In this document: piece after piece, positions 1-64,000 of the stretch
How positions within the stretch are numbered: the stretch's first letter is position 1
How the letters are laid out: the number at the start of each line of letters is the position of its first letter
Source of the DNA: a virus
DNA length: 64,000 nt
Direction: 5' to 3' (one strand)
Virus record (IMG/VR): IMGVR_UViG_3300046744_000223
Location: 1-64,000 of that record
The notes under the pieces: generated by a model
What the model saw: the letters and a program-made list of their open reading frames with translations, nothing else
What the model was told of the DNA's origin: nothing
Databases searched by the model: none
Position numbers and translations under genes: made by a program

Positions 1-2200
1 CAGTTACACCTTGAGGACCTTTATCACCTTGTGGGCCAGTAGCACCTTGTGGACCAGCAACACCTTGGGGGCCATCAGCACCTTGAGGACCAGTTTGACC
101 TTTTTGACCTTTATCACCTTGTGGGCCAGTTACACCTTGAGCACCTTGTGCACCTTGTGGGCCAGTTCCACCTGTTAAACCTTGAGCACCTTGGTCGCCC
201 TTTTGACCTTTATCACCATCTGCGCCTGTTCCACCTTTTTGACCTTTATCACCTTGTGGGCCAGTTACACCTTGAGGACCTTTATCACCTTGTGGGCCAG
301 TAGCACCTTGAGGGCCATCAGCACCTTGAGGGCCTGTTGCGCCAGTTCCACCTTGTGAGCCGGTAGCTCCCTTTTGACCTTTTGGTTGAGTTGGACCGGT
401 TGGGCCTACCGCACCTTGTGGGCCGGTATCACCTTGAGGACCTGTTGCGCCAGTTCCACCTTGTGAGCCAGTAGCTCCCTTTTGACCTTTAGGGCCTGTT
501 GGGCCAGTAGCACCTTGTGGGCCTGTCCCACCTTGAGGACCTGTTTGACCTTGCGGACCTACTACACCTTGAGGACCTGTTGAACCAGTTCCACCTTTTT
601 GACCTTTTCCACCTTGTGGGCCAGTAGCACCTTGAGGGCCTTTAGCACCTTGTGGGCCAGTAGCACCTTGAGGGCCAGTTGAGCCAGTAGAACCTTTTCC
701 ACCTTGAGCACCAGTTCCACCTTGTGAGCCAGTAGCTCCTTTTTGACCTTTAGGGCCAGGATTTCCTTGAGCACCTTGAGGGCCAGTTAAACCAGTAGGT
801 CCGTTTATACCCTTATCACCTTGTCCACCTTGAGCACCAGTTCCACCTTTTTGACCTTTATCACCTTGTGGGCCAGTAGCACCTTGTGGGCCTTTAGCAC
901 CTTGCGGGCCAGTAGCACCTTGAGGTCCATCTGCGCCAGTAGGACCTGTTGCGCCAGTTCCACCTTGTGAGCCAGTAGCTCCTTTTTGACCTTTTGGTTG
1001 TGTAGGGCCCGTTGGACCAGTAGCACCTTGGGGACCGGTTACACCTTGAGGACCTGTTGCGCCAGTTCCACCTTGTGAGCCGGTAGCTCCTTTTTGACCT
1101 TTAGGACCGGTTGGGCCAGTAGCACCTTGTGGGCCAGTAGCACCTTGTGGGCCTGCTCCACCTTGAGGACCTACCCCACCTTGAGGACCGGTTGAACCAG
1201 TTCCACCTTTTTGACCTTTTCCACCTTGTGGGCCAGTAGCACCTTGAGGGCCTTTAGCACCTTGTGGGCCAGTAGCACCTTGAGGGCCAGTTGAGCCAGT
1301 AGAACCTTTTCCACCTGTTGCACCAGTTGGGCCTGTTGAACCAGTAGCTCCTTTTTGACCTTTAGGGCCAGGATTTCCTTGAGCACCTTGAGGGCCAGTT
1401 AAACCAGTAGGTCCGTTTACACCTTTAGCACCTTGTGAACCTGTTCCACCTTGTGAGCCGGTAGCTCCTTTTTGACCCTTTCCACCTTGTGGGCCAGTAG
1501 CACCTTGAGGACCCGTAGAACCTTTTGGACCATCAGCACCTTGGGGACCGGTTGCACCAGTAGGACCTGTTGCGCCAGTTGGGCCTGTTGAACCAGTAGC
1601 TCCTTTTTGACCTTTAGGGCCTGTTGGGCCAGTTCCACCTTGTGGGCCAGTAGCACCTTGTGGGCCTGCTCCACCCTGTGGACCTACTCCACCTTGAGGG
1701 CCTGTTGAGCCAGTTCCACCTTTTTGACCTTTATCACCCTGTGGGCCAGTAGCACCTTGTGGGCCTTTAGCACCTTGAGGACCATCAGCACCTTGTGGTC
1801 CTTTTGAACCAGTGGAACCCTTTCCACCTGTTGCACCAGTTGGGCCTGTTGAGCCAGTAGCTCCTTTTTGACCTTTAGGGCCAGGATTTCCTTGAGCACC
1901 TTGAGGGCCAGTTAAACCAGTAGGTCCGTTTACACCTTTAGCACCTTGAGGGCCTGTTCCACCTTGAGGGCCTGTTGAACCTTTGGGGCCGGTTGGGCCA
2001 GTTGCACCTTTAGGACCAGTTGCACCATTGTTACCAGTTGGGCCTTGAGGTCCGGTTGGGCCGGTAGAACCACCAGGTCCTTGTGAACCAGTAGCTCCCT
2101 TTTGACCCTGTGCACCTTGAGGTCCTTGAGATCCAGTAACACCTTTATTACCAGCCGTACCCTTTTGACCTTTAGCACCAGTTGGACCAGTTGGGCCGGT
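1..2200 (-). repeat. Collagen-like Gly-X-Y repeat tract
   Basis: Over 730 codons encode Gly-X-Y triplets in one unbroken frame (GGT/GGC/GGG/GGA at every third codon). There is higher-order structure: a segment beginning aggatttccttgagcacc on the plus strand recurs at 758, 1370 and 1883, giving spacings of 612 and 513 bases. Both spacings are multiples of nine, so block duplication kept the triplet register. Confidence 0.95.
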
Positions 2201-2602
2201 ATTATGGAAGAGTAATTGACCTACATAATAATTGTGGTCAGGTTCTACTTCTATACTTACTATATCTAACGATTCTTCTACATATTCTAATGATGTGATG
2301 TGTAGGTCGTTGTGTAATTCTTTTTGTTTGTTGAATGCATTTATTGGTGAAACCCACTCACCCATTAGGGTTAAGATTTTAGCATCAACTGATGATTTTA
2401 GTTTAGACCCATCTGAAAGAGTGAATTCTAAATAGGAATCTATGGACCGCGTTCTTACCGAAACAACTTTGTTATCCCTAACACCTACTCCATGTATATC
2501 AAAACCTTTTACTACATCACCAACTTTAATGTCACCAAGTGTTTGGAAACTCCCATTGATGTCTATTAAGGTATCTTTATGTAAACCGTGTATTAATTCC
2601 AT
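1..2602 (-). CDS. Hint (intein-like) domain fused to collagen-like fibre protein, 3' end beyond window
   Basis: The reading frame opens with ATG at 2602, 13 bases after the stop of the preceding gene, and stays open to the window edge (at least 867 residues). Residues 6-134 read as a compact Hint/intein fold: [11 protein letters not shown], then [14 protein letters not shown], then MGEWVSP, and a C-terminal block [13 protein letters not shown] followed by Thr135. Residues 135 onward are uninterrupted Gly-X-Y triplets rich in GPQ, GAT, GPT and GQK. Inteins normally start with Cys or Ser and carry a TxxH motif. Here Gly6 occupies position 1 and SSVD (70-73) replaces TxxH, so N-terminal acyl shift should be impossible, whereas the His-Asn/Thr junction (133-135) is intact. 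The likely product is a tail-fibre or virion-surface collagen-like fibre that could be released by Asn134 cyclisation. It lies at the end of a run of adhesin genes. There is no homing endonuclease insert. The domain call rests on motif order, not a profile search. Confidence 0.85.
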
Positions 2603-2615
2603 ATCACTTTATCCC

Positions 2616-3395
2616 TTAACTTGTTAACCTAAGTACAATCATCATATTGTACAATTCAGAAGTATTAGTTTTTTTATCAAATTCAAGACTCAATCTATCT
2701 CCGCTACTAAATGAGTAATTTGAAGCCCCAAAGTTAAAGGTTATATTAGTACCTGCACTTTGTAAAGTTTCCGTATTTGTAGTGGATTGTTGCGCACCAC
2801 CATTATATAGTGAAATATCACAATCGTCCGGAACTGAATTAGTTTGTTCGGGTGATACAATTATATCTTCGATGTAACCAGTACATGGTGCTATAAAGGT
2901 AGTGAATGCTCTATTAGGGAGTGATTGTATATCAGATAATCCTGAAAATGCGACATAACCAAAAGGTGAATTTTTCGTATCTATTGTCAATTGTATTGGG
3001 TGGATTTCATTACCAATAGCTACAGCACCTATATCAGAACGAACTTCAGTACCAGTTCTAAAATCTACATTACTATTTGAGTCTAATACTAAGAACTTAT
3101 CAGTATCAGTACCTGCATTACTTAATCCAGTTAATTTTATATCCGGTGTAGTAATTTGTTGAGTTACATCCATTGACCCGGTAAATCCATGGGTATCATT
3201 AGAAGTATCACCAAATTGGGTTGACCCACTACTAAATGTGGTAGTCTTATGTGTTACCGATGAACTTACTATATAAGACTCAGCCGTTAGTGTTCCAGTT
3301 ACTACTAATGAACCTGTAATAGATAAATCACCAGTGGTGTTTATACCACCTGATTGTACCTGAAGTCCATTCTTTATTACAAATTTATTTGACAT
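2616..3395 (-). CDS. Tail-fibre/adhesin-type structural protein (259 aa)
   Basis: The N-terminus (NKFVIKNGLQVQSGG, then TTGDLSITGSLVVTGTL) is the repetitive beta-strand type seen in phage tail fibres. Residues about 95-123 carry a TDTDKFLVLDSN...RTGTEV motif that also occurs twice in the next fibre gene upstream. The C-terminal 130 residues are probably a small beta-sandwich tip domain; it contains two Cys, and I do not recognise it. A GAGGAAA ribosome binding site precedes the ATG. The gene sits between the Hint-collagen gene and a 635-residue fibre protein, so a part in the same distal tail apparatus is likely. The precise fold and receptor are unknown. Confidence 0.7.
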   Translation of the reverse strand: MSNKFVIKNGLQVQSGGINTTGDLSITGSLVVTGTLTAESYIVSSSVTHKTTTFSSGSTQFGDTSNDTHGFTGSMDVTQQITTPDIKLTGLSNAGTDTDKFLVLDSNSNVDFRTGTEVRSDIGAVAIGNEIHPIQLTIDTKNSPFGYVAFSGLSDIQSLPNRAFTTFIAPCTGYIEDIIVSPEQTNSVPDDCDISLYNGGAQQSTTNTETLQSAGTNITFNFGASNYSFSSGDRLSLEFDKKTNTSELYNMMIVLRLTS

Positions 3396-3443
3396 TTTAT
3401 TTCCTCGTGTTTTTCACTTTCCAAACTTAGGATTTAATTTATT

Positions 3444-5351
3444 TTATATACTATACATACGTTCTACGTTAAACAAAATAGTCCCACCACCGGCGGATGT
3501 TATCGATAATGTTAACACACCGCTAGATGCTGTTGCTGAGAATTGAGCTGGACTTGTACTTCCAGTTCCAATATCAGTTGTACTATATTCGGTCATCGCT
3601 ACCTCGTTACCACTAACAACAATAGTTAATTGTCCAGAACGTATTGCACTACCCTCTGAAATATTGTAATGTATATGGAAAGACGAACCCACTTTTTGAT
3701 AAATTACATGAGTGCCTACTCCATACTGATGACCTTCAGCTGTTTTTTCTACTGAGTTTGATGTAGTTCCGTGATTTGTATGAATTGTGAGAGACGCTGT
3801 AAATGGTGCTGGAGTTCCAGGGATATTATCTCCAAGTTCCAAACCATTCCCTTTGAAGGCTGGTGATTTAAGTGTATCAACTTGGTTACCACCCCATTGG
3901 TCAAATTGAAAACCTTGACCATATTTATTTTCGAGGATTTTAAAAGCAGAATCACCTTTAATTCGGGCAGTATTAGACCAAATAGCTAATCTATTAGATG
4001 ATGCTCCAGTATCATTTATAACGTAATTACCACTAGCAGCATCAAGCCCAGCAATATCACTTGCAATTGATGATGATAGTGAAGTAACACCTATATCATC
4101 ATATAATTGCGTACCACTTCTATATTTAAGTTGGTCACCATCCAATACAACAAACTTGTCAGTATCACTTGTTGCTTGTACTTGCGTATCTGTTTTAATA
4201 TTAACCGAACCACTAAATTGTGCTGGTCCGATATTTTTTAATGTATTAGAACCTGATATAGTTAATGATCCAGTTATAGAAAGACCACCTTCAGCAATAA
4301 TAGCTGGTTTTATTCTAAGAGTATTTGCACCATATGGGTTTGTTAGTCTACCAATCGAATAAGCATCACTAACATCAGTTCTCATTTTAATTTGAGCTGA
4401 TGTTGGTGTTGTACCATGTGCTCTAAGACCTACTATGGTAGCACTTTCTTGTTCCATTGATAGGAACGAATCATATTGTGGATTTGAAACATCACCACTT
4501 GAACCAGAACCCACAATAATTTGCATTGCAGCTGTTCCCGAAACACTTGGGTCATTGATTACATTAAACTGACCATGGTGTACTAACACATCACCGGTAG
4601 TTATATTTTTATTTAACTTTAACCGAACTGAACTCGTTATAGCACTTGTTGAACTAAAGAATGGAATCTCAGTTGCTGCACCACTAAGGTTAGAAGCGCC
4701 ACTACCACCAATATCTGAAAGAACCTCAGTGCCGGTACGATAGTCTACGTCACCATTAGAGTCTAATACCAAAAACTTGTCAGTATCAGTTGTTGCGTGG
4801 TTTACGTTACCAATGTTAAGAGTTGCGGATGTATGTAGGTCATCGTCAAATTGAAATCTACCATTGGTACTAGACCACTGTAAAGACACATCAGCCCCAT
4901 CAATATAAATACCTGAACCATTAGCGGCCGTAGGATTAGCTGACCCACTTGCTATTTTTATAAGTTTATCTTGAACATTAAGCTCAGCTACTTGTAGGTC
5001 TACTTTACTACCTAATACTGTAAGGTCACCTGTTAATGTTAAACTATCAAATGTAGGTGAATCTGCGGATTGTAAGCCAGTATCTACATCAGAATTAACA
5101 CCATTTATGGTAGCTCTAACAGTACCTTGAGATGGTGATGAGAATGTAGACCCACTAAGTACACCTTCAGTATTTAATTTGAGTTTGACATCAGAATCAC
5201 CATAGGTTAATGTATCCAATGATGCTAATGAAGCTGATACGCTTCCCCAATCATTGATTGTAATATCGGTGGAGTTTATTCCACCTGATGATGTAATTTG
5301 ATTTAAAATTGCATCACTACCGGAGGTGATGACTTTTTTCCAATTCGGCAT
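3444..5351 (-). CDS. Tail-fibre/adhesin-type structural protein (635 aa)
   Basis: It starts MPNWKKVITSGSDA, an N-terminal module shared with the 358-residue fibre protein two genes upstream (MATWKKVIVSGSN). Central segments include LTGDLTVLGSKVDLQVAELN and two copies of the (D)TDKF-V-LD...R-GT motif, near residues 190-215 and 395-425. The C-terminus (about residues 500-635) is a separate beta-rich domain. Ser, Thr, Gly and Asn dominate and Cys is absent, as in trimeric fibre shafts. AAAAGGAT lies directly before the ATG, and a late-type promoter motif lies 87 bases upstream. I infer a virion-surface adhesin; the receptor specificity cannot be read from the sequence. Confidence 0.7.
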   Translation of the reverse strand: MPNWKKVITSGSDAILNQITSSGGINSTDITINDWGSVSASLASLDTLTYGDSDVKLKLNTEGVLSGSTFSSPSQGTVRATINGVNSDVDTGLQSADSPTFDSLTLTGDLTVLGSKVDLQVAELNVQDKLIKIASGSANPTAANGSGIYIDGADVSLQWSSTNGRFQFDDDLHTSATLNIGNVNHATTDTDKFLVLDSNGDVDYRTGTEVLSDIGGSGASNLSGAATEIPFFSSTSAITSSVRLKLNKNITTGDVLVHHGQFNVINDPSVSGTAAMQIIVGSGSSGDVSNPQYDSFLSMEQESATIVGLRAHGTTPTSAQIKMRTDVSDAYSIGRLTNPYGANTLRIKPAIIAEGGLSITGSLTISGSNTLKNIGPAQFSGSVNIKTDTQVQATSDTDKFVVLDGDQLKYRSGTQLYDDIGVTSLSSSIASDIAGLDAASGNYVINDTGASSNRLAIWSNTARIKGDSAFKILENKYGQGFQFDQWGGNQVDTLKSPAFKGNGLELGDNIPGTPAPFTASLTIHTNHGTTSNSVEKTAEGHQYGVGTHVIYQKVGSSFHIHYNISEGSAIRSGQLTIVVSGNEVAMTEYSTTDIGTGSTSPAQFSATASSGVLTLSITSAGGGTILFNVERMYSI

Positions 5352-5437
5352 ATCCTTTTCCTAATTTGCGGTTGGTAACATTTTCATGCCCACTTCTCTT
5401 TCGAGCCAACAACCAGGTTTATGTTTGATTAATCTCT

Positions 5438-5447
5438 TATAAATAGT
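5438..5447 (-). promoter_or_regulatory. Putative late promoter motif ACTATTTATA
   Basis: A copy of the recurring ATAYTTATA-type element, in the 190-base intergenic space 87 bases before the start of the 635-residue fibre gene and after a terminator. The rest of the leader shows no other clear signal. Confidence 0.55.
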
Positions 5448-5505
5448 TTACTATAAAATAAAAACCACATAGATAATTCAGATTTGATAGTAGATTGGTT
5501 TATAA

Positions 5506-5536
5506 TAAAAAAATCCCCTACTTTTGTAGAGGATTC
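5506..5536 (-). terminator. Rho-independent terminator
   Basis: Read on the minus strand, ATCCTCTAC, loop AAAA, GTAGGGGAT forms a nine-pair stem with one G-T wobble, followed by seven T residues. It lies directly downstream of the 63-residue gene and closes the transcript coming from the 358-residue fibre gene. Confidence 0.88.
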
Positions 5537-5541
5537 TTAGA

Positions 5542-5733
5542 TTATTCTTTTGTAATGATGTCACCCTTTTTAGGGCGTTCACTTATGGGTAGTTCTAATA
5601 AGTCAAGTTCCATTTGAACTTTTGCCATTATACCTGTGATTACAGGCGCTTCCTTACCACGAATTTCCATTTTGTTTAATGCAATTTGGACTATCTTCCA
5701 ATCACTTGCATTTAATCCTTCGTAACTTTTCAT
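5542..5733 (-). CDS. Small unknown protein (63 aa), paralogue of its upstream neighbour
   Basis: I do not recognise a family. The middle (DWKIVQIALNKMEIRGKEAP, then VITGIMAKVQMELDLL) follows the same helical pattern as the C-terminal half of the protein encoded just upstream, with a shared RGKEA/KGKQV turn and a KvQmEL/KiQnEI end. This suggests tandem duplication of a small helical protein. No signal peptide or membrane segment is visible. It is followed at once by a terminator, so it is the last gene of a unit that begins with the 358-residue fibre gene. A chaperone or assembly accessory for the fibre would fit, but that is a guess. Confidence 0.6.
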   Translation of the reverse strand: MKSYEGLNASDWKIVQIALNKMEIRGKEAPVITGIMAKVQMELDLLELPISERPKKGDIITKE

Positions 5734-5740
5734 AATTAAA

Positions 5741-5953
5741 TTAACTTAATTTTTTAATTTCGTTTTGAATCTTCATAGCTAGTTTGAATACTGACTCAAC
5801 TTGCTTACCTTTAAATGAAGCTTCACCCAATCCGATAAGAAGGGCCTCAAGCTCACCCTTAGTGAGCTTGAGGTTTGCCTCTTCATCATTTTGAGTTTTC
5901 TTGTTGGACAATCCCAACTTTTTATGTAAACTCATATATAACCATTTCAACAT
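5741..5953 (-). CDS. Small unknown helical protein (70 aa)
   Basis: I place the start at ATG 5953 (MLKWLYM...), eight bases after the stop of the fibre gene at 5961. An ATG at 5935 (MSLHKKLGL...) is an alternative, and a longer start at 5992 would overlap the fibre gene needlessly. The C-terminal region LTKGELEALLIGLGEASFKG through KIQNEIKKL is predicted helical and resembles the downstream 63-residue protein. The N-terminal part is basic. The function is unknown; the position between fibre gene and paralogue suggests a tail-related accessory role. Confidence 0.6.
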   Translation of the reverse strand: MLKWLYMSLHKKLGLSNKKTQNDEEANLKLTKGELEALLIGLGEASFKGKQVESVFKLAMKIQNEIKKLS

Positions 5954-5960
5954 TAATAAA

Positions 5961-7037
5961 TTACGCTGTTTGAATCCAAATACACTCACCATTATCTACA
6001 GCGATAGTACCCACACCTTGGAATGTTGCTGCGGCCATATTATGAGAACCAGCACCAGCCATTACTTGGATGTTACCTAATTTAGATGCAGCTGTTGCTG
6101 TAACGTCACCCGCTTCAACATCTGCAGCGTAAGAAAATACTGAATCACTATCATCATAGAATATAGCTGAACCAGTATTGATATCAGTAGTGTTAGCACC
6201 ACCGAAAATGATACCGGTATCACCACTAGCTGAACCAGAATTCAATAAAATGAATGCGTCTTCTACGTTCAAGTTTGCTACGTTCAATTCAGTTCTTGTA
6301 CCTTCAACTGTAAGATTACCCGTAAGTCTTAAATCGGCGAATACAGGCGAATCGGTTACTTCAACACCTAAACCGATGTTAGCATTTGAACCAACACTTA
6401 CTTTACCTTGACCCGTTGAAGATGCAGCTACAGTTGTCGCTGTATCAGCATTACCAGTCAAATCACCAGTTACATCACCAGTTACATCACCAGTTAGGTC
6501 ACCAATTATTTCAACAGATGCAGATATGATAGAAGCGGTTACTTCGGTTAGATTGATTTTACTGTCTAAGTTTACAGTTATCTCATTACCTGAACCAGCA
6601 GTAGTAATGTTAGTACCACCTGCAATGTCAAGTGTTTCTGCATTAGTAATACTTAATACACCACCACTATCACCTTGGATATCTAAATCATAAGTTGCAG
6701 CGGTTAGGTTAGCGATATCTACAGCGATAGATGCTGATGTTTCAGTAAGATTTTCTACGTCACCAAATGCTACGTAAGATGCAGTATCAGCAGTACCATT
6801 TACATCACCTTGGAATGATGCAGTTACAGAGTTAAATTGAACATCATCACCTGATGTCAATCCTAAGTCAAGTTCAGTTAGTACACCATTGAATGATGCA
6901 GTAAACTCACCTTGAGCAGTAGAGCTTACAGATGATGCTGATATAATTCCCTCACCTGCGCTTGATAAATAATTTGAGTCATTTTTTAAATCCGAGATAT
7001 TACTACCGGATACAATGACCTTTTTCCATGTTGCCAT
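5961..7037 (-). CDS. Tail-fibre/adhesin-type structural protein (358 aa)
   Basis: The N-terminus MATWKKVIVSGSN matches that of the 635-residue fibre protein, so both probably dock through the same module. Residues about 170-200 contain IIGDLTGDVTGDVTGDLTGN, a short beta-helical repeat typical of fibre shafts, followed by an LTVEGTRTELNVANLNVED segment like the one in the larger paralogue. The last 60 residues (VMAGAGSHNMAAATFQG...) form a small distinct domain. A ribosome binding site AAAGGAAAA precedes the ATG. The role is inferred from composition and neighbours. Confidence 0.7.
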   Translation of the reverse strand: MATWKKVIVSGSNISDLKNDSNYLSSAGEGIISASSVSSTAQGEFTASFNGVLTELDLGLTSGDDVQFNSVTASFQGDVNGTADTASYVAFGDVENLTETSASIAVDIANLTAATYDLDIQGDSGGVLSITNAETLDIAGGTNITTAGSGNEITVNLDSKINLTEVTASIISASVEIIGDLTGDVTGDVTGDLTGNADTATTVAASSTGQGKVSVGSNANIGLGVEVTDSPVFADLRLTGNLTVEGTRTELNVANLNVEDAFILLNSGSASGDTGIIFGGANTTDINTGSAIFYDDSDSVFSYAADVEAGDVTATAASKLGNIQVMAGAGSHNMAAATFQGVGTIAVDNGECIWIQTA

Positions 7038-7115
7038 AATTAATTTTCCTTTGTTTTTGTATTAATACAATTAATTGATATATCGATGTAACTTTTTTAA
7101 AATTTATTTTCTTAT

Positions 7116-7125
7116 TATAAGTATG
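7116..7125 (-). promoter_or_regulatory. Putative late promoter motif CATACTTATA
   Basis: An exact copy of the recurring element, 79 bases before the 358-residue fibre gene, in a 99-base intergenic gap. The leader between motif and gene holds a 14-base perfect palindrome (7057-7070). Confidence 0.6.
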
Positions 7126-7136
7126 TTTTTATTATT

Positions 7137-7736
7137 TTAAACATCACCAATACCAAAGTAAAAATTAGATGCTGAATATGCCATTGCACCTTCTTCTACA
7201 TTTGGTAGTGTTGTGAACTCCGTTAATTTAAATAACCCATTATTTACAGTTACAGATCCAGTAATTTGAAGATTATTAGTTGTTGTATAATCGGAACCTA
7301 CTTGTGTGAATATTCCACTACCACCACTACCACCAGAACCAAACCCACTTCTTGCAGCAGATGCTGATATGAATGAATCTGAAATAAATGATGCCGTAGC
7401 TACTGACATTGATGAGGTTTGTGATGCTAGAATAAACGAACCCGTATCATCTGCGGTAAGTGCTCCACTTGCTCCGAGTGTTACTTCATTCCAAGTAAAG
7501 GTATCAGTAAATGTAACTGGTGGATTTGCCGCAGTGATTGTTAACGAATAAAATTTTGATACATCTTGGACAAACATCAACTGCCCATCTTCAACATAGT
7601 TAGAGTGAATGTTTCCCAAATCGCTAAAAGTACTTACACCATATAACGCACCTTTTATCAAATCAATATCAGCTAATACAGTATTTGCTGATTGGGCGGC
7701 TGATGATAAGACTAATTTACTTGTAATTGCTGGCAT
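7137..7736 (-). CDS. Tail-fibre-associated structural protein (199 aa)
   Basis: The N-terminal third (MPAITSKLVLSSAAQSANTV...) has no named family that I can assign. Residues about 100-140 are Ser/Ala/Gly-rich (SFISASAARSGFGSGGSGG), and the same ISASAA-SGFG-GGG linker occurs three times in the giant fibre protein encoded just upstream. The C-terminal 60 residues carry NNLQITGSVTVNNGLF, a fibre-type strand, and a short tip. A strong AGGAGA ribosome binding site lies seven bases before the ATG, and only 14 bases separate the two genes, so they are co-transcribed. It is probably a short fibre or connector sharing domains with its neighbour. Confidence 0.65.
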   Translation of the reverse strand: MPAITSKLVLSSAAQSANTVLADIDLIKGALYGVSTFSDLGNIHSNYVEDGQLMFVQDVSKFYSLTITAANPPVTFTDTFTWNEVTLGASGALTADDTGSFILASQTSSMSVATASFISDSFISASAARSGFGSGGSGGSGIFTQVGSDYTTTNNLQITGSVTVNNGLFKLTEFTTLPNVEEGAMAYSASNFYFGIGDV

Positions 7737-7750
7737 TTAATTATCTCCTA

Positions 7751-10700
7751 TTATGGTGTAGAATTATCAGGTCTAATGTCTAATAATATATTTGATGAAC
7801 CGGCTACTGGATTTACTGTTGATATTATAATATAATCATCAAATCCATTTACTGCTGAATCTAAGGTTATCTTGTGTATATAACTTTGTTCAGTAGTACC
7901 TAATCCACTACCTATATCTGCGTTGTCAACAGCTACCTCTAAGTTAGAATAACCATTTGAATTGTAACCATCACCCATAATTGTAGGTACATTACTCATC
8001 GAAGACCCACTTGGGATAATTATAGCGACACGGTGTCCTGAATTCTTATTCATTCTACCAAAGGATTCGCTAATATCATATAAGTCACTCATTGATTTGG
8101 AATTCAACAAAGTTGCTGTATAAGAACTACCAAAACTATAAGATAGACTTGTTCCACCCAAACTTGATTGTATTATATCAGCAAATCCGAATCCACTATA
8201 TACAGTAGCGGTTGATAGTGTTGAAGGAACTGCGTTTGTTGCGGCTGAATATCCAAGGGTATTATTGTAGTTTGTAGAAGACAACCCAATATCATAAATA
8301 TAAACAATTGGGGATGCTGCTGGAACTGCTCCAATTGATGATGTTCTTGGGGTGTTTACAAAATCCTCACCATATGCATCGTTAACTGAGACCATGTAAT
8401 GTAAATCAGCTTGACTTGTAACTGAATTGTCAGCGGCGTTAATAAAGTATGAAGATGAGTTTACATTTTGTGAGTCCAATGCTACCTTAGATGCGTCTCT
8501 ACCACTAATAGAAGCGCTAAATGGTGTATCGTTTTCAGTATCACTTATAGTAAATGACCCCAACTTAGTACCGGCTGAAACAGGTGCGTTTACAGTTTCA
8601 TTACTAGCAAATGTTACACTTGGGTTTACATTATTTCTAACTTCAATTGTTATAGTCTCTGCCCCTGCGTTTCCATATTGGTCAACCCATGTTATAGGTG
8701 CTGTGAAGTTTGCTCCATTTACGTATGAACCACTTACATTATCTTCAATAGTTAATATACCAGTTGAAGTTACGTGTACAAGCGAACTAACAGTTGCAAA
8801 ATTTTGCTCGGATTGACCCCCATAATCTGGAGAATAATTTACAGATAGTTGTGCGGCTGAACCTATCCCATCGGTATCAGTTGTGATGTTAGAACCACTT
8901 AGTGCGGATTCTATTATGTTAAATGAACTTACAGTTAAACTACCACCACCTGCTTGTGATATGGTAATTGCATCAGAGTATACTCCTTGGTTAAATCCAT
9001 GTACATCTTTAACATTTGCGTTATAATTGTATGTTCCTGCTGCTAATGTTCCGTTTGCACGAATCTCAAATGAGTTACCACCAATATAAGATGACGAAAG
9101 ACTCGATGCGTTAGTACCACTTAAATTAAATGTGTTGATATTTAAAGAATCACTCTCAATATCACCCCATGTTAATGTGGTTAGCAATGCATCATCAATC
9201 GCTAAGTTTGTATTTAAATTAGCAGTGGTTTGTGTATCACTTGTTACACTTGGTGCGTTATTCGGAGTAACACTTATTGTGATTGGTTGTGAATTTGGAT
9301 TACCATATTGGTCTGACCATCCGATGGTCGATGTAATAGTGGAACCATCTACATTACTACTACCACTAATATTATTTCCAACTGTCAGTACACCAGTCGA
9401 TGAACCAACTGAGATAAATGGGTTGTCTGAAGTAAAGTTTTGTGCAACCGGCGACCCATAACTCGGTGAATACGTTACACTCAAAGTTTTAGCAGTACCA
9501 ATACCAGTTGTGGTATTTGTAATACCATCGCCATTTGTAGCAGATTCAATAATAAACAAATTACCAGGAGATGTTAGAGTACCATTGTCAGCTTGTGCGA
9601 TTGTGATGTCATCTTTATAAACACCAGTTCTAAATCCATGTTCATCTTTGATACTTGCTGTGAATGAAATATCTCCCGCCGATTGGTTACCATCTGCATA
9701 TAATCCAAAATTATTAGAACCATCGTATGAACTTGATAAGTTAGAAGCGCCAGTGCCTGTTAAAGTGAATGAAGATACATTCAATGCATCACCTTCAGTA
9801 TCAGTCCACTTTATAGTGGATAATAGATTACCATTAGTTGCCTGATTGGTATTTCTATTTGTAGAAGTAAGTTCTGCGGCTGTAGGGGCGTTATTGATTG
9901 TTAGAGTAATACTAACTGAACCACTACCTATGTTATCAAATTGGTCTCTATAAGTAATATTTGAACTAATTGTTCCTGGATAGTCATCACCACTACCACT
10001 AATGTTAGTCCCAACACTCACATTACCATTACTCGCGACACTAAGTTGTGCGTTCGATGATGTGAATGATGCAACTGCTGCTGAATTATATTGTGGTGAG
10101 TATGTTACTGACAACTTAGCCTGAGTTCCAGTTCTACCATTTGAGTTAGTAACAACATTATCACCAGTTTCAGCCGATTCGATTACATAAAATACACCAT
10201 TTGCACCAGGAGTACCAAGTCCCGCTTCAACGATTGTAAATGAAGAACCCGATGTTGAGATATTACCATAACTATCAGCGATACTTGCAGTAAACTCGTA
10301 AGTAGTAGACCCACTCAAATTGGTTAAAGCACTTACTTCATAAGCATCACTATTTCGTGATGCAGTTAATTGACCACTTGGGTCAGTAAATGAGAATTCA
10401 CTATGGTCAATAGTATCACCAATACCAAATTGAGGTTCCGTGAATGAAATTACACTTAATATATTTGATGGTCTAGCACCATTTGTGTTTAGATTAGCAG
10501 ATGTATCAGTAAATACGATTGAGTATGGCTGATTATCAGTAATCGTTAGAGTATGGTCTCTATATTGTTTTGTAGTTTCAAATGAAGTTTCAGATGCAGT
10601 GATTTGTATAGCCACAGTGTCACTATCTGCGAAGTGTAAGTTACCACTAATAGCAGTATCCACTTCAAGAGTTACACTTGAACCCGTATAACTTGTTGCG

Positions 10701-12946
10701 CTATTTTGTTGGAATCTAACATATCCACTTGGTACACTATTAACTTCCCACATTTGAGATACAGCTGAAGTAAATGTTATATCACCTGAAGCGTATCCAT
10801 TTGAATTGGTTGTTAAATTTTTTCCAGTCAATGCACCTTCGTGGACATAGTAAGTACCACCATTTACACCAATACTTGAAGCAGCATCGTCTGCGATTGG
10901 AATTGTAATCAATGCACTTGCAGAATCTATGTTATAAGCATCTCCGACATTTACTCTATACACATACCTATTTGCGATATCTGAGTTTAAGAGTACTGAA
11001 GACTTACGAGAAACAGCCCCTGCGATGTTCATTTCGAATGGGTCTGAGTTAGGGTCGGTTAGTGATGTACCCCCAAGAGATGACGTGATATTTGGATTTG
11101 AAATGTCACTTCCAGAATGGGCCGATACCAATGTAAAGTCCTTATACAATATTGTATTAGCAGGATTACTATTATCAGTAGCAGTAATACTACCAACAGA
11201 AGTACCATCCGATGAGTTTTCGTTTAAACCTGATAACGATTGATTTTGTATTCCTGGACCTAAGTTATCAACTACCTCTACTCTGAATGGTAGGTGTGTT
11301 ATATTTGCGACATCGTAACCTAATTCGTAATTTGCATCTGATGCAGTGATTATAAATGAGTATGACGTTAAACTCTCGTAATCTAAAGAACTTGTTACTT
11401 GAACAAGGTCTATATATTTTGATACTCCAGTCGTACCAATTGTAAATGAGAAGTGGTCAGTTCCTAAACTACCTGTTCTAATTGTTAGTGTATCACTATC
11501 GGTATCAGTAACATAGACTCTATATTGAGACTTAGTTTCAGCAGATGATGATTCATCTAAAGATGCGGTAAATGCCGTAATTGTATTTCCACTTACACCA
11601 TCAATTCTAAAAGATGGTGCTGAGTTTGGGGTTACACGAATGTATATAGTTTTTTCAACTACATTATTTTGACCATCGGTTACTTTAATTAAGAATGGGT
11701 GTGAACCTGATCCTGGAGTATTATCAGTATTCATAGCTCTACTCGAAGAAACCGTAGCTCTAACTACACCAGTAGTAGATACCTCAAAGAAGTTATCACT
11801 ATACGAGTCTTGAACTGCCCACGTTTGTGTATCACCCGGAGTAACATCGGTTGCTATAAGTTGACCAATAAATGCACTACTGCCAGTAAATTCAGGAATT
11901 GTAAATCCATGTGACGTAATTACAGGTGGGTCACCAAATGAACCACCACCGCCACCACCACTACCAAAGCCACTCGATGCAGCGGATGCTGATACAGCAG
12001 TTCTAAAGAACACAGATGCTGTGTCTAAGAATACAGTAGCGTCACCAGTATTAGCACCACCACCAATTCCATCACCTGCAATAACTGATGTGATATCACC
12101 AGAACCACCACCGGCTCCAAATCCACTTGCAGCAGCAGATGCTGAAATGTATGTATCGTCTATGATTGCTTGTACTTGTGCGGATGAGGATATATTACCA
12201 CTTGCGTTAGCTAACTCTACCCAATTACCACCATGAGCGAAATATGCTTTACCAGTTGCATGAACGTGAGCAAACATACCATGGTAACTTGCAGCATTTG
12301 GTAAGTCAGATAATTGAGAATAAACATTCCCAAAGAGGACTTTATTACCACCCATGTCTAAATCAGCTGATGTGATTTGAGTTGAACTACTAATTAATCC
12401 ACTTGGTACATTTGTTAGTTGTGTAAAATCAGATGTGCCACCACCAGCACCAAACCCACTTTCAACAGCAGAACGAGATACTTCGGTATCAAAGTTTGTG
12501 ATACTTGATGTATCAATCGAACCTGTAAATGAAGTTGCGGTAATAGAGCCAGTTACATCTAAATCTGCACTTACTTTGTATTTACCACCCACAGTAGTCC
12601 ATATGGATGAACCACCTCCACCACCTCCACCGGAAAGTGAGGATAAGTCAACTGTATTACCTTCGGTAATTGTTAACTCATTACTTGCTTGATTAAACGA
12701 AAGAGTTTGAGAATCAGAACCAGTATCATCGGTTAAATTTTCCAATGTATTAATTCTGCTATCGAATGATGCCGAATCATTTGGATATGTTACTTCTCTA
12801 AACCTATTATTAGCGGTTATAGCATTTTTTTGAAATGCTGAAATAGTAGTAGGTTTATTAGTTATTTGTGTATAGCTAACCTGGCTGGATGCTGAAATAA
12901 CTCCATAAAATGAACCACTAAATGAACCTGTGTAGTCAAATGACAT
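7751..12946 (-). CDS. Giant tail fibre/adhesin with tandem Ig/cadherin-like repeats (1731 aa)
   Basis: This is the largest protein in the window. The N-terminal 330 residues are low-complexity fibre sequence with Gly-rich linkers (FGAGGGSG, FGSGGGGGGS). From about residue 345 come cadherin-like modules (ENSSDGTSVGSITATDNSNP, TDTEGDAL, VKVTDGQNN types). Residues about 700-1500 contain tandem copies of a ~210-residue unit marked by IIESA...G, then LSVTYSPxY, then DQYGN. The last 200 residues are a non-repetitive C-terminal domain, perhaps the receptor tip. It has no Cys-rich region or membrane segment. A GGAG site precedes the ATG and a promoter motif lies 34 bases upstream. The role as a virion adhesin is inferred from architecture and neighbours. 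Confidence 0.8.
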   Translation of the reverse strand: MSFDYTGSFSGSFYGVISASSQVSYTQITNKPTTISAFQKNAITANNRFREVTYPNDSASFDSRINTLENLTDDTGSDSQTLSFNQASNELTITEGNTVDLSSLSGGGGGGGSSIWTTVGGKYKVSADLDVTGSITATSFTGSIDTSSITNFDTEVSRSAVESGFGAGGGTSDFTQLTNVPSGLISSSTQITSADLDMGGNKVLFGNVYSQLSDLPNAASYHGMFAHVHATGKAYFAHGGNWVELANASGNISSSAQVQAIIDDTYISASAAASGFGAGGGSGDITSVIAGDGIGGGANTGDATVFLDTASVFFRTAVSASAASSGFGSGGGGGGSFGDPPVITSHGFTIPEFTGSSAFIGQLIATDVTPGDTQTWAVQDSYSDNFFEVSTTGVVRATVSSSRAMNTDNTPGSGSHPFLIKVTDGQNNVVEKTIYIRVTPNSAPSFRIDGVSGNTITAFTASLDESSSAETKSQYRVYVTDTDSDTLTIRTGSLGTDHFSFTIGTTGVSKYIDLVQVTSSLDYESLTSYSFIITASDANYELGYDVANITHLPFRVEVVDNLGPGIQNQSLSGLNENSSDGTSVGSITATDNSNPANTILYKDFTLVSAHSGSDISNPNITSSLGGTSLTDPNSDPFEMNIAGAVSRKSSVLLNSDIANRYVYRVNVGDAYNIDSASALITIPIADDAASSIGVNGGTYYVHEGALTGKNLTTNSNGYASGDITFTSAVSQMWEVNSVPSGYVRFQQNSATSYTGSSVTLEVDTAISGNLHFADSDTVAIQITASETSFETTKQYRDHTLTITDNQPYSIVFTDTSANLNTNGARPSNILSVISFTEPQFGIGDTIDHSEFSFTDPSGQLTASRNSDAYEVSALTNLSGSTTYEFTASIADSYGNISTSGSSFTIVEAGLGTPGANGVFYVIESAETGDNVVTNSNGRTGTQAKLSVTYSPQYNSAAVASFTSSNAQLSVASNGNVSVGTNISGSGDDYPGTISSNITYRDQFDNIGSGSVSITLTINNAPTAAELTSTNRNTNQATNGNLLSTIKWTDTEGDALNVSSFTLTGTGASNLSSSYDGSNNFGLYADGNQSAGDISFTASIKDEHGFRTGVYKDDITIAQADNGTLTSPGNLFIIESATNGDGITNTTTGIGTAKTLSVTYSPSYGSPVAQNFTSDNPFISVGSSTGVLTVGNNISGSSNVDGSTITSTIGWSDQYGNPNSQPITISVTPNNAPSVTSDTQTTANLNTNLAIDDALLTTLTWGDIESDSLNINTFNLSGTNASSLSSSYIGGNSFEIRANGTLAAGTYNYNANVKDVHGFNQGVYSDAITISQAGGGSLTVSSFNIIESALSGSNITTDTDGIGSAAQLSVNYSPDYGGQSEQNFATVSSLVHVTSTGILTIEDNVSGSYVNGANFTAPITWVDQYGNAGAETITIEVRNNVNPSVTFASNETVNAPVSAGTKLGSFTISDTENDTPFSASISGRDASKVALDSQNVNSSSYFINAADNSVTSQADLHYMVSVNDAYGEDFVNTPRTSSIGAVPAASPIVYIYDIGLSSTNYNNTLGYSAATNAVPSTLSTATVYSGFGFADIIQSSLGGTSLSYSFGSSYTATLLNSKSMSDLYDISESFGRMNKNSGHRVAIIIPSGSSMSNVPTIMGDGYNSNGYSNLEVAVDNADIGSGLGTTEQSYIHKITLDSAVNGFDDYIIISTVNPVAGSSNILLDIRPDNSTP
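8905..10865 (-). repeat. Tandem ~630-670 base repeats inside the giant fibre gene
   Basis: The segment encoding the (I/V)IESA or VHEGA block recurs near 10845, 10175, 9542 and 8907, with spacings of about 670, 633 and 635 bases. Each copy encodes a ~210-residue Ig/cadherin-like unit that includes YSPxY and DQYGN-type motifs. The DNA has diverged but the protein pattern is clear for the last three copies; the first copy (near 10845) is the most diverged. Confidence 0.75.
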
Positions 12947-12979
12947 ATAAATCTCCGATAATTATCCGTTTCCTCAATA

Positions 12980-12989
12980 TATAAATAGT
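12980..12989 (-). promoter_or_regulatory. Putative late promoter motif ACTATTTATA
   Basis: A copy of the recurring element 34 bases before the giant fibre gene, in the 59-base gap after phoH. It would start the fibre transcript independently of phoH. Confidence 0.65.
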
Positions 12990-13005
12990 AACAAATTGAT
13001 TAGAA

Positions 13006-13668
13006 CTATTGAATAGAGTATAATAATCTTAAAACCTCATCTAACGATTCGTGTCTATGATTATCTTTCAAGGTAACAGTGTGTACAAATGTAGATTCTT
13101 TTAGTTTTGGTACATCATGAATAGCAGAGTCGTTATTGAATTTTAAATCAATTTGCTGACCATCTCCACATAATATCATTCGAGAGTTTTTACCCAATCT
13201 ACCTAATACCATACCAAGTTGTTGTTTGGTTAAGTTTTGAAACTCATCTACTATAACAATTGAGTTGTCAAATGTTCTACCTCTAAAGTGTGATAGTGAT
13301 ACCAACTCAATACTCTCATCCTTTTCCATCTTTTCTAAAATGGCTGGTTTGTTATACACCTTTCTCATATTGGAACGAATTGGTACTAACCAAGGTTCCA
13401 TCTTTTCTTCGAGTGAACCTGGTAGAAATCCATTATCCTCGTTAGAAACAGTTGGTCGTGTTATTACTATCTTATTTACTTCCCGTTTAAAGAACGAATC
13501 TAAAGCTATTTGAACTGCGACTAATGTTTTACCACTACCAGCCTTTCCTAAAACAAAACTAAATGGGTGTTTTCTAATCTCAGATTTTGTTAACTTTTGT
13601 TCGTCTGATAACGTTATTGAAAATTTTATATTCCCCTTCGGAACTCTCTTTTCTGTATTCTCTGGCAT
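13006..13668 (-). CDS. phoH: PhoH-like P-loop ATPase
   Basis: PhoH family proteins are ATPases with a helicase-like core, often of the phosphate-starvation type and frequent in marine phages. Walker A is GKAGSGKT at residues 41-48. It is followed by ITRPTVSNEDNGFLPGSLEE, characteristic of PhoH, then Walker B (VIVDEFQN) near residue 135 and LCGDGQQID (a sensor-like Q motif) near 165. The length of 220 aa fits a compact PhoH domain without extra RNA-binding modules. AAAGGA lies eight bases before the ATG. A terminator and a promoter motif separate it from gp23, so it is transcribed on its own late promoter, unusual company for a metabolic-type gene. Its biochemical role in phages is not settled. 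Confidence 0.92.
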   Translation of the reverse strand: MPENTEKRVPKGNIKFSITLSDEQKLTKSEIRKHPFSFVLGKAGSGKTLVAVQIALDSFFKREVNKIVITRPTVSNEDNGFLPGSLEEKMEPWLVPIRSNMRKVYNKPAILEKMEKDESIELVSLSHFRGRTFDNSIVIVDEFQNLTKQQLGMVLGRLGKNSRMILCGDGQQIDLKFNNDSAIHDVPKLKESTFVHTVTLKDNHRHESLDEVLRLLYSIQ

Positions 13669-13704
13669 ACTCGATGTCCTTTACTAATATAACAATTACT
13701 TTAG

Positions 13705-13714
13705 TATAAGTATG
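13705..13714 (-). promoter_or_regulatory. Putative late promoter motif CATACTTATA
   Basis: An exact copy of the recurring element, 37 bases before phoH and directly after the gp23 terminator. Confidence 0.68.
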
Positions 13715-13725
13715 ACTTGGGCAAT

Positions 13726-13752
13726 AAAAAAGGGGGACCGAAGTCCCCCTTA
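13726..13752 (-). terminator. Strong terminator after gp23
   Basis: On the minus strand GGGGGAC, tetraloop TTCG, GTCCCCC forms a perfect stem capped by an extra-stable UUCG loop and followed by six T residues. It ends the capsid transcript 28 bases after the gp23 stop. Confidence 0.95.
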
Positions 13753-13779
13753 ATTTGGTTTTAATTTAAAAACGTACTA

Positions 13780-15378
13780 CTATGCGAGTGTTTCTAAACC
13801 ATTAACGTATACCTTACCGTAGAACTCACCTCTTACCATTTGCTTAGCGTAACGTGTCATTACACCTTTTCTTGGAGTGAAGTTTGTTGGGTCATATACC
13901 AACGGAGTCATGATTAATGGAATGTATGGAGCGTAAACTGCGCCAGTTTCCAAGAATTGAGCACCCTTGAAGCCCATCAATACGACATTAGATGTCAAAT
14001 ATGGGTTTTTGTATACTTGGTAACGATTCGCGAATGAACCTACTTGAGATACACCCATTGCGAATTGCATATCAGCACCAGTACCATTAGCAGCAAATCC
14101 TGGGATTGATTCCAAGATAGTTGCAACGTCAGGAGAAACTACCATAAAGTTAGCTCCACCTCTCATGGTCTTAGCATGAATTTGGTTAGATACTCTCTGA
14201 AGAACAGTACCAAGAGTTTGGAACCATTGTTGTTGAGTGTAACGTTGTACGTCATTTGCTGCAGGTGCAGTAAATGCTGAACCATTCCATGAAGAACCTA
14301 CTTTAGCAGACCAGTGACCTTCAGTCAATGCGTTTTCCATCAACATATCTAAGATTTCGAGGTCGATTTCTTGAGATACGTATTCAGACAACATTGAAGT
14401 CAATTCAGCTTCAGCATCAATACTATGGTAAGCGTTCAAATCTTGAGCGAATTCCGGCGTCCATTGTGCTTTCAACTTACGAGTCTTAGCAACGATTGGC
14501 ACAGAGCGTAGCTCTACGTTCAATTCTGGAATACCTATGTCAGCACCAGTTGTGTCTTCGAAGTCACCACGAGTGATGTCAGTTGGTTGTTTCTGATATT
14601 TAACAGTTACATTACCAAAGTCAGTATCACGAGCAACGAATACGATGTTTTCACCAGCTAAACGAGTGTACTCAGCGTAGTACTCGTCAACACCTTCAAG
14701 TGAGAATGCACGTGCACCTTCACTATCGAAGTTTGCGATAGACGCAGTTTGAATAGCAACAGTTACGAGGTCAGCATCGTGAACAGCCCATACTGATTGA
14801 GAGAATGCTGAATCATAGTTGATATCAGACATACCCAAAGATGCAGTAGCGTAAGCGTTTGCACCAACTGAAGTAGCTAATGCTTGAGCAGCAGACTCAT
14901 CTTCATTGATAGAGTATCCGAAACGACCTGCACCATAAAGACCTTCAGAAACATCACCAGCAACTTCGGTAACACCGAATACTGAGTCAGTTTGTGAATT
15001 TTTACCAGCACCAGTTTCGAAACCTGGCTGAGCAGTACCATACTTGAAGTCAAGATAGAATACAAGACCTGAAGGTAGGTTCATTGGTTGTACTGAGACG
15101 AATTCTTTTGCAGCGATTTCGCTGAAGATACGTCTTACTAATGGAAGAGCGACACCGGCCCACTCTTCAGAGTTTGCAGCAGTACCTGTGCTTGATGCTT
15201 CAGATACTAATTGCTTTGCTTGGTTTTCCAACAATGTAGCAATACTTGCTCTTTCGAAGTCAGCGTCAACGCCTTCCAAAAGACCAGTTTTTTCCCACTT
15301 GGCTACAAGGCCTTTAGCCTCTTCGCTCATTTTTTTGTTGAAACCAGCAGATTCGTTTAATAGAGAATTTGTGTTCAT
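13780..15378 (-). CDS. gp23: Major capsid protein, T4 gp23-like
   Basis: This is the main shell subunit. The 532-residue length is close to the T4 protein (521). The early motif EWAGVALPLVRRIFSEI and the VSVQPMNLPSGLVFYL segment near residues 95-115 correspond to the conserved gp23 region MVRRAIPNL...GVQPM. The N-terminus has SLLNE/S (residues 5-10), and QLVSE/A with Glu60, very close to the T4 maturation site (LTE/A, Glu65), so removal of a ~60-residue propeptide by gp21 is likely. AAAAGGA precedes the ATG. It follows gp22 by 30 bases and ends at a strong terminator. The sequence is distant from the T-even type. Confidence 0.95.
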   Translation of the reverse strand: MNTNSLLNESAGFNKKMSEEAKGLVAKWEKTGLLEGVDADFERASIATLLENQAKQLVSEASSTGTAANSEEWAGVALPLVRRIFSEIAAKEFVSVQPMNLPSGLVFYLDFKYGTAQPGFETGAGKNSQTDSVFGVTEVAGDVSEGLYGAGRFGYSINEDESAAQALATSVGANAYATASLGMSDINYDSAFSQSVWAVHDADLVTVAIQTASIANFDSEGARAFSLEGVDEYYAEYTRLAGENIVFVARDTDFGNVTVKYQKQPTDITRGDFEDTTGADIGIPELNVELRSVPIVAKTRKLKAQWTPEFAQDLNAYHSIDAEAELTSMLSEYVSQEIDLEILDMLMENALTEGHWSAKVGSSWNGSAFTAPAANDVQRYTQQQWFQTLGTVLQRVSNQIHAKTMRGGANFMVVSPDVATILESIPGFAANGTGADMQFAMGVSQVGSFANRYQVYKNPYLTSNVVLMGFKGAQFLETGAVYAPYIPLIMTPLVYDPTNFTPRKGVMTRYAKQMVRGEFYGKVYVNGLETLA

Positions 15379-15408
15379 CTTATTAATCCTTTTCTTTTAG
15401 TTTTTTAA

Positions 15409-16449
15409 TTATTTAATTAAACCAGCAAGCTTCTTAAATCTATCAGCAACAGCATTACCTTCAGAAATGATTTCTTTCTTAGGTGCAGTCGATGCCATAG
15501 GCTTAGACGCTAGTGATTCTTTTACAACTGTTTTTGGTTTTCTTGCAACATTCAAGTTTTCACCCAATGTAGCGAATACCAATTTTACTTCTCTCAAAGA
15601 TTCAGCTCTATCGAAGTTTTCGATGACTTTCATCTTCTGACCTTCGTTCAAGTCGAATGTTCTGAACAACTTGTTAGTGTAAAGAAGTTTAGCATTCAAT
15701 AAGTTTACCTCATTGATAGTACCTCTCAACGACTCGATAGTAGCATATGCTTCTTCCAATTCCGTTGATTCTTCTACTTCTTCAACTTCTTCCGATTCGT
15801 AAGTTTCTTCAACTTCTTCTTCTTCAGACATTTCTTTCAAAGTAGAAATGATTTCTTCCAAAGAAAGTTCTTCGTCAAGTTCTTCCGACTCTTCAACTTC
15901 TTCTTCTGATTCCATTACTTCTTCAACTTTTTCAGTTTCTTCAACTTCTTCTTCGTCTAAATCTTCACCTTCCATAGCAGCTTCAAGTTCAGCGATTACT
16001 GATTCAAGGTCGAGTTCATCTTCTTCCTCTTCATCCATCATCTCTTCTACTTCATCTTCTACTTCAGCTTCGTCTTCAGCTTCTTCGTCAGCTTCTTCTT
16101 CAGCTTCTTCTTCAGAATGCATTTCCTCTTCGTGAGAATCGATTTCGTCAGAAGCGATATCAGCTACCTCTTCTTCTTCATCTGATTCTAACTCTTCTTC
16201 CATTTCTTCCTCTTCAGAAACTTCATCTTCCATTTCAGAAACTTCGTCATCCGTTTCGGATTTCATCATTTCTTCCATTTCTTCTTCAACTTCTTCTTCT
16301 TCATCTAACTCTTCAGCTAGTTTATGAGAAAGCATAGATTGGAGTTTTGGAGTAAATGCCTCTTCGAGAGCCATTTTTGCGTTTGCTAATGCAGTTTCTT
16401 TTACGGCTTTAGCATCGGCGATTGCTTCTTTTAACAAATCTGATTTCAT
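15409..16449 (-). CDS. gp22: Prohead core scaffold protein, gp22-like
   Basis: The protein has 346 residues; about 60-230 are extremely acidic (long Glu/Asp runs) and the flanking parts are helical. The N-terminus (MKSDLLKEAIADAKAVKE...) and C-terminal region (VVKESLASKPM... VADRFKKLAGLIK) carry several hydrophobic-x-Glu motifs fitting gp21 cleavage, such as ALEE/A and IISE/G. Position directly before gp23 and after gp21 is the canonical place for the T4 scaffold gp22. It has the best ribosome binding site in the window (AGGAGGT, five bases before ATG). The leader from the nearest promoter-like motif is about 109 bases and contains two hairpins. Identity is assigned from synteny and composition, since the acidic core has little alignable sequence. 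Confidence 0.85.
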   Translation of the reverse strand: MKSDLLKEAIADAKAVKETALANAKMALEEAFTPKLQSMLSHKLAEELDEEEEVEEEMEEMMKSETDDEVSEMEDEVSEEEEMEEELESDEEEEVADIASDEIDSHEEEMHSEEEAEEEADEEAEDEAEVEDEVEEMMDEEEEDELDLESVIAELEAAMEGEDLDEEEVEETEKVEEVMESEEEVEESEELDEELSLEEIISTLKEMSEEEEVEETYESEEVEEVEESTELEEAYATIESLRGTINEVNLLNAKLLYTNKLFRTFDLNEGQKMKVIENFDRAESLREVKLVFATLGENLNVARKPKTVVKESLASKPMASTAPKKEIISEGNAVADRFKKLAGLIK

Positions 16450-16557
16450 TTGTTACCTCCTAAATTAAACTTTTGGATAATAAGATTATTTTAAATCTTA
16501 ATAGAATATAATAATATAATATGAATCACTCATTAGATTGGAGTGATATTAATTTAC
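16450..16557 (-). promoter_or_regulatory. gp22: Structured leader of gp22
   Basis: The minus-strand leader contains ATCACTC...GAGTGAT (perfect seven-pair stem, nine-base loop, 16526-16548), then AAGATT...AATCTT, then the AGGAGGT ribosome binding site. No T-tract follows either stem, so these look like 5' stabilising or translational elements rather than terminators. Confidence 0.5.
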
Positions 16558-16567
16558 AATAAGTATG
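16558..16567 (-). promoter_or_regulatory. Putative late promoter motif, variant CATACTTATT
   Basis: Differs from the recurring element only in the last base. It lies 109 bases before gp22, just downstream of the bS21 stop, and could give a separate gp22-gp23 transcript. Confidence 0.45.
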
Positions 16568-16600
16568 TAAATTTTACAATAAACGATAAAGTGTTTACTA

Positions 16601-16858
16601 TTATCTTGCTTCTTGTTGTCTACGGACCCAATCAGCTCGTCTAGCATCATTCATTTGTTTACGTTTACGTGTAGTCGGTTTAGTGTATTCCCTATTTTGC
16701 TTGATAAGGTCAATTACACCATTATCTTTCATAATACGTTTCCACTTTCTAAGTGCTGCTTCAATGTTATTATTAATAACCTTTACACCATTAGCATGAC
16801 CATATAGGAATAACTCCTCACGTTCTTTTCTTACTTTTTTTTCTCGTTTGTATGACAT
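16601..16858 (-). CDS. rpsU: Ribosomal protein bS21, phage-encoded
   Basis: bS21 is a small-subunit protein near the anti-Shine-Dalgarno end of 16S rRNA. The 85-residue product has a basic N-terminal extension of about 22 residues, then the family core NNNIEAALRKWKRIMKDNGV, the signature YTKPTTRKRKQ, and a basic tail ending in RRQQEAR. The ATG has no Shine-Dalgarno sequence (leader GTTTATTAAATAAAATAT), unlike gp22 next door. It is expressed from its own promoter motif 51 bases upstream, inside the capsid gene cluster, so late synthesis is expected. Phage bS21 genes are known from many aquatic phages and are thought to alter host ribosomes. Compared with what I remember of Flavobacterium bS21, the aligned position of the Tyr implicated in anti-Shine-Dalgarno sequestration appears to be Arg here. 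Confidence 0.92.
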   Translation of the reverse strand: MSYKREKKVRKEREELFLYGHANGVKVINNNIEAALRKWKRIMKDNGVIDLIKQNREYTKPTTRKRKQMNDARRADWVRRQQEAR

Positions 16859-16875
16859 ATATTTTATTTAATAAA

Positions 16876-16907
16876 CAAAAAACACCCATCGAACTAACGA
16901 TAGGTGT
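16876..16907 (-). terminator. Terminator between head genes and bS21
   Basis: On the minus strand ACACCTATCG, loop TTAGTT, CGATGGGTGT pairs over ten positions with one T-G wobble and is followed by six T residues. It ends read-through from the gp20-gp21 unit and directly abuts the promoter motif at 16909. Confidence 0.88.
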
Positions 16908-16908
16908 C

Positions 16909-16918
16909 TATAAATAGT
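16909..16918 (-). promoter_or_regulatory. Putative late promoter motif ACTATTTATA for bS21
   Basis: A copy of the recurring element whose downstream edge is two bases from the terminator stem. A start about seven bases downstream would fall inside the 5' arm of the hairpin. Confidence 0.62.
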
Positions 16919-16932
16919 GTTTGTAAAGTTAA

Positions 16933-17091
16933 TTAAGACATTTTATCTAAACCATCTTTAAAATCAGATATAAGATTTCCAAATTCTTTTTGTTTATCGG
17001 CTGGTAACCTCTTAATCTTTTTAAGGTTCTTTTTGATAAATGATGAAAAATCAACACTTATTTCTTGAAGTCGTTCTAAATCACGATTCAT
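16933..17091 (-). CDS. Small unknown protein (52 aa)
   Basis: The frame begins MNRDLERLQEISVDFSSF, continues with a Lys-rich helical stretch (KKNLKKIKRLPADKQKEFG) and ends FKDGLDKMS. The ATG overlaps the stop of the 325-residue gene upstream (TAATG), a strong sign of translational coupling. I recognise no family. The charge pattern suggests a two-helix protein. It is the last gene before the terminator at 16876-16907, so it belongs to the prohead transcript and may be a minor core or assembly factor. Confidence 0.7.
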   Translation of the reverse strand: MNRDLERLQEISVDFSSFIKKNLKKIKRLPADKQKEFGNLISDFKDGLDKMS

Positions 17092-18068
17092 TATTTCTTA
17101 ACCTTACCTTTTTTGATATCTCTTTCAAGTTCTTCTGCAGCTCTTAATACATCTACAACTGATATATTAATTGGTACTTGACGATATTTTGATATTTTAC
17201 GAACTGCCAACATCACAATTCTTTTTTCTTCGCTAGAAGCACCTTCTCCAATAATATCTTCGGTTACTGATTCAAAGTAAAGGTCAGACATCTTATCTTG
17301 AAGTTTAGGGTTTTTAAAATCAAACTGATACTTTTCCATTGCTCTTCTGGCTTTCAATGCCGATTTAGCAGCAACTACAAAGTATCCTTTTTTAGAACCA
17401 CCTAATTTCTTTTGTAGTTTATTTGCTTGGTCTTTAGTACCAATACCCTTTTGGTTTCCCTTTGGGTCTATTATTGAGTATTTGTTTTCACTTAGTATAT
17501 CAGTTAGTTTCATTGACGATTCTTCATTTACAGATTCTTTAGCGAATTCTTTAGCGTTTTCCTTGTCGTCCTTATCAACGTCTTTTACTGGAAATTCTTT
17601 ACCATCTACTTCGAACTCATCATCACCATTAGCAATTGCTTTCGCTCTTGCAGCGCCGAATTCGTTACCTTCTTTGATTTCGTAATACTTACCAAGAACT
17701 TCGCCCATCTCATCGTAACAAGACTCAAGTCTTTGTTGTAGGGTATTTACTTCTTTGATTGTATTAGTAAATACTTTGAATGACTCATTCATAGACTTCA
17801 TGTGTCTACCAACAGTTACCTTGTCAAACCAATCTCCAGTTTCCTCAAGAGTTACCTTGTGTGCAGTCTCTACAATACCTTTAATAGATTCGTATACTTC
17901 TGCCAAATTACCTGAACGGTAGATTGACTCACCGAATTTCTTGTATTCAGAAACAGCTTTAAGGAATTCACGCTTTTCTTCGTTAGTCATTCCCTTTTGG
18001 GTTTCTTCATCGTTTATCTTCATACGTTTGTATGTAGATTCGTTTAGTAGTTCTTTTAAATTTTTCAT
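17091..18068 (-). CDS. Probable internal head protein with gp21-type cleavage motifs (325 aa)
   Basis: The N-terminus MKNLKELLNE/S resembles the capsid-targeting peptide of T4 internal proteins (MKTYQEFIAE/A). Residues 1-175 are mostly helical and charged. A second targeting-like peptide, SSMKLTDILSE/N, sits at 185-195. It introduces a domain (YSIIDPKGN... KYQFDFKNPKLQDKM...) that is homologous to part of the 289-residue protein at 24739-25608, and both copies end at LY-ESV-(T/S). VNE/E near 182 and VTE/D near 270 also fit a hydrophobic-x-Glu rule. It overlaps gp21 upstream by TAATG. I infer a packaged or scaffold-associated protein; I see no enzymatic motif. Confidence 0.65.
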   Translation of the reverse strand: MKNLKELLNESTYKRMKINDEETQKGMTNEEKREFLKAVSEYKKFGESIYRSGNLAEVYESIKGIVETAHKVTLEETGDWFDKVTVGRHMKSMNESFKVFTNTIKEVNTLQQRLESCYDEMGEVLGKYYEIKEGNEFGAARAKAIANGDDEFEVDGKEFPVKDVDKDDKENAKEFAKESVNEESSMKLTDILSENKYSIIDPKGNQKGIGTKDQANKLQKKLGGSKKGYFVVAAKSALKARRAMEKYQFDFKNPKLQDKMSDLYFESVTEDIIGEGASSEEKRIVMLAVRKISKYRQVPINISVVDVLRAAEELERDIKKGKVKK

Positions 18069-18706
18069 TATACTCCAAAATCACATTCACAATATCCACC
18101 AACCTCACACATGATGTCTCTCATCATATTGTTAGCTTTATTGTATTTATAAGTATTCTTTTTAACAGTAACCGATTCGTTTATCGTACCCTCGTTTGTT
18201 GGTGAAAGAAATGCTCCATGAGTTGATGGGTTAGAAACAAAGTCCCAACATATCAAATCAAAGTCTTGTTCTACTGCGACGGTGTCTTCACCAATTTGTT
18301 TTACGGAACCCATACCTCTTGACGAGATACCAACAGTACACCCAGCTTTTACTAATTCTTGTAAAATCTTTCCAGCTGGTGTATTTAGTATTTCAACTGT
18401 TCCAACAACATCATCACCATTCCATGATACTTCACGGATAATGTGTGATGTGTTCTTTAATTCGACTACACCACTTTCAGGATGGTCCAATTCACCATAA
18501 GCACGATTCTCTTTGATTTCACGTCCTTGGTATTTCTTTACTTCACGTTCTAAGATGTTACGTGGATACACTCTACCATTTTGGTTTTTAGCATCAGCAC
18601 GTTGTAACACACCATTTACTAAGAAACGACCAGTCTGGTCCTTTGCTTCTTGTAACATAGTAGGTGTTACTTCAAATATCATTGTATCTACAAGTAGTTG
18701 TTTCAT
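18068..18706 (-). CDS. gp21: Prohead maturation protease, T4 gp21-like
   Basis: This serine protease matures the T4-type prohead by cutting after hydrophobic-x-Glu. I choose ATG 18706 (MKQLLVDTMIFEV..., 212 aa), one base after the stop of the 46-residue gene; a longer start at 18760 would lie inside that gene. Conserved features are NQNGRVYPRNILEREV (41-56), GELDHPESG with catalytic His75, and VGISSRGMGS with the nucleophile serine (128 or 129). T4 gp21 has RNKRLYPKRILEKAV, GELNHP and GVSSRGLGS at the same places. The C-terminal TINE/S may be an autocleavage point. Its position between portal and scaffold genes is canonical. Confidence 0.95.
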   Translation of the reverse strand: MKQLLVDTMIFEVTPTMLQEAKDQTGRFLVNGVLQRADAKNQNGRVYPRNILEREVKKYQGREIKENRAYGELDHPESGVVELKNTSHIIREVSWNGDDVVGTVEILNTPAGKILQELVKAGCTVGISSRGMGSVKQIGEDTVAVEQDFDLICWDFVSNPSTHGAFLSPTNEGTINESVTVKKNTYKYNKANNMMRDIMCEVGGYCECDFGV

Positions 18707-18707
18707 C

Positions 18708-18848
18708 TTAGTTTTCCCACACCTTTTTCTTACGATATAAATCAAAGAACACTCTTGCAAGTTCTCTACGTATCAATAGTCTGATATCTTCGAGGTCTTG
18801 TACTTCGAGGTCTTCGTTTAATTTATTTTTATTACACCCACACGACAT
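18708..18848 (-). CDS. Small head-cluster protein (46 aa)
   Basis: The product reads MSCGCNKNKLNEDLEVQDLE followed by a basic helix containing IRLLIRRELARVFFDLYRKK and ends KVWEN. CGC near the N-terminus could bind metal. KLNE/D matches the hydrophobic-x-Glu motif seen in neighbouring head proteins. The ATG lies one base after the 176-residue gene stop and the stop lies one base before gp21, so the three genes are tightly coupled. I recall similar tiny ORFs beside gp21 in marine T4-like phages but cannot name a family. A minor core protein, comparable in position to T4 gp67/gp68, is plausible. Confidence 0.78.
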   Translation of the reverse strand: MSCGCNKNKLNEDLEVQDLEDIRLLIRRELARVFFDLYRKKKVWEN

Positions 18849-18849
18849 A

Positions 18850-19380
18850 CTATGCGCTCAATTCTTTTAGATTACGAGCAACTTTCAACATTCTTTCTGA
18901 AATCTTACCGAATCTTTTTTGTGTAGACTTCCAATATTGTTCATTAGATACACCCATTTCGTTTTTCAACTTAGTGTTCTGATTTACAATCTTTTCAACT
19001 TCGTACATCATTCGATTAATCTCTTTGATAGATTTATTTACTTTTTGATGTGCTTTCATAGAGTCATCTTTTTTGTAATCTCTATAAGTAGCTTCGATTA
19101 TACGTTCTAGCTTATCTTCTAATTTCTTCATAGTTTTAGACTCCGTATTTATCTTTTTAGTTTTCTTTGGCTTCTTGTAACCAAGTACTTCTATGTGGTC
19201 AGTATCTAAATCATCCTCATCTTCACTTTTAGAAAAAGCGTTTGGAGTTTTAGGTGGGCCTGCTCCCCCATCCATATTAGATGTTACATTAGCCTCATCT
19301 ACCTCTTCCTCTTTAAGAGTTTCGATTGACTCCAGCTCTTCAAACTTACCTTCCAATTGTTCTAGTAAGAATTTAGACAT
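18850..19380 (-). CDS. Prohead core-type protein (176 aa)
   Basis: I take ATG 19380 (MSKFLLEQLEGKFEELESIE) because a strong GGAGGG site lies six bases upstream; a longer start at 19413 would overlap the preceding gene more. Residues 1-29 are acidic and end in EEVDE/A, a hydrophobic-x-Glu motif. Residues 30-60 are flexible (GGAGPPKTPN). The rest is a charged coiled-coil-like helix. Its place between the portal-proximal gene and gp21 matches the small core proteins of T4 prohead assembly. No enzymatic motif is visible. The function is inferred from position and composition. Confidence 0.7.
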   Translation of the reverse strand: MSKFLLEQLEGKFEELESIETLKEEEVDEANVTSNMDGGAGPPKTPNAFSKSEDEDDLDTDHIEVLGYKKPKKTKKINTESKTMKKLEDKLERIIEATYRDYKKDDSMKAHQKVNKSIKEINRMMYEVEKIVNQNTKLKNEMGVSNEQYWKSTQKRFGKISERMLKVARNLKELSA

Positions 19381-20218
19381 TCGAAACCCTCCGTAACTCT
19401 TGTAAAAGTTCATGATATCTTAGAAGAGATAAAATCTGATTCTCATTGATTATTTTAGAATTTGTAATGTTATCAATAAGATTTACAGTTTCATTTAGTT
19501 TTATTTGTGCTACTTTATCCGATACATCTACTGCTTTGAAACTTTTCTTTAGTTTCTTAACTTCAGTTATAACAAATGACTTTAATTTAGTTGAATTATC
19601 AACGTTGTTGATATAATTCTTTAAAATCATTTTTTGTTCTTCTGATAAAGTTGTGTACTTTGAGTTAAATGATTCGACCAAGAACTTATAAGCCAACAAC
19701 CTAACTTCTTTAGATTGGTTGTTATACTCAGTATTATCAGATTCAGTTACAATCTCAACATTTGATTTAGTGATTACTTCGAGTATTGTATTTTTACAAG
19801 TAACGTACTCTTTTGGAGATGCCAAACTTGTATTTTCAAACATTTTGTAAACCGATGCCATTTCACGATAATTAGTAACACGATATTTAAAGAAGTCCTC
19901 CATAACAAATGACTCTTTGATTGATTTAATCAAATTATACTTTTGTCTACGAAGAATACCCTCATTTAAACTACCACGTTCTTCCAATACAATATTTAAA
20001 AACTCCTGAGCCTGATATTGGTTATCAAAGTTTTCTTTAGTTAAAGATTGATACAATTTTAACTCTTTGTTTAATTCAGTACCTCGTTTGAAATGTTTCT
20101 TTATTATTTCCAAGGCAAGAGAATCTTTGTTCGCAAGTGTATCGGATGCGATTTGCTTTACGAGTAATTCAAATAGAATACCCGTATTTTTAAACTTGCT
20201 GTGTTTTAATTTGGCCAT
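19373..20218 (-). CDS. Unknown head-cluster protein (281 aa)
   Basis: Predominantly helical with few Gly, Pro or Cys; it begins MAKLKHSKFKNTGILFELLV. Proteins with this opening (KYKNTGILFELL) occur after the portal gene in other T4-like marine phages as far as I recall, but no function is known to me. A promoter motif lies 30 bases upstream and AAGG lies seven bases before the ATG, so it starts a transcript through gp21 to the 52-residue gene. It overlaps the next gene by eight bases. A scaffold or portal-associated assembly role is likely from context only. Confidence 0.7.
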   Translation of the reverse strand: MAKLKHSKFKNTGILFELLVKQIASDTLANKDSLALEIIKKHFKRGTELNKELKLYQSLTKENFDNQYQAQEFLNIVLEERGSLNEGILRRQKYNLIKSIKESFVMEDFFKYRVTNYREMASVYKMFENTSLASPKEYVTCKNTILEVITKSNVEIVTESDNTEYNNQSKEVRLLAYKFLVESFNSKYTTLSEEQKMILKNYINNVDNSTKLKSFVITEVKKLKKSFKAVDVSDKVAQIKLNETVNLIDNITNSKIINENQILSLLRYHELLQELRRVSNV

Positions 20219-20247
20219 TGTAAACCTTATCTATTACTATTCCAATT

Positions 20248-20257
20248 TATAAATATG
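20248..20257 (-). promoter_or_regulatory. Putative late promoter motif CATATTTATA
   Basis: A copy of the recurring element, 30 bases before the 281-residue gene, in the 49-base gap after gp20. Confidence 0.7.
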
Positions 20258-20267
20258 TAAAAACTCA

Positions 20268-22118
20268 TCAAATCGTGTCATCGATAAGATTTCTCTCATC
20301 TAATAAACCCGATTCAGCCTTTTCATCTTCTAATAAAGATTCATTTAGAATCTTAGTTGTTTTGCGTTTAACGTTTTTCAAAGATGATTTCAAAGCTTGT
20401 GTTTGCTCGTAAGCAAGTGGTGAATTTTTATACTTATGATATGTTGCGGCTGGTTTAATATCGGTCTTTTGACCAAGTGGGTCTCTACCAAATGCACTAT
20501 CATCCGTTTTATAGTTACCTGATGTTGATGGTCTACCAGCACCATCAAACCCACCTTCAGGAGAACCACCATCATCGTTAGGTGTTTGATGCATTTGTGC
20601 CAAATCGTGTGGTGTACCAAATGACTCGCCAGTTTTAACTGGATCATTACCTTCATCTTCAATTTGAGCTTGTCTAAATCCGAGTTTTAAATCTCCAATA
20701 ACTTTACCTTGTTCAAGAGCCCACTCATCATCACTCATATTGAATATGTTCTTATACATCCATTCTTGAGAAACCATTTTGAGGTCTTTCATATCAGATA
20801 CCAATGATACCTTCTCAGACCACAATGCAGCTTTCTCTTGTTCGTATATGATAGATGGGTTTGTAAGTTCCAACTCAAAGTTAACAAGGTCTTCGTTTTC
20901 GTAACCTTGTGAGTATAAGTGAACGATTGCAATCTTAGTTAATTCAGAAAGAACAATCTTTTGGATTCTCTCAACTGAACGTGCGAATCTGATATCCTCT
21001 TGTGCTAATGTTGCTTTACCTTCAACTGACTCATCGTACCCAATAAATGCTTTTGGTACTTTTAGTGCAGCCATCATTCTATTTCTTAGGTATTCGATAT
21101 CATCAATACCACCGAATTCCATACCACTTAATGTATCTATCTCAGTACCACTCTGACCACCACGAACTGGTAGGTAGTAATCATCTAACATATTCATTAG
21201 ATTAAACTTGAGATTGTAGTCACCAGTATTTTGGTCAAGATATGGTACTTTCTTCATTTGGTCAATGATACCTCTCATGTGGTTATCAACTTCACCAGGT
21301 GGAATGTTACCTACATCAATTTTAAATGTACGTCTTTCAGGTGCTCTCATAATTCTATGAATCATCATAGCATCTTCCATAAGAGTCAACTGCTTCCAAG
21401 TCTTTCTTGCACCTTCTAATAACGAACGACCATATGGAAGGAAGTTTGTATCTGCTAATAAACGGAAATGTGCGATTTGATAGAACTCAAAGTAATCAGC
21501 GTTCTTGTTTACACTTGCACCATGAGCAGCACCCATTGAACCTAATTTAAATCTTACTTCGTATGGGTTTTCGGGATTAAACCCTTCTTCTCTTTCTACT
21601 TCGTATGCTGACATTGGTGATACGTTTACAATACCAACACCTTCTTCAATATCAAGATGTAGGAAGTAGTCACCATATTTATTCATACCACGAATCCAAG
21701 CCCAAAGATTGAACTCAATATTCATTACATCGTAAAATAGGTTGTGAAGAATCTTTTTTACGTTCTCGTCATCAGTTTTAATTCTAAGAACATCACCCAT
21801 GTCATTTTTTAGAGTACACTCATCGGCGTATATATCTAATACTGAGTTTAGAATGGAATCTTTATCCATTGCTTCGTAATCAGTATATAGTTCTAATTTA
21901 TTTGAATGATAATTAAATTGATTGTTATACGTTTCCCAATTTCTACGAGAGGTATGCATTCTACCAAACCTATCGTAATAAGATGAACCACGGAGGTTAC
22001 CCTGAGATTGTAGTCTTTGAGTATCGATAGTTTGGGTACGGCCCTTACCAATCCTACGGACAACAACTTGAGTGTTGAATAATTTTCCTAACCTATTAAA
22101 TAGTGATTTATCTGCCAT
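20268..22118 (-). CDS. gp20: Portal vertex protein, T4 gp20-like
   Basis: The dodecameric portal nucleates the prohead and is the DNA gate. The 616-residue length compares with 524 in T4. Conserved portal features are the early YYDRFGRMHTSRRNWETYNN region, DKDSILNSVLDIYADECT near residues 85-105, the MNKYGDYFLHLDIEEG clip region, and GYDESVEGKATLAQEDIRF near 365-385, as in other T4-type portals. The C-terminus is extended, hydrophilic and Gly/Pro-containing, and ILNE/S near residue 590 is a possible gp21 site. A promoter motif lies 39 bases upstream. It sits downstream of gp17, as usual. Confidence 0.95.
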   Translation of the reverse strand: MADKSLFNRLGKLFNTQVVVRRIGKGRTQTIDTQRLQSQGNLRGSSYYDRFGRMHTSRRNWETYNNQFNYHSNKLELYTDYEAMDKDSILNSVLDIYADECTLKNDMGDVLRIKTDDENVKKILHNLFYDVMNIEFNLWAWIRGMNKYGDYFLHLDIEEGVGIVNVSPMSAYEVEREEGFNPENPYEVRFKLGSMGAAHGASVNKNADYFEFYQIAHFRLLADTNFLPYGRSLLEGARKTWKQLTLMEDAMMIHRIMRAPERRTFKIDVGNIPPGEVDNHMRGIIDQMKKVPYLDQNTGDYNLKFNLMNMLDDYYLPVRGGQSGTEIDTLSGMEFGGIDDIEYLRNRMMAALKVPKAFIGYDESVEGKATLAQEDIRFARSVERIQKIVLSELTKIAIVHLYSQGYENEDLVNFELELTNPSIIYEQEKAALWSEKVSLVSDMKDLKMVSQEWMYKNIFNMSDDEWALEQGKVIGDLKLGFRQAQIEDEGNDPVKTGESFGTPHDLAQMHQTPNDDGGSPEGGFDGAGRPSTSGNYKTDDSAFGRDPLGQKTDIKPAATYHKYKNSPLAYEQTQALKSSLKNVKRKTTKILNESLLEDEKAESGLLDERNLIDDTI

Positions 22119-22156
22119 AATTTCGTCTCTAACTAAAAGTATATACTTCTACAAGT

Positions 22157-22166
22157 TATAAATATA
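22157..22166 (-). promoter_or_regulatory. Putative late promoter motif TATATTTATA
   Basis: A copy of the recurring element, 39 bases before gp20, preceded on the minus strand by a T-rich TTTTTTGTA stretch. Confidence 0.6.
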
Positions 22167-22191
22167 CAAAAAATAAATTAAAGTACCAAAT

Positions 22192-23766
22192 TTAAAGTAA
22201 CCAAGTTAAATCTTGGTCCTTTCCATGTTGGTCTTTTTGTTTCCATGGGTCTTGGCCGAGGTTACGGTTAGAATAAACACCGGTACTTGACTTACCCATA
22301 TGCCCTAATGTAGTTCTCGTTAAATCCATACCCTGTTGTCTTAATTTTAATGCCGTATCACGTACCCAAAGACCGGTGGAGAATGATATCACCAAGTCAT
22401 CATTATAACCACGTTGTGCTTCAGCTCTACTACCATTCCATATGAATACAAACAATTCGTCTATAAGTCTCTTAGAATGGATTATAGGGGTTCTCTCTCT
22501 CATATACATATCTAACTTAGATATTACTAATGGTCGAGTTCTACTTGTCATAGAAAATCCAGGAACCATATCCTCTTTACGTTTTAAGTCAAAACCTTTT
22601 CTGAGATGTATATCATCATCTATGTAACCTACATCTCTATATGAATAATATAGATTATCATAGTTTCTATCAATTACTTCTTGTATCACTGCCCAACCAA
22701 TATTTGCGTTTTCAATCACCAACATTGCGTTGTTCCATTCTGCCGCTACCGAAGTTAACATTGCACCATATTGTTTAGTATCAATCTTACCTTTGTATTC
22801 TGCTACTTGTTCAACAGTCTCTACATCGAATACATGGAATGCTGAATAATCGGATGAGTCACCTCTTGCGACATCGGCAACTACTACATAATCACGAGAA
22901 TAATTTGGATAGTCCCATAACCAATAGTTACCATCAAACCCACGTTTTTCAATTGGGTCTTTTACATAAGTTTCTTCGTACCATTGTAATGTAGCACCTT
23001 CAACTACCGTATGGCCAGAACTGATAAAGTCACAATCACACTCTTGTGCTGCGCCCTTAGTTCCTAATAATTTCTCCTGTTCATCTCTCCACGATTGATT
23101 TCTCTCAGGATGTACCGTCCAATGTAATTCGGTTGGATTCCACTGGTCTCCTTGTTGACCTTGAACCCAAATCTTGTGAAACCAATTACCCACACCATTT
23201 GGGGTAGATAATACAATAGCACCACCACCGGTAGAAAGTGTAGATTGTGCCGAAGTCCAAATCTCTTCTACATTGTTAATGAATGCAGCCTCATCAATAA
23301 TCAACATCGACAATGCCTCAGAACGACCAGCATCACCTGCAGCAGATGTTGCTTTAATTTGAGAACCATTACGTAATCTTAGAGATAACTTGTTATCCTC
23401 TTCAGTTTGACCTTTTAACCACGTTGGTAAGTTATCGTGCATGAATCTTACCTTAGTAACAAGGTTCTTAGCAACCTCTTGTTTGGTTGCAATTACAAGA
23501 ATGTTTTTGTCTTCGTGAAATAACATCAACCATAGTGAATATCCGGCTGATAGTGTTGAGATACCCAACTGGCGTGACTTGAGGATTACGTTGAATCGTT
23601 CCTCATTTACACTTGTCATTAAGTCTTCTTGAAATGGGTAAAGATTAAATAAAATCTTGCCACGGTGGGGGTGTTGGATATAACAATACTTCTTGAAGAA
23701 ATATACTGGATCCTTAGCACACTTAACCCACTCTTCTCTGATTAGTGTTTTTATATCTTTTGGCAT
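22192..23766 (-). CDS. gp17: Terminase large subunit, T4 gp17-like
   Basis: The packaging motor with ATPase and headful nuclease. The ATPase half has an adenine/Q region (YPFQEDLM, 43-50), a Walker A variant SRQLGIST (64-71), Walker B LSMLIIDEA (152-160) and a coupling STPNG motif near 190. The nuclease half shows the RNase H-like acidic residues in VVVADVARGDSSDY, LVIENANIGW and NDDLVISFS. The length of 524 aa is slightly shorter than T4 gp17 (610). No intein is present. Only eight bases separate it from the upstream gene, so it shares a transcript with the genes up to the promoter at 24710. Confidence 0.97.
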   Translation of the reverse strand: MPKDIKTLIREEWVKCAKDPVYFFKKYCYIQHPHRGKILFNLYPFQEDLMTSVNEERFNVILKSRQLGISTLSAGYSLWLMLFHEDKNILVIATKQEVAKNLVTKVRFMHDNLPTWLKGQTEEDNKLSLRLRNGSQIKATSAAGDAGRSEALSMLIIDEAAFINNVEEIWTSAQSTLSTGGGAIVLSTPNGVGNWFHKIWVQGQQGDQWNPTELHWTVHPERNQSWRDEQEKLLGTKGAAQECDCDFISSGHTVVEGATLQWYEETYVKDPIEKRGFDGNYWLWDYPNYSRDYVVVADVARGDSSDYSAFHVFDVETVEQVAEYKGKIDTKQYGAMLTSVAAEWNNAMLVIENANIGWAVIQEVIDRNYDNLYYSYRDVGYIDDDIHLRKGFDLKRKEDMVPGFSMTSRTRPLVISKLDMYMRERTPIIHSKRLIDELFVFIWNGSRAEAQRGYNDDLVISFSTGLWVRDTALKLRQQGMDLTRTTLGHMGKSSTGVYSNRNLGQDPWKQKDQHGKDQDLTWLL

Positions 23767-23774
23767 ATCACATA

Positions 23775-24356
23775 TTATTTACCAAACTTCCAATACATAC
23801 CGATTGTGTAAACGGGCTTGAAGTCACTATCTACACCTACCCCAATATTATATACATTACGTTTTTTTGTTTTGTATAAAAGATTACCACTCAAGTTATT
23901 TAGTTGAGTTCGGTCACCATTTAACGTAGTACCCACATAGAGTTCACGTTTGTTGATGTAAACAGTATTAGTAATTGTAGTTGTTGGGATGAGTATTTCG
24001 GATTGAACATCTCTAAATGAAATTAGATTACGTGTTATCGTATCGTTAATAGTAACATAACCCAGCGAATCTATCATAATAGTATCAGTATAAAAGTATT
24101 TTGCGTAATAATCTTTTAATACTGATAATGTATCAATTGGTGTAGTAAATGTATCAATATTAACTACTACCTTCTCCACTACCGTTGGGATGTACTTGGT
24201 TTTTTCAATTTGTACAGTATCCCATTTTGTGACTACTTCAGTAATAACTTGCGGTTCGGTAATATCAGACCCGTTCTGACAACCACGTGTCAGAAATATA
24301 ATAACTCCCAATACTACTATCAGAAGGGTCTTGATATCTCCGAAATAATTTCTCAC
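23775..24356 (-). CDS. Membrane-anchored unknown protein (193 aa)
   Basis: It starts with GTG, three bases after the stop of the preceding gene. A single hydrophobic segment (TLLIVVLGVIIFLT, residues 10-23) is followed by Arg-Gly-Cys, suggesting an inner-membrane anchor with the bulk outside; the Cys context is not a good lipobox. The middle is beta-rich and threonine-rich (VITEVVTKWDTVQIEKTKYI). The end (NIGVGVDSDFKPVYTIGMYW) looks like strands of a small barrel or sandwich. It resembles anchored proteins I have seen in phages of Bacteroidota (DUF6808-like), a recollection I cannot verify here. A spanin-like or entry-related role is possible. Confidence 0.6.
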   Translation of the reverse strand: MRNYFGDIKTLLIVVLGVIIFLTRGCQNGSDITEPQVITEVVTKWDTVQIEKTKYIPTVVEKVVVNIDTFTTPIDTLSVLKDYYAKYFYTDTIMIDSLGYVTINDTITRNLISFRDVQSEILIPTTTITNTVYINKRELYVGTTLNGDRTQLNNLSGNLLYKTKKRNVYNIGVGVDSDFKPVYTIGMYWKFGK

Positions 24357-24359
24357 AAA

Positions 24360-24677
24360 TTACTTGTTGTAAAGTTCGTAAACTTTATTAATTAGATTCG
24401 TCTTGTTTAATTTAGAATCCAAATCAACATTGTGGTCTTTTTTAGCAGCCTCAAGCATTTGTACTTTTGTCATCGAACGAAGTTTACTTTTAGTAACCTT
24501 CCCTTTGATAGCCGACATTACGTCTTTAAGTTCGTCTGCTACATCAGCAAACTCTTCTTTAACTGATTGTAGCTTTTCCTTTGCATCTGATACTGTTTCC
24601 ATGATTTGTTCATCAATGGTAGTTTTGTTCAATAATCTATTCCATAGACCGATGAACCAATTTTTAAGTTTTGTCAT
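24360..24677 (-). CDS. Small unknown helical protein (105 aa)
   Basis: The N-terminus (KLKNWFIGLWNRLLN) is an amphipathic, membrane-affine helix. Residues 20-60 form a charged coiled coil, and the C-terminal 40 residues (RSMTKVQMLEAAKKDHN... KTNLINKVYEL) look like a small SAP/LEM-type helix-turn-helix. A promoter motif lies 33 bases upstream, making this the first gene of the gp17 unit. No enzymatic residues are visible. A membrane- or DNA-associated packaging accessory would fit the context but is speculative. Confidence 0.6.
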   Translation of the reverse strand: MTKLKNWFIGLWNRLLNKTTIDEQIMETVSDAKEKLQSVKEEFADVADELKDVMSAIKGKVTKSKLRSMTKVQMLEAAKKDHNVDLDSKLNKTNLINKVYELYNK

Positions 24678-24709
24678 GATTTTCTTTTTTTGTTAAACTT
24701 ATTGTATTA

Positions 24710-24719
24710 TATAAGTATG
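24710..24719 (-). promoter_or_regulatory. Putative late promoter motif CATACTTATA
   Basis: An exact copy of the recurring element, 33 bases before the 105-residue gene that leads the gp17 transcript. Confidence 0.7.
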
Positions 24720-24738
24720 TAACTCAAAGTTAATTAAG

Positions 24739-25608
24739 TTACCACTTACGGCAAGACCAATATCTAGCTTTATGTCTTGGTCCTGGATTATCACAATTGT
24801 GTCTTGCTCTAAATGCCTTACGTCTCGCAGGGTCATTCTTTTTGATAGACATAGTTTTACCCTTTGCTGAAGAGCCACCATGTCCAAAGTTTACCTTTAC
24901 AACATTTCCTTTTGGATTCTTTACATACACTTTAAACTTTTTAACATCACCTTGCATTGGCTTACCAAGTTTTACATCACGACCTTGATACTCTGCTTCA
25001 TCAAGTGTTGGGTTTAGTGCGTAGATGTCACTATTCTGCTCTTTATGTAGATTTAACATCTGAGAATATTCTTTCATAAAGTTTATGAAGTCATGTGTTT
25101 CTTCAATACTTTCTACATCATATTCTTCAATCACCTCATCACCTTCGTTTCTTCTCTTCTTAGAGTAGAGGTAGTCTTTATATAGTTCTTCATAATCAAC
25201 ACCATCTTTCTCATAATCTGATAACGCTTCAGTTGATACTGATTCCTTGTACAATTTAAACATCGAATCTCTGAACTTAGTATTACTAAGGTCTGACTGA
25301 TATTTTTTGATAAGTGATTGTGCTTTACTTAGGTTTTTCTTTGATACGATGTAGTGTGTTCCTTTACCTCTATATTTCTCAAAGGAATACCACATATTAC
25401 TTTCAAGACCCTTATCAACGACTTTACCATCTTTGTCAAGTATCATATATAATCCACTTGAATATGTAGCTTCATTTTTAAATGATGATACATATGGGTT
25501 GTCAATTACCTTACCCAGCTCAGTAGTAAAACCATACTTATCTTCCATAAAGCCTTTTACGTTATGGTATTCTTCTCTGATTAATTCCTTGAGTTGTGTT
25601 TTAGTCAT
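24739..25608 (-). CDS. Probable packaged multidomain virion protein (289 aa)
   Basis: Three parts are visible. Residues 1-125 start KTQLKELIREEYHNVKG and include a domain (YMILDKDGK... KYQSDLSNTKFRDSMFKLY) homologous to the 325-residue head protein. Residues 128-200 are an acidic helical spacer. Residues 205-289 form a basic C-terminal domain: KFKVYVKNPKGNVVKVNFG, then NDPARRKAFRARHNCDNPG, and an ARYWSCRKW end with paired Cys. I remember this last domain from many T4-like marine phages without a known function. TLDE/A (204/205), exactly at the last domain border, fits gp21 cleavage. It lies two bases downstream of the next polyprotein gene. Nucleic-acid binding by the C-terminal domain is an inference from its charge. 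Confidence 0.7.
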   Translation of the reverse strand: MTKTQLKELIREEYHNVKGFMEDKYGFTTELGKVIDNPYVSSFKNEATYSSGLYMILDKDGKVVDKGLESNMWYSFEKYRGKGTHYIVSKKNLSKAQSLIKKYQSDLSNTKFRDSMFKLYKESVSTEALSDYEKDGVDYEELYKDYLYSKKRRNEGDEVIEEYDVESIEETHDFINFMKEYSQMLNLHKEQNSDIYALNPTLDEAEYQGRDVKLGKPMQGDVKKFKVYVKNPKGNVVKVNFGHGGSSAKGKTMSIKKNDPARRKAFRARHNCDNPGPRHKARYWSCRKW

Positions 25609-25609
25609 C

Positions 25610-27406
25610 TTACTTTACCTTTTTAGCCAATGAGTAAAAGTCAATGTTGAATCTAAAACCAGCACCATCGTAATCTCTATCCACTTCAACTGGAACTTTA
25701 AGTTGTTTCTCAAGTGTCTTTCTCAATTCTTCTTTCACATCGACATCATTTTCAACTGCACCTTGGAGACCATCTAAGTCATTACCACTTGCAGCGATTA
25801 GGGTCAATCCCTTTGAGTCACCCATAACTTTAAAGTTTACTGAGTCTTTACCCAATCTCACTTTTGCTTCTTTGATGATACCTTCACCGAATTGTTTAAC
25901 CATTTTCTTTTGAACTGGGTTATTAGGTTTACCTGCGATTGCAGATACTAACTTCATTCTATCAGCAAGTTTACCTTTCTTAACGAATTGGTATACTTTC
26001 TCAATGTCTAATTTGTTATCATCAACAAACTTTTGGATAGCATCTTTATTCATGCCAGTCAAACCACCAATTTCCATTGCAGTTCTTGTTGTAGACTCAT
26101 TTACCTTTACACCAACGGGTTTGTTAGATTTTACAATCATACCCTTAGCACCATCTTTCTCAACCGATTTTAAGAATTTCTTAGCATCAGCTTCTTTTGC
26201 ATATACAGCTGATGATGGTTTTATATTTTTGTTAGGTAAATCTTTTTTGTCCTTAAACATCACTACAAATACTTTATCCTTAGCTTCGTTTACTGATTCG
26301 TCTACTTTATACTTGTAGATTACATCACTTCTATCTCTTAACTTAGTTTTGTTATTTTGTAAATCATAGCTAGGGTTTGCAGTAGTTGCTTTAGCAAACT
26401 TACCATTCTTTAAATAAAATGCACCAATACGAGAATTGTTATCATCGGTTACATAGAATACTGCGTTTTTCTTTTTCTTAGATAATGCAACAATATCAGT
26501 AAGGTTTTTAGCTTTGATGAATTTACCATATCCTTCGTTTACTGATTCATTCATATATTTCTTCCAATCTTTGTGTTCAGGCGCGAGTGCAGTACGACCC
26601 ATATTTTTTTTCAAATCTTTGTTCTGCTCTCTATTATCTGGATGTGCAATTCTTGATGCAAATTTGTTTTTCATATCTACATAGAAATGTGCTCCAAAGT
26701 AATCTATGATATAAGCACCCTTCTTACCTTTGATTGTATCATATTCGTTATGAAGTAATACACCAGGAACTTTCAATCCGATTCCTGAGTGACCTGATAC
26801 ATATTTGATTGGAGTATCTCTATACAGCTGATAGTAAGCGTGTCCTCTTTGTGGAGTAATCATACCTTCTTCTACTGATTCACTTTTCCAACCACCACCT
26901 GCTTTTTTGTATTGTTTTGCAGCCCATCCATTTGCGTATGCTGATGGGTATACATCAAACTTCTTCTTTGCTTGTGCTTTATAGTAAGACCATTTAGATG
27001 GGTTAGTTGGTACATTCTTCTCGTCCAATTGTTCACCCTCTTTAACTAATGACTCTTCAATTGATTCTTTTAGTGACATCAATCTATGTCCGAAAGACCC
27101 ACCAATTGACATACTTAGATAAAATGCAAATGCGTCAATTATATCGTGACCATCGTACTTTGCAGCTTTAGCAATAGCAATACCCTTACTTTCAATTACA
27201 TCTTCCATTGGTGTACCAATGAATTTCTTACCTGCTTTTGGAAAGTATTTACCTAATTGCTTTGCTTCACTATGAAAGTTAGCATCAGTTAAGGCGCCTC
27301 TCATAATCAGCATAACCGATTCGTGATGTTCTGGCGAATTCTTTTTCTCATCTTTTAGATAATCATCTAAAAACTTTTTAACTGATTTATTTAGTTTAGT
27401 ATTCAT
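25610..27406 (-). CDS. Probable packaged polyprotein with repeated ES-V-x-E junctions (598 aa)
   Basis: Several small domains are separated by near-identical junctions: SVEE/G (180/181), SVNE/G (291/292), SVNE/A (374/375), KVNE/S (437/438) and IIKE/A (513/514). Each fits a hydrophobic-x-Glu/small-residue rule. Domain 1 (1-115) is helical. Domain 2 (130-175) has KKKFDVYPSAYANGWAAKQY, a basic motif I recall from other virion proteins. Domains 3-6 are mixed alpha/beta, for example YVTDDNNSRIGAFYLKNGKF and KVFVVMFKDKKDL. The last (514-598) resembles a small alpha/beta fold. AAGGAG lies four bases before the ATG. I see no catalytic signature. A set of head-internal proteins made as one chain and cut by gp21 is the simplest reading. 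Confidence 0.65.
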   Translation of the reverse strand: MNTKLNKSVKKFLDDYLKDEKKNSPEHHESVMLIMRGALTDANFHSEAKQLGKYFPKAGKKFIGTPMEDVIESKGIAIAKAAKYDGHDIIDAFAFYLSMSIGGSFGHRLMSLKESIEESLVKEGEQLDEKNVPTNPSKWSYYKAQAKKKFDVYPSAYANGWAAKQYKKAGGGWKSESVEEGMITPQRGHAYYQLYRDTPIKYVSGHSGIGLKVPGVLLHNEYDTIKGKKGAYIIDYFGAHFYVDMKNKFASRIAHPDNREQNKDLKKNMGRTALAPEHKDWKKYMNESVNEGYGKFIKAKNLTDIVALSKKKKNAVFYVTDDNNSRIGAFYLKNGKFAKATTANPSYDLQNNKTKLRDRSDVIYKYKVDESVNEAKDKVFVVMFKDKKDLPNKNIKPSSAVYAKEADAKKFLKSVEKDGAKGMIVKSNKPVGVKVNESTTRTAMEIGGLTGMNKDAIQKFVDDNKLDIEKVYQFVKKGKLADRMKLVSAIAGKPNNPVQKKMVKQFGEGIIKEAKVRLGKDSVNFKVMGDSKGLTLIAASGNDLDGLQGAVENDVDVKEELRKTLEKQLKVPVEVDRDYDGAGFRFNIDFYSLAKKVK

Positions 27407-27414
27407 AATACTCC

Positions 27415-27714
27415 TTAGTTGATGTATGCGTTTAACTCATAACCCTTCTTCATACCATATACTTGGATTTGAAGAGACTTACGTTGTGGTTTACCACCTT
27501 TAAGCAATCTAACTGTGAACTCAGTAGTTTTACCTTCACTTGGTCTTGAACGTTTGTTACGACCACCCATTACAATCTGAGACTGCCAATCGTCTTCATC
27601 AATTTCAAATCCACGTTTTTCAGCAAGCTTCCTTGCTTCTTCAGATGCCGCGGTAAATGATTTGTGATATATCTTGTAATCACTCTCGTTTAGTAATTGT
27701 TTTAGCTTAATCAT
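27415..27714 (-). CDS. Small probable internal head protein (99 aa)
   Basis: I use ATG 27714 because it gives MIKLKQLLNE/SDYK, an N-terminal peptide nearly the same as that of the 325-residue head protein; a longer frame to 27786 would lie within the upstream gene. The ATG follows the upstream stop by one base. The mature part (FTAASEEARKLAEKRGFEID... and QRKSLQIQVYGMKKG) is basic and predicted alpha/beta. No family is recognised. The N-terminal peptide suggests targeting into the prohead and removal by gp21. Confidence 0.68.
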   Translation of the reverse strand: MIKLKQLLNESDYKIYHKSFTAASEEARKLAEKRGFEIDEDDWQSQIVMGGRNKRSRPSEGKTTEFTVRLLKGGKPQRKSLQIQVYGMKKGYELNAYIN

Positions 27715-27715
27715 A

Positions 27716-28126
27716 TTATGCCCCAGTTTTTGAGTATGTTGGTTTTTTTCCTTTGGTACTATTACCACCTCGTTTAGAGTCACCACTTTTCTTTTGTGCA
27801 GCTCTTTTTCTATTTACGAAAGACGCTCTACCCTTTGGTCCAAGTTTTGCAGCCTTTTCTTTTGATAAACATGCAGCGTATGCACCACCATCTTTACCAT
27901 CACCACACTTACCTAACTTCTTACCATCGGAACTATATCTATCCCATCCACCACCATCTGATGAACCGGTCTTACCTTTACCAAACCACTTACGCAAATC
28001 TTCGGTCATTACACCTTCAGAACATAGTCGTTCGTAAACATCGGAAATGGTATACTCCATAGCTAATGTATGAGGTATACCATCTTCGGTGTAGAATTTA
28101 TATGTTTCTTTAATAAATGTTTTCAA
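27716..28126 (-). CDS. Basic probable packaged protein (136 aa), TTG start
   Basis: The likely start is TTG at 28126, with GGAG eight bases upstream; no ATG gives a better start. The first 42 residues are acidic and end in GVMTE/D, a hydrophobic-x-Glu motif. The remainder is strongly basic: DLRKWFGKGKTGSSDGGGWD, KLGKCGDGKDGG, YAACLSKEKAAKLGPKG and KRAAQKKSGDSKRGGNS. Two or three Cys could bind zinc. The basic body resembles small Lys/Arg-rich proteins of large viruses and phages and may bind packaged DNA. A charge-compensating acidic propeptide removed by gp21 would parallel T4 internal proteins. Confidence 0.68.
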   Translation of the reverse strand: MKTFIKETYKFYTEDGIPHTLAMEYTISDVYERLCSEGVMTEDLRKWFGKGKTGSSDGGGWDRYSSDGKKLGKCGDGKDGGAYAACLSKEKAAKLGPKGRASFVNRKRAAQKKSGDSKRGGNSTKGKKPTYSKTGA

Positions 28127-28127
28127 T

Positions 28128-28706
28128 TTATTTCTCCAATTTTTGGATAAAGGTTTCTTTAAAATTTTGAAACTCAGTTTCTATCTTTTCTTCAATCTCT
28201 TCCCATGAACCACCATCCCAATCTTCAAGTGACCCATCTTCATTCACAAACCTAGCTTTCATAGCTAACTTTATAGTATCCTTTTCCAACTCAGCTTGGG
28301 CTAACCAAGCTTTTGCGTTTTCTAGCTTCTTTTTACGTTCATACTCACTATACGTACCATCAATTTTCATTTGATGTTCCATACTAATAACACAATTTAG
28401 ACACATACCATGAATGGCCTGCATCTTAATATCGTTACGAGTTGGATTCGTATGCGACGTACACGTATCTTTTTTACAATTAGGAAAGTCCTTGAGCGTG
28501 TTTCTCAATTCCGAAAGTTTACCAAGTTTTACTTTGTATCCTTTCTTCTGCTCCCATGTATTTCCATCATCATCAATCCACTGGTCACCAACTTCTCGTT
28601 TGACGAACTCTTTATGTGCATCAAATGCCACCGTGTTCTTTGTTTGTGTTCGGTGGTTTCCAGCAATCATTTCTTTGACTGCCTTGATGTTGTTTAATTT
28701 TGACAT
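28128..28706 (-). CDS. Unknown protein with a possible Cys cluster (192 aa)
   Basis: Helical, charged protein that starts MSKLNNIKAVKEMIAGNHRT. Residues about 75-105 contain CKKDTCTSH followed by GMCLNC, a spacing consistent with a zinc site. ALKARF-type and WDGGSWEEIEEKIETEF segments follow. A promoter motif lies 27 bases upstream of the ATG, so this gene leads the unit with the polyprotein genes downstream. Two bases separate it from the next gene. I recognise no named family; similar proteins that I recall in T4-like marine phages are annotated as hypothetical. Confidence 0.65.
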   Translation of the reverse strand: MSKLNNIKAVKEMIAGNHRTQTKNTVAFDAHKEFVKREVGDQWIDDDGNTWEQKKGYKVKLGKLSELRNTLKDFPNCKKDTCTSHTNPTRNDIKMQAIHGMCLNCVISMEHQMKIDGTYSEYERKKKLENAKAWLAQAELEKDTIKLAMKARFVNEDGSLEDWDGGSWEEIEEKIETEFQNFKETFIQKLEK

Positions 28707-28732
28707 AACTTTTTATATATAACTTTTATTAC

Positions 28733-28742
28733 TATAAGTATG
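28733..28742 (-). promoter_or_regulatory. Putative late promoter motif CATACTTATA
   Basis: An exact copy of the recurring element, 27 bases before the 192-residue gene and touching the end of the 762-residue gene. Confidence 0.7.
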
Positions 28743-31031
28743 TTAAAAATACATTAAACCAAGGATTTGGTTGAGTGATGCAAATGTACCTGTAAGTTTC
28801 ATGGTGTATCCTTTATATGCGAATACCAATCCCTCATTTGGAACAATCTTATCTCTACCACCTACGGCTTTTAGTCTTTCTAATTCTAATTTTAATTTTT
28901 CAATCTTTTTTGGGTCGCCTGATTTCCTAACGTCTTTGATGGTTTGGTCGAGTCGTTTTTGCATTGCACGAAGAGCTTTGTCTGGATTTACAGTTAAAGC
29001 TGATGACATAAAGGATAATACCTCGGCACCTACACCTAAGAATATATCTTCAAACTTACGTATGTTTTGTTTGGATATTTTAATTTGGTCTATTTTATCA
29101 GTCTTCTTTGCCCAATCTAATGTTTTAGAATCAGAAATGTTTTTCTTATCCAAACGGAATCCCTTATCATAAAATGCCCAACGTTTAACAAGACCCATTT
29201 TGGTTTTGTTGTCTAATGAAGATGGTGAGTTTTTATCAACATACTGTTCCCACCAACGTTGATGGTATTCAGCTACACCATCACTATCTTTAAGTTTAAA
29301 TTCTTTTTGAACTTTAGATAATTGACTAAAGAACTTTGATTTCATTTTTGATAGTTCTTGATTCTTTGGGAGAGTTACAACCGGAGGGCCTTGTATTGTA
29401 TATGCATCTTGTACATCCGCATTTACTTGTTTAATCATACCGGCTAAGATTCTTGCATCAGAGGTGTCTGCTCCAATAGCTTCACCTTTTTCGTTGTATT
29501 CCATAGTTCCATGAAATACTAATAGGGGTTGACCATATGGTACTACGTTTACTGACTCCGGCCAGATGACTTCGATGTTCATAAACTTTGAACCATTCTT
29601 GAAGACTTTTTCTTTTTGTGCTTTTGATAGTTTTGAAATCGCAGATTCCAAATCTCTCATAGCGAAATTATACGCATCGGTCAAACCACCTCTATTAGCA
29701 AATTTATCTGAAACACCCTTAATGTCTAATGCATTAAGTCCTTTATCTTTTAGATGTGATTTATTTCTTGCAGCGATGATACCTTTGTCACTTCTATATG
29801 ATATAGCAAGTGCTTGTCCATCGGTTTTTTCTCGTGTAAATTCTAACTTACCATTTAGAGCGTTATCTATTATTATTTTTAAATCACCAAATGTAAGGCC
29901 TAACTCAATATCAAATGGGTGATTCATATGACCATATGCACCACCTTCATTAAGAATACCTTCTTTTAGATTATTTTTTTTATCTTTAGTTTTTTCATTA
30001 TCAATTTTAGAAGTAAGATTTTCAATATCCTTTGGTTCAGCAAACTTAACGAATTCCATACCCAAACGAAGGGCAACTTTCTTAATATGTTTAGCCCACT
30101 TTTTATATCCTGGTCTGCCGGTTACATCCGTTCCATATCTCGCTTTCTGACCATCCATGGTATCACCACTTGGAAAAAATGATACCGGATATCTACCAGA
30201 CCCATTAGGGTATGATGTATCAAATGACTCCATGGAATCATCATCCATTAGGTATGATATAATTTGCCAACCTAATGTAGAAGTTACATCATTCATCTCT
30301 TTCTTAAAAGTTTTCATATTACCATAGAAAGCGCCAGGACCATCATCTACTATACCCTTACCACTTGGTGGTAATGATGAAGCTTCGGATAACATTTCAT
30401 TAATATCAAATGTTTGTAAGAACGATTCCATTACGGATTCTACTTTTATTAAACGACCTGAAACTAAATCATAAATCTTTTGGTTGAACTTTGGGTATAC
30501 TGACTTGAAAAACTTAATACGAGATTTCTCATCCGAATCAGACATACCTTTACGAACTTGAGTACCAGATATTCCGTTTCCTTGTGATGGGGATACATAA
30601 ACATAACCAGCATCAGCATAACCCTTTTCTACCTTACCCTTATATGGTTCAAAGTATTTACCACCCAATCTACTCTTGTCCTTCTCACCAACTACTGTGA
30701 TAAATGCAGTAGTCTCTTCTGAAAATGATTGTAGAATCTCTTTTGGTGAATATGGGTTTTTTACCTTTACTATTTTATTTTTGGGAATACCAAACATAGT
30801 AGTCATTATCTTAACTTTCTCTTTGAAAGTGAATGGTGACTTTGGTAATTGTACCTTATCAGACGTACCTATATACACATTATCTTTACCAAACTTTTTA
30901 ACTAAGTGTTGGTATGTTGCGTTATGGCCAGAATGGAATGGATGAAACCTACCTACGTAAGTTACCACTGTTTTTTTAATGTCTTCGGTAAGGATTGATT
31001 CCGTTACCCATTCGTTTATTAATTTTCCCAT
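28743..31031 (-). CDS. Nucleotidyltransferase-polynucleotide ligase fusion, probable packaged polyprotein (762 aa)
   Basis: Domain 1 (about 20-200) is a cytidylyltransferase-like nucleotidyltransferase of the NMN adenylyltransferase type: VTYVGRFHPFHSGH with HxGH at 33-36, and ISGTQVRKG at 154-162. Domain 2 (217-350) is unknown. Domain 3 (363-762) has the covalent nucleotidyltransferase motifs of ATP-dependent ligases: EKTDG with Lys402 (motif I), FMNIEVIW (motif III, near 483), EGLVFAY (733, motif IV) and MKLTG (744, motif V). The junctions are ILTE/D (16/17), MLSE/A (216/217) and ILNE/G (362/363), all of the gp21-type pattern and all at domain borders. The likely activities are NAD synthesis and nucleic-acid end joining. 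DNA versus RNA specificity cannot be told. No clear OB-fold is visible. Confidence 0.8.
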   Translation of the reverse strand: MGKLINEWVTESILTEDIKKTVVTYVGRFHPFHSGHNATYQHLVKKFGKDNVYIGTSDKVQLPKSPFTFKEKVKIMTTMFGIPKNKIVKVKNPYSPKEILQSFSEETTAFITVVGEKDKSRLGGKYFEPYKGKVEKGYADAGYVYVSPSQGNGISGTQVRKGMSDSDEKSRIKFFKSVYPKFNQKIYDLVSGRLIKVESVMESFLQTFDINEMLSEASSLPPSGKGIVDDGPGAFYGNMKTFKKEMNDVTSTLGWQIISYLMDDDSMESFDTSYPNGSGRYPVSFFPSGDTMDGQKARYGTDVTGRPGYKKWAKHIKKVALRLGMEFVKFAEPKDIENLTSKIDNEKTKDKKNNLKEGILNEGGAYGHMNHPFDIELGLTFGDLKIIIDNALNGKLEFTREKTDGQALAISYRSDKGIIAARNKSHLKDKGLNALDIKGVSDKFANRGGLTDAYNFAMRDLESAISKLSKAQKEKVFKNGSKFMNIEVIWPESVNVVPYGQPLLVFHGTMEYNEKGEAIGADTSDARILAGMIKQVNADVQDAYTIQGPPVVTLPKNQELSKMKSKFFSQLSKVQKEFKLKDSDGVAEYHQRWWEQYVDKNSPSSLDNKTKMGLVKRWAFYDKGFRLDKKNISDSKTLDWAKKTDKIDQIKISKQNIRKFEDIFLGVGAEVLSFMSSALTVNPDKALRAMQKRLDQTIKDVRKSGDPKKIEKLKLELERLKAVGGRDKIVPNEGLVFAYKGYTMKLTGTFASLNQILGLMYF

Positions 31032-31066
31032 ACTAATAAGTATCCTAAATTATTTTTAAATTCCAA

Positions 31067-34000
31067 TTATGGAAGACCAAACCCACCATTGTTCGGTTGA
31101 ACTGGAAGTGCCTCAAATGTACTAGCTAATCCACGTGATGTCCAAACTGATATATTTTTTATTTTAACTCTTGAAGTTCCTGTTGTTGTTATGAGGTTCT
31201 GAACATATGGTTCGAGTTCAAGTTTAAATAATTGTGTTTGATATTTTTCGTGATTATATGTACTTAACCCATCGGTGTAATTATCAATTTCAAACGTAAA
31301 AGCGTCAGGACCAATATTCGATTCCGATGCAGAATAGGGTGTATTTGTGCCAGTAGTTCCAAATACAGCCATACCTTGATTAGTACGTAACGATTGCCAA
31401 TTATCATAATAAGTGTCAGCAGAATTATCAGAGCCTGATATTGCAGTGTATAACGAACCTTGAAATCCACCTATCGCTTTTCCACTGCCATGTTTTTCGA
31501 ATAACCCCTGAAATGAAATATTAACACGCGTTTCGTGTCTAAACCCCTGCCATATAATTGTAATTTTATCAGATGATACTGTTTTTCCTGAAGTACTATT
31601 TGAGTTTTGGAGTATATGCTCATCGGAACTCATGTATAGTTGTCTACCAACATTCTTAGCATCAATTATACCCTTAGTGGTGTCAAGGACTTCGTACAGC
31701 TGAGTACCAACTGTTGTGGTTAAACGTACTGCTGATCCTGTAATATGCCCATTATTCTTTAGAATTAATGCTGAATTAGATGATGATATCTGATTACTTC
31801 CTATTTCAAAACCACCGACTATTCCGTTGTTAAATAATACATTAGAGCCGGTAATTTCACCATTCGATTTTAAAACTAAATCGCCATTTGATGATGATAT
31901 AATATTAGACCCCAATTCAAACCCACCAATAGTACCACCATTGAATAACACATTAGAACCAGTAATATCACCAGCAGAATTTACTTTGAAGTTTGTTGAG
32001 TTTAAAGTAAAGTCTTCTACGTCAATCACAACATCACTACCACTTAATAATGCAGCTGAACCGGTTATCTGACCATTACTTCTTAAAATAAGATTATTGT
32101 TTGATGATGATATTGTAGTGGCGTTTATACCAAACCCACCGATTTCACCAAAGGTTGCAATGATACCACCTTGAAGGAATACATTATCAGTAGCTAAACC
32201 AAAACCAGGAGTATTATTACCCAATACCATATTACTACCGGCTAACCCACTAAGGTCACCCAAACGTGCTTTAAGGTCTACATCATATAAACCACTACCC
32301 GTTCTTTCTACAATATCAATATATGGTGTAGATGGGTCATTTGGATTTGCGTTAATTCTAATGTAACCACTTCCAATTTTACCAGTAGATACCAAAACCT
32401 GACCAGTATCGTATTCTTGTGCTACCGATGCAATATCCCCAAGTGAGGCAGTATCTCCGGTCGTACCACTACCATATGAACGTGTAACGTCTAATATACC
32501 TGTTAGGTCGGTATCACTACCACCATCCAATCGTGATGAACTATGTACTCTAACGTACTCAGTTGTAAATCCAGTATTATTTACTTTTTTTAAAGTTAGT
32601 ATTTCACCTTCTGCAAAGCCTGTTACATTTTCTACTATAAATCTACTTGCAGATGGTGATATGTTATCATAAATAAATTGTGTTGTTGTGGATGTACCAG
32701 CGTTTATAGTTCGTGTGTCGGATAACGATTGTGAATATTTACCAGATGCGGCTACAAACGACGCGCTGGTATTTGGTTTATGTGATGATGTGTCTATTCT
32801 TAGTTGTGTATTACTAACACGCTCGAGGATATCGAATGTATGACTACCACCACCATCGTCAAATGTAATCTCCCCATCATCTACAATTGAAGTTGGCCAG
32901 GTTCCAACTTGCTTATGAACAATATTAGTTGCTTGGGCTTCAGTTACACTCGTAGAGTTTGTAAATGATAATGCGAATTCTAAAGTTTGACCACCATAAG
33001 CTCCATTAAATGAAACCCCACTTAAAAGTGTCATCTCAGTTGGAGGGCCTAACGAGGTCAACATAGCGGTGGCTGTATCACTACTATTACTAAATACGAT
33101 TGCCCCATTCACTTCCGTAATGGTACATATTATATTTTGGAAATGGGCTTCTTCACCCGCTGGTGGTGTCGGCGTTTGTACAACAAAGCTAGTGTATTCA
33201 AAGCTACTCTGACCATTACTAACAGGAGTCCGATTTTGGAACGATGCTGAATATGGTATTGTTGTACTTACTGTAACTTCTTCACTTGCCGAGACTTGTG
33301 AACCAAATGCGTTACTTGAACTATAATACAAATATGCAGTACCACCATCTGCGAAGATTGGTGTATCAATAGTAAACTTTGTGGAATCTTCAACAGATAC
33401 TAATTGATATGGAGTAAATTGTGGAAATTCAATCTTATCCGTACTATTATCACCAAACTCAGTTGGTAGTGATGTAGACGATGTTACCCCACTCGAAGGT
33501 ACTGGCGTTATACTTGAACTATATGACCCACTCAAAGTAGTAGAATTAGCAACATATAGCTGACCACCTACTGCGTTTACACTTTCCTTCTCAAAAGTTG
33601 TAGTTGCAAGAGTACCACGAATCTTAACATTAGCGAATTCAGCTATACCAGTCTCGTCAATCAACCACCCCTTAGTGTCTGATATGTAATCTCTCGTTTT
33701 TATCTTACCTGTTGAATTTATCTCTAAATTATCACTAAAGATTGAACCAGTGTCTACATTCCAACCACCAATACTTGCGGATACAAATCGAGCGAATCCA
33801 TCTTGTGTTATAGATGAACTTGCATTTAGGTCGGTGGATTGGTTACCACCAATTGTTGCAGGAGTACGAATATTGTTTGCCGATAAGTCTGCTTCTATAA
33901 TAGCGTCAGCGCCAATTACTAATCGGTCATTCTTGGGGTCTAAGTGAAATAGTGACGAACTGATTTCTATATTAGAATCAGACCCACTTATAAATTGAGT

Positions 34001-35824
34001 GTTGGTTGTACCAATAAAAAACTTATCAGTTTTGACATCCAACAACCCACCATCGGCTGTTGTAAATATTAAGTGTCTATCGTCATTGTCACCAACAAAC
34101 TGCATACCAACACCACGTAGTACATCACTACCCATTTGTAATGCGTTACTACCACTATATAGTATGAACCCACCAGGTCCTTTACCTTCCGATGCCGAAA
34201 TTTGACCATCGTACCCTACTGATTTTAGAAAACCACTGGAATGACCACCTATTTCTAAACCACTACCAATAGCGTTGGATACGAATATAGAACCAGTAAT
34301 TATGGATTCGGACCCACCTATATAAACGTTACCACCCTCAAATATAACACCTTCAATTAGTATTTCAGTATTAGATACATTACCATTCTTATTTAAGAAT
34401 TGAATCTTTAAAGTTTTAGGGTCGTTTAATTGTTCTGTTGGTATTACAACTTTATATGAAATATCAGGTTCGTTTGGAACGTCAGTATTTGATATTATCT
34501 CAAAATCAGAGTTTGGTAACCCTTGTGATTTAATCAAGGTATTTACAGAGCTAATTCTACCCGATACCGGATTTACATTTGATAATGTAATATTTGCAAC
34601 TGCTACTTGATTTTGAGTTGTATTTAACGAACCAGTTGACTGATATCGTATTGTGCCGGTTATGGTGTCGTTGGAATATTCATATGTATGAATTGAACCA
34701 TCACTACGATTATCACTTGATGTTATTGGTAATTTTACTCTAAATATACTATCACTTATAATTTCAGTAATACTTGAAGTAACTTTAGTTGGTTGTAGTT
34801 GACCACCAGTCAGTCGTGGGAATAGAGTGGTAGATGATAAATCTAATTCAAGAGTACCATCCAACATTTCACCATTTATAGTTGTAGATGGTATAAGCGT
34901 AGAGGACGCACTTACAAATTCAAAACTTTGTGGAGATAGTTGTGATACTAATTGGTAACTAATAGTAGAACCATCCACAGATGAGTCTATTGTATACCCA
35001 CTAGCTAATGTAAGTAGGTTAGTATCAAACGTATCTATTAAAGCGGTTCTTAGTAATACACCACCTTGTCTAAATGTCTGAGTGTTTGAATAAATGTAAA
35101 CTGACCCAGTGTTTTCGTAAAAGTTAGGCCATGGTGACGAGTTGTCAATAAGATTTGATGGTGTGAGTGGTATCGTAGTACTACCACCAGTCAATGCATT
35201 CGATGTAAAAGACGCACTAACAGTTGTATTACTTATAGATTCACTCAACCCTACCTCAAACGAAACATCGTCACCATATATAGACTTTTTATATGTAAAC
35301 TCACCATTTACTGAAACCTTTGATAGTACACCATTTGTTTGGGGTAGTTCTGTAAATGAATCAACTGAGGCTGATACATCTCCATTCGGAGTATCTACGA
35401 AAACAATATCAGATATTGATTTTTGATTTTTTACAACATTTACTTCACGAGTGTATCTGATAGGACCTTCCGTGGTATTTGCTACGATTGTTACCGTACA
35501 TATTCCATCAGGAGTATGATACCTATCGTTATCGTCAGAGTAAACCCAAACAGTAATCAGTTGAGATTTATCGTCATCCTTATACTTGGGAGCTTCCCAA
35601 TATATCGTATTACCATTACTATCCAATACCTCAACGTCAATTTGAGTATTAGTAACAATCGAACGTGGTTGTGGTTTTATTCTAAACGAGTTCTTACCCT
35701 CTCCAAAAAATTCTGGAAAGTTTCTGATACCAAATACCCTAACTGCTTCTTTATCATCTAAATCAAGAGCGTTTGATATTTTACTTAAAAATTGCTTAGA
35801 CCTTCGTTTTAGTTCTAATCCCAT
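31067..35824 (-). CDS. Large tail/adhesin protein with repeated shaft motifs (1585 aa)
   Basis: The N-terminal 130 residues contain an Ig-like segment (NTQIDVEVLDSNGNTIYWEA, then ICTVTIVANTTEGPI). The middle is beta-rich. Near residues 735-750, RGTLATTTFEKESVNAVGGQ is a motif I know from tail-tip and fibre proteins. From about 1180 to 1360 a unit of the form GGFEIGSN-ISSSN--LILKSNG-ITGS is repeated four times, followed by a 200-residue C-terminal domain. A promoter motif lies 22 bases before the ATG and GGAG provides the ribosome binding site. The gene is transcribed alone or with the 762-residue gene. It is a virion protein by architecture; whether it is a long fibre or a baseplate spike is not clear. 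Confidence 0.75.
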   Translation of the reverse strand: MGLELKRRSKQFLSKISNALDLDDKEAVRVFGIRNFPEFFGEGKNSFRIKPQPRSIVTNTQIDVEVLDSNGNTIYWEAPKYKDDDKSQLITVWVYSDDNDRYHTPDGICTVTIVANTTEGPIRYTREVNVVKNQKSISDIVFVDTPNGDVSASVDSFTELPQTNGVLSKVSVNGEFTYKKSIYGDDVSFEVGLSESISNTTVSASFTSNALTGGSTTIPLTPSNLIDNSSPWPNFYENTGSVYIYSNTQTFRQGGVLLRTALIDTFDTNLLTLASGYTIDSSVDGSTISYQLVSQLSPQSFEFVSASSTLIPSTTINGEMLDGTLELDLSSTTLFPRLTGGQLQPTKVTSSITEIISDSIFRVKLPITSSDNRSDGSIHTYEYSNDTITGTIRYQSTGSLNTTQNQVAVANITLSNVNPVSGRISSVNTLIKSQGLPNSDFEIISNTDVPNEPDISYKVVIPTEQLNDPKTLKIQFLNKNGNVSNTEILIEGVIFEGGNVYIGGSESIITGSIFVSNAIGSGLEIGGHSSGFLKSVGYDGQISASEGKGPGGFILYSGSNALQMGSDVLRGVGMQFVGDNDDRHLIFTTADGGLLDVKTDKFFIGTTNTQFISGSDSNIEISSSLFHLDPKNDRLVIGADAIIEADLSANNIRTPATIGGNQSTDLNASSSITQDGFARFVSASIGGWNVDTGSIFSDNLEINSTGKIKTRDYISDTKGWLIDETGIAEFANVKIRGTLATTTFEKESVNAVGGQLYVANSTTLSGSYSSSITPVPSSGVTSSTSLPTEFGDNSTDKIEFPQFTPYQLVSVEDSTKFTIDTPIFADGGTAYLYYSSSNAFGSQVSASEEVTVSTTIPYSASFQNRTPVSNGQSSFEYTSFVVQTPTPPAGEEAHFQNIICTITEVNGAIVFSNSSDTATAMLTSLGPPTEMTLLSGVSFNGAYGGQTLEFALSFTNSTSVTEAQATNIVHKQVGTWPTSIVDDGEITFDDGGGSHTFDILERVSNTQLRIDTSSHKPNTSASFVAASGKYSQSLSDTRTINAGTSTTTQFIYDNISPSASRFIVENVTGFAEGEILTLKKVNNTGFTTEYVRVHSSSRLDGGSDTDLTGILDVTRSYGSGTTGDTASLGDIASVAQEYDTGQVLVSTGKIGSGYIRINANPNDPSTPYIDIVERTGSGLYDVDLKARLGDLSGLAGSNMVLGNNTPGFGLATDNVFLQGGIIATFGEIGGFGINATTISSSNNNLILRSNGQITGSAALLSGSDVVIDVEDFTLNSTNFKVNSAGDITGSNVLFNGGTIGGFELGSNIISSSNGDLVLKSNGEITGSNVLFNNGIVGGFEIGSNQISSSNSALILKNNGHITGSAVRLTTTVGTQLYEVLDTTKGIIDAKNVGRQLYMSSDEHILQNSNSTSGKTVSSDKITIIWQGFRHETRVNISFQGLFEKHGSGKAIGGFQGSLYTAISGSDNSADTYYDNWQSLRTNQGMAVFGTTGTNTPYSASESNIGPDAFTFEIDNYTDGLSTYNHEKYQTQLFKLELEPYVQNLITTTGTSRVKIKNISVWTSRGLASTFEALPVQPNNGGFGLP

Positions 35825-35844
35825 TAACGGACTCCATTACTTTC

Positions 35845-38800
35845 TTATAAATATGACACCTTAGAGAATCCCCTAACTTTATTGATATCAATTATCTGGT
35901 CAACCATATCTCTGGTCTTATCAATGTGTGATATTGTTATGATAAAATCAAATTGTGTCTTTAGGTAGTCAAATAATAAATATAAAGAATTAAAGTTATC
36001 CGTGTCTAATGAACCAAATCCCTCATCAATAGCGATGAAGTTTGGTCTTGGTAGATTCGATACATTAATCAATGCGGTTCTAATTGCAATTGACGATATG
36101 AACTTTTCCATACCACTTGTAAGTTCTAATGGCCAGTATTCCTCAGTACCATATGCAATGTATGAGTTGATATTCTTACCATCAGTATTTAGTAGTACTT
36201 GAAAGTCTACTATTGGTTGTAGTATGTTGTTAATCTCAACCTCTAACTTAGGTAAGACATCTGAAATAAGATTATATGGTATACCATCTCTCTTTACACA
36301 TTTAAGATAATATTCATAACCATCAAAACGAACTTCCATATCACGAAGTTTATCGATTGACGTATTTACCATATCTATTGTTTTTTCGGCTAACTTAATA
36401 TCCGAATTAACATCCATAATCTCGGTGGTAATATCACGAATCTCATCTTTAAGTTTATCTCGTGTGATTTTAAAAGATTTTACCTTTTCTTGTATTTGAG
36501 CATTATGGGTTACAGCTTCTTGTTGATTTTTAGCACGAGTTACCTTTTCTTTTAAAGATTCCATCTCTAAGGTCATATTATCAACACGAAGAATACACCC
36601 ATCATACTCAGATTCATACTTACTTAACTTACTATGTAACTCTTTAGAATCTAATACTAACTCATTATATACTTTTAATTTGTCCGATACATTGTGGGTA
36701 TCTCGTTCAGTCATTACATCTAACCTACTTGAAACTAACGTTGAGTATTCTTTACCTAATCGTTCTAACCCAACCTCAAGTGTTTGTGCTTGTTTAGCAA
36801 ACGGAGTGTTTTGATTTTTTACACAATGTTCACAAGTTTCATCAAAGGTCAATGACCCAATACCATCTAAGTGTTTTTTTGAATGAACCATTTCTGATTC
36901 TAATTTGGTTAACTCAACACCCATCTGATTAAATTTATTATCGAGTATCTTGTATTGTTTATCTGACTCAATTAATTCACTCTCGTTAAACTTAGATAGT
37001 TTAGACTGAATATTCTTTATATCAGTATTTGTTTTTTTAATAGATACCGATACCCCATCACATGACATTTGTTGTTTGTTAATGTACTCTTGTTGTAGTT
37101 CGAGCTTATCTTCTAAATCAGAAACATCACCTAAATCTTCAACAGGCTTGAGTGCGCCCATTTCAAATTCTATTTTAATGTTTGTGTTATCACATTTTGT
37201 CTCCAACTCCGAACGTCTATCTTGTAAGTCGGTCAATGAGCCAGTAATTGATGTCAGTGTATCTTCTGCCTCTGCAAGTTGTGTTGGTAGGTCTTGGTTT
37301 TTGTAATCTTTTAAAAGAGCTGATAATTCTTTAATCTCCTCACTTGCGATTTGGTATAACCCTTCAAAGACATCCATGTCCAAGAATTGGGCGAGGAGTT
37401 CTTTTCGTTCCTTCTGAGACTTTTCGATGAACCCACTATTGTTCGATTGGGTTGACATGGCTGTAAGGATGAAATCCTCGTATGTTCCAACATATTCTCT
37501 TATATTTACATTTGTATCTCTACGTTGTTCACCATTTAAAGATTCTTTCTGACCATCTATAATTCTATAAAAGTCAGTATTAACCTTCACAGTACCACGC
37601 TTTGGTGATTTTTTTGCGGTACGTTCAATTGTGTAATCAACACCATTTAATTCAAAAGTAAATGAACAATTAAATGACATCTTAGAATAGTTCATAACGT
37701 CTTCTGCTTTAGAAGTACGAGAACATTTATCGAATATACAAAATGAAAGAGCATCCCATAAGGTTGATTTACCACTTGCGTTTGGGGCAAAGATACCATA
37801 TGCTCCTTTCATTTGACTAAAGTCTACAACATTGTTAGGGCCATACGAGAACATATTCGAGAATTCAAACTTCTTTGGTATCCAAGTGGTGTTGGTAATT
37901 GCTCGGTGGATTCCCAACTTTGAGTTGATGTCGTTATTAATACCTTTAACGACTTCAAGTTGTTGTTCGGTGAGGTGTTCGTTTTCATTTAAGAAATCTT
38001 CAATCAATTTATTTTGGAAAGCAGTATCACGTACATTCTGAAGAACAATCTTTTCACTATCACTACCACTTTTACGAGTAATTACTTTTTGTATCGTTAA
38101 TTCTTGAACCTGCCTACCCTTCTTTAACTCTGCTATAATCTTGTTTAGTTCAGATGCCTTAGTATCTTTTACACGAACTCTCATTCGTGGTTTTTGAGGA
38201 ATTGGCATACTTGATACAATCTTACCCTCTTCAATATCAACGGTTACATAACCATAGTCATTTGGAATTCTTACAAACTCACTTGTACGAGTTAGAACAT
38301 CCCAAACTAAAATACCATGGTCTGGATATTTTGCCTCACCATGATTCTGAACTATAAGTGAACCCGCGTACTTTATTGTATCAACACCTTGAACTGCATT
38401 ATTTGGTTTATGGATATCACCCAACATCACCATATCATACCCATCAAAGTTTCCTACGTTGATATTCTTATTCTCTATTGCAAACCCATGTTCAGTCTCA
38501 ATCTTATCAACAGGTCCGTGAAATACACCAATCTTAGTATCACCTTTGTAATCAGCCGATGGTGGAAATCCTGGAGACTTATCCCAAACTGATTGGTGTA
38601 CTATTGTGAGGTCACCCAATGACCAAGCACCTGTATCTTTTAGGTAGAATAGGTTTGGGTGTTTCAATGCGTTAATAATTGGTGACAATGCATCTAACCT
38701 TGACGTGTTGTTTAGATTAGCATCGTGATTACCAGGAATGACAATTGTTGGTAGTAAGTCTGCTAATCGAGTAAAGAACTCTTGAGTCAAGTCTACCACT

Positions 38801-39012
38801 TCGGGTGACATATCAGTCTTAGCATGAACGATATCACCTGCAATGTATATGATGTCATTTTCATCCATTGTGGATAGAATATACCCATAAAGTTGGGAAA
38901 ATACATCACGATACTCTTTGTGTCGCTTGAGGTTTCTTATATGTACATCTGCGATATGATAAACTTTGTTTACCTTTTCTATACCGACTTTAATTTTTTT
39001 GAGTCGTTTCAT
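35845..39012 (-). CDS. gp47-gp46: Fused recombination nuclease-ATPase, gp47-gp46 (SbcD-SbcC) type
   Basis: T4 gp47 and gp46 form a Mre11-Rad50-type complex for end resection in recombination-dependent replication; here both are one 1055-residue chain. The nuclease half has ADVHIRN (21-27), AGDIVHA (58-64), GNHD (94-97), FHGPVD near 164 and LGDIHKP near 198. The SMC-type ATPase half starts near 380 with Walker A GIFAPNASGKST (406-417), long coiled coils, a zinc-hook pair Cys727/Cys730 (CEHC), LELTSGMEKF (signature) near 960 and AIDEGFGSLD (Walker B/D-loop). No stop or frameshift separates the halves. It overlaps the primase gene by ATGA. It acts on phage DNA ends during replication. Confidence 0.95.
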   Translation of the reverse strand: MKRLKKIKVGIEKVNKVYHIADVHIRNLKRHKEYRDVFSQLYGYILSTMDENDIIYIAGDIVHAKTDMSPEVVDLTQEFFTRLADLLPTIVIPGNHDANLNNTSRLDALSPIINALKHPNLFYLKDTGAWSLGDLTIVHQSVWDKSPGFPPSADYKGDTKIGVFHGPVDKIETEHGFAIENKNINVGNFDGYDMVMLGDIHKPNNAVQGVDTIKYAGSLIVQNHGEAKYPDHGILVWDVLTRTSEFVRIPNDYGYVTVDIEEGKIVSSMPIPQKPRMRVRVKDTKASELNKIIAELKKGRQVQELTIQKVITRKSGSDSEKIVLQNVRDTAFQNKLIEDFLNENEHLTEQQLEVVKGINNDINSKLGIHRAITNTTWIPKKFEFSNMFSYGPNNVVDFSQMKGAYGIFAPNASGKSTLWDALSFCIFDKCSRTSKAEDVMNYSKMSFNCSFTFELNGVDYTIERTAKKSPKRGTVKVNTDFYRIIDGQKESLNGEQRRDTNVNIREYVGTYEDFILTAMSTQSNNSGFIEKSQKERKELLAQFLDMDVFEGLYQIASEEIKELSALLKDYKNQDLPTQLAEAEDTLTSITGSLTDLQDRRSELETKCDNTNIKIEFEMGALKPVEDLGDVSDLEDKLELQQEYINKQQMSCDGVSVSIKKTNTDIKNIQSKLSKFNESELIESDKQYKILDNKFNQMGVELTKLESEMVHSKKHLDGIGSLTFDETCEHCVKNQNTPFAKQAQTLEVGLERLGKEYSTLVSSRLDVMTERDTHNVSDKLKVYNELVLDSKELHSKLSKYESEYDGCILRVDNMTLEMESLKEKVTRAKNQQEAVTHNAQIQEKVKSFKITRDKLKDEIRDITTEIMDVNSDIKLAEKTIDMVNTSIDKLRDMEVRFDGYEYYLKCVKRDGIPYNLISDVLPKLEVEINNILQPIVDFQVLLNTDGKNINSYIAYGTEEYWPLELTSGMEKFISSIAIRTALINVSNLPRPNFIAIDEGFGSLDTDNFNSLYLLFDYLKTQFDFIITISHIDKTRDMVDQIIDINKVRGFSKVSYL
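35846..35855 (-). promoter_or_regulatory. Putative late promoter motif CATATTTATA
   Basis: An exact copy of the recurring element, 22 bases before the 1585-residue tail gene, overlapping the stop of the gp47-gp46 gene. Confidence 0.7.
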
Positions 39013-39944
39013 ACTCTATACAATTCATACTCAACCAACTTTCTAAGGTCCATTGGTGGAGTATTATAAATTAATTCATTAACATTTTCATAGCCCATAT
39101 CTGATGGGTCTTGGTCACCTAAGTCTACAAGGTGAGTCTCAATTCCATACGACATAAACTTCTTTGTAAGACGCAGAGCATTCTTTATAGCATCTGAATC
39201 TAATACAATATACAACTTTTTTACGGAATTTCCAATTATTTTCTTCTCTAATTCAGATTGTATAGCTTTACCAAATAATGGTATTGCGTTTCTTCGTATT
39301 GATAATGCATCAAATGCACCTTCACATAACACCAGTGGTGTATCCCAATTGATAAGTAATTCAAAACCCACAATGTCCTTAGATACCTTTGGGTTTTTAT
39401 GTTTGTATTGAGTCTGATAGAATGACCTACCAACAAAGAAGTTTAATTTACCACGTTCATCATACGATGGAATTATAATCTTATCTCTATATTCACCCTC
39501 ATCACAAAACCCAATATTATACTTTACAATGTCTTCAGGCCTAACACCACGACCTAACAAATAGTTTAGTGCGTGTTTCCTTTTGTAAGAGTTTGATGGG
39601 TTATAAAGTGGTTGGAATTCTTTGGGAAGCTCTACTTGCTCTACAACGTCTATATTATCGTATTCACTTCTATAACGATTTACCTTACTGAATATCGAGT
39701 TGTACTCATCCCAAGTTGACTTGGATACGCGAAGTTTCTTGAAGAGTGTCTTGATACTTCTACCCTTCTCATCAGAAATCCAACAATGCCACGGGTTGTT
39801 TCCTTTAGAATTAATCCGTATATTAATCTCTAACTTTGGTTTGTAATGGTCAACAAATGGTGAATAGAATGCATAATTATCCCCACTCGTTTTCTTGGAT
39901 GACCCAAGTACGGACTCTAATAATTCAAGTAGTCTTTCTTCCAT
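39009..39944 (-). CDS. gp61: DNA primase, T4 gp61-like TOPRIM protein
   Basis: The primase makes RNA primers for lagging-strand synthesis with the replicative helicase. The 311-residue length is near T4 gp61 (342). A substrate-binding N-terminus contains NPWHCWISDEKGRSI where related primases have a zinc ribbon; here only one Cys remains, so zinc binding is probably lost. The TOPRIM core is seen as LVLCEGAFDALS (Glu near 208) and LYIVLDSDAIKNA (Asp-x-Asp near 250). DQDPSDMG near 280 completes the fold. It sits between endonuclease I and gp47-gp46, forming a replication-recombination operon inside the structural genes. Confidence 0.88.
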   Translation of the reverse strand: MEERLLELLESVLGSSKKTSGDNYAFYSPFVDHYKPKLEINIRINSKGNNPWHCWISDEKGRSIKTLFKKLRVSKSTWDEYNSIFSKVNRYRSEYDNIDVVEQVELPKEFQPLYNPSNSYKRKHALNYLLGRGVRPEDIVKYNIGFCDEGEYRDKIIIPSYDERGKLNFFVGRSFYQTQYKHKNPKVSKDIVGFELLINWDTPLVLCEGAFDALSIRRNAIPLFGKAIQSELEKKIIGNSVKKLYIVLDSDAIKNALRLTKKFMSYGIETHLVDLGDQDPSDMGYENVNELIYNTPPMDLRKLVEYELYRV

Positions 39945-39962
39945 AACTACTAATATACGAAA

Positions 39963-40394
39963 TTATTTTGAATAATCAAAGAAATCAGCGGAAGGTTTTT
40001 CATCAATCCACTCTTGGGGTATTTCTTTCTTGGCCCATTTGAATCCATTCTTCTCACACCATTGTGCGTAAGTGGTCTTTGAACCTTTGTAAATTTTACC
40101 ATTGGGAGATTGTAAAACGAATCGTAAATCAACGTTAGGATTTTGCTCTTTGATTAAAAGATGTTTCTTCCTATCATCGGGCAAGAACCACCCCTTCGAC
40201 TCTATGAATATACCATTAGGTAATCTAAAGTCTGGTTTGTAAGTATGATTAGTTGCTGGAATTGTATATCCGAATTCATGCTTCTCGTACTCACCATCAA
40301 TACCTTGTAATTTAAGTTGCTCATCTATACGAGTCTCCAAACCACTTTTATGACCCTTCATCTTTTGGATGTGGGACCAATTTCCTTTTGCCAT
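39963..40394 (-). CDS. Endonuclease I (Holliday junction resolvase), T7 gp3-like
   Basis: This resolves branched DNA before packaging. The 143-residue sequence follows T7 endonuclease I closely: SGLETRIDE, YTIPATNHTYKPDFRLPNG, IFIESKGW, DDRKKHLLIKEQNP, YKGSKTTYAQWCEKNG and EIPQEWI. The catalytic residues of the T7 enzyme (Glu20, Asp55, Glu65, Lys67) occur here at the same numbers. T4 itself uses endonuclease VII (gp49), so this phage has a different resolvase family for the same step. The primase gene follows after 18 bases. The enzyme probably acts as a dimer, as in T7. Confidence 0.95.
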   Translation of the reverse strand: MAKGNWSHIQKMKGHKSGLETRIDEQLKLQGIDGEYEKHEFGYTIPATNHTYKPDFRLPNGIFIESKGWFLPDDRKKHLLIKEQNPNVDLRFVLQSPNGKIYKGSKTTYAQWCEKNGFKWAKKEIPQEWIDEKPSADFFDYSK

Positions 40395-40400
40395 AACTTT

Positions 40401-41864
40401 TTAGTCTATATCAAATTTAACGTTGATTGTCACGTCAACGTCTTTTCTCTTTTTCAATGGTGAACCTAACTTTGCTATTGCTAATAAATCACCAGTGTCG
40501 TTATATAATCCAAGCTGAGTAATGTATGGTCTAAAGTCTGAACCTGTGACCATATTTATTAATCGGTTATCATCAGCGGTGCCGCCAATTCGAAGCGATG
40601 GGTTTGATGACACATTGTATTCGTTTCTATTTATCTCACATAATACAGAAACTTCTTCGATTGTTTTAGTAGACCTATACTTTAATTCATAATCACGATT
40701 TGTATAATCACCATTGTTATTTCCTAAAAATATATTCTGATATCTATACCTTGGGTCTGACGTAATAATCATACCTTGTTTATAAAATACATAACCCACT
40801 TCTTTTCTTTGTAGAGCAGACCCACTTGGAGAAGTATCTGCTAGCGATATTATATTATCATCAGTTAATGCGGTTTTTGATATTCTAAATTGTGATATAG
40901 AACCACTAAAGTTTGCTTCAGTATTTTCAACATTACGACTACCTATGAGTATATCCCTATCATTGTTTACATTTGTCTTAAACGAATAAGATGCTGATGT
41001 GTCAACAATACCATCAACGTATAAGTAGATGAGGTCGTCTTTTTTATTGAGTACATATTTGTGATGTGTTCCATCAGCGTATGCTGTGGATGAGGAAAAG
41101 TTCATTGTAATATTACCATCTGAGGCTTTTACAAATATATGACCAGGACTTGTTGGGTGGTTTTCTGAGTAGAATGATATGTCAAATGGGTACTGACCAG
41201 ACCCATCGGCTTTTGTGGTCTCTAATCCATCATCACCTATGGTGGATAGTGTATTTCGTTTTTGAACTAAGCTAAACTCTCGTCTACCTGCAATTGATTG
41301 TGATGGTGGGATGGTTGCTCCAAATGAAACTGCCCAATCATCATTTTTATTTAATATATTAAAATGACTTTGATGTTTGATTTGAATACTACGTGTTTGT
41401 TCAAAGTTATATGTGTTACCAATACCAGATACCGGATTTGACGAGATAGCCGAATCACTACCAGCTCCAATAGAATCTCCATCGGATGGTGGGTTTGATG
41501 ATAATGATATTGCACCACCACTTAAAGTTAGGTTTAATGTTACTCCAGGCTCAATTTGGTGAATACCATCAACTCGTATAGACCCATTTACCATAGATAC
41601 TGACAATGATGTATTGCCAGAACTATATACAGAACCATTACTTGCGGCTGTATAACCAGTACCACCAATTGTATAGGTTAAGTCGGTGAAGTTGTCAAAG
41701 TAGTAATCTGAATTTGGGTGAATGTAAAATGTCAGATATAATATAGTACCATTGATACCATTTGATACCTCTTTGGTTACTATCGCAGATGTAAAAGGGC
41801 TTGCTCCAGTTGTAACTTTGGTATTAGCTGAATCATTTGTTATGTTTATTTTAAATACACCCAT
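40401..41864 (-). CDS. Tail-surface protein with LamG-like domain (487 aa)
   Basis: Residues 150-350 look like a concanavalin/LamG carbohydrate-binding sandwich: FNILNKNDDWAVSFGATIPP, HHKYVLNKKDDLIYLYVDGI, NNDRDILIGSRN and FSGSISQFRISKTALTDD. The C-terminal 120 residues (ITQLGLYNDTGDLLAIAKLG and a following Lys-rich end) are homologous to the end of the 412-residue protein two genes upstream. The ATG overlaps the upstream stop. Sugar binding on the host surface is the likely role, based on the fold type. The N-terminal region is a small beta-rich domain of unknown type. Confidence 0.75.
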   Translation of the reverse strand: MGVFKINITNDSANTKVTTGASPFTSAIVTKEVSNGINGTILYLTFYIHPNSDYYFDNFTDLTYTIGGTGYTAASNGSVYSSGNTSLSVSMVNGSIRVDGIHQIEPGVTLNLTLSGGAISLSSNPPSDGDSIGAGSDSAISSNPVSGIGNTYNFEQTRSIQIKHQSHFNILNKNDDWAVSFGATIPPSQSIAGRREFSLVQKRNTLSTIGDDGLETTKADGSGQYPFDISFYSENHPTSPGHIFVKASDGNITMNFSSSTAYADGTHHKYVLNKKDDLIYLYVDGIVDTSASYSFKTNVNNDRDILIGSRNVENTEANFSGSISQFRISKTALTDDNIISLADTSPSGSALQRKEVGYVFYKQGMIITSDPRYRYQNIFLGNNNGDYTNRDYELKYRSTKTIEEVSVLCEINRNEYNVSSNPSLRIGGTADDNRLINMVTGSDFRPYITQLGLYNDTGDLLAIAKLGSPLKKRKDVDVTINVKFDID

Positions 41865-42430
41865 TACACAATTCTATTTACAAAGTTAGATTTATCACTT
41901 GTGTCTGATTCAAAATCCAAATAAACTAAAGTATCGGTTGATTTAATATATGACGATCCAGTTTGTTCACTTGCGATTAGTAATCCATATTCATCATCAA
42001 CTTTTTGGTCATAAAGTCGTATAGCCGATGCTGGGTAATTTGAGTTGTCAATAATAGAAATAGAACCCGGCTTTATACCATCACCAAATTTATTTTGTGG
42101 AATCGATACTATTGAAGCTGTATCGTATAGTTTAATATCAGTTCTTCTTTTAAAGAATGTGGAGTTTATTGAATTCCATACAATATATTGTGGTATAGAA
42201 TTTAATTCATCAGTTACACCATGAGATGATGTCAAAAATGTATCTACACCAATTTCACCCGACACTGACGTTGATACTTCGGTTAATGTACCATTATCCG
42301 AAATACCCCTAAGTACAGAAATCTCAAAAGATGATGAGTGGTTTACATTCGTAACTTCATATCTTTTATGAGCTTTAAATGGTCTTCTCTGAATACCACC
42401 ATTGAATATTTTTTTTAATGCTATTCCCAT
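41864..42430 (-). CDS. Structural protein of the tail-surface cluster (188 aa)
   Basis: It begins MGIALKKIFNGGIQRRPFKA and is beta-rich, with SSFEISVLRGISDNG, HGVTDELNSIPQYIVWN and LLIASEQTGSSYIKS. No family is recognised. The N-terminal RRPFKAHKRYEV may attach it to a partner. It lies between two proteins that share a C-terminal domain and is coupled to both, so it is probably part of the same baseplate-peripheral assembly. No catalytic motif, signal peptide or membrane segment is visible. Confidence 0.65.
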   Translation of the reverse strand: MGIALKKIFNGGIQRRPFKAHKRYEVTNVNHSSSFEISVLRGISDNGTLTEVSTSVSGEIGVDTFLTSSHGVTDELNSIPQYIVWNSINSTFFKRRTDIKLYDTASIVSIPQNKFGDGIKPGSISIIDNSNYPASAIRLYDQKVDDEYGLLIASEQTGSSYIKSTDTLVYLDFESDTSDKSNFVNRIV

Positions 42431-42442
42431 GAGTGACCATCG

Positions 42443-43681
42443 TTAAAAGTCTAGCTTAACCTTAATAAGAATTTCATTAGAGAATGATTTCAATAAAGGT
42501 TTAGATAACTTTGCAATTGCTAAAAGTTCATTGTCATTGTTATACAACCCAACTGAAGTAATGTATGACTTAGGGTCACCTACAAATGTTTGTTGTCTTA
42601 ACTTACCAACTGAACCCGTAACATACGATGGGTTGTTTGAGTAATTATATTCACCATTTTTAGCTCTAACAAAGAAGAATGTTGATTTAACTTCTTCTTC
42701 ACTTCTAGCTTGGAATCCGTTTGCTGAATTCTCAAATGCAGCTCCACTAATTGCTGTAAACAATTTATTATGGTTTTGTGCATCAGTGTTAGTTGTTCTG
42801 ATAGTACCAAATGATGCTGAAGCGTCTAATGCTGCAGCTGATAATACAATTACACCAAATTGAGGATATACTTCTCCAAAGACCTCATCCTCGGTAAGTA
42901 CACCATCAGTTAAAGAACCCGATACGATGTTGTATTTATTTTTGTTTGAGTTTCCTAATTGATTAGTGTCACCACTATTATCAATAAGTCTAAGGGTCTC
43001 ACCATTAGAACCCGATAATACAAGTTCCCAATTTCCAGGATCTAATTTATCTTTAATTCTGGCTCTATTAATTGTTAGGATGTAAACGTCATCTTGAGTT
43101 ACATCGTTAAATGTAAATCGTGTTTGGTTAGATGGTAACAATACTTGTTGAAATTGTGAGTACATTGCGTTTGATGGTGAATCTTCATTAGAACCATCAT
43201 TAGATGAACCACTACCAGCGTAGTGCCCATATGCAACTGAGAACTGAGATTCTTTCGTTGAATCCGTTGGGTCTCCATTATATATCTCATGGTAGTATTG
43301 TTTTTGAGTATCCGATTGAAACGATGAGGTAGCGAATGTTATTAGTTCACCGACCTTACCACTCCATAAACCACGTGTGATTCTTTGTGTATTTCCCTCT
43401 ACAATGTCTTCGACAGTAAAAGCAGTATATACTTTACCACTACCATAATCATATGCACCTGCAGGGATTACCGGAGTTTGGTTTTCTACTGTATCTATTG
43501 CTTGAATTTGAGCAAGAGTTTCTGCTTGAGCAAGACCAGGAAGATTTCCCCTACTAATAGAAGGTCTTTGAGAACCACCCCTATTACCACCTGATGTACC
43601 GCTTGGGCCAGCAGATGGTCCTTGGTTTCCTCGGTTGCCACCACCTCCACCACCTGTATTACCTATCGATTGTACTGCCAT
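42443..43681 (-). CDS. Tail-surface structural protein with Gly-rich N-terminus (412 aa)
   Basis: The first 50 residues are Gly/Arg/Asn/Pro-rich (GNTGGGGGGNRGNQGPSAG), a flexible lead. The central part contains FTVEDIVEGNTQRITRGLWSG, YYHEIYNGDP and TFNDVTQDDVYILTINRARI, characteristic of a beta-rich tail protein that I recall from other large marine phages. The C-terminus SYITSVGLYNNDNELLAIAK-type segment is shared with the LamG-like protein. AGGAT lies five bases before the ATG. A baseplate-peripheral role is inferred. Confidence 0.68.
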   Translation of the reverse strand: MAVQSIGNTGGGGGGNRGNQGPSAGPSGTSGGNRGGSQRPSISRGNLPGLAQAETLAQIQAIDTVENQTPVIPAGAYDYGSGKVYTAFTVEDIVEGNTQRITRGLWSGKVGELITFATSSFQSDTQKQYYHEIYNGDPTDSTKESQFSVAYGHYAGSGSSNDGSNEDSPSNAMYSQFQQVLLPSNQTRFTFNDVTQDDVYILTINRARIKDKLDPGNWELVLSGSNGETLRLIDNSGDTNQLGNSNKNKYNIVSGSLTDGVLTEDEVFGEVYPQFGVIVLSAAALDASASFGTIRTTNTDAQNHNKLFTAISGAAFENSANGFQARSEEEVKSTFFFVRAKNGEYNYSNNPSYVTGSVGKLRQQTFVGDPKSYITSVGLYNNDNELLAIAKLSKPLLKSFSNEILIKVKLDF

Positions 43682-43697
43682 TTTATTATCCTATTTT

Positions 43698-44375
43698 TTA
43701 AGCTAAATTATTATTTACAACCACTACTGCTGTTTGTGCGTCAGTCACCGGATTAACAGTTATGTCAATCTCAGTTCTACCACCAGTTTCATTACCTATG
43801 ATAACTACACGAGTTGAAATTGCGGTATCGTTTGGTAGATTAGCCGCCGATTGGAATGTAAATTGATTTTTACCCACAACAGTTTGTGATTGATTGGTAT
43901 TGTATGTACCAACATTTATGATTGGAGTTATGTTTCCAGGAACACCAGCATTACCACTAATACTACCAGCATCTTTGTTAAGTAGAATTGCTGTATAACC
44001 TAAGTTTTCGTTACCACCATTTTTAGTTACCACCGACATGATAGTATTGTTTACACCTTCATCTAAAGTGATAGTTGATGGTGACACTGATATAAATGGT
44101 AACCTTGTGGTCGTTTTTGGTAATGAAAGTAATTTGTATTTCATTGCATAGTTTTCATCAGTGATTGCCTCTATTACAGGCATATTCTCAATGATGATAC
44201 CGTAGTAGTCAGAACCCAACGAGTGTGCTGGATTCCATAGTTCGTAATCAACCTCATCATCCGCTAATGCGAATTGGGTGATTTGGAACTTGTCACGTCC
44301 CTCTGCTAATAACTCTCTACCCTTTTTGGTCAGAATAGCGTCTACTGTTACTGATGAATTGTCTAAAAATCCCAT
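43698..44375 (-). CDS. Conserved tail-cluster structural protein (225 aa)
   Basis: The N-terminal 90 residues, MGFLDNSSVTVDAILTKKGR and then KFQITQFALADDEVDYELW, form a module common in large phages of marine bacteria; I know it only as a virion protein. The C-terminal part is Ig-like (VSPSTITLDEGVNNTIM... SQTVVGKNQFTFQSAANLP). A promoter motif lies 23 bases before the ATG with AGGA as ribosome binding site, so this gene starts the cluster that runs to the LamG-like protein and perhaps into the recombination genes. Confidence 0.72.
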   Translation of the reverse strand: MGFLDNSSVTVDAILTKKGRELLAEGRDKFQITQFALADDEVDYELWNPAHSLGSDYYGIIIENMPVIEAITDENYAMKYKLLSLPKTTTRLPFISVSPSTITLDEGVNNTIMSVVTKNGGNENLGYTAILLNKDAGSISGNAGVPGNITPIINVGTYNTNQSQTVVGKNQFTFQSAANLPNDTAISTRVVIIGNETGGRTEIDITVNPVTDAQTAVVVVNNNLA

Positions 44376-44397
44376 GTTCTCTTTCCTATTATTTGTA

Positions 44398-44407
44398 TAT
44401 AAATATG
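44398..44407 (-). promoter_or_regulatory. Putative late promoter motif CATATTTATA
   Basis: An exact copy of the recurring element, 23 bases before the 225-residue tail gene, in the 55-base gap after the 1446-residue gene. Confidence 0.7.
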
Positions 44408-44430
44408 GTTTTTTATTTTATTTAACCATA

Positions 44431-47400
44431 TCATCTCCGATTAAACCTTTTTAGTATACCTTTTAGTAATTTATTTTCTGTATTTTCTTTAAATCTAAAC
44501 TTAGGTTTTGGCAATTTCACTACAAATGGTAGTGGTTTTAACGATTGCCTTTCAAGGTCAGCGGATGGTAATTGTCGTTTTAGTTTATCGTTTTCTTTTT
44601 TAACCGAAATCAATGCGTCAGCCGGCATGATACTAACTAATTTTGGTTTTGTTTTTTGTTCGTTAGCTAACACATCTCCAGTTTGACCAGAGAATACTAT
44701 AACGTTCGGGTCTACTTTTGTTATTTCAACTACCGGCCCACCATCGGGTGTGTCTTGTGAATCAGTGGTTAACGAATCACTACTTACCTTACACCCATTA
44801 TAAAATAGGTTTTCAAATGAAAGTGGTAGCCTAGTATCTTGTACATCCGTATAATGAAACGAAGTTGAATTCGGTGTCATTGTCACAGCGTCTTCATTAG
44901 TAGCGAAGAAGTATTTTGGTTCTAAATATATTTTAGAAGGTCGAGCCTCTAAAATAGTGGAACCGGTTGGGGAGTACTCCCAATAACCATTATATCGTGT
45001 TACGTAGGTATCCCCACTCAAGGTAGCAATGTCAAATTTATAAGTAGATGGTTCGTAATCATATAGACTCACAACCCCATCTGGACGAGATGACCCACTA
45101 CTTAAACCATAATCGTTTCTACTTGCTGTAATTATACCATCACCTACTGATATAGTACCTTCATAATAATGGCTAGATATAGACACACCACGTTCTCTCT
45201 GAAACTTATTACGTTCAAACACATGAGGTTCTATCAATATACCCTTATGCCAATCCACGCGTGCTGGAATTAGTTGTTTTATTTGGTCGAATACAGACAT
45301 ATCATAACGAGATAACATATCCATAATCAAATCTAATGAAGTACCCGTAGTGTATTTTTGGAAATAATTCTTAGCTCTATACTTTAGTAATGGGTAATCC
45401 TCATTATATCTCTTATCAGTATCACCCACCCAATCATCAGCTTCGAAATATCCCTCAGAATTATATATGTCCGAGTTTACAGTGTCGGTTGTTGAGAAGT
45501 AAGTACCTAATAAATTAGAATCAACTGGAGCATAATCGAACTGAGATATCTCATTTGATTTATCTATACTCAATGGACCTTTTAATGAAGATGATTCGAT
45601 TCTAATTTTGTTGTTCATCAGATTTAATGCACCCATTGATGGTATGGTAACATACTGAGTATCAACTTCACCAACTAAATCAGATGGCTTCATATTTACT
45701 AATGATGCTGACAACACTAATCCAGTATCAGATGATGTAAATCTTTGATTTGGGTGTATGGAGCTTATAGAACCACTATTGGTTTTGAATCCACTATCTG
45801 GAAATATTCGATACATCAACTTATCGAATGAAGTATCAATATCTAAATCAGTTGTGTTGTCATCACTAAAATATGCTTCTCTATTCTTAGCGTGTTCGGT
45901 TATGATTTCATTTGAGATAGTATCTCTGAAATATCTAATCTCTTGAATACTTGCGGTCTCATATGAGTTTACATTTGTATCCGTTGTAGGACCAGGTACT
46001 TGAACTGTTCCCGTTGAGGTCCACACACTATTGAATGTTGAGTTACCACCACTTAATGTTGCTGTTGGGTTTGCGAGTAGTTCACCCCAATCATCAACCC
46101 ACGCAGCGTTGATGTCAATTGAACTTGAATTCAAAGATATCGCAACTTCTCTACGTTCTTTATAAGGAACATATGATGATGATATGATATCAGTACTATT
46201 TACACGTAACCTAAGCCTTGCGGTTTCATTTAAGTAGTCCCAAAATAAATCTACATTATCAGAGGTATCACTCAATCGTAAGATATGATAATTACCTTTA
46301 GGCATTTTACCAATAACCTCAATTGAGTTTGGTCTATCAGACTGTATATCATCCCATGGATTTGAAATATATTTAGATGGTGACGCTTGTAGTTTGTTTA
46401 CAAATCGCTCTTGCTCATAAACACTTTTACGAGTGGATATCGTAGGACCACCCCACTCACGAATCTTCAAGAATGCCTGTGGAATTCCGTATGTGGATAG
46501 TAGTGCTTTAATTGAACGAGCAGTCCCCTTCGTCTTGTACAACATGGGAATTGTATTTACAATACGTCTCCAAATCTCATGTGTTATTTGCTCACGTGGC
46601 TTAGATTCCAACGTACCGGTTTGTGATTTAGTTCCATCCGCATTAACACCCAATGCATATTTCCAAAGAGATACGTCTGAATATCCTGTTGACAATTTCC
46701 ACCCAAGAGAGTCTGCTACTGACTTTAGTACCTCATCAGGCATACCATCATTGAAGTGTTCTTCTCGTTCATTTATACTCGTTAATGCGTTGATATATGT
46801 CCACTGAATATCAAAGTGTTGGCCAATCATATCTACGAATGTGATATACTCTGTATTACGAGGGTCTGCTTTTAGGTAAATTGGTATCGAATTTCTAAGA
46901 GAAGCATCATTAAATTCATCAAACAACGATGCGCTAGCGTATGTGTTTTGATACCAAGTTGTACCTTCAACAGATGTAGTTGGTTTTAACACATGAGGAA
47001 ATGTTGATTGTTTAGGGTATGGTTTAATAGTATATATTGATGACGACCAGTGGGTATAGTTACTTTGTTGTTCAGAATAATACAAGTGGTTTTCAAATCC
47101 ATCGAAACCACCAATCAACGTATCTCTTCGGACCATTGATTGAGATATATTGGTTATAGCTTCAGAACCACTAACGTTAAGTAATGTGTTTATTCGTGAA
47201 TCGTAAGCTTCGATTTGTTGTAATTTGTATAAGAAATTATCTACACGTTCAGTTGCGGATGAAAAATGTACATAATTTTTAAAATCAGAATAGTCTATGT
47301 TTAAGTCAATAGAACCCAACGACCCACTAAAATATTTATTTATTAATTGTTGTGACGTTGTTGCGTTTACGTCTAACAACGAGTTCCAATTCTGCCATTC

Positions 47401-48771
47401 TGTACCACCCGCGCTTTTAGCATCAGACATATCTAACTCAAAGTTGGGTTGTGAAAAGTTAGGTCTATTTACATTAGCTATACTTGGAAATATAACTAAC
47501 TTCTCTACCCAACTTTCTTTAATACGTGCATCTAATTCTACTAAATTATTAACAACTATATTATCGGGTAATGGTGATGCTAACTTAACAACAATATCCT
47601 TCACATCAAATGCAAAATCGGTATTATATTTTTTGTATGTTAAATATAGTTTACTTAAATCAGTATTAGTTTTTTTGCCAGTTTCAATAACCCTTACACT
47701 TCGGGCTTGGGTTACTGCCGGTAAATTAGAGTCACCTTGATTGATGTCAAATGTTCTAGCCCCATTCCATTGAAGTTGATTATCGTCATCATAGTATAGT
47801 GAAAATCTTCTCCATCGACCTGTCATACGTCCAGCAGCATTGAATAAATTTCCGTTTTCATCAGTCACCTTGGTTGGTTCACCGATAGCTGGTGTGTATA
47901 TTTCTAAAAATTCAGTAAATACACCTAACTTTTCTGATAGTCTATCGAATGGTACATACGTGGTTGAAATCAAACCACCACCATCGTGGTTATATCTACC
48001 ACCACGATTTGGATATGATTTCTCAGTCAACTCTAACCCTACACGTGCTTGGTCAAAATACACACTTGCAATATCAATTATATTGTTATCACCTAAGTTC
48101 AGTACAAAGTCAGGTCTATTTTGTGTAAAGGTAGAATCAGTGTTTGCTCGCTGGAAGTATAAGTCTTTTAGTGTTTCAAAATCACGAGGAAGTGGATTGG
48201 GGTTGATATTAATAGGTCCGGAGGGTAACTGAAACGCGGTCATGAGTGATTTCGCTGACAATGTATTGGCAACCATCGGATTTCCATTAGAAGTGATAAC
48301 TGGCTTGTTAACACTTGAACCCACACCCCCATTAATGATAGACGCTTCCGAAATTTGGTATGGGTCTTTTACAGTAAGTAATACTTCAGTCCTATCACCA
48401 CCAATAGCTTTAACTTTTACACCATCATTTAATTTATGCATGAAGTTGTAAACTATACTATAAACTCCTTGTAAGTATCCATCATCACGGATATCTTTCT
48501 CAGGCTGTAATGTTATTAGTGGATACGTGTTACCATTTTCAGAATATGGTATTGGTAGTTTGTATGTTGACTTTAATAAGTTTTCACCAGAATATACATG
48601 ACGTTCCATGTTGGGTCTGAGTTTTGATAAAACTCCGGGCGCAAGTGTACCATCAACATCATTTACAGTTAATGGTCTCAGAGTACCATCGACACCATCG
48701 TTAAATGTGTTTCCATAGGTTGGAACGAACCCAACAACTTCTTCTTTATTTTTAAATCTATCCAATGACAT
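44431..48771 (-). CDS. Large baseplate-associated protein (1446 aa)
   Basis: The N-terminus (SLDRFKNKEEVVGFVPTYGN) and the region LQGVYSIVYNFMHKLNDGVK are typical of a baseplate wedge component. Near residues 675-790, LKSVADSLGWKLSTGYSDVS and WRRIVNTIPMLYKTKGTARS with IKALLSTYGIPQAFLKIREW match a tail-protein module found in many contractile-tail phages (gpI-like). The C-terminal third includes DLIMDMLSRYDMSVFDQIKQ and RVDWHKGILIEPHVFERNKF. By size and position after gp6 it may replace T4 gp7 or gp8, but no direct homology can be claimed. The start lies three bases after the preceding stop. Confidence 0.72.
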   Translation of the reverse strand: MSLDRFKNKEEVVGFVPTYGNTFNDGVDGTLRPLTVNDVDGTLAPGVLSKLRPNMERHVYSGENLLKSTYKLPIPYSENGNTYPLITLQPEKDIRDDGYLQGVYSIVYNFMHKLNDGVKVKAIGGDRTEVLLTVKDPYQISEASIINGGVGSSVNKPVITSNGNPMVANTLSAKSLMTAFQLPSGPININPNPLPRDFETLKDLYFQRANTDSTFTQNRPDFVLNLGDNNIIDIASVYFDQARVGLELTEKSYPNRGGRYNHDGGGLISTTYVPFDRLSEKLGVFTEFLEIYTPAIGEPTKVTDENGNLFNAAGRMTGRWRRFSLYYDDDNQLQWNGARTFDINQGDSNLPAVTQARSVRVIETGKKTNTDLSKLYLTYKKYNTDFAFDVKDIVVKLASPLPDNIVVNNLVELDARIKESWVEKLVIFPSIANVNRPNFSQPNFELDMSDAKSAGGTEWQNWNSLLDVNATTSQQLINKYFSGSLGSIDLNIDYSDFKNYVHFSSATERVDNFLYKLQQIEAYDSRINTLLNVSGSEAITNISQSMVRRDTLIGGFDGFENHLYYSEQQSNYTHWSSSIYTIKPYPKQSTFPHVLKPTTSVEGTTWYQNTYASASLFDEFNDASLRNSIPIYLKADPRNTEYITFVDMIGQHFDIQWTYINALTSINEREEHFNDGMPDEVLKSVADSLGWKLSTGYSDVSLWKYALGVNADGTKSQTGTLESKPREQITHEIWRRIVNTIPMLYKTKGTARSIKALLSTYGIPQAFLKIREWGGPTISTRKSVYEQERFVNKLQASPSKYISNPWDDIQSDRPNSIEVIGKMPKGNYHILRLSDTSDNVDLFWDYLNETARLRLRVNSTDIISSSYVPYKERREVAISLNSSSIDINAAWVDDWGELLANPTATLSGGNSTFNSVWTSTGTVQVPGPTTDTNVNSYETASIQEIRYFRDTISNEIITEHAKNREAYFSDDNTTDLDIDTSFDKLMYRIFPDSGFKTNSGSISSIHPNQRFTSSDTGLVLSASLVNMKPSDLVGEVDTQYVTIPSMGALNLMNNKIRIESSSLKGPLSIDKSNEISQFDYAPVDSNLLGTYFSTTDTVNSDIYNSEGYFEADDWVGDTDKRYNEDYPLLKYRAKNYFQKYTTGTSLDLIMDMLSRYDMSVFDQIKQLIPARVDWHKGILIEPHVFERNKFQRERGVSISSHYYEGTISVGDGIITASRNDYGLSSGSSRPDGVVSLYDYEPSTYKFDIATLSGDTYVTRYNGYWEYSPTGSTILEARPSKIYLEPKYFFATNEDAVTMTPNSTSFHYTDVQDTRLPLSFENLFYNGCKVSSDSLTTDSQDTPDGGPVVEITKVDPNVIVFSGQTGDVLANEQKTKPKLVSIMPADALISVKKENDKLKRQLPSADLERQSLKPLPFVVKLPKPKFRFKENTENKLLKGILKRFNRR

Positions 48772-48774
48772 ATA

Positions 48775-49281
48775 TTATAGTCCGCCTTTAAATCCACCAC
48801 CTGAAGGTCCGCTTGGTGACGGTGTTGGGGATGGTCGGCCTGGACCGGTTGAGCCAAAACCTGTCGTTGGAGTTGTTGAACCAAAACCTGTTGTTGGACC
48901 TGTCGTACCTTGTGGGCCGGTTGGACCTGCCGTTGGGCCTACCGCACCTTGATTTATATTTCTTACTAAAGATTGGAACGTAAATACAGCAAACACATCA
49001 CGTGGTTCCTTAATATCTACTTCATTTATAAACTCATCAGAAAATTCAACATCAGTATACGTTTCATACGAAACAGATATTGGTTGCTGGTCTGAATTAA
49101 AAAATGGCCGACTTGACCTTTGTATCAAGTCATGCTTTATAGTACTACTATAATTATTATCATCCGATGCAAGTGTAACATCACCATATATTTGTGAATC
49201 TACATTAGAATCGGATGCTCCATCAATCTCGTATGAGATTATCTGACCTCTACCATTACGTCTTACGCCACGTTTATTCAT
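48775..49281 (-). CDS. Baseplate-cluster protein with Gly/Pro-rich tail (168 aa)
   Basis: The first 110 residues are a hydrophilic domain with SNVDSQIYGDVTLASDDNNY and FINEVDIKEPRDVFAVFTFQ. The last 50 residues are Gly/Pro/Thr-rich and partly collagen-like (GPTAGPTGPQGTTGPTTGFG), with no relation to the Hint gene apart from composition. It overlaps the upstream gene by TAATG and is followed by the 1446-residue gene, so it is part of the baseplate transcript. No named family is recognised. Confidence 0.65.
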   Translation of the reverse strand: MNKRGVRRNGRGQIISYEIDGASDSNVDSQIYGDVTLASDDNNYSSTIKHDLIQRSSRPFFNSDQQPISVSYETYTDVEFSDEFINEVDIKEPRDVFAVFTFQSLVRNINQGAVGPTAGPTGPQGTTGPTTGFGSTTPTTGFGSTGPGRPSPTPSPSGPSGGGFKGGL

Positions 49282-51371
49282 TATCTAACCACCTTAAAAT
49301 AGAAGTTATCATCATAATATTTTGTTGTACTATTCTGGTCTACCCTAAATATAAACTTATAGAATCGTTCCGGTTGAAGTCCATTAAACCAAAAGTTAAA
49401 ATAGTTACCTTCGGAGTCACAACCCACCTTAGTATAAGTAGTGTCGAACGGAATAATTACCTGTTCTGTTTCAGCATCAACTACCGAGTAGTATGAGGTA
49501 GCTGGTAGGTATTTAACCAATTTGTAATTTGATGTTGATGAAAATGTACGTGCCGGAAAACGTTCTCTACCATAGACTCTAATCTTGGCTTTGGAACTTT
49601 CTTTATACTCAGTTGACAAATTCTTAACATATAGTATGATATCATCACCACTCAGCGCGGATAGTGCACCCGTATCGAATGAATCACCATCCCATCTTAC
49701 TTCTAATACCGGTGGATATATTGTATTGGTATCTGACGAGAAGAATTTGATTGAACCAAACTTAGTTGTTGATTGTTCATCCGTTTTAGATTTTTTAACA
49801 ATGAAACCATTATTGGCTCGTGTACCATCCAACCAATCATTTACATAATCAGTTACTTCGACATCCAAATTAGACGTGTACTTATCAAAAGATTGGTAGT
49901 AATGTTTACCTGTGTTGAATGATGAAGTAAACCATGTACCACCACCTTGATTAGAAATCCAGTGCGCATCGTATTTAAAATCAGTATAATATGAAGACGT
50001 TAATACATTTGGGGTTTTGAGTGAGAAAGTATCTAAAGACCCACTAAAATCACCACTACCACTACCAAAGAATGTAAATCTAAAGTTGTGATTCCCATCC
50101 TGCTGTGCTTTAAAAAATACCGTGACATCGTTTGATGATGTTAAGTTTGATACATATGAGTTTTGTAAATATTCAGACGAGTCTAAAAGCCTACCATCAG
50201 GTTCTTGAATACTAAATACAATACCGGATGGAGACCCATCAGCTGAACTTGTATGTATTGTTCCTGGATCTATACTAAAACTTGCTGTGTATATTAGTGT
50301 GTCTTGTAATGTTGCTTTACGATTTAATGTAGCACCACCGTAATTTGACGCTGACATTATCAGTACACCATCTTTAATAGTGGTGATTTGTTTAGACTGT
50401 TGTTCACTTAAAATAATGTCATTTACAACATACGTAGATGGTAGGTCACCATCTATATTGAATTGGTCAAGAAATATTACATCATTCTCTACATTACTGT
50501 ATACGAAGAAGTTATCAAGCTGACCATCCGACCCGTTACTACCATTATCATCAAAGAATGTAAATAAGACTTTATGTATCTTATTACCATTTACAGCAGC
50601 CGAGCCTGTGAATGACATCTCATATGATTTACTACCCACTAATGAATCAAAATAACCACTAACTTCACTATCATCATAATATGAACCATCTGGCTTATAT
50701 ACTCTAAAATCAATTCCAGATAACGATAATTGTTTTGCGTCAAATGCTATTGTGTAGACTGTACCTTCATCCAATGATGAGGATAGAGCGGCAGTTCCAC
50801 CACCATAGTTGGATGCCGATAACACCAATGCCCCATCGATTGCTTGTAATGATGGTGAACTACCATCAGTACCAAGTATTGGTTCAATTAACTCAAAGTT
50901 ACCTGCATTTGAATTAAAGTTGTAGTAAGTTTCAAGTGCTGGAATTAATGATGGGTCAACTGGCTTACCAACTGTGGAATTCAATATATCCCACCCTTCT
51001 GATAAACTTCGTGTTACCCAAGTAACATCTGATTCATTGTGTGGCGTGTCAGCTTGAGAACCAAGTCCTTCGGTAAACCCCTCATATAACGGATATACAA
51101 ATAAGTCGTATTCAGATTGAATTTCACGACTTTCAATATTCTCAACTCTCAATCTATATTGTGGTGATGTGATGTCTCCATTGGCTATTGAAGATGATAT
51201 TTCTTTTAAATCAAATTCAATGAGTGCTCTACTATTACCCAACAAAGAGGTGTTATCAGTATCGTAAAACTTACCGATTTCAAGAATCTCATCCTTACCC
51301 GTGTTTTGATTTTTACGAGCGGAGTCTTCGTATATGGTTGCGTCTTTTTTTGGATATATTCTATAAATCAT
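49281..51371 (-). CDS. Baseplate/tail protein with DNRLRE-like start and two sugar-binding-like modules (696 aa)
   Basis: The start MIYRIYPKKDATIYEDSARK with NTGKDEILEIGKF resembles a DNRLRE-type surface domain (residues 1-120 plus 455-560, interrupted). Between them are two modules that share IDGALVLSASNYGGGTA / KDGVLIMSASNYGGATL, then Y(D)DSEVSGYF or LDSSEYLQNSY and FTFFDDNGSNGS / FTFFGSGSGDFS. These look like a tandem-duplicated carbohydrate-binding-like insert. The C-terminal 100 residues are fibronectin-like (GLQPERFYKFIFRVDQNST). It sits between gp6 and the 1446-residue gene, the T4 position of gp7, but the architecture differs. AAGGT precedes the ATG. Confidence 0.7.
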   Translation of the reverse strand: MIYRIYPKKDATIYEDSARKNQNTGKDEILEIGKFYDTDNTSLLGNSRALIEFDLKEISSSIANGDITSPQYRLRVENIESREIQSEYDLFVYPLYEGFTEGLGSQADTPHNESDVTWVTRSLSEGWDILNSTVGKPVDPSLIPALETYYNFNSNAGNFELIEPILGTDGSSPSLQAIDGALVLSASNYGGGTAALSSSLDEGTVYTIAFDAKQLSLSGIDFRVYKPDGSYYDDSEVSGYFDSLVGSKSYEMSFTGSAAVNGNKIHKVLFTFFDDNGSNGSDGQLDNFFVYSNVENDVIFLDQFNIDGDLPSTYVVNDIILSEQQSKQITTIKDGVLIMSASNYGGATLNRKATLQDTLIYTASFSIDPGTIHTSSADGSPSGIVFSIQEPDGRLLDSSEYLQNSYVSNLTSSNDVTVFFKAQQDGNHNFRFTFFGSGSGDFSGSLDTFSLKTPNVLTSSYYTDFKYDAHWISNQGGGTWFTSSFNTGKHYYQSFDKYTSNLDVEVTDYVNDWLDGTRANNGFIVKKSKTDEQSTTKFGSIKFFSSDTNTIYPPVLEVRWDGDSFDTGALSALSGDDIILYVKNLSTEYKESSKAKIRVYGRERFPARTFSSTSNYKLVKYLPATSYYSVVDAETEQVIIPFDTTYTKVGCDSEGNYFNFWFNGLQPERFYKFIFRVDQNSTTKYYDDNFYFKVVR

Positions 51372-51381
51372 CTTCTACCTT

Positions 51382-53292
51382 TTAAAATAATGATACAACT
51401 TTACCTACGATGTCTACGTCAGGATATTTTATTTCAAAACAAGTTGGGTCTTTTGGTGGATACACTATACCATTTCTGGTAGCTTCTTTTGTACTATATT
51501 TATTATCAGAATAAGTTCCGCCAAATTTATTTATAATTTGTAACCCACCCTCATCTTCTTTATTAGGTCTGACTACCGATTGAACACCATCAACTCCATC
51601 CAAACTAACATATAAGTCAGTTAGATTTATCGGTTTGTTAATAGCCATACGTTCGATTTTGAATAATTCTTTTAATGTGTTGATACATTTTAAGAGAACC
51701 TCATTTGAATTGTAATTTGGTAATACTATTATTTCGAAGTTGATACCAATATTTACGATGTATGCATTTTTAATATTTACAGCATCAGTTAATATACGAT
51801 AGTAAGATAAATAGTTTTGTAAGTTTTGCTTTGTAGCATTGTTTAACTGAGTAAGCTTTTTGTTAGAATCATATCCTAATGTATAGAAGTTAATTGCTAA
51901 TGGATTTGGAATTGGGTCCGGACCATCATCCAATAAAGTATTGATTTGGAAGTCAGGTGCAGCATATGCTTTTGCTACCGAGCCAAATTGTGGTGGTAAT
52001 GCGTACGCTCTAAGTAAGTAGTCTTCTCTGGTTACGGCTCTATTTTGTGCTCTAAAATATGCAAGAGCGTTGTTACGTACCTGCTCAATCTCTTCTTCAA
52101 ATTGGGCGCCGGTTGCTGCTACTTCGTTCGTTACTGCTATTGAGTTTTTAACTACATTAAAAACATCATCAACCAACCTACTACCATCAGTTTCAATTAC
52201 ACGTTCTACAATCGTTGTTAAATCAGAAGATGGGACGTTATCAGAAACACCATTACCTATTCGGTATGTAACAGTTAATTCGGTATTAGCTGGAGCTACA
52301 CCATATGTTTTAGCGTACATAAAGTTTGATGGGTCAACCCCTTGGTCAAGGTCACCACTTGCAGGATATAGTGCGGAGCCAACGTTATCCGGATTTGGAA
52401 GTATCTCTTCGTCTGAATTTGATGATACCCCTGCTCCAAATTGAATGTCGAGTGTACCATCGTCAGTTATACGTGTAATGTAACGTTTGGGTACTCTTTT
52501 TAGTTTAAGTAATGATGGTGTCTCATTTGCGTAAGCAGCCATGGCTAATGAGTAATCGGTAGTGTTTGGTAATTCTTCAAACACAGTGTCTTGTGCTAGA
52601 TACTCAACCTTAGTCCACTCATCACCATCATCATCCATGATGCTTATTACATCAATCAAACCATCCGCTTCTATTTTTATTTTATCGTAAGGTTTTGGAG
52701 AACCAAAGTTAAATGTAGATGTTTCACTTTTACCACTAACTGCTTTAACATATTTTTTTAATAAATAATAGATAGGTTCGTTTGTTGTTTCGTCAATTTG
52801 ATAAACCGAAACGTCAGTGGGGTCGAATGAAGATGATTGTGCAAATCTTACTTTATTTATAGTAGTGAATTCAACGTTGGGACTTTCAGTTGAACCAATG
52901 ACCATACCTTCTTTTAAGGTTAATGCGTAGTCAAAGTTTGGTTTAACATCATCACCACTACCCATCGCTGGTAATATCTGATACACAGTCATATTGGTTG
53001 TTGCTGGTACATTTAACTTTGGCTTGTACCCAAATGATTGTGCTATTGTAAATACATTAGACTTTTCTTGAGCTTCTTCTAAAACAGATTCTCTTAATTG
53101 AACATCGGTGTAATATGAAAGTACATCACCCACATATGCCGCCATTTCCATAAACATCATACCAGGAGATGATTCATTAAAATCATTATAGGTATTTGGG
53201 AAATATGTTTTAGTAAAGTCAATTAGATTCTTACGGATATCACCGAAGTCTCTACCTATTAAATTTACATCTTTTTTTATTTTATCAGCCAT
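51382..53292 (-). CDS. gp6: Baseplate wedge protein, T4 gp6-like
   Basis: gp6 forms the inner ring of the contractile baseplate. The 636-residue length is near T4 (660). The N-terminus LIDFTKTYFPNTYNDFNESS PGMMFMEMAAYVGDVLSYY (written in two parts) is the strongly conserved gp6/J-type region. RAQNRAVTREDYLLRAYALP near residue 400 and the C-terminal NIGINFEIIVLPNYNSNEVL complete the family pattern. AAGGA lies nine bases before the ATG, and gp25 ends ten bases upstream, the same gp25-gp6 order as in T4. Confidence 0.93.
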   Translation of the reverse strand: MADKIKKDVNLIGRDFGDIRKNLIDFTKTYFPNTYNDFNESSPGMMFMEMAAYVGDVLSYYTDVQLRESVLEEAQEKSNVFTIAQSFGYKPKLNVPATTNMTVYQILPAMGSGDDVKPNFDYALTLKEGMVIGSTESPNVEFTTINKVRFAQSSSFDPTDVSVYQIDETTNEPIYYLLKKYVKAVSGKSETSTFNFGSPKPYDKIKIEADGLIDVISIMDDDGDEWTKVEYLAQDTVFEELPNTTDYSLAMAAYANETPSLLKLKRVPKRYITRITDDGTLDIQFGAGVSSNSDEEILPNPDNVGSALYPASGDLDQGVDPSNFMYAKTYGVAPANTELTVTYRIGNGVSDNVPSSDLTTIVERVIETDGSRLVDDVFNVVKNSIAVTNEVAATGAQFEEEIEQVRNNALAYFRAQNRAVTREDYLLRAYALPPQFGSVAKAYAAPDFQINTLLDDGPDPIPNPLAINFYTLGYDSNKKLTQLNNATKQNLQNYLSYYRILTDAVNIKNAYIVNIGINFEIIVLPNYNSNEVLLKCINTLKELFKIERMAINKPINLTDLYVSLDGVDGVQSVVRPNKEDEGGLQIINKFGGTYSDNKYSTKEATRNGIVYPPKDPTCFEIKYPDVDIVGKVVSLF

Positions 53293-53301
53293 GTCTTATC
53301 C

Positions 53302-53736
53302 TTAAACAATAGATATATTACCTTGCTCTGAAACAAGAATTGTTATTTTTGTGTTTGCCCCACGGTCAGTTACCTTAACTACTAAATTTATGTTTACTCT
53401 ATTATTATCTTCGTTGGTAATTACTCGTATACTATCTATAATAATATATGGAAGCCAGAATTTAATATCATCTCGTAGTGAACTTTCCAAATCATCTGCT
53501 AAGTCTTCTGTCATTTGTTCAAATAACAATGAGTATACATCGGAACCAAATGTTGGTTGAAGATGACGTTCACCCTTTCTTGTTAAAATCAAGTTTTTAA
53601 GATTAGATATAGCCTGCTCTTCAGTTGTATATGATAGTTTAAATAATGGACTACCACCCAATGGTAACAAAACTCCAACTGCCTTATTCCTTTTTAAGTC
53701 TAAAGGATTGATACTAAATTCATTACGGGATGCCAT
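53302..53736 (-). CDS. gp25: Baseplate wedge protein, T4 gp25-like
   Basis: gp25 initiates sheath polymerisation at the baseplate. The 144-residue length compares with 132 in T4. The family motif is LKNLILTRKGERHLQPTFG (residues 46-64), followed by SLLFEQMTEDLADDLESSLR and a short beta domain. It is coupled to the upstream 160-residue gene (stop and start share bases) and is followed by gp6. GAAGGG is a reasonable ribosome binding site. No lysozyme activity is expected despite old names for this family. Confidence 0.95.
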   Translation of the reverse strand: MASRNEFSINPLDLKRNKAVGVLLPLGGSPLFKLSYTTEEQAISNLKNLILTRKGERHLQPTFGSDVYSLLFEQMTEDLADDLESSLRDDIKFWLPYIIIDSIRVITNEDNNRVNINLVVKVTDRGANTKITILVSEQGNISIV

Positions 53737-54218
53737 TAGCTACCCTTCTTATTATTTATATGTTTCATTAAACCTGAGTAGTCACGTGTTAGTGCGTCAA
53801 CTACCGCTTTACCTGCGTCAGTTTGTTGTAGCTGATTAGTTGGTATTGTTCTACCATCTGCGTTTTGTAACACTTGTGGTTGTTGACCCATACCACCAGC
53901 GAACGCCTGTGCTTGTGATGCATCAAACATACCACCACCAACTCCATTTGAATTAATACTTCTCCACTCACCACTATCAGCGGTTTCGTTTAACATATCA
54001 TTTAACGTTGCGTTGCCGGTAAATGATTTATTTATTTTAGTATTAGATTCAAATACGTGGTCTACATCAAGCGGGTCTTTCTCAACAACGTTTGGCTGTG
54101 ATTGCTTCATCTCTTTTATAATAGAAGCTCGTAAAGACTTCTCACGTTTAGAGACTTCCTTCTTTACCTCTTCTTTAATGATGAGTTGAATTGCCTTAAT
54201 TAGTTTCTTTGTATCCAT
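53736..54218 (-). CDS. Baseplate-cluster protein with coiled coil (160 aa)
   Basis: Residues 1-40 form a Lys/Glu-rich helix (KLIKAIQLIIKEEVKKEVSK). The middle (FESNTKINKSFTGNATLND) is flexible, and 95-125 are Gly/Gln/Ala-rich (GGGMFDASQAQAFAGGMGQQ). It ends VDALTRDYSGLMKHI. I recall similar proteins near gp25 in other T4-like marine phages without a function. It lies between the gp5-like hub gene and gp25. A hub or wedge accessory is likely from position. Confidence 0.65.
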   Translation of the reverse strand: MDTKKLIKAIQLIIKEEVKKEVSKREKSLRASIIKEMKQSQPNVVEKDPLDVDHVFESNTKINKSFTGNATLNDMLNETADSGEWRSINSNGVGGGMFDASQAQAFAGGMGQQPQVLQNADGRTIPTNQLQQTDAGKAVVDALTRDYSGLMKHINNKKGS

Positions 54219-54242
54219 GATAATAAATATGTTTATATATAA

Positions 54243-55241
54243 TTATTGTTTCATTAATGTTAACTGAGTTTTTACTTGAGTAATCGTAGATAACAATTGA
54301 GGACCACCGGCCGTTAGTGATGGGACTGGCCCACCAGTATTGGCAGCCGCAGTTAGTTGGGGTGCTAACTGTAATAGTGCATCGGTGATTGATTCCAACT
54401 GACTGAATATGACATCCATATCAGCTTTCCAATTGGACGTTGATACATTTACCGATTTAGCACCACTGATTAGAACTGAGTCTTTTTTTGAATTTAGAAC
54501 GAGTCGGTCCGAGTTTAATACTATTTGTGGTTTAGTATATAGAGATGTGGGTGTAACTCCTAACGTAAAGTTATTTGACGACTTAATTCCAACCTTTTGT
54601 TTAGAAGCTAAGTATATAGATGAGTCGTCATCATTGATATCTTCTATAACAAATTTATTATACCCATTTGAGTTACCAGCGCCATTACGAATAATAGTGA
54701 TTGGTGATTCGGGTGTAGTTGAGGTCCAAGATGGTTTAATCTTAGAATCTGAATTTTGTGGAGTATACCCAAATCGAATTGATTGGCCAAACCTACCCTC
54801 ATGTATAATATCACCTGAGTATGGTTGTAGTTGTGATAGGTCTGATACTATTTTGAACTCTTTATTCTTAGGGTCGGATTTAGAAGGGCCTGATGTGTTC
54901 GGAACTCCGGCTGAGGTAATATTATAATCACCACCAATCGTACTTCCTTCAAGTCTGGTTGCGTTTTCTAATATATTATTATTTACATTACCTTGTAATG
55001 AAACCGGATGTGAGTAATAAAATACAGTAGCACCACCACCCGTAGCAGATATGAAATCAGAAGGTGCTTTTTGTATACATACATACTCACCAACAACAGG
55101 AATAGTTTTACTAAGTATACTTAATGGCTTAGCTAAAATACGTTTACTTGTATTTGATTCTTTTAGAGAAGCTTGTATTGAGTAGGGTCCGTTGGGGTTA
55201 TCATCATCTAAATATACTTCTAATACTTGTGCATATTTCAT
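54243..55241 (-). CDS. gp5: Baseplate hub protein, gp5-like (OB-fold) without lysozyme domain
   Basis: T4 gp5 is the trimeric spike base with OB, lysozyme and beta-helix parts. This 332-residue protein has an N-terminal OB-like domain (YAQVLEVYLDDDNPNGPYSI, then PVVGEYVCIQKAP), the conserved YSGDIIHEGRFGQSIRFGY near 140-158, and a beta-rich domain with KFVIEDINDDDSSIYLASKQ. The muramidase module is absent, as in other marine T4-like phages that I remember. The last 60 residues are helical (IFSQLESITDALLQLAPQL). GGGGGTGATGA precedes the ATG, which overlaps the upstream gene by four bases. Confidence 0.8.
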   Translation of the reverse strand: MKYAQVLEVYLDDDNPNGPYSIQASLKESNTSKRILAKPLSILSKTIPVVGEYVCIQKAPSDFISATGGGATVFYYSHPVSLQGNVNNNILENATRLEGSTIGGDYNITSAGVPNTSGPSKSDPKNKEFKIVSDLSQLQPYSGDIIHEGRFGQSIRFGYTPQNSDSKIKPSWTSTTPESPITIIRNGAGNSNGYNKFVIEDINDDDSSIYLASKQKVGIKSSNNFTLGVTPTSLYTKPQIVLNSDRLVLNSKKDSVLISGAKSVNVSTSNWKADMDVIFSQLESITDALLQLAPQLTAAANTGGPVPSLTAGGPQLLSTITQVKTQLTLMKQ

Positions 55242-55600
55242 TCATCACCCCCATCGTCTTTAGGTAGGTCTTTCTCAACCTCATCAATAGCATCCATCAA
55301 TTGTCTCTTCTCCTCTGGTGATAATAACATACCACCATCTGAGCCTGAATTGTTGTCCTTCATCATACGTTGGACGATTGCTGCTAATTTAATTAAAGCA
55401 TCGTCATTACGAACTGATATATCTAAGTATTCTTTTATCAAAGGTACAACTACTGATGCATCACCCAAACTCTTAACCATTGGTTCGAGTTGAGCAATCA
55501 GTAGTTTGATTTGGCGGTCTTTCTTTTTTTGATTGGAATATATGTCTGACATAATATCCGAGAAAGACTTACCTTTAAATAATTCAGTATCCTTATCCAT
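55238..55600 (-). CDS. Unknown baseplate-cluster protein (120 aa)
   Basis: Acidic helical protein beginning MDKDTELFKGKSFSDIMSDI and containing LIAQLEPMVKSLGDASVVVP, MKDNNSGSDGGMLLSPEEKR and an Asp/Glu-rich end. GGAGG lies six bases before the ATG. It overlaps gp55 upstream by eight bases and the gp5-like gene by four, so it is translated from the same message. No family is recognised; a small chaperone or baseplate assembly factor is possible. Confidence 0.65.
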   Translation of the reverse strand: MDKDTELFKGKSFSDIMSDIYSNQKKKDRQIKLLIAQLEPMVKSLGDASVVVPLIKEYLDISVRNDDALIKLAAIVQRMMKDNNSGSDGGMLLSPEEKRQLMDAIDEVEKDLPKDDGGDE

Positions 55601-56309
55601 TAAATTCCTCCACTCGATGTGTTACTGGTAATATATCACCTTTCATAAAATCGATATATAGTTCTTTGTATATAACCTTCATCTTACCTACCACACGTGT
55701 GATGTATTGAGTCTGAACTCCAGTTCTCTCCCTAATAAGTATATAGAGAGCCTTTTTATTGTAAGAATATAGGTTATCACGTGTTCTAAATAATTCAGTA
55801 AGCGAATCTGCTATCTTTTGGTCCCGTTCTTTATTGAATATTGTAAGAATATTACTATCCATGTACATTACATAGTAATCCATGAAATCTTTTAGAGCTT
55901 CCATTTGTCGTTTATCGAATACCTCATTTACAATATCACGTGACGAGTCTATGACTTCAACACCATCTCTCATTTTCATACGAGCATAATTAGCATTGTT
56001 TTCATTGAACAAATAGTTACGTGCTATTACAGTAAAGTATGAGAACGCTCTACCATTGTCTCCATTGAACTTATGAATCTTCTCATTTAAGAATGCTACT
56101 ACATTTGCTTTAACATCTTCGTATGGAACTTCAAAATAATAAGTCTTGTAAGTATGTATTACATTCTCTGCAAGTTTATCAAATGGGTAATGAATAAACC
56201 GATTGTATATTTTATTCTTTAGTCGCTGGTCATCACAATTGTTATATGCGTTGATTGCAATCTCATTTATTTTATTAAAATATCTTTTATTCTTCCTCTT
56301 TCGACCCAT
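55593..56309 (-). CDS. gp55: Late transcription sigma factor, T4 gp55-like
   Basis: gp55 directs host RNA polymerase to phage late promoters. The 238-residue product (T4 185) has the sigma region-2-like core: NRFIHYPFDKLAENVIHTYK, FEVPYEDVKANVVAFLNEKI and NGDNGRAFSYFTVIARNYLF, then a region with GVEVIDSSRDIVNEV. T4 gp55 carries GSAFSYFSKVAKHLL in the equivalent place. The C-terminal 100 residues, helical with basic stretches, may contact promoter DNA. The best candidate target is the ATAYTTATA element found before many units in the window. It overlaps the 93-residue gene upstream by 23 bases. Confidence 0.9.
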   Translation of the reverse strand: MGRKRKNKRYFNKINEIAINAYNNCDDQRLKNKIYNRFIHYPFDKLAENVIHTYKTYYFEVPYEDVKANVVAFLNEKIHKFNGDNGRAFSYFTVIARNYLFNENNANYARMKMRDGVEVIDSSRDIVNEVFDKRQMEALKDFMDYYVMYMDSNILTIFNKERDQKIADSLTELFRTRDNLYSYNKKALYILIRERTGVQTQYITRVVGKMKVIYKELYIDFMKGDILPVTHRVEEFNG

Positions 56310-56568
56310 AGTACTTTTCTAATTGTTCAATTACTTCATACAAATTCTTAAAGATAAATCCAGTCTCATCATCTGCTTCAAAAGAACCTAACTTATCAAT
56401 CTCTTTCATCTTAGCCATAGAATCATCAATTCTATTTGCGGTGTCTGATATTACTATCTCCTGCTCTTCCACAACATCTTCGTATGCTTCGTTCTTACGA
56501 AGAAGGTTTATCGTACTAAATAAAAATACGATTGTTGTTATTGATAATATAATAATTGTTATAATCAT
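56287..56568 (-). CDS. Small membrane-anchored coiled-coil protein (93 aa)
   Basis: An N-terminal hydrophobic helix (IITIIILSITTIVFLFSTIN, residues 2-21) is followed by an acidic coiled coil (EVVEEQEIVISDTANRIDDS) and an aromatic end (FKNLYEVIEQLEKYYGS). The topology should be N-in with a cytoplasmic or periplasmic tail. GAGGAG lies four bases before the ATG. The gene is two bases from the HD-domain gene upstream and overlaps gp55. I recognise no family; anchored coiled coils of this size are common in T4-like phages. Confidence 0.7.
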   Translation of the reverse strand: MIITIIILSITTIVFLFSTINLLRKNEAYEDVVEEQEIVISDTANRIDDSMAKMKEIDKLGSFEADDETGFIFKNLYEVIEQLEKYYGSKEEE

Positions 56569-56569
56569 A

Positions 56570-57349
56570 TTACTCCTCTATAATTCCTTTAAATGCGTCG
56601 AATACACTTTTAGTATCAGTATTACTATTAGTAAAAGCGTCACCTAAATTCCCCTTCTTAGGTCTACCAATAGTTGACTTCCGTGTAGACTTTATTGGAT
56701 TCATTTCTTTCATCCATCTCTCATTCTCGTATCTTGCAGCGAATAAGTCAGCGGTATGCATTACGTATGGCATCGATGTTTTTAATGCGTCATCTTTATT
56801 GTACTTGATAAAATACTCTTTGTTATTCTCGTCATACAATCCATCAGTAAGTTTAATACCAATCCATTCTTCTTGGGTACATTGAATACCAAAGTAGTTT
56901 AGTAGATAGAATGTTCTATCGTTTAGATTCATCCAATGGATGTCTGAATTTGTTTTATAAATCTTACCTTGATTCTTTATATGCCATTCGGAATCATTCT
57001 TAACATAGTAATCCAACTCAGGCGTACCCAACTTACCAAGGTCGTGGTGTAGTGCTGTGAATATTAGACTCTCTCTACTATAATCACCAACACCACCCAA
57101 CTCAGAATAAAGGTCGTATACTTTTAAAGCATTACGCGTTACCCTAAGAACGTGGTCGATGTATCCACCTGGAAATGCATTGTGGTAATGTTCTACCGAA
57201 GATGCTGGTGTATAAATCATACGTTCTTCGAAGTGGTCGTACATTTTATTAAGTGCTTCTAATCGGTCACCTTCAAATGTTTTGTTAATTAGTTTACGGA
57301 ACTTCTCGTAGTTCTCTACGAGTTCTTCTGCTGTGAAAAAGTCTAACAT
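56570..57349 (-). CDS. HD-domain phosphohydrolase
   Basis: HD proteins hydrolyse phosphate esters of nucleotides using a metal pair. The 259-residue sequence has GGYIDHVLRVTRNAL with His66, the HD pair in LHHDLGKLG (102-103) and a later conserved Asp in MHTADLFAARYE. Related genes are widespread in T4-like marine phages. The substrate cannot be told: nucleotide, cyclic dinucleotide or RNA end are all possible. The C-terminal 50 residues are polar and unstructured. The gene has no Shine-Dalgarno sequence and lies six bases after clpP. Confidence 0.85.
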   Translation of the reverse strand: MLDFFTAEELVENYEKFRKLINKTFEGDRLEALNKMYDHFEERMIYTPASSVEHYHNAFPGGYIDHVLRVTRNALKVYDLYSELGGVGDYSRESLIFTALHHDLGKLGTPELDYYVKNDSEWHIKNQGKIYKTNSDIHWMNLNDRTFYLLNYFGIQCTQEEWIGIKLTDGLYDENNKEYFIKYNKDDALKTSMPYVMHTADLFAARYENERWMKEMNPIKSTRKSTIGRPKKGNLGDAFTNSNTDTKSVFDAFKGIIEE

Positions 57350-57355
57350 ATTATT

Positions 57356-57985
57356 TTAAATTATTTTATCGATGATACCACACTCAAGTGCTTTTTCTGC
57401 TGACATAAAGTAGTCTGAAGAAGATATACCTTCCCAATACTCTTTGTCCATTTTAGAATTTTCAGCCATAAGTTGATTACAATCATTCTCTAACTCTTCA
57501 GAGAATCGTGCGTTTGATTTAACATCACTCAACTTACCTACTGCGACTGTTGATAATTGATGTACCATAATCTTAGAGTGTTTAGATGCAGCCCGTAGAC
57601 CAGTACCACAAGTAAGTAGAAGTGCTGCTGCTGACATAGCTGACCCTCTTACAATGATATTAAACTTAATACCTTGAGCTTCTTGAGACTTCATGTAATC
57701 TATCAAAGCTAAAGTTTCGATTACATCCCCACCAGGAGAGTTGAGTAATATATTAATAGTATTGATATCACCATTTATCTTCAGAAGTAATCTGACCTTA
57801 GATACAATGTCAAATGTTAACCCACTTGATATTTCATCTTGTATTAAGATAACATTGTCCGTGGTGTCTATACCATAATCGAATTCACGATAAAAACTTC
57901 TATGGTCATCTTTAGAGTTATCCGTATCATGATAACTTAAACTAACTCCAGCAGAGGTTGGTGTTGTGTTGTATAGTTCATCCAT
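57356..57985 (-). CDS. clpP: ClpP-like serine protease
   Basis: ClpP is the chambered peptidase of Clp machines; here only the peptidase is encoded in the window. The family motifs are NILLNSPGGDVIETLALIDY (78-97), GSAMSAAALLL with Ser118 and SKIMVHQLS with His142. The length of 209 aa is typical. The first 40 residues are variable and polar, and might be a propeptide. Phage ClpP homologues can act in head maturation in lambdoid-type phages, but this phage has gp21, so host proteostasis or interaction with a host Clp ATPase is more likely. A T-rich promoter-like stretch lies upstream (57990-58030). Confidence 0.92.
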   Translation of the reverse strand: MDELYNTTPTSAGVSLSYHDTDNSKDDHRSFYREFDYGIDTTDNVILIQDEISSGLTFDIVSKVRLLLKINGDINTINILLNSPGGDVIETLALIDYMKSQEAQGIKFNIIVRGSAMSAAALLLTCGTGLRAASKHSKIMVHQLSTVAVGKLSDVKSNARFSEELENDCNQLMAENSKMDKEYWEGISSSDYFMSAEKALECGIIDKII

Positions 57986-58043
57986 TAGTTTATAACTTGT
58001 TTATTTATATACAATATACAAAAAAATATTGACATACACAAAT

Positions 58044-59075
58044 TTATTTAGTAGATGCGTTTTTGTATATATGTTTAGTCTTTGAATTAGATTTACGATT
58101 CTCACCATATAATTTTCTAGCATCATCATCCGTTGGGATAAATGTTACATCTTCCTTTTCAATTGGTTCAGTCTTTGGTACAACTGGTACTTTGGTAAGT
58201 TCTGGCACAATAACATCATCGATAACTTCGTCTGACTCTTCCTCTTCAGAGATTGGTAGTTTTACATCAGTAGGTTTAGATGTTAACTTGTTTAATGCTA
58301 TTACCATTGAAATAGCAAGTGGGTCAAATACAAATACTATAAGTAATGTAAACCAATTAACAATCACATTCATAGGTCGGCCGGTGATTTCGGACATATA
58401 TCTCAATGGCCCAACTTCGGCGGCTACTTCGTTATTAGATTCTAAATCCAATACTTTTAAATCGAGTGATGTAATTGAATCGGTCAATACCTCAATTTTT
58501 ATTGATATACCATCACGTGATTCAACTGCTGATGTTAATTGACGTTCCAAAGCTCTACGTTGAGATGATGACGTTGTTGTTATAATCTGACCAGTTTCTT
58601 TGTCACGATATTGTACTACATTATTAGATAGCCCATTACGTAGTTCCGTAATTGATTCCGATAACTGATTCTTTTCTATATTAAAGTAATCCAATTGTTC
58701 TTGGAATCTTCCCTTCTTTAAATCAATTACTTGAACTTGTTTATCCAACACACCTAATTGGTCAGCAGTCTTTTGATATGCTGATGTTAAGAATCCATAG
58801 ATACCTGCTGAGGTGATTACCATTAATACACCAACTGCTAAGGTAAGATACCACTTCATCCAACCAGCAGTCTTCCAATTGTTATGTAAGTATGATGCTA
58901 TTATAAGTTTAGAAAATTCTAATGAACCAGCCATTATTATTACCTCAGTTCTAGCACCAGCAAACAGTGAACTTAATCCAAATACTGAATAATATGCAGC
59001 TGAAATAGCTAACCCTAATGTACTGATAGTCATTAGGAGTATGAACATATTCTTCCTATTAAAAAGTTTTTTCAT
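58044..59075 (-). CDS. Polytopic membrane protein with central coiled coil (343 aa)
   Basis: Four hydrophobic segments are visible: about 10-40 (MFILLMTISTLGLAISAAYY and following), 44-62, 74-98 (WYLTLAVGVLMVITSAGIYG) and 236-258 (VNWFTLLIVFVFDPLAISMV). Between the third and fourth lies a 130-residue coiled coil (DKQVQVIDLKKGRFQEQLDY ... ERQLTSAVESRDGISIKIEV). The C-terminal tail is acidic then basic. I remember similar proteins in T4-like marine phages but no function. A membrane tether, superinfection barrier or lysis-timing protein are possibilities. Its upstream gap (59076-59212) carries an inverted repeat and a promoter-like motif. Confidence 0.7.
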   Translation of the reverse strand: MKKLFNRKNMFILLMTISTLGLAISAAYYSVFGLSSLFAGARTEVIIMAGSLEFSKLIIASYLHNNWKTAGWMKWYLTLAVGVLMVITSAGIYGFLTSAYQKTADQLGVLDKQVQVIDLKKGRFQEQLDYFNIEKNQLSESITELRNGLSNNVVQYRDKETGQIITTTSSSQRRALERQLTSAVESRDGISIKIEVLTDSITSLDLKVLDLESNNEVAAEVGPLRYMSEITGRPMNVIVNWFTLLIVFVFDPLAISMVIALNKLTSKPTDVKLPISEEEESDEVIDDVIVPELTKVPVVPKTEPIEKEDVTFIPTDDDARKLYGENRKSNSKTKHIYKNASTK

Positions 59076-59212
59076 TTATTTTTCCACAAATTGGTTTTAC
59101 TAACTTCAGGAGTTGTACTTATTATTAAACTACGTTTTCGCTAAGCAGCTCAAGCCAAGTTAACCACCTGATAGGTATAAATATCAGGAAAATAATTAAT
59201 AAATTAATTAAA
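59076..59212 (-). promoter_or_regulatory. 137-base leader with promoter motif in an inverted repeat
   Basis: The motif GATATTTATA (59176-59185) lies inside CCTGATA...TATCAGG (59167-59188), a perfect seven-pair inverted repeat with no T-tract after it. The rest of the leader has CTTAGCGAAAACG and other short self-complementary parts, but no riboswitch class that I can identify. It would be the 5' untranslated region of the 343-residue membrane protein. Confidence 0.4.
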
Positions 59213-60142
59213 TCAAGCTTTCCCCATACTATGCCCTTTTGGATGTGTACCAAAATTGGAAAGATAATCTAACACAGTCAACTCCTTCATCTTAGCCTCG
59301 ACCTCAATGTCTAAAGAATGACCATATGTATTGATTTCAGAATAGATAAAATCAGAATGTGCTTGTGCTTTTACACCTTCTTGTTCCAATAGACGTGATT
59401 CAGAGTAATGGACTAAGGGTTTGTAGTCACCCCACGTTGACATAGCTAACTCAAGTGCTTCTTGTTCAGACAACCCACCGGTATTGAATTTGTGGTGGTG
59501 ATAGTCAAACGTAATCGGAATACCAATATGTTCGTGTAGATACATAAGGTCTTTGACTGAGTACATACTTGCTTTGTCATCGTTCTCAACAACCAATCGT
59601 GATTGGACTGACTCAGGCAATCTCTTGAAGTTCTTGATGAATCTATTCATAGCAGACATCTTATCACCATAGACACCATTACAATGGATGTTAATGGGGT
59701 TCTGATGACTTCTCTCTAACCCCATAAGGTCAAAGTGTTCTCCGTGGATTGAAAGGTCTCTAATCGTATTATCTACAACTCTATCGTTAGGTGACACCAA
59801 GACATTGAATGGGCCAGGATGTGAAGTGATACGTTGACCATACGACTTAGCTAAAGTACCTGCACCCTTGAGTACATTACTAAACTTAGTATAGTCTGGC
59901 ATATCTGATAACTTGAACTCACTAGCCCATGGAACTAAGTCAGACGACATACGGAATAGTTTGAAACCATTACGTTCGTTCCATTTGATAATCTCTACAA
60001 GGTCTTTAGCATTTTGTAATGCAAGGTCTGATGACCTACTGATACCTTCTTTAAGGAATGTTTTTTTAATCATACTACGATTGGTAGTAATCTTGTCCTT
60101 ACGAAGGGTCATGTTGATACAGCAATATCCGAGGTTTGTCAT
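59213..60142 (-). CDS. uvsE: UV-damage endonuclease, UvsE/UvdE-type
   Basis: This enzyme nicks DNA 5' of UV photoproducts. I choose ATG 60142 (MTNLGYCCINMTLR, 309 aa), the usual family start; the frame stays open to 60172 but adds only ten residues. Features of the TIM-barrel family are LGYCCINMTL, FRMSSDLVPWAS near residue 80, RITSHPGPFNVLVSP near 120, RLVVENDDKASMY near 210, PITFDYHHHKFNTGG with metal-binding His near 240 and PLVHYSESR near 275. A terminator precedes it. Photoproduct repair fits a phage exposed to sunlit water. Confidence 0.93.
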   Translation of the reverse strand: MTNLGYCCINMTLRKDKITTNRSMIKKTFLKEGISRSSDLALQNAKDLVEIIKWNERNGFKLFRMSSDLVPWASEFKLSDMPDYTKFSNVLKGAGTLAKSYGQRITSHPGPFNVLVSPNDRVVDNTIRDLSIHGEHFDLMGLERSHQNPINIHCNGVYGDKMSAMNRFIKNFKRLPESVQSRLVVENDDKASMYSVKDLMYLHEHIGIPITFDYHHHKFNTGGLSEQEALELAMSTWGDYKPLVHYSESRLLEQEGVKAQAHSDFIYSEINTYGHSLDIEVEAKMKELTVLDYLSNFGTHPKGHSMGKA

Positions 60143-60161
60143 ATGTTTCTTATTTACTATG

Positions 60162-60200
60162 TAAATGTACAAAAAAAAAGGGGACTATACAAGCCCCCTA
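60162..60200 (-). terminator. Terminator upstream of uvsE
   Basis: On the minus strand GGGGCTT, loop GTAT, AGTCCCC forms a stem of six pairs including one T-G wobble, with a C/T mismatch inside, followed by nine T residues. It closes the Hsp20 unit. The T-tract runs into the TTTTTGTACATTTACATAG leader of uvsE. Confidence 0.88.
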
Positions 60201-60208
60201 TGTTAAAT

Positions 60209-60406
60209 TTATGTTAATTCTTCAAAGTCAATTGAAGGAATTTCCTCACAAAACCAATAGTATCCATCTCTTTTTAAAACAGTATCAGCGTTAAGGTGTT
60301 CCTTCCATACATCAATTATCGGATTTCGGTCAATTTTAATCTTTTTAACCACGATGAACAACTTATCATTAAACGTAACTTTTTGCGACCTGAAGAATCT
60401 ATACAC
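60209..60406 (-). CDS. Small unknown protein (65 aa), GTG start
   Basis: GTG at 60406 overlaps the Hsp20 stop (TAGTG). The product starts VYRFFRSQKVTFNDKLFIVV and ends DGYYWFCEEIPSIDFEELT. A basic N-terminal half and an acidic end are visible, probably a small beta-rich fold. I recognise no family. It is the last gene before the terminator and is translationally coupled to the chaperone gene, but this does not reveal its role. Confidence 0.6.
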   Translation of the reverse strand: MYRFFRSQKVTFNDKLFIVVKKIKIDRNPIIDVWKEHLNADTVLKRDGYYWFCEEIPSIDFEELT

Positions 60407-60750
60407 TATTTAACTTTTACTTTTATCGATTTAGCCTTACGGTCCTCATACTTAGGTATTGATACAATAAGTAACCCATCCTTAGCAACAGCAGATGTTT
60501 TATTTATATCAAACGCATCATGTATCTTGTATCTCTTTTCCAATTTACGATGTTCCTTTTCAGCTTTGATTTCAATCATTCGGTCAGCAACAATAACATC
60601 GATGTCTTCATTGGACAATCCAGGCACTGCGAATTCCATAGTTAGTACATCATCTTTTAAAAAAGCAGTATTTGAATTAAGGCCTGCTTCATTCCCCCAC
60701 TCCCCCAACATAAAGTCGGAGACCATTGTGTTTAGTCTATTAAACGTCAT
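60406..60750 (-). CDS. Small heat-shock protein, Hsp20/alpha-crystallin type
   Basis: An ATP-independent holdase. The 114-residue protein has a short N-terminus (MTFNRLNTMVSDFMLGEWGN), then the crystallin domain: FLKDDVLTMEFAVPGLSNED, IDVIVADRMIEIKAEKEHRK and DGLLIVSIPKYEDRKAKSIK. The family hallmark near the C-terminus is normally A-x-x-x-n-G-v-L; here it is SAVAKDGLLIV. Hsp20 genes are common in marine T4-like phages, where they may aid capsid or scaffold folding. The unit ends at the terminator before uvsE. No Shine-Dalgarno sequence stands out. Confidence 0.92.
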   Translation of the reverse strand: MTFNRLNTMVSDFMLGEWGNEAGLNSNTAFLKDDVLTMEFAVPGLSNEDIDVIVADRMIEIKAEKEHRKLEKRYKIHDAFDINKTSAVAKDGLLIVSIPKYEDRKAKSIKVKVK

Positions 60751-60830
60751 ATTATATTCCTTTTATTAATTTATTAATACATTAACAATAGAACAATATG
60801 TAGACCAATTGATTATTTCATGACACGATG

Positions 60831-61190
60831 TCAGTTTACCGATAGTGGTTGTGACATTCCTATACATTTATAGAAATAAGTGTCACCTTTTTTCTTATCA
60901 AACGTCAATATATAACCATCCATTTGAAACGTGCTTATTGTTTTCATAGCTATATCATAGTCATTACACGTTAAAAGAAAATGTGTATCGGTAATAACTA
61001 CATCAATAGACGTAGCTGATGTATGTTCATCGTCAATGTCAAATTCATCGTCAACCTCAAACTCAAAAAGAACGTCATCCGATATATTAAAGTAATCGTA
61101 TACGTATTCTAATTTGGCTACAACCCCAAGTGACATAAAGAAGTTATATTCAGATTCATCCCAATGCCATTCTCCAAAATAATTTTCCAT
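60831..61190 (-). CDS. Unknown acidic protein (119 aa)
   Basis: Starts MENYFGEWHWDESEYNFFMS and is acidic with aromatic residues (FEFEVDDEFDIDDEHTSATS). The second half is probably alpha/beta (IDVVITDTHFLLTCNDYDIA, then TFDKKKGDTYFYKCIG). No family is recognised. An 80-base gap without a visible hairpin separates it from the Hsp20 gene. Low pI and small size suggest a host-takeover or DNA-mimic-like protein, which is speculative. Confidence 0.6.
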   Translation of the reverse strand: MENYFGEWHWDESEYNFFMSLGVVAKLEYVYDYFNISDDVLFEFEVDDEFDIDDEHTSATSIDVVITDTHFLLTCNDYDIAMKTISTFQMDGYILTFDKKKGDTYFYKCIGMSQPLSVN

Positions 61191-61222
61191 AATAACACCA
61201 ATATCCCTTCCGTTTACTATAA

Positions 61223-61591
61223 CTATCTATTAATTGAGTTATGTATCTCATTTAATAAAATTAAAGCCTCTCGTGTTATTATATTTTTATCCCTAGCACA
61301 CTCTAAACAAATTTCAACAAATACCAAATCCATTGTTTGGTCCGCTATGTAAGACTCCAATCTAAGTAGACTCTTAATCATTTTGTTAGTGTAATCTACT
61401 GAGGGGGATTCGTCCGCAAAGGTAATGAGTTGTTTTATCTTTTGCTTAGCTATGGTGAAGTAAGGGTCTTTACGTTCCGTTAAGATTGTAGAGACCCCAT
61501 CATCTAAAAATAATGCTAATTCAGAAACATCTCCATGGTCAGTGGTATCCAACGTTGAAGTTAGTATCCTTGAAATTACATCATCACCCAC
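61223..61591 (-). CDS. Unknown helical protein (122 aa), GTG start
   Basis: No ATG is available near the start, so GTG 61591 (VGDDVISRILTSTLDTTD) is used, nine bases after the upstream stop. The sequence is helical, with LALFLDDGVSTILTERKDPY, TNKMIKSLLRLESYIADQT and VFVEICLECARDKNIITREA. No metal or catalytic motif is evident. It belongs to a run of small genes of unknown role. Confidence 0.6.
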   Translation of the reverse strand: MGDDVISRILTSTLDTTDHGDVSELALFLDDGVSTILTERKDPYFTIAKQKIKQLITFADESPSVDYTNKMIKSLLRLESYIADQTMDLVFVEICLECARDKNIITREALILLNEIHNSINR

Positions 61592-61600
61592 TTTTAAATT

Positions 61601-61900
61601 TTAGTTTAAAATACCTAACCGATATCGTTGTTGAGTCGAAGATATAGCAGTTTCCAATGTTTGAATAATCTTCGTTGCTTCCGACTTTGTTAATTCAATT
61701 TCATGGTTACCCACTATTAACGACCCAAGCTCCATACGATTTTTTATAGGAAAATCTTCCTTTGTTAAATCAGGATTAAAAGCGAAGTCTATTGAACTAT
61801 AATTTTTACCATAAGCTTTGGCCTGTCGAACGACCTCACTTTCTGTAACTCCATAAGATTGGTTTACAAACCCACGTTGTTTATTGTTGTGCTTTTTCAT
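61601..61900 (-). CDS. Unknown small protein (99 aa)
   Basis: Starts MKKHNNKQRGFVNQSYGVTE and contains SSIDFAFNPDLTKEDFPIKN, then a helical C-terminus (TKSEATKIIQTLETAISSTQ). A promoter motif of the late type lies 23 bases before the ATG, so this gene and the next ones downstream may be late-expressed. No family is recognised. Confidence 0.62.
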   Translation of the reverse strand: MKKHNNKQRGFVNQSYGVTESEVVRQAKAYGKNYSSIDFAFNPDLTKEDFPIKNRMELGSLIVGNHEIELTKSEATKIIQTLETAISSTQQRYRLGILN

Positions 61901-61922
61901 TATATAGAAATTGTTTATTTAC

Positions 61923-61932
61923 TATAAATAGT
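61923..61932 (-). promoter_or_regulatory. Putative late promoter motif ACTATTTATA
   Basis: A copy of the recurring element, 23 bases before the 99-residue gene, in the 51-base gap after the 98-residue gene. Confidence 0.62.
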
Positions 61933-61951
61933 TTTCACAACTTTAATAAAA

Positions 61952-62248
61952 TCACTTTCTGCGATTTCTACGAGAAACTCTATTAAACTTTTTCTCGTTA
62001 AAACTCATAGCACTTCGTATGGGGTGTGTTCTATTAATATTTTGCTTATACCTAACACACTCTGCTGCCCAAAACCATGCCATACTAACACTGTCTTGTG
62101 GTGGTATCATAAACTCTAAACCAATAGAACCACCATTTCCATTTGATATCGTAAAACGACCATCAGTGGTCATTTCAGTTTTAGCGGATGGGTACTTCTT
62201 TAAGACCTTACGTTTTAAAGATTTAAATTTCTTAACATCAATTACCAT
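61952..62248 (-). CDS. Unknown small basic protein (98 aa)
   Basis: Starts MVIDVKKFKSLKRKVLKKYP and ends in a basic tail (KKFNRVSRRNRRK). The middle (TTDGRFTISNGNGGSIGLEF, then SVSMAWFWAAECVRYKQNIN) is a small alpha/beta domain. Charge suggests nucleic-acid binding, without a motif to support it. It overlaps the upstream gene by 11 bases. Confidence 0.62.
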   Translation of the reverse strand: MVIDVKKFKSLKRKVLKKYPSAKTEMTTDGRFTISNGNGGSIGLEFMIPPQDSVSMAWFWAAECVRYKQNINRTHPIRSAMSFNEKKFNRVSRRNRRK

Positions 62249-62450
62249 TATTAAATATCTTTGTAAGTGTACGACTTATGTGATACGTTGTCAACTCTTT
62301 GTTAACCGAACATGATTCAAGCGTCTTTCCATTTTCCAAATGTACTGAATAGACCCACCCCTTTTTAAGCTTTTTAGCAATCGTGACGGCACCAACTCGG
62401 TTAGTGCCGTTCACGTTTACTACTACATTATCACCTACTGAGTATATCAT
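62238..62450 (-). CDS. Small beta-rich protein, SH3/KOW-like (70 aa)
   Basis: MIYSVGDNVVVNVNGTNRVG, then VTIAKKLKKGWVYSVHLENG, reads as a small beta-barrel like those of KOW/SH3 domains, which often bind RNA, DNA or proteins. The ATG overlaps the upstream stop by four bases, and its own stop overlaps the next start. The assignment is from the strand pattern and Gly placement only. Confidence 0.58.
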   Translation of the reverse strand: MIYSVGDNVVVNVNGTNRVGAVTIAKKLKKGWVYSVHLENGKTLESCSVNKELTTYHISRTLTKIFNNGN

Positions 62451-62647
62451 TGTATAACACTGATAATTTTAGTGTCAACGACAGCAGTTACCTCGAACTC
62501 TAAATTACTTCCTTCGAATTCAGCAACAACCTTAGTTTCAGCATCCGTTACAGATATGGCTTGAACTAAATATTGTTCAGTTACTTTTTTAACTCTTCCT
62601 TTGTCATCTTCATGATGAACCTTTACTTTTGCAATGTAATAACTCAT
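62447..62647 (-). CDS. DUF4494-like small protein (66 aa)
   Basis: The pattern Y-A-KV--...DDKGRVKKVTEQYLVQAIS, then VTDAETKVVAEFEG and FEVTAVV, matches what I remember of DUF4494 (KVRYEK...GxxKKVTExYLVDAxSFTEAE), a family of unknown function from Bacteroidota genomes and their phages. This is the best single hint of the host phylum in the window. The length is shorter than the bacterial members (about 150). It lies in a compact operon with small unknown genes. Confidence 0.6.
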   Translation of the reverse strand: MSYYIAKVKVHHEDDKGRVKKVTEQYLVQAISVTDAETKVVAEFEGSNLEFEVTAVVDTKIISVIQ

Positions 62648-62660
62648 AATTTACTTTTAT

Positions 62661-63290
62661 TTAATATTGATTATAATTATTGTTTAACATATCGTAGAGC
62701 TGAACCTCGTCTACTAACTCATACTGACCATTAGGGCCAGGATCATTATAATGAGTGAAAATTGTATGATAGAATTCAACGAACTCTTCACCATCGTGTT
62801 GTCTTCCAGCGGGGATAACAATGAACTCAAAGTTATCTCCATGGTCAACAAATTTTAATGCATCATCAGCACCAGTTACTCTAAATATTTCAGGTGAATA
62901 TTTTAAATCCATAATATAGTCTGTTTGACTATCTTCTCTATAATCCATATGACTTGCCATAGATTGAATATAGTCATTGAGTTCTACACCATCGTCAGTT
63001 GCTTCGTAAGCCAACTTACCATCCGCACGTAATACCATCCGTACCAACCCCTTGTCTGATAATTCAGATAATGCGTTATCAGTCTCCCACATTTCATATG
63101 TCCTAAAAGTTTTCATAAGAACATCGGACAATAAGTCATCGTCATTGGAATTGGACAAGTCATCTCTTAAATACTCAAGGAACTTCTCAATGTGTTCAAT
63201 ATTCATTAAATGAAAAAAATCGTCTTTATATAGTTGCTTTCTAACTTCGGAAAACAAATCTTCGAAGTCACCTTTATTGTCCCAATTCAT
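62661..63290 (-). CDS. Unknown acidic protein (209 aa)
   Basis: Starts MNWDNKGDFEDLFSEVRKQL. The N-terminal half is helical and acidic (RDDLSNSNDDDLLSDVLMKT), with LSDKGLVRMVLRADGKLAYE in a winged-helix-like position near residues 95-120. The second half contains FVDHGDNFEFIVIPAGRQHD. No named family is recognised. It overlaps the upstream gene by 17 bases. A transcription-related role is possible given the winged-helix-like part, but confidence in that is low. Confidence 0.6.
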   Translation of the reverse strand: MNWDNKGDFEDLFSEVRKQLYKDDFFHLMNIEHIEKFLEYLRDDLSNSNDDDLLSDVLMKTFRTYEMWETDNALSELSDKGLVRMVLRADGKLAYEATDDGVELNDYIQSMASHMDYREDSQTDYIMDLKYSPEIFRVTGADDALKFVDHGDNFEFIVIPAGRQHDGEEFVEFYHTIFTHYNDPGPNGQYELVDEVQLYDMLNNNYNQY

Positions 63291-63447
63291 ACTCTCTTAT
63301 TATAGTTTGTAAATAAGCCATAGCTTCAGAATTACCCATTAACATATCTGCGTTTTTATATCTAAGTACAACCTCTTCAGTTCCATAGTCATAAACCATA
63401 CTCTGAAGTTTCTCCTTACTTGGTAATGTTTTTTTATTAAATCCCAT
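63274..63447 (-). CDS. Small unknown protein (57 aa)
   Basis: I choose ATG 63447 (MGFNKKTLPSKEKLQSMVYD), one base after the upstream stop; the longer frame to 63456 would overlap it. The rest (EEVVLRYKNADMLMGNSEAM, then AYLQTIIREYELGQ) is helical. The spacing to both neighbours suggests co-translation. No family is recognised. Confidence 0.62.
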   Translation of the reverse strand: MGFNKKTLPSKEKLQSMVYDYGTEEVVLRYKNADMLMGNSEAMAYLQTIIREYELGQ

Positions 63448-63448
63448 A

Positions 63449-63775
63449 CTAATCAAACCACTCTGACCTATTAGTCTTTACGTTATCAACGTTGTTATAC
63501 TTAGGGTCACCACCCAATTTAGAAGCGGCCTCAGCAATCTTTTCGTTAACTTCATTGTCACCTAACTGACCAATTTCTTTTGCTCTCTTCAACTCCTTAG
63601 TTGTCAACTTATCACCTTTACTTAATGCTGCATACATCTTAGTATGATACTGACCCAATGGCCGTGTCTTTGTTTTAAGATACTCTGCTTTGGTATCTAA
63701 ATACTCGAAGAATGCATCTTCACTCAATTGAGTTATCTCTTCTTCGGTTAATTCATTATTAGGGTCGTAAATCAT
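63449..63775 (-). CDS. Small unknown protein (108 aa)
   Basis: Starts MIYDPNNELTEEEITQLSED and is highly charged and helical (FEYLDTKAEYLKTKTRPLGQ, then ELKRAKEIGQLGDNEVNEKI). No family is recognised. A T-rich TTTTTGTATATTTGTATATA stretch lies immediately upstream and may be a promoter different from the late type. It heads the operon down to the 66-residue gene. Confidence 0.62.
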   Translation of the reverse strand: MIYDPNNELTEEEITQLSEDAFFEYLDTKAEYLKTKTRPLGQYHTKMYAALSKGDKLTTKELKRAKEIGQLGDNEVNEKIAEAASKLGGDPKYNNVDNVKTNRSEWFD

Positions 63776-63799
63776 ATATACAAATATACAAAAAAAATA

Positions 63800-64000
63800 T
63801 TAAACATCCAAACCATTTCGTCTCATTTGTTCGTGACAATAGTAATTATACAACTCCTCAAGGTCCATTGCTTTTTTACTCATCATCTCATCCCACAAAC
63901 AAAATCCAAACTTCTCTCTTAATTCAATCTTCAAATCACGTAATAACTTTTGTTCATCCTTAAACGCTTCTTCGTCAAGCTTCAAAGCCTTTACGTTTTT
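63800..64000 (-). CDS. Unknown small protein, 5' end probably beyond window
   Basis: The frame is open to the window edge (codons for KNVKALKLDEEAFKDEQKLL precede the rest) and no ATG occurs in the visible part before residue 34, though a TTG at 63985 could serve. At least 66 residues are encoded, ending HEQMRRNGLDV, with FGFCLWDEMMSKKAMDLEEL in the middle. It is helical and charged. No family is recognised. Confidence 0.55.
   Translation of the reverse strand, partial: KNVKALKLDEEAFKDEQKLLRDLKIELREKFGFCLWDEMMSKKAMDLEELYNYYCHEQMRRNGLDV

Follow-up and report, generated by a model that had tools for sequence, protein, structure and literature searches.

In phage T4 the prohead protease gp21 has the published cleavage consensus L/I-X-E, and the internal proteins IPI-IPIII, like Alt, carry a short N-terminal peptide with a gp21 site before unrelated, mostly small basic proteins (PMC9026906); the T-even internal proteins have only the targeting sequence in common (PMC3012670). 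Phage effectors packaged in the head show no sequence relationship to one another, which makes them difficult to detect. In SPN3US and phiKZ, a gp21-like protease processes many packaged ejection proteins at short Glu-ending motifs, in some cases at several sites, and the cuts as described remove propeptides (PMC5694885). Polyvalent proteins are large, multidomain, equipped with early-infection enzymes and predicted to be packaged and injected; in the accessible part of their description (Iyer et al. 2017, PMC5512222), the proposed processing is mainly by built-in zincin-like peptidases, or delivery is whole, and neither prohead-protease separators nor an exchangeable 15-bp word such as we find here is mentioned. 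Here we describe a phage head cluster that we consider likely to encode cargo polyproteins, whose gp21-cut modules would be retained by the capsid and delivered along with the DNA. The T4-type system itself is known, and this candidate polyprotein version of it appears to be new: the protease family (S77) and the L/I-x-E consensus are shared, but T4 has one cargo per gene, whereas here many putative cargos would share a chain that has internal sites and units shuffled between phages. Unlike the cuts described for SPN3US and phiKZ, the candidate cuts here would separate several cargo modules from one another. No earlier description of such separators or of phage head polyproteins was found in the literature searched, which was open-access and included few subscription journals and no bioRxiv preprints.

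The window analysed comprises positions 1-64,000 of IMGVR_UViG_3300046744_000223, and the head cluster studied lies at 13780-31031 (Table 1). The source phage is marine and T4-like, with a 173-kb genome. A sequence-only reading had listed gp21-type motifs throughout this cluster and taken the proteins carrying them as head-packaged cargo. Every listed motif was located at its place, and the profile matches confirm the prohead protease identity given to gp21, whose gene lies between gp20 and gp22, with the S77 domain in the portal-scaffold interval. As a cargo list it was too broad, given that gp23, the gp22-like scaffold and gp21 are ordinary substrates whose cutting is expected and not novel, and VMTE/D, called N-terminal, sits at residue 42 and is thus not really so. 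The expected substrates gp23 and gp22 keep their predicted L/I-x-Glu-like sites across relatives. For gp23, LVSE/A or LVKE/A is kept in all relatives read, with the variants QIVSE/A in phage immuto and QLISE/A in Mel-JY01; the scaffold, which has no family match among Pfam and PHROG profiles, carries conserved MALEE/A (30) and IISE/G (330) and then a conserved C-terminal KLAGLIK peptide. The small EEVDE/A protein, equally without a match in these profiles, is probably a core protein.

Table 1. Features of the head cluster, with coordinates in the window.
Feature	Coordinates	Strand	Evidence and sites
gp23 major capsid protein	13780..15378	-	PF07068 1.5e-77; SLLNE/S (residue 9), QLVSE/A (residue 60)
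gp23 Glu60 codon, predicted maturation site LVSE/A	15199..15201	-	position and motif
gp22-like acidic scaffold	15409..16449	-	position, composition, conservation in relatives
Multi-module cargo candidate	17091..18068	-	MKNLKELLNE/S targeting-like peptide (ELLNE/S at 10), helical module, GNEF module, ESVNE separator, further modules
gp21 prohead protease, ATG start, 206 aa	18068..18688	-	Peptidase_S77 2.5e-31; phrog_207 1.2e-51
gp21 candidate autoprocessing site INE/S near C-terminus	Glu codon 18176-18178	-	INES/LKEG/INEG conserved in near relatives
Small head-cluster protein, EEVDE/A (VDE/A at 40)	18850..19413	-	motif; homologues at same place in relatives
Cargo candidate, C-terminal phrog_7595 module after LDE/A	24739..25608	-	Glu204 (codon 24997-24999); phrog_7595 3.3e-12
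598-aa candidate polyprotein	25610..27406	-	borders KE/G123, SVEE/180 (SVEE/G), SVNE/291 (SVNE/G), SVNE/374 (SVNE/A), VNE/437, IIKE/513 (IIKE/A)
Modules of the 598-aa chain	27038-27406, 26867-27037, 26534-26866, 26285-26533, 26096-26284, 25868-26095, 25613-25867	-	motif borders
Single-module cargo candidate	27415..27714	-	MIKLKQLLNE/SDYKIYHKSF; QLLNE/S at 10
Small basic protein, VMTE/D at residue 42	27716..28126	-	motif only; homologues in relatives
NMN adenylyltransferase-like (about 20-200), middle module (217-357), ligase-like module (363-762)	28743..31031	-	PF01467 1.1e-4; phrog_395 4.6e-14
Sites in the preceding protein: ILTE/D16, MLSE/A216, ILNE/G362	Glu362 codon 29946-29948	-	motif

To compare motif frequency with chance, a check set beforehand, [LIVMF]xE/[AGSD] was counted against composition-preserving shuffles. 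The nine head-cluster proteins hold 50 motifs (1.48 per 100 aa) versus 22.4±4.6 after shuffling, a count reached by none of 500 shuffles, while the rest of the 173-kb genome stays at chance (194 versus 189.3±12.9; 0.45 per 100 aa). With gp21, gp22 and gp23 left out, the cargo candidates still show 31 motifs versus 11.4±3.3 (0/1000 shuffles), and the corresponding loci of relatives yield 294 non-redundant proteins with 894 versus 393±23. Taken by themselves, N-terminal motifs show no significant enrichment here (4/16 versus 20/153, p=0.17). One might argue that proteins rich in Glu and Lys will match so short and loose a pattern by chance, since it consists of two defined residues and a loose third, and since the gp17/gp20/phoH control proteins of relatives exceed their shuffles as well, if less strongly (140 versus 96±9). 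However, the shuffles preserve composition and give under half the observed count, and at one junction described below the motif is conserved in 28 of 28 contexts despite changing partners. Because of these counts, this junction and the marked module starts reported next, chance is already contradicted, and we regard it as very improbable. What convinces is where the motifs lie and how they compare between phages rather than how many there are, and it is the sequences of relatives that supply the strongest evidence.

In these comparative sequences, the strings of modules, their candidate sites and their shuffling are clear. Relatives encode, at the same loci, exchangeable lysine-rich modules (median 84 aa) separated by ESVNE/(A,G,S), in which part the chains proposed by the sequence-only reading stand: module strings, gp21-type borders and interchangeable starts are all present. 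Across 7 copies, a module family can have as many as 7 neighbours on the left and 7 on the right. The first module of the multi-module candidate is a single-module gene adjoining gp21 in Mel-JY01, and its modules are recombined in two relatives (L025, L030); in another (L086, 91-98% identical to the 598-aa chain), whole extra modules are inserted exactly at borders 180 and 291, and the single-module candidate recurs inside L075 after KSVNE/A and inside L119 after SINE/. AlphaFold gave low confidence for the 598-aa chain and the NMNAT-ligase protein (pLDDT 58.6 and 59.0), so that the models did not confirm the domain borders and served for the NMNAT fold only. The modules are basic (+0.060 charge per residue versus -0.017 in the rest of the genome, p=4e-20), as T4 internal proteins are, and about 12 unrelated families carry MxLKxLLxE/-type N-termini; the sequence-only reading had noted a likeness of MKNLKELLNE/S-type starts to the T4 targeting peptide.

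Among 546 places homologous to a post-separator module with unrelated sequence upstream, 378 (69%) have [LIVMF]xE at most two residues from the projected start, against a background of 15%; 12 of those marked starts are N-terminal peptides, and Met starts occur at 3 further places. Homology breaks adjoin the motif in 46% versus 20% expected within the head-cluster zones, and in 30% versus 15% over all ORFs of the loci, a figure diluted by tail and spurious ORFs. A module begins at the same residue whether it is preceded by an MxLKxLLxE/ peptide at the N-terminus, by an internal separator or, in podo- and siphophages, by Met. In T4-like phages the phrog_7595 module follows LDE/A, INE/A, LTE/A, LEE/A, MME/S or LDE/G; in podo- and siphophages it stands alone as an ORF beginning MA[KT]Y[QK]G. 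The ligase-like module occurs in 28 contexts with mutually dissimilar upstream partners, and its junction has Glu at P1 and Leu/Ile at P3 in 28/28, with P2 variable, which equals the published gp21 consensus. Separators have Ala (34%), Gly (29%) or Ser (11%) at P1'. Many also have Val at P3, beyond the strict L/I of T4. By implication, LVSE/A in gp23 suggests that Val is accepted at P3, and across two lineages the separator covaries suggestively with the gp23 site (V-x-E with LVSE; L-x-E with FLSE/FLTE).

The sequence-only reading had overlooked both the module shuffling and the conservation of the ESVNE separator as DNA. ESVNE is encoded by GAATCAGTAAACGAA in 117 of 181 cases, with Val as GTA in 99% (background 48%), Asn as AAC in 85% (39%) and Ser always as TCN, and this word prevails among relatives whether near, mid or distant. 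The separator 16-mer is in frame at 108 of its 113 occurrences, and 13 of the 14 larger contigs chosen by it alone encode a gp21 S77 domain. Codon choice is thus more constant than the protein requires, which means that selection for protease cleavage does not account for all of the conservation, and the separator is probably a crossover point for module shuffling too. Such an exchange through a short conserved DNA word is reminiscent of integron-type gene cassettes, although here the modules are in-frame protein units and the word is not palindromic. The fixed word, the same from near to distant relatives, would also suit separators that are recombination scars or flexible linkers, with the DNA permitting swaps and the chains acting uncut as multidomain proteins. 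We consider this unlikely: at the ligase-like junction the DNA varies (24 different 9-mers among the 28 contexts) while L/I-x-E is constant, a shared first G falls far short of explaining the P1' preference for A/G/S, homologues that stand alone start exactly one residue past the Glu, and the same motif lies in N-terminal peptides, where nothing is fused. More tentatively, and at somewhat less than an even chance, the 15-bp GAATCAGTAAACGAA may double as prohead-protease site and recombination point, such that swapped-in modules would automatically be packaged, cut free and injected, giving this gp21-bearing aquatic phage group a plug-in arsenal of injected effectors, including a kit for NAD and RNA repair.

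The NMNAT domain has a signature of the GRFxPxHxGH type found in NadM/NadR-type NMNATs, here YVGRFHPFHSGH, and matches PDB NMNATs in sequence (2.4e-05) and fold (2.2e-04). In the ligase-like module, which has no ligase match in Pfam or PHROG and lies in a poorly modelled AlphaFold region, E-K402-x-D404-G405, E487, E733-G734 and K745 are invariant in 22 sequences; these are candidate counterparts of motif I (KxDG) and motifs III, IV and V of covalent nucleotidyltransferases and polynucleotide ligases. Chains of relatives combine NMNAT, HD, PolyA_pol and ligase-like domains (L156) or the same without HD (L115). Polyvalent proteins combine 2-15 conflict or early-infection domains per polypeptide near packaging genes, and NMNAT and ligase-like domains are so combined in the window; as regards processing by a built-in metallopeptidase, HExxH segments are present in L127, L160 and a separate gene of the same genome (98577-99341), and motif reading noticed none in the window chains. 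The enzyme family is homologous to the virion-associated NMNAT/cytidylyltransferase of cyanomyoviruses, unlike which the window NMNAT is fused to a ligase-like module via a gp21-type site. NMNAT homologues have been found in the virions of S-SM1, S-SCSM1, S-CBWM1, S-SZBM1 and S-CREM2 (PMC3037559, PMC9602691, PMC10665884), with the caveat, given by the authors of the virion studies, that CsCl-purified virions may contain contaminating host-expressed proteins. In S-SCSM1 the NMNAT starts MKSFLQFLKE/A, and five of its neighbours are virion proteins. Packaging of the cargo is thereby suggested indirectly, by analogy with cultured T4-like cyanophages. The motif is weakly enriched in S-SCSM1 virion cargo without gp22 (15 versus 9.2±2.9; 40/1000 shuffles), and we therefore cite this phage for packaging and not for motif statistics; a literature search found no virion proteomics of phage immuto.

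These virion data also bear on whether gp21 would cut the chains as core or scaffold, with the pieces expelled before packaging, like T4 gp22, gp67 and gp68, and nothing delivered. In T4, cleavage indeed breaks the core proteins into numerous fragments, most of which exit the head (PMC9026906), the genes studied here adjoin gp20, gp21 and gp22, and gp22 itself holds nine motif sites. Unlike scaffold, however, the modules are diverse, swap neighbours freely and include conserved enzyme domains; the same modules are found in phages of other head types, and the NMNAT homologue and its neighbours persist in mature cyanophage virions. An expelled core is accordingly a rather improbable reading, and delivery of the cut cargo into the host is what the sequences probably reflect.

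From these comparisons we infer cleavage, packaging in this phage, injection and cargo function as follows. An N-terminal capsid-targeting peptide (MxLKxLLxE/ or an equivalent such as ...SILTE/) would draw the chain into the prohead, to its gp22 core. There, as in gp23 maturation, gp21 would cleave (L/I/V)-x-Glu-(A/G/S) behind the Glu, so that the peptide is lost and the modules come apart. The freed modules, namely small basic proteins and enzymes such as the NMN adenylyltransferase and a nucleotidyltransferase/ligase-like domain, to which relatives add HD and CCA-type nucleotidyltransferase domains, would remain in the capsid and pass into the host together with the DNA, probably to restore NAD or RNA and to block defences. 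The repeated ESVNE word probably also serves as a homologous crossover point for in-frame module swaps.

Should the separators be gp21 sites, cargo could be recognised from them directly. The modules that follow ESVNE or L/I-x-Glu junctions in IMG/VR contigs would then amount to an inventory of small injected proteins, very few of them of known function, with ready-made mature ends for defence assays. This reading also predicts which hypothetical proteins of the cultured phages immuto (on Flavobacterium), Mel-JY01 (on Microcystis), Melnitz (on Methylophilales) and HTVC008M should occur as virion fragments; for immuto the candidates are YP_010114595.1 (a NadR ORF), YP_010114604.1 and YP_010114584.1 (site LDE/GEYRG). 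It would represent, within the searches made, the first case in a tailed phage of a capsid maturation protease processing cargo polyproteins.

The sequence belongs to a T4-like phage (full IMG/VR record, 172,940 bases) whose gp23 shares 55-57% identity with gp23 of Flavobacterium phage immuto and Microcystis phage Mel-JY01. Several uncharacterised ORFs are interspersed among the head-cluster genes and on to 31031. The sequence-only reading had proposed that a network of gp21-type sites here marks polyproteins that are packaged in the head, cut apart and injected with the DNA, and all sites it named were found in the sequence. Compared with shuffled proteins, [LIVMF]xE[AGSD] was enriched in nine head-cluster proteins (50 observed, 22.4±4.6 expected), while the remaining genome stayed at chance level (194 vs 189±13). 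Without gp21, gp22 and gp23, the cargo candidates still carried 31 motifs vs 11.4±3.3 in shuffles. N-terminal motifs by themselves were not enriched in the genome (p=0.17), and bS21 lacks a gp21-type N-terminal site.

Features of the head cluster, its cargo candidates and related loci (slash, predicted gp21 cut)
Feature	Position	Strand	Content
Head cluster	up to 31031	minus	gp23, acidic gp22-like scaffold, bS21, gp21 (Peptidase_S77), gp20, gp17
Ribosomal protein bS21, within head cluster	16601-16858		PF01165, 4.5e-13
Protein with C-terminal module	24739-25608		LDE/A before module
598-aa chain	25610-27406	minus	module 2: weak DUF5872 match at residues 133-172, PTNPSKWSYYKAQAKKKFDVYPSAYANGWAAKQYKKAGGGW (0.0049, below cut-off)
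Small unit	27415-27714		MIKLKQLLNE/SDYKIYHKSF
NMNAT-ligase protein	28743-31031	minus	NMNAT domain; ligase-like module in which KxDG and the ligase-type motifs after it are invariant
Satellite cargo candidate, outside window	G000 (L164) 98577-99341		N-terminal site ILE/GMYDK
Satellite cargo candidate, outside window	G000 (L164) 99363-100070		RITE/DIKIPIKVGD, aligned with LNE/NINIPVKVGD in relatives' chains
Relatives' single ORFs, 1300-1850 aa	L156:5756-11317, L115:7243-11151, L127:5675-11221		NMNAT, CCA/poly(A) polymerase and ligase-like modules; L156 also HD domain
Mel-JY01 segment adjoining head genes	L162:22429-23595		by eye ADP-ribosyltransferase-like (Alt/VIP2-like)
N-terminus beginning a relative's cargo chain	L110:4754-8125		by eye ADP-ribosyltransferase-like (Alt/VIP2-like)

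The modules are lysine-rich and basic. The ligase-like module gave no ligase family match. In relatives, the NMNAT-ligase chain reaches 1853 aa and adds HD, PolyA_pol/CCA-type and zinc-ribbon-like segments; the three single ORFs tabulated look like a ready-made set of tools for mending tRNA and NAD. Some modules found within the NMNAT-ligase chains of relatives or of immuto are separate genes in this phage's own genome, the two satellite candidates, 70 kb away and with their own N-terminal gp21-type sites. The two ADP-ribosyltransferase-like segments are possible counterparts of Alt.

Using the terminase and the NMNAT-ligase protein as queries, we gathered 159 relatives' loci, in which ORFs from the ligase gene to gp17 and from gp20 to gp22 are strings of modules with ESVNE(A/G/S) separators. 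Neighbours change freely: seven copies of one module family have seven different left and seven different right neighbours, and 27 copies of a C-terminal module have 22 different left neighbours. Of the homology breaks, delimited independently of the motif, 46% on the left and 45% on the right adjoin it, against about 20% expected. L086, which comes closest to the 598-aa chain (91-98% identical), has entire additional modules inserted precisely at that chain's separators, at residues 180 and 291. Strings including some of the same modules also occur in the Kyanoviridae phages HTVC008M, Melnitz and C48C1 (L169, L170 and L173), with separators of the L/I/M-D-E type that fit their own gp23 sites, FLSE/FLTE.

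The separator is also conserved as DNA. ESVNE is encoded by GAATCAGTAAACGAA in 117/181 occurrences, with Val as GTA in 99% (48% elsewhere), Asn as AAC in 85% (39%) and Ser never as AGY, across near, mid and distant relatives. Among the IMG/VR matches listed for GAATCAGTAAACGAAG, 108/113 sites are in frame as ESVNE, and 13/14 larger contigs selected solely by this word carry an S77 protease. The separator thus behaves like a DNA element too, in the simplest reading a crossover point for homologous recombination. That it is such a point and nothing more is, however, a weakened explanation, opposed by N-terminal peptides and by the ligase junction, where L/I-x-E is constant while the DNA varies. 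There, 28 mutually dissimilar sequences precede the ligase-like module, yet the residue directly before its first Gly is always Glu (28/28), P3 is always Leu or Ile (28/28) and P2 varies, so that the aligned pattern equals the published gp21 consensus L/I-X-E (PMC9026906). The junction DNA lacks conservation (24 different 9-mers among 28), which places selection at the protein level.

Other modules likewise point to a protease site. Where a recurring module has unrelated upstream sequence, [LIVMF]xE stands at its projected start in 378/546 places (69%; background 15%). The small unit reappears within a chain as KSVNE/AQYQVYHKSF, and another shared module starts after either MIKLKNLLNE/A or ESVNE/A; N-terminal peptide and internal separator thus provide equivalent starts. 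MxLKxLLxE/-type N-termini precede about 12 unrelated families, much as T-even internal proteins are unrelated proteins whose sole common part is a targeting sequence (PMC3012670). The C-terminal module of the 24739-25608 product serves as a natural control: in other T4-like phages it follows INE/A, LTE/A, LEE/A, MME/S or LDE/G, but it stands alone in pelagiphage HTVC111P, siphophage Kolga and Roseobacter phage CRP-902, as an ORF beginning M-A-[KT]-Y-[QK]-G, which places its natural N-terminus at the residue after Glu.

Virion proteomics turned up for cultured T4-like and other cyanomyoviruses, not for this phage or its near relatives: NMNAT/cytidylyltransferase proteins occur in virions of S-SM1, S-SCSM1, S-CBWM1, S-SZBM1 and S-CREM2, with carry-over possible according to the authors of those studies. 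The S-SCSM1 record labels its NMNAT (N-terminus MKSFLQFLKE/A) and five neighbours (89, 90, 92, 93 and 97) as virion proteins; without gp22, motif enrichment among its virion proteins is weak.

From homology and site conservation, we infer that the chains would be targeted to the capsid and into the gp22 core, where gp21 would cut at the targeting peptide and at the separators; the freed modules would stay in the head and be delivered along with the DNA. This is the best account of the chains, and the sequence-only reading was largely right about contents and likely mechanism. Given the domain content and known phage NAD-reconstitution pathways (PMC12774641), we suggest that the cargo may repair NAD and RNA to counter host defences. 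The system would be a variant of the T4 internal-protein system that brings it together with chains resembling polyvalent proteins and with the shuffling of modules.

Follow-up and report, generated by a model that had tools for sequence, protein, structure and literature searches.

Polyvalent proteins of phages and plasmids carry 2-15 diverse effector domains per chain, for which delivery alongside the DNA and separation by proteolysis have been suggested (Iyer et al. 2017, PMC5512222). In phage T4 the head protease gp21 cuts after L/I-x-E, and the T4 cargo proteins bear N-terminal targeting propeptides of 10-19 aa (PMC9026906). Among cyanophages, virions of S-SM1 were found to contain the core cluster T4-GC190 (PMC3037559), and a cytidylyltransferase is present in S-CREM2 virions (PMC10665884). 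Here we describe a 762-aa protein encoded on a stretch of 64,000 nucleotides of the IMG/VR virus record IMGVR_UViG_3300046744_000223 (positions 1 to 64,000, referred to as the window). We consider it likely that this protein is a modular precursor of virion cargo, that the head protease cleaves it in trans and the pieces are then packaged and ejected, and that its ligase most likely seals RNA. Fold, motifs, modularity and site statistics were established by computation.

The open reading frame and its gene neighbourhood

The ORF is intact with an ATG start, and near-identical or related ORFs were present across many IMG/VR contigs. It is located on the same strand as a T4-type head cluster of the window consisting of major capsid protein (MCP), gp21-like protease, portal and terminase (Table 1). 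The genome encoding the 762-aa protein harbors both a gp21-type protease and a matching capsid substrate site: the protease aligned with T4 gp21 in its H and S blocks, and LVSE/A of the MCP (the slash marks the predicted cut) aligned with FLTE/A of T4 gp23.

All motifs named in an initial annotation of the ORF were found in place. This included a gp21-type motif at every border of the protein (ILTE/D at residues 16/17, MLSE/A at 216/217 and ILNE/G at 362/363), the position of which was backed by relatives. Taken alone, the number of [ILVM]xE[AGS] motifs in this protein was marginal (5 versus 2.0 expected, p ~0.05). The border motifs were also common to distant relatives, and judging from these sequence comparisons their placement at the borders is not due to chance. 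With 16 aa, the N-terminal tag is within the T4-type propeptide form (about 10-19 aa, ending with L/I-x-E), and 30 of the 32 distinct relatives having the NMNAT module first showed a tag with [ILVM]xE. The P1' residue of the first site, which is D here and A in T4 IPIII (MKTYQEFIAE/A), speaks against a cargo precursor.

Further ORFs of the window contained similar motifs. Two adjoining ORFs (24739-27406) resemble a second mosaic cargo protein, and their modules (24739-25608 and 25610-27406) are fused and rearranged in relatives, with one chain of up to 844 aa. A 1731-aa protein (7751-12946) showed 8 [ILVM]xE[AGS] motifs versus 3.0 expected, several of them as repeated IIESA-like strings, which are possibly internal repeats rather than cut sites.

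The large terminase subunit (TerL) of the window was 57-58% identical to TerL of Microcystis phage Mel-JY01 and Flavobacterium phage immuto. In Mel-JY01 a gene for NMNAT plus ligase, with an IIAE/GG site, lies a few kb upstream of the terminase gene, and a gene for ribosomal protein S21 (rpsU; contig L081, 22183-22410) was found near the prohead protease in its head cluster. Immuto, a cultured phage of Flavobacterium sp. LMO8 and hence a good laboratory model, encodes a 907-aa chain (immuto26A_183; contig L257, 2106-4829) with a different module set and with LAE/A just before the NMNAT domain. Pol-beta-like, NMNAT-like and HExxH-like segments of this chain are parted by LxE sites.

Table 1. 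Features of the putative cargo-polyprotein locus and of the head gene cluster, with positions in the window.
Feature	Position	Strand	Basis or remark
Putative cargo-polyprotein ORF	28743..31031	-	762 aa; related ORFs in IMG/VR
Putative capsid-targeting tag, residues 1-16 MGKLINEWVTESILTE, ends ILTE/D	30984..31031	-	relatives' tags; T4 IPIII comparison
HIGH-superfamily nucleotidyltransferase (NMNAT/cytidylyltransferase-like), residues 17-216	30384..30983	-	PF01467, PHROG_395, NCBIfam
MLSE/A site 216/217	30381..30395	-	same kind as MCP LVSE/A; LxE kept in most relatives
Module D2, residues 217-362, with invariant DDGP	29946..30383	-	alignment of 55 sequences
Tandem sites NLKE/GILNE/G, residues 354-363	29943..29972	-	ILNE/GGA; junction conserved among relatives
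Ligase-fold module, residues 363-762 (K402xDG, R422, E487, E733-G734, K745)	28746..29945	-	motifs, AlphaFold2, Foldseek
gp21-like head maturation protease	18068..18706	-	ATG start; listed ORF reaches 18760; PHROG_207 E 3e-52
Major capsid protein, LVSE/A near residue 60	13780..15378	-	PHROG_138 E 2e-71
Second mosaic protein, ESVNE/[AG]-rich	25610..27406	-	11 [ILVM]xE[AGS] vs 1.65 expected

The modules of the 762-aa protein

For residues 17-216 a nucleotidyltransferase had been proposed from HxGH and ISGTxxR, and this fold was supported by both motifs (GRFHPFHSGH at residues 27-36 and ISGTQVR at 154-160), by a match to Pfam PF01467 above cut-off (22.9 bits) and by PHROG_395 (E 5e-14). None of the NMN adenylyltransferase equivalog models matched this module above cut-off. 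They were the nearest curated models, at scores far under their cut-offs (28.6 versus 127 bits; 26 versus 181), and the archaeal NMNAT model of NCBIfam matched residues 25-78 only (9e-7).

The covalent ligase suggested by the initial annotation was borne out for residues 363-762, in which all motifs of the ligase superfamily (I KxDG, III, IV EGxV and the lysine of V) were present as EKTDG (401-405), FMNIEVIW (483-490), EGLVFAY (733-739) and MKLTG (744-748). Residues E39, K40, D42, G43, R60, E125, E371, G372 and K383 (numbered within the module; protein numbers are higher by 362) were invariant across 36 diverse ligase sequences. Structure prediction, which had been suggested as a check for each segment, gave a ligase fold for this one (AlphaFold2 pLDDT 87, pTM 0.82) and no confident fold for D2 (pLDDT 63). 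The first five residues of the ligase model (GGAYG) were disordered, as expected for a cut end.

The 26 best Foldseek matches to the PDB were all covalent ligases, mostly RNA ligases. They were headed by archaeal RNA ligases and T4 Rnl1, and several were ASFV DNA ligase. Against an RNA ligase stand the modest values of these matches (E from 0.011, i.e. only ~0.01; probability mostly 0.5-0.97; low whole-chain TM) and the motif V sequence KLT, in which the usual second lysine is replaced. The low TM is plausibly caused by ~245 mostly helical residues that separate motif III from motif IV. A Pfam scan of the module returned no ligase family and weak chance matches only, there was no profile match to the RNA ligase family PF09414, and a PDB sequence search with the module profile gave no match. 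In one relative (L072, 3700-5100) the ligase gene is interrupted by what is putatively a split intein, and its two halves flank an ORF for a Vsr-like homing endonuclease. The insertion falls precisely between the K and the T of the KTDG motif and provides independent evidence for an active site there.

Relatives and the sites between their modules

Scans of viral contigs yielded at least 540 relatives of the ligase module, ranging from a lone ligase preceded by a short tag and a site (MKFLKSYEEFLNENLILE/GG in L083 and MALLSYTQFLNE...LLNE/GG in L165) up to chains of >2400 aa (L163). The 762-aa protein is a short member of this large family of shuffled polyproteins, for which >35 architectures were counted and in which the order of modules differed between members. 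Encoded upstream of the ligase were NMNAT-like and D2 modules, a 107-aa module, a 50-aa module, a Zn-ribbon and a basic domain, and further HD, CCA-adding enzyme, P-loop kinase, GNAT, DUF5661, Zn protease and ParB-like segments. The CCA-adding module showed PDB matches to E 4e-33 and NCBIfam matches to 2e-52. A Pfam scan detected no peptidase domain in the 762-aa ORF, and among the relatives PF05618 was found in L233 only.

Among 19 non-redundant members, the density of [IL]xE[AGS] was 1.17 per 100 aa around homology breakpoints versus 0.07 elsewhere (17.6-fold), compared to 0.5-1.1-fold for control motifs (D, K, Q or N at P1; reversed motif). Within 15 aa of a breakpoint were 69 of the 79 sites, versus 20 on average and 37 at most when breakpoints were shifted (2000 circular shifts). 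As homologous borders enter these numbers repeatedly, the counts per module on distinct contexts are the stricter test. Here, a site was present upstream of NMNAT in 37/45 contexts, of D2 in 36/37, of HD in 10/10, of CCA in 8/8 and of the P-loop module in 11/11, compared to 3.7% of windows inside modules. The minor modules GGQ and DUF5661 had fewer upstream sites. The D, K, Q, N and reversed-motif controls rule out that the LxE strings merely represent charged linkers.

At the junction directly before the ligase, P3 was I or L in 238/238 cases and P1 was E in 227/238, with eleven residue types at P2. As far as can be read from sequence, fixed P3 and P1 with a free P2 is the specificity of T4 gp21. 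The 11 exceptions (nine LLM, two LLC) run against this pattern. LLC junctions were found only in L152 and L164, which carry HNH and ROS/MUCR-like zinc-finger modules immediately before the ligase. One lineage (L189, L195, L203, L212, L213, L216, L220, L245 and L246) showed LLLM right before GGAYGH, and in L220 the other borders keep LxE despite LLLM at the ligase junction. Inside 27 ligase modules [ILVM]xE[AGSD] was seen 5 times versus 32.9 expected, while control motifs were not depleted.

Nucleotidyltransferase and ligase were almost always encoded in one chain among family members, and in cyanophages a nucleotidyltransferase adjoins a KxDG protein, so that a functional link between both enzymes is likely. 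This would also fit a bifunctional enzyme that stays uncut and whose fused parts cooperate in the cell, e.g. in cofactor regeneration, with the LxE strings as linkers. We regard such an enzyme as unlikely, because the sites follow the protease specificity and are depleted within the ligase, ligase-only genes retain tag and site, and unrelated modules of up to ~1100 aa intervene between nucleotidyltransferase and ligase in relatives.

Proposed function and comparison with known systems

For the cargo precursor, which we prefer, we infer cleavage, packaging, ejection and the substrates of the modules as follows. The short N-terminal tag would direct the chain into the prohead core, like the capsid-targeting sequences of T4, and the gp21-like head protease would cut behind [L/I]xE both at the tag and at every module border. 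The freed nucleotidyltransferase, D2 and ligase would be packaged and ejected with the DNA. At an early stage of infection the ligase, acting through a covalent lysyl-AMP at K402, would most likely seal broken RNA, e.g. tRNA cleaved by host defences. Delivery with the genome, as already proposed by the initial annotation, is the explanation that best fits the gp21-type sites, the T4-like tag and the head-protease context. An RNA-repair kit is suggested as a possible cargo by the RNA-ligase-like fold and by sister proteins with CCA-adding, HD and kinase modules. Weighing against this part, the genome record is without a CCA partner module, and CCA and HD are missing from most family members. 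Elsewhere in the genome record, which may be incomplete, no CCA enzyme, canonical RNA ligase, ATP DNA ligase or NadV was found.

The earlier interpretation of the cargo as an NAD-rebuilding enzyme together with an enzyme that joins ends of nicked DNA draws on the NMN adenylyltransferases as nearest curated models and on ASFV DNA ligase among the fold matches. However, the NMNAT match is weak and covers 54 residues only (28.6 versus 127 bits), the genome record holds no NadV, RNA ligases dominate the fold matches, and the partner modules in relatives are of tRNA type (CCA-adding enzyme, HD phosphohydrolase, P-loop kinase), which makes both the NAD metabolism and the DNA end-joining quite improbable. 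That the enzymes were domesticated to serve as structural proteins inside the head or core, with catalysis unimportant, would agree with an ORF amid head genes and with T4 core proteins that are likewise cut into several pieces (PMC9026906), but is very improbable given catalytic residues invariant in 36 diverse sequences and an intein in L072 at a position typical of active sites.

More tentatively, and at somewhat less than even confidence, we suggest for T4-like aquatic phages in general that cargo polyproteins consist of interchangeable cassettes, that the gain of an [L/I]xE-bordered cassette suffices for virion loading, and that, with no phage gene yet expressed, host RNA is repaired by a kit of ligase, CCA-adding enzyme, HD, kinase and nucleotidyltransferase.

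The ligase module shares the fold and motifs I, Ia, III, IV and V with the RNA ligases Rnl1, Rnl2 and Rnl3, but differs from them by the ~245-residue helical insert between motifs III and IV, by KLT as motif V and by the lack of a Pfam RNA_ligase match. A similar pair of genes is found in cyanophages, where the cytidylyltransferase gene comes after the gene of a KxDG...EGxV...KL(V/T) protein of family DUF6267. In the P-SSM7 record, the cytidyltransferase is T4-GC190 and adjoins DUF6267 (T4-GC71). Most of the eight cyanophage cytidylyltransferases examined start with a T4-like tag (e.g. MKKFSAFLTE/A, MITFHVFITE/A and MKRFLQFLSE/A), while two short ones are without, and in some cases the tag is on DUF6267. 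As in the 762-aa protein, a nucleotidyltransferase is thus placed beside a protein with ligase motifs, and the cyanophage cytidylyltransferase has been seen in virions. Unlike here, the two are separate genes, and DUF6267 is tied to the ligase module by motifs alone, with a negative hhalign comparison (probability 0.3) that counts against the cargo reading.

T4 IPI-III and Alt likewise carry an N-terminal tag ending with L/I-x-E, are cut by gp21 and are ejected into the host. They represent one cargo protein per gene, whereas several enzymes with internal sites are encoded per chain here. The closest known kind to the ligase-family polyprotein are the polyvalent proteins, which also combine several unrelated effector domains in one chain and shuffle them among relatives. 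For these, cutting by an embedded metallopeptidase (MPTase) was proposed, while in the ligase family nearly every module border has a site and the sites match a separate head maturation protease. The novel part is this proposed processing scheme, in which a head protease would cut an enzyme polyprotein. No account of a head protease that processes phage cargo polyproteins turned up in the literature searched, which speaks only weakly for novelty, since many journals were not covered. If true, the scheme would explain the large multi-domain 'cytidylyltransferase' proteins among head genes and predict exact N-termini for dozens of uncharacterized cargo enzymes, and what phages inject besides DNA would become directly testable by virion proteomics. 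It would represent a tailed-phage counterpart of the polyproteins of eukaryotic viruses, with the capsid protease as processing enzyme.
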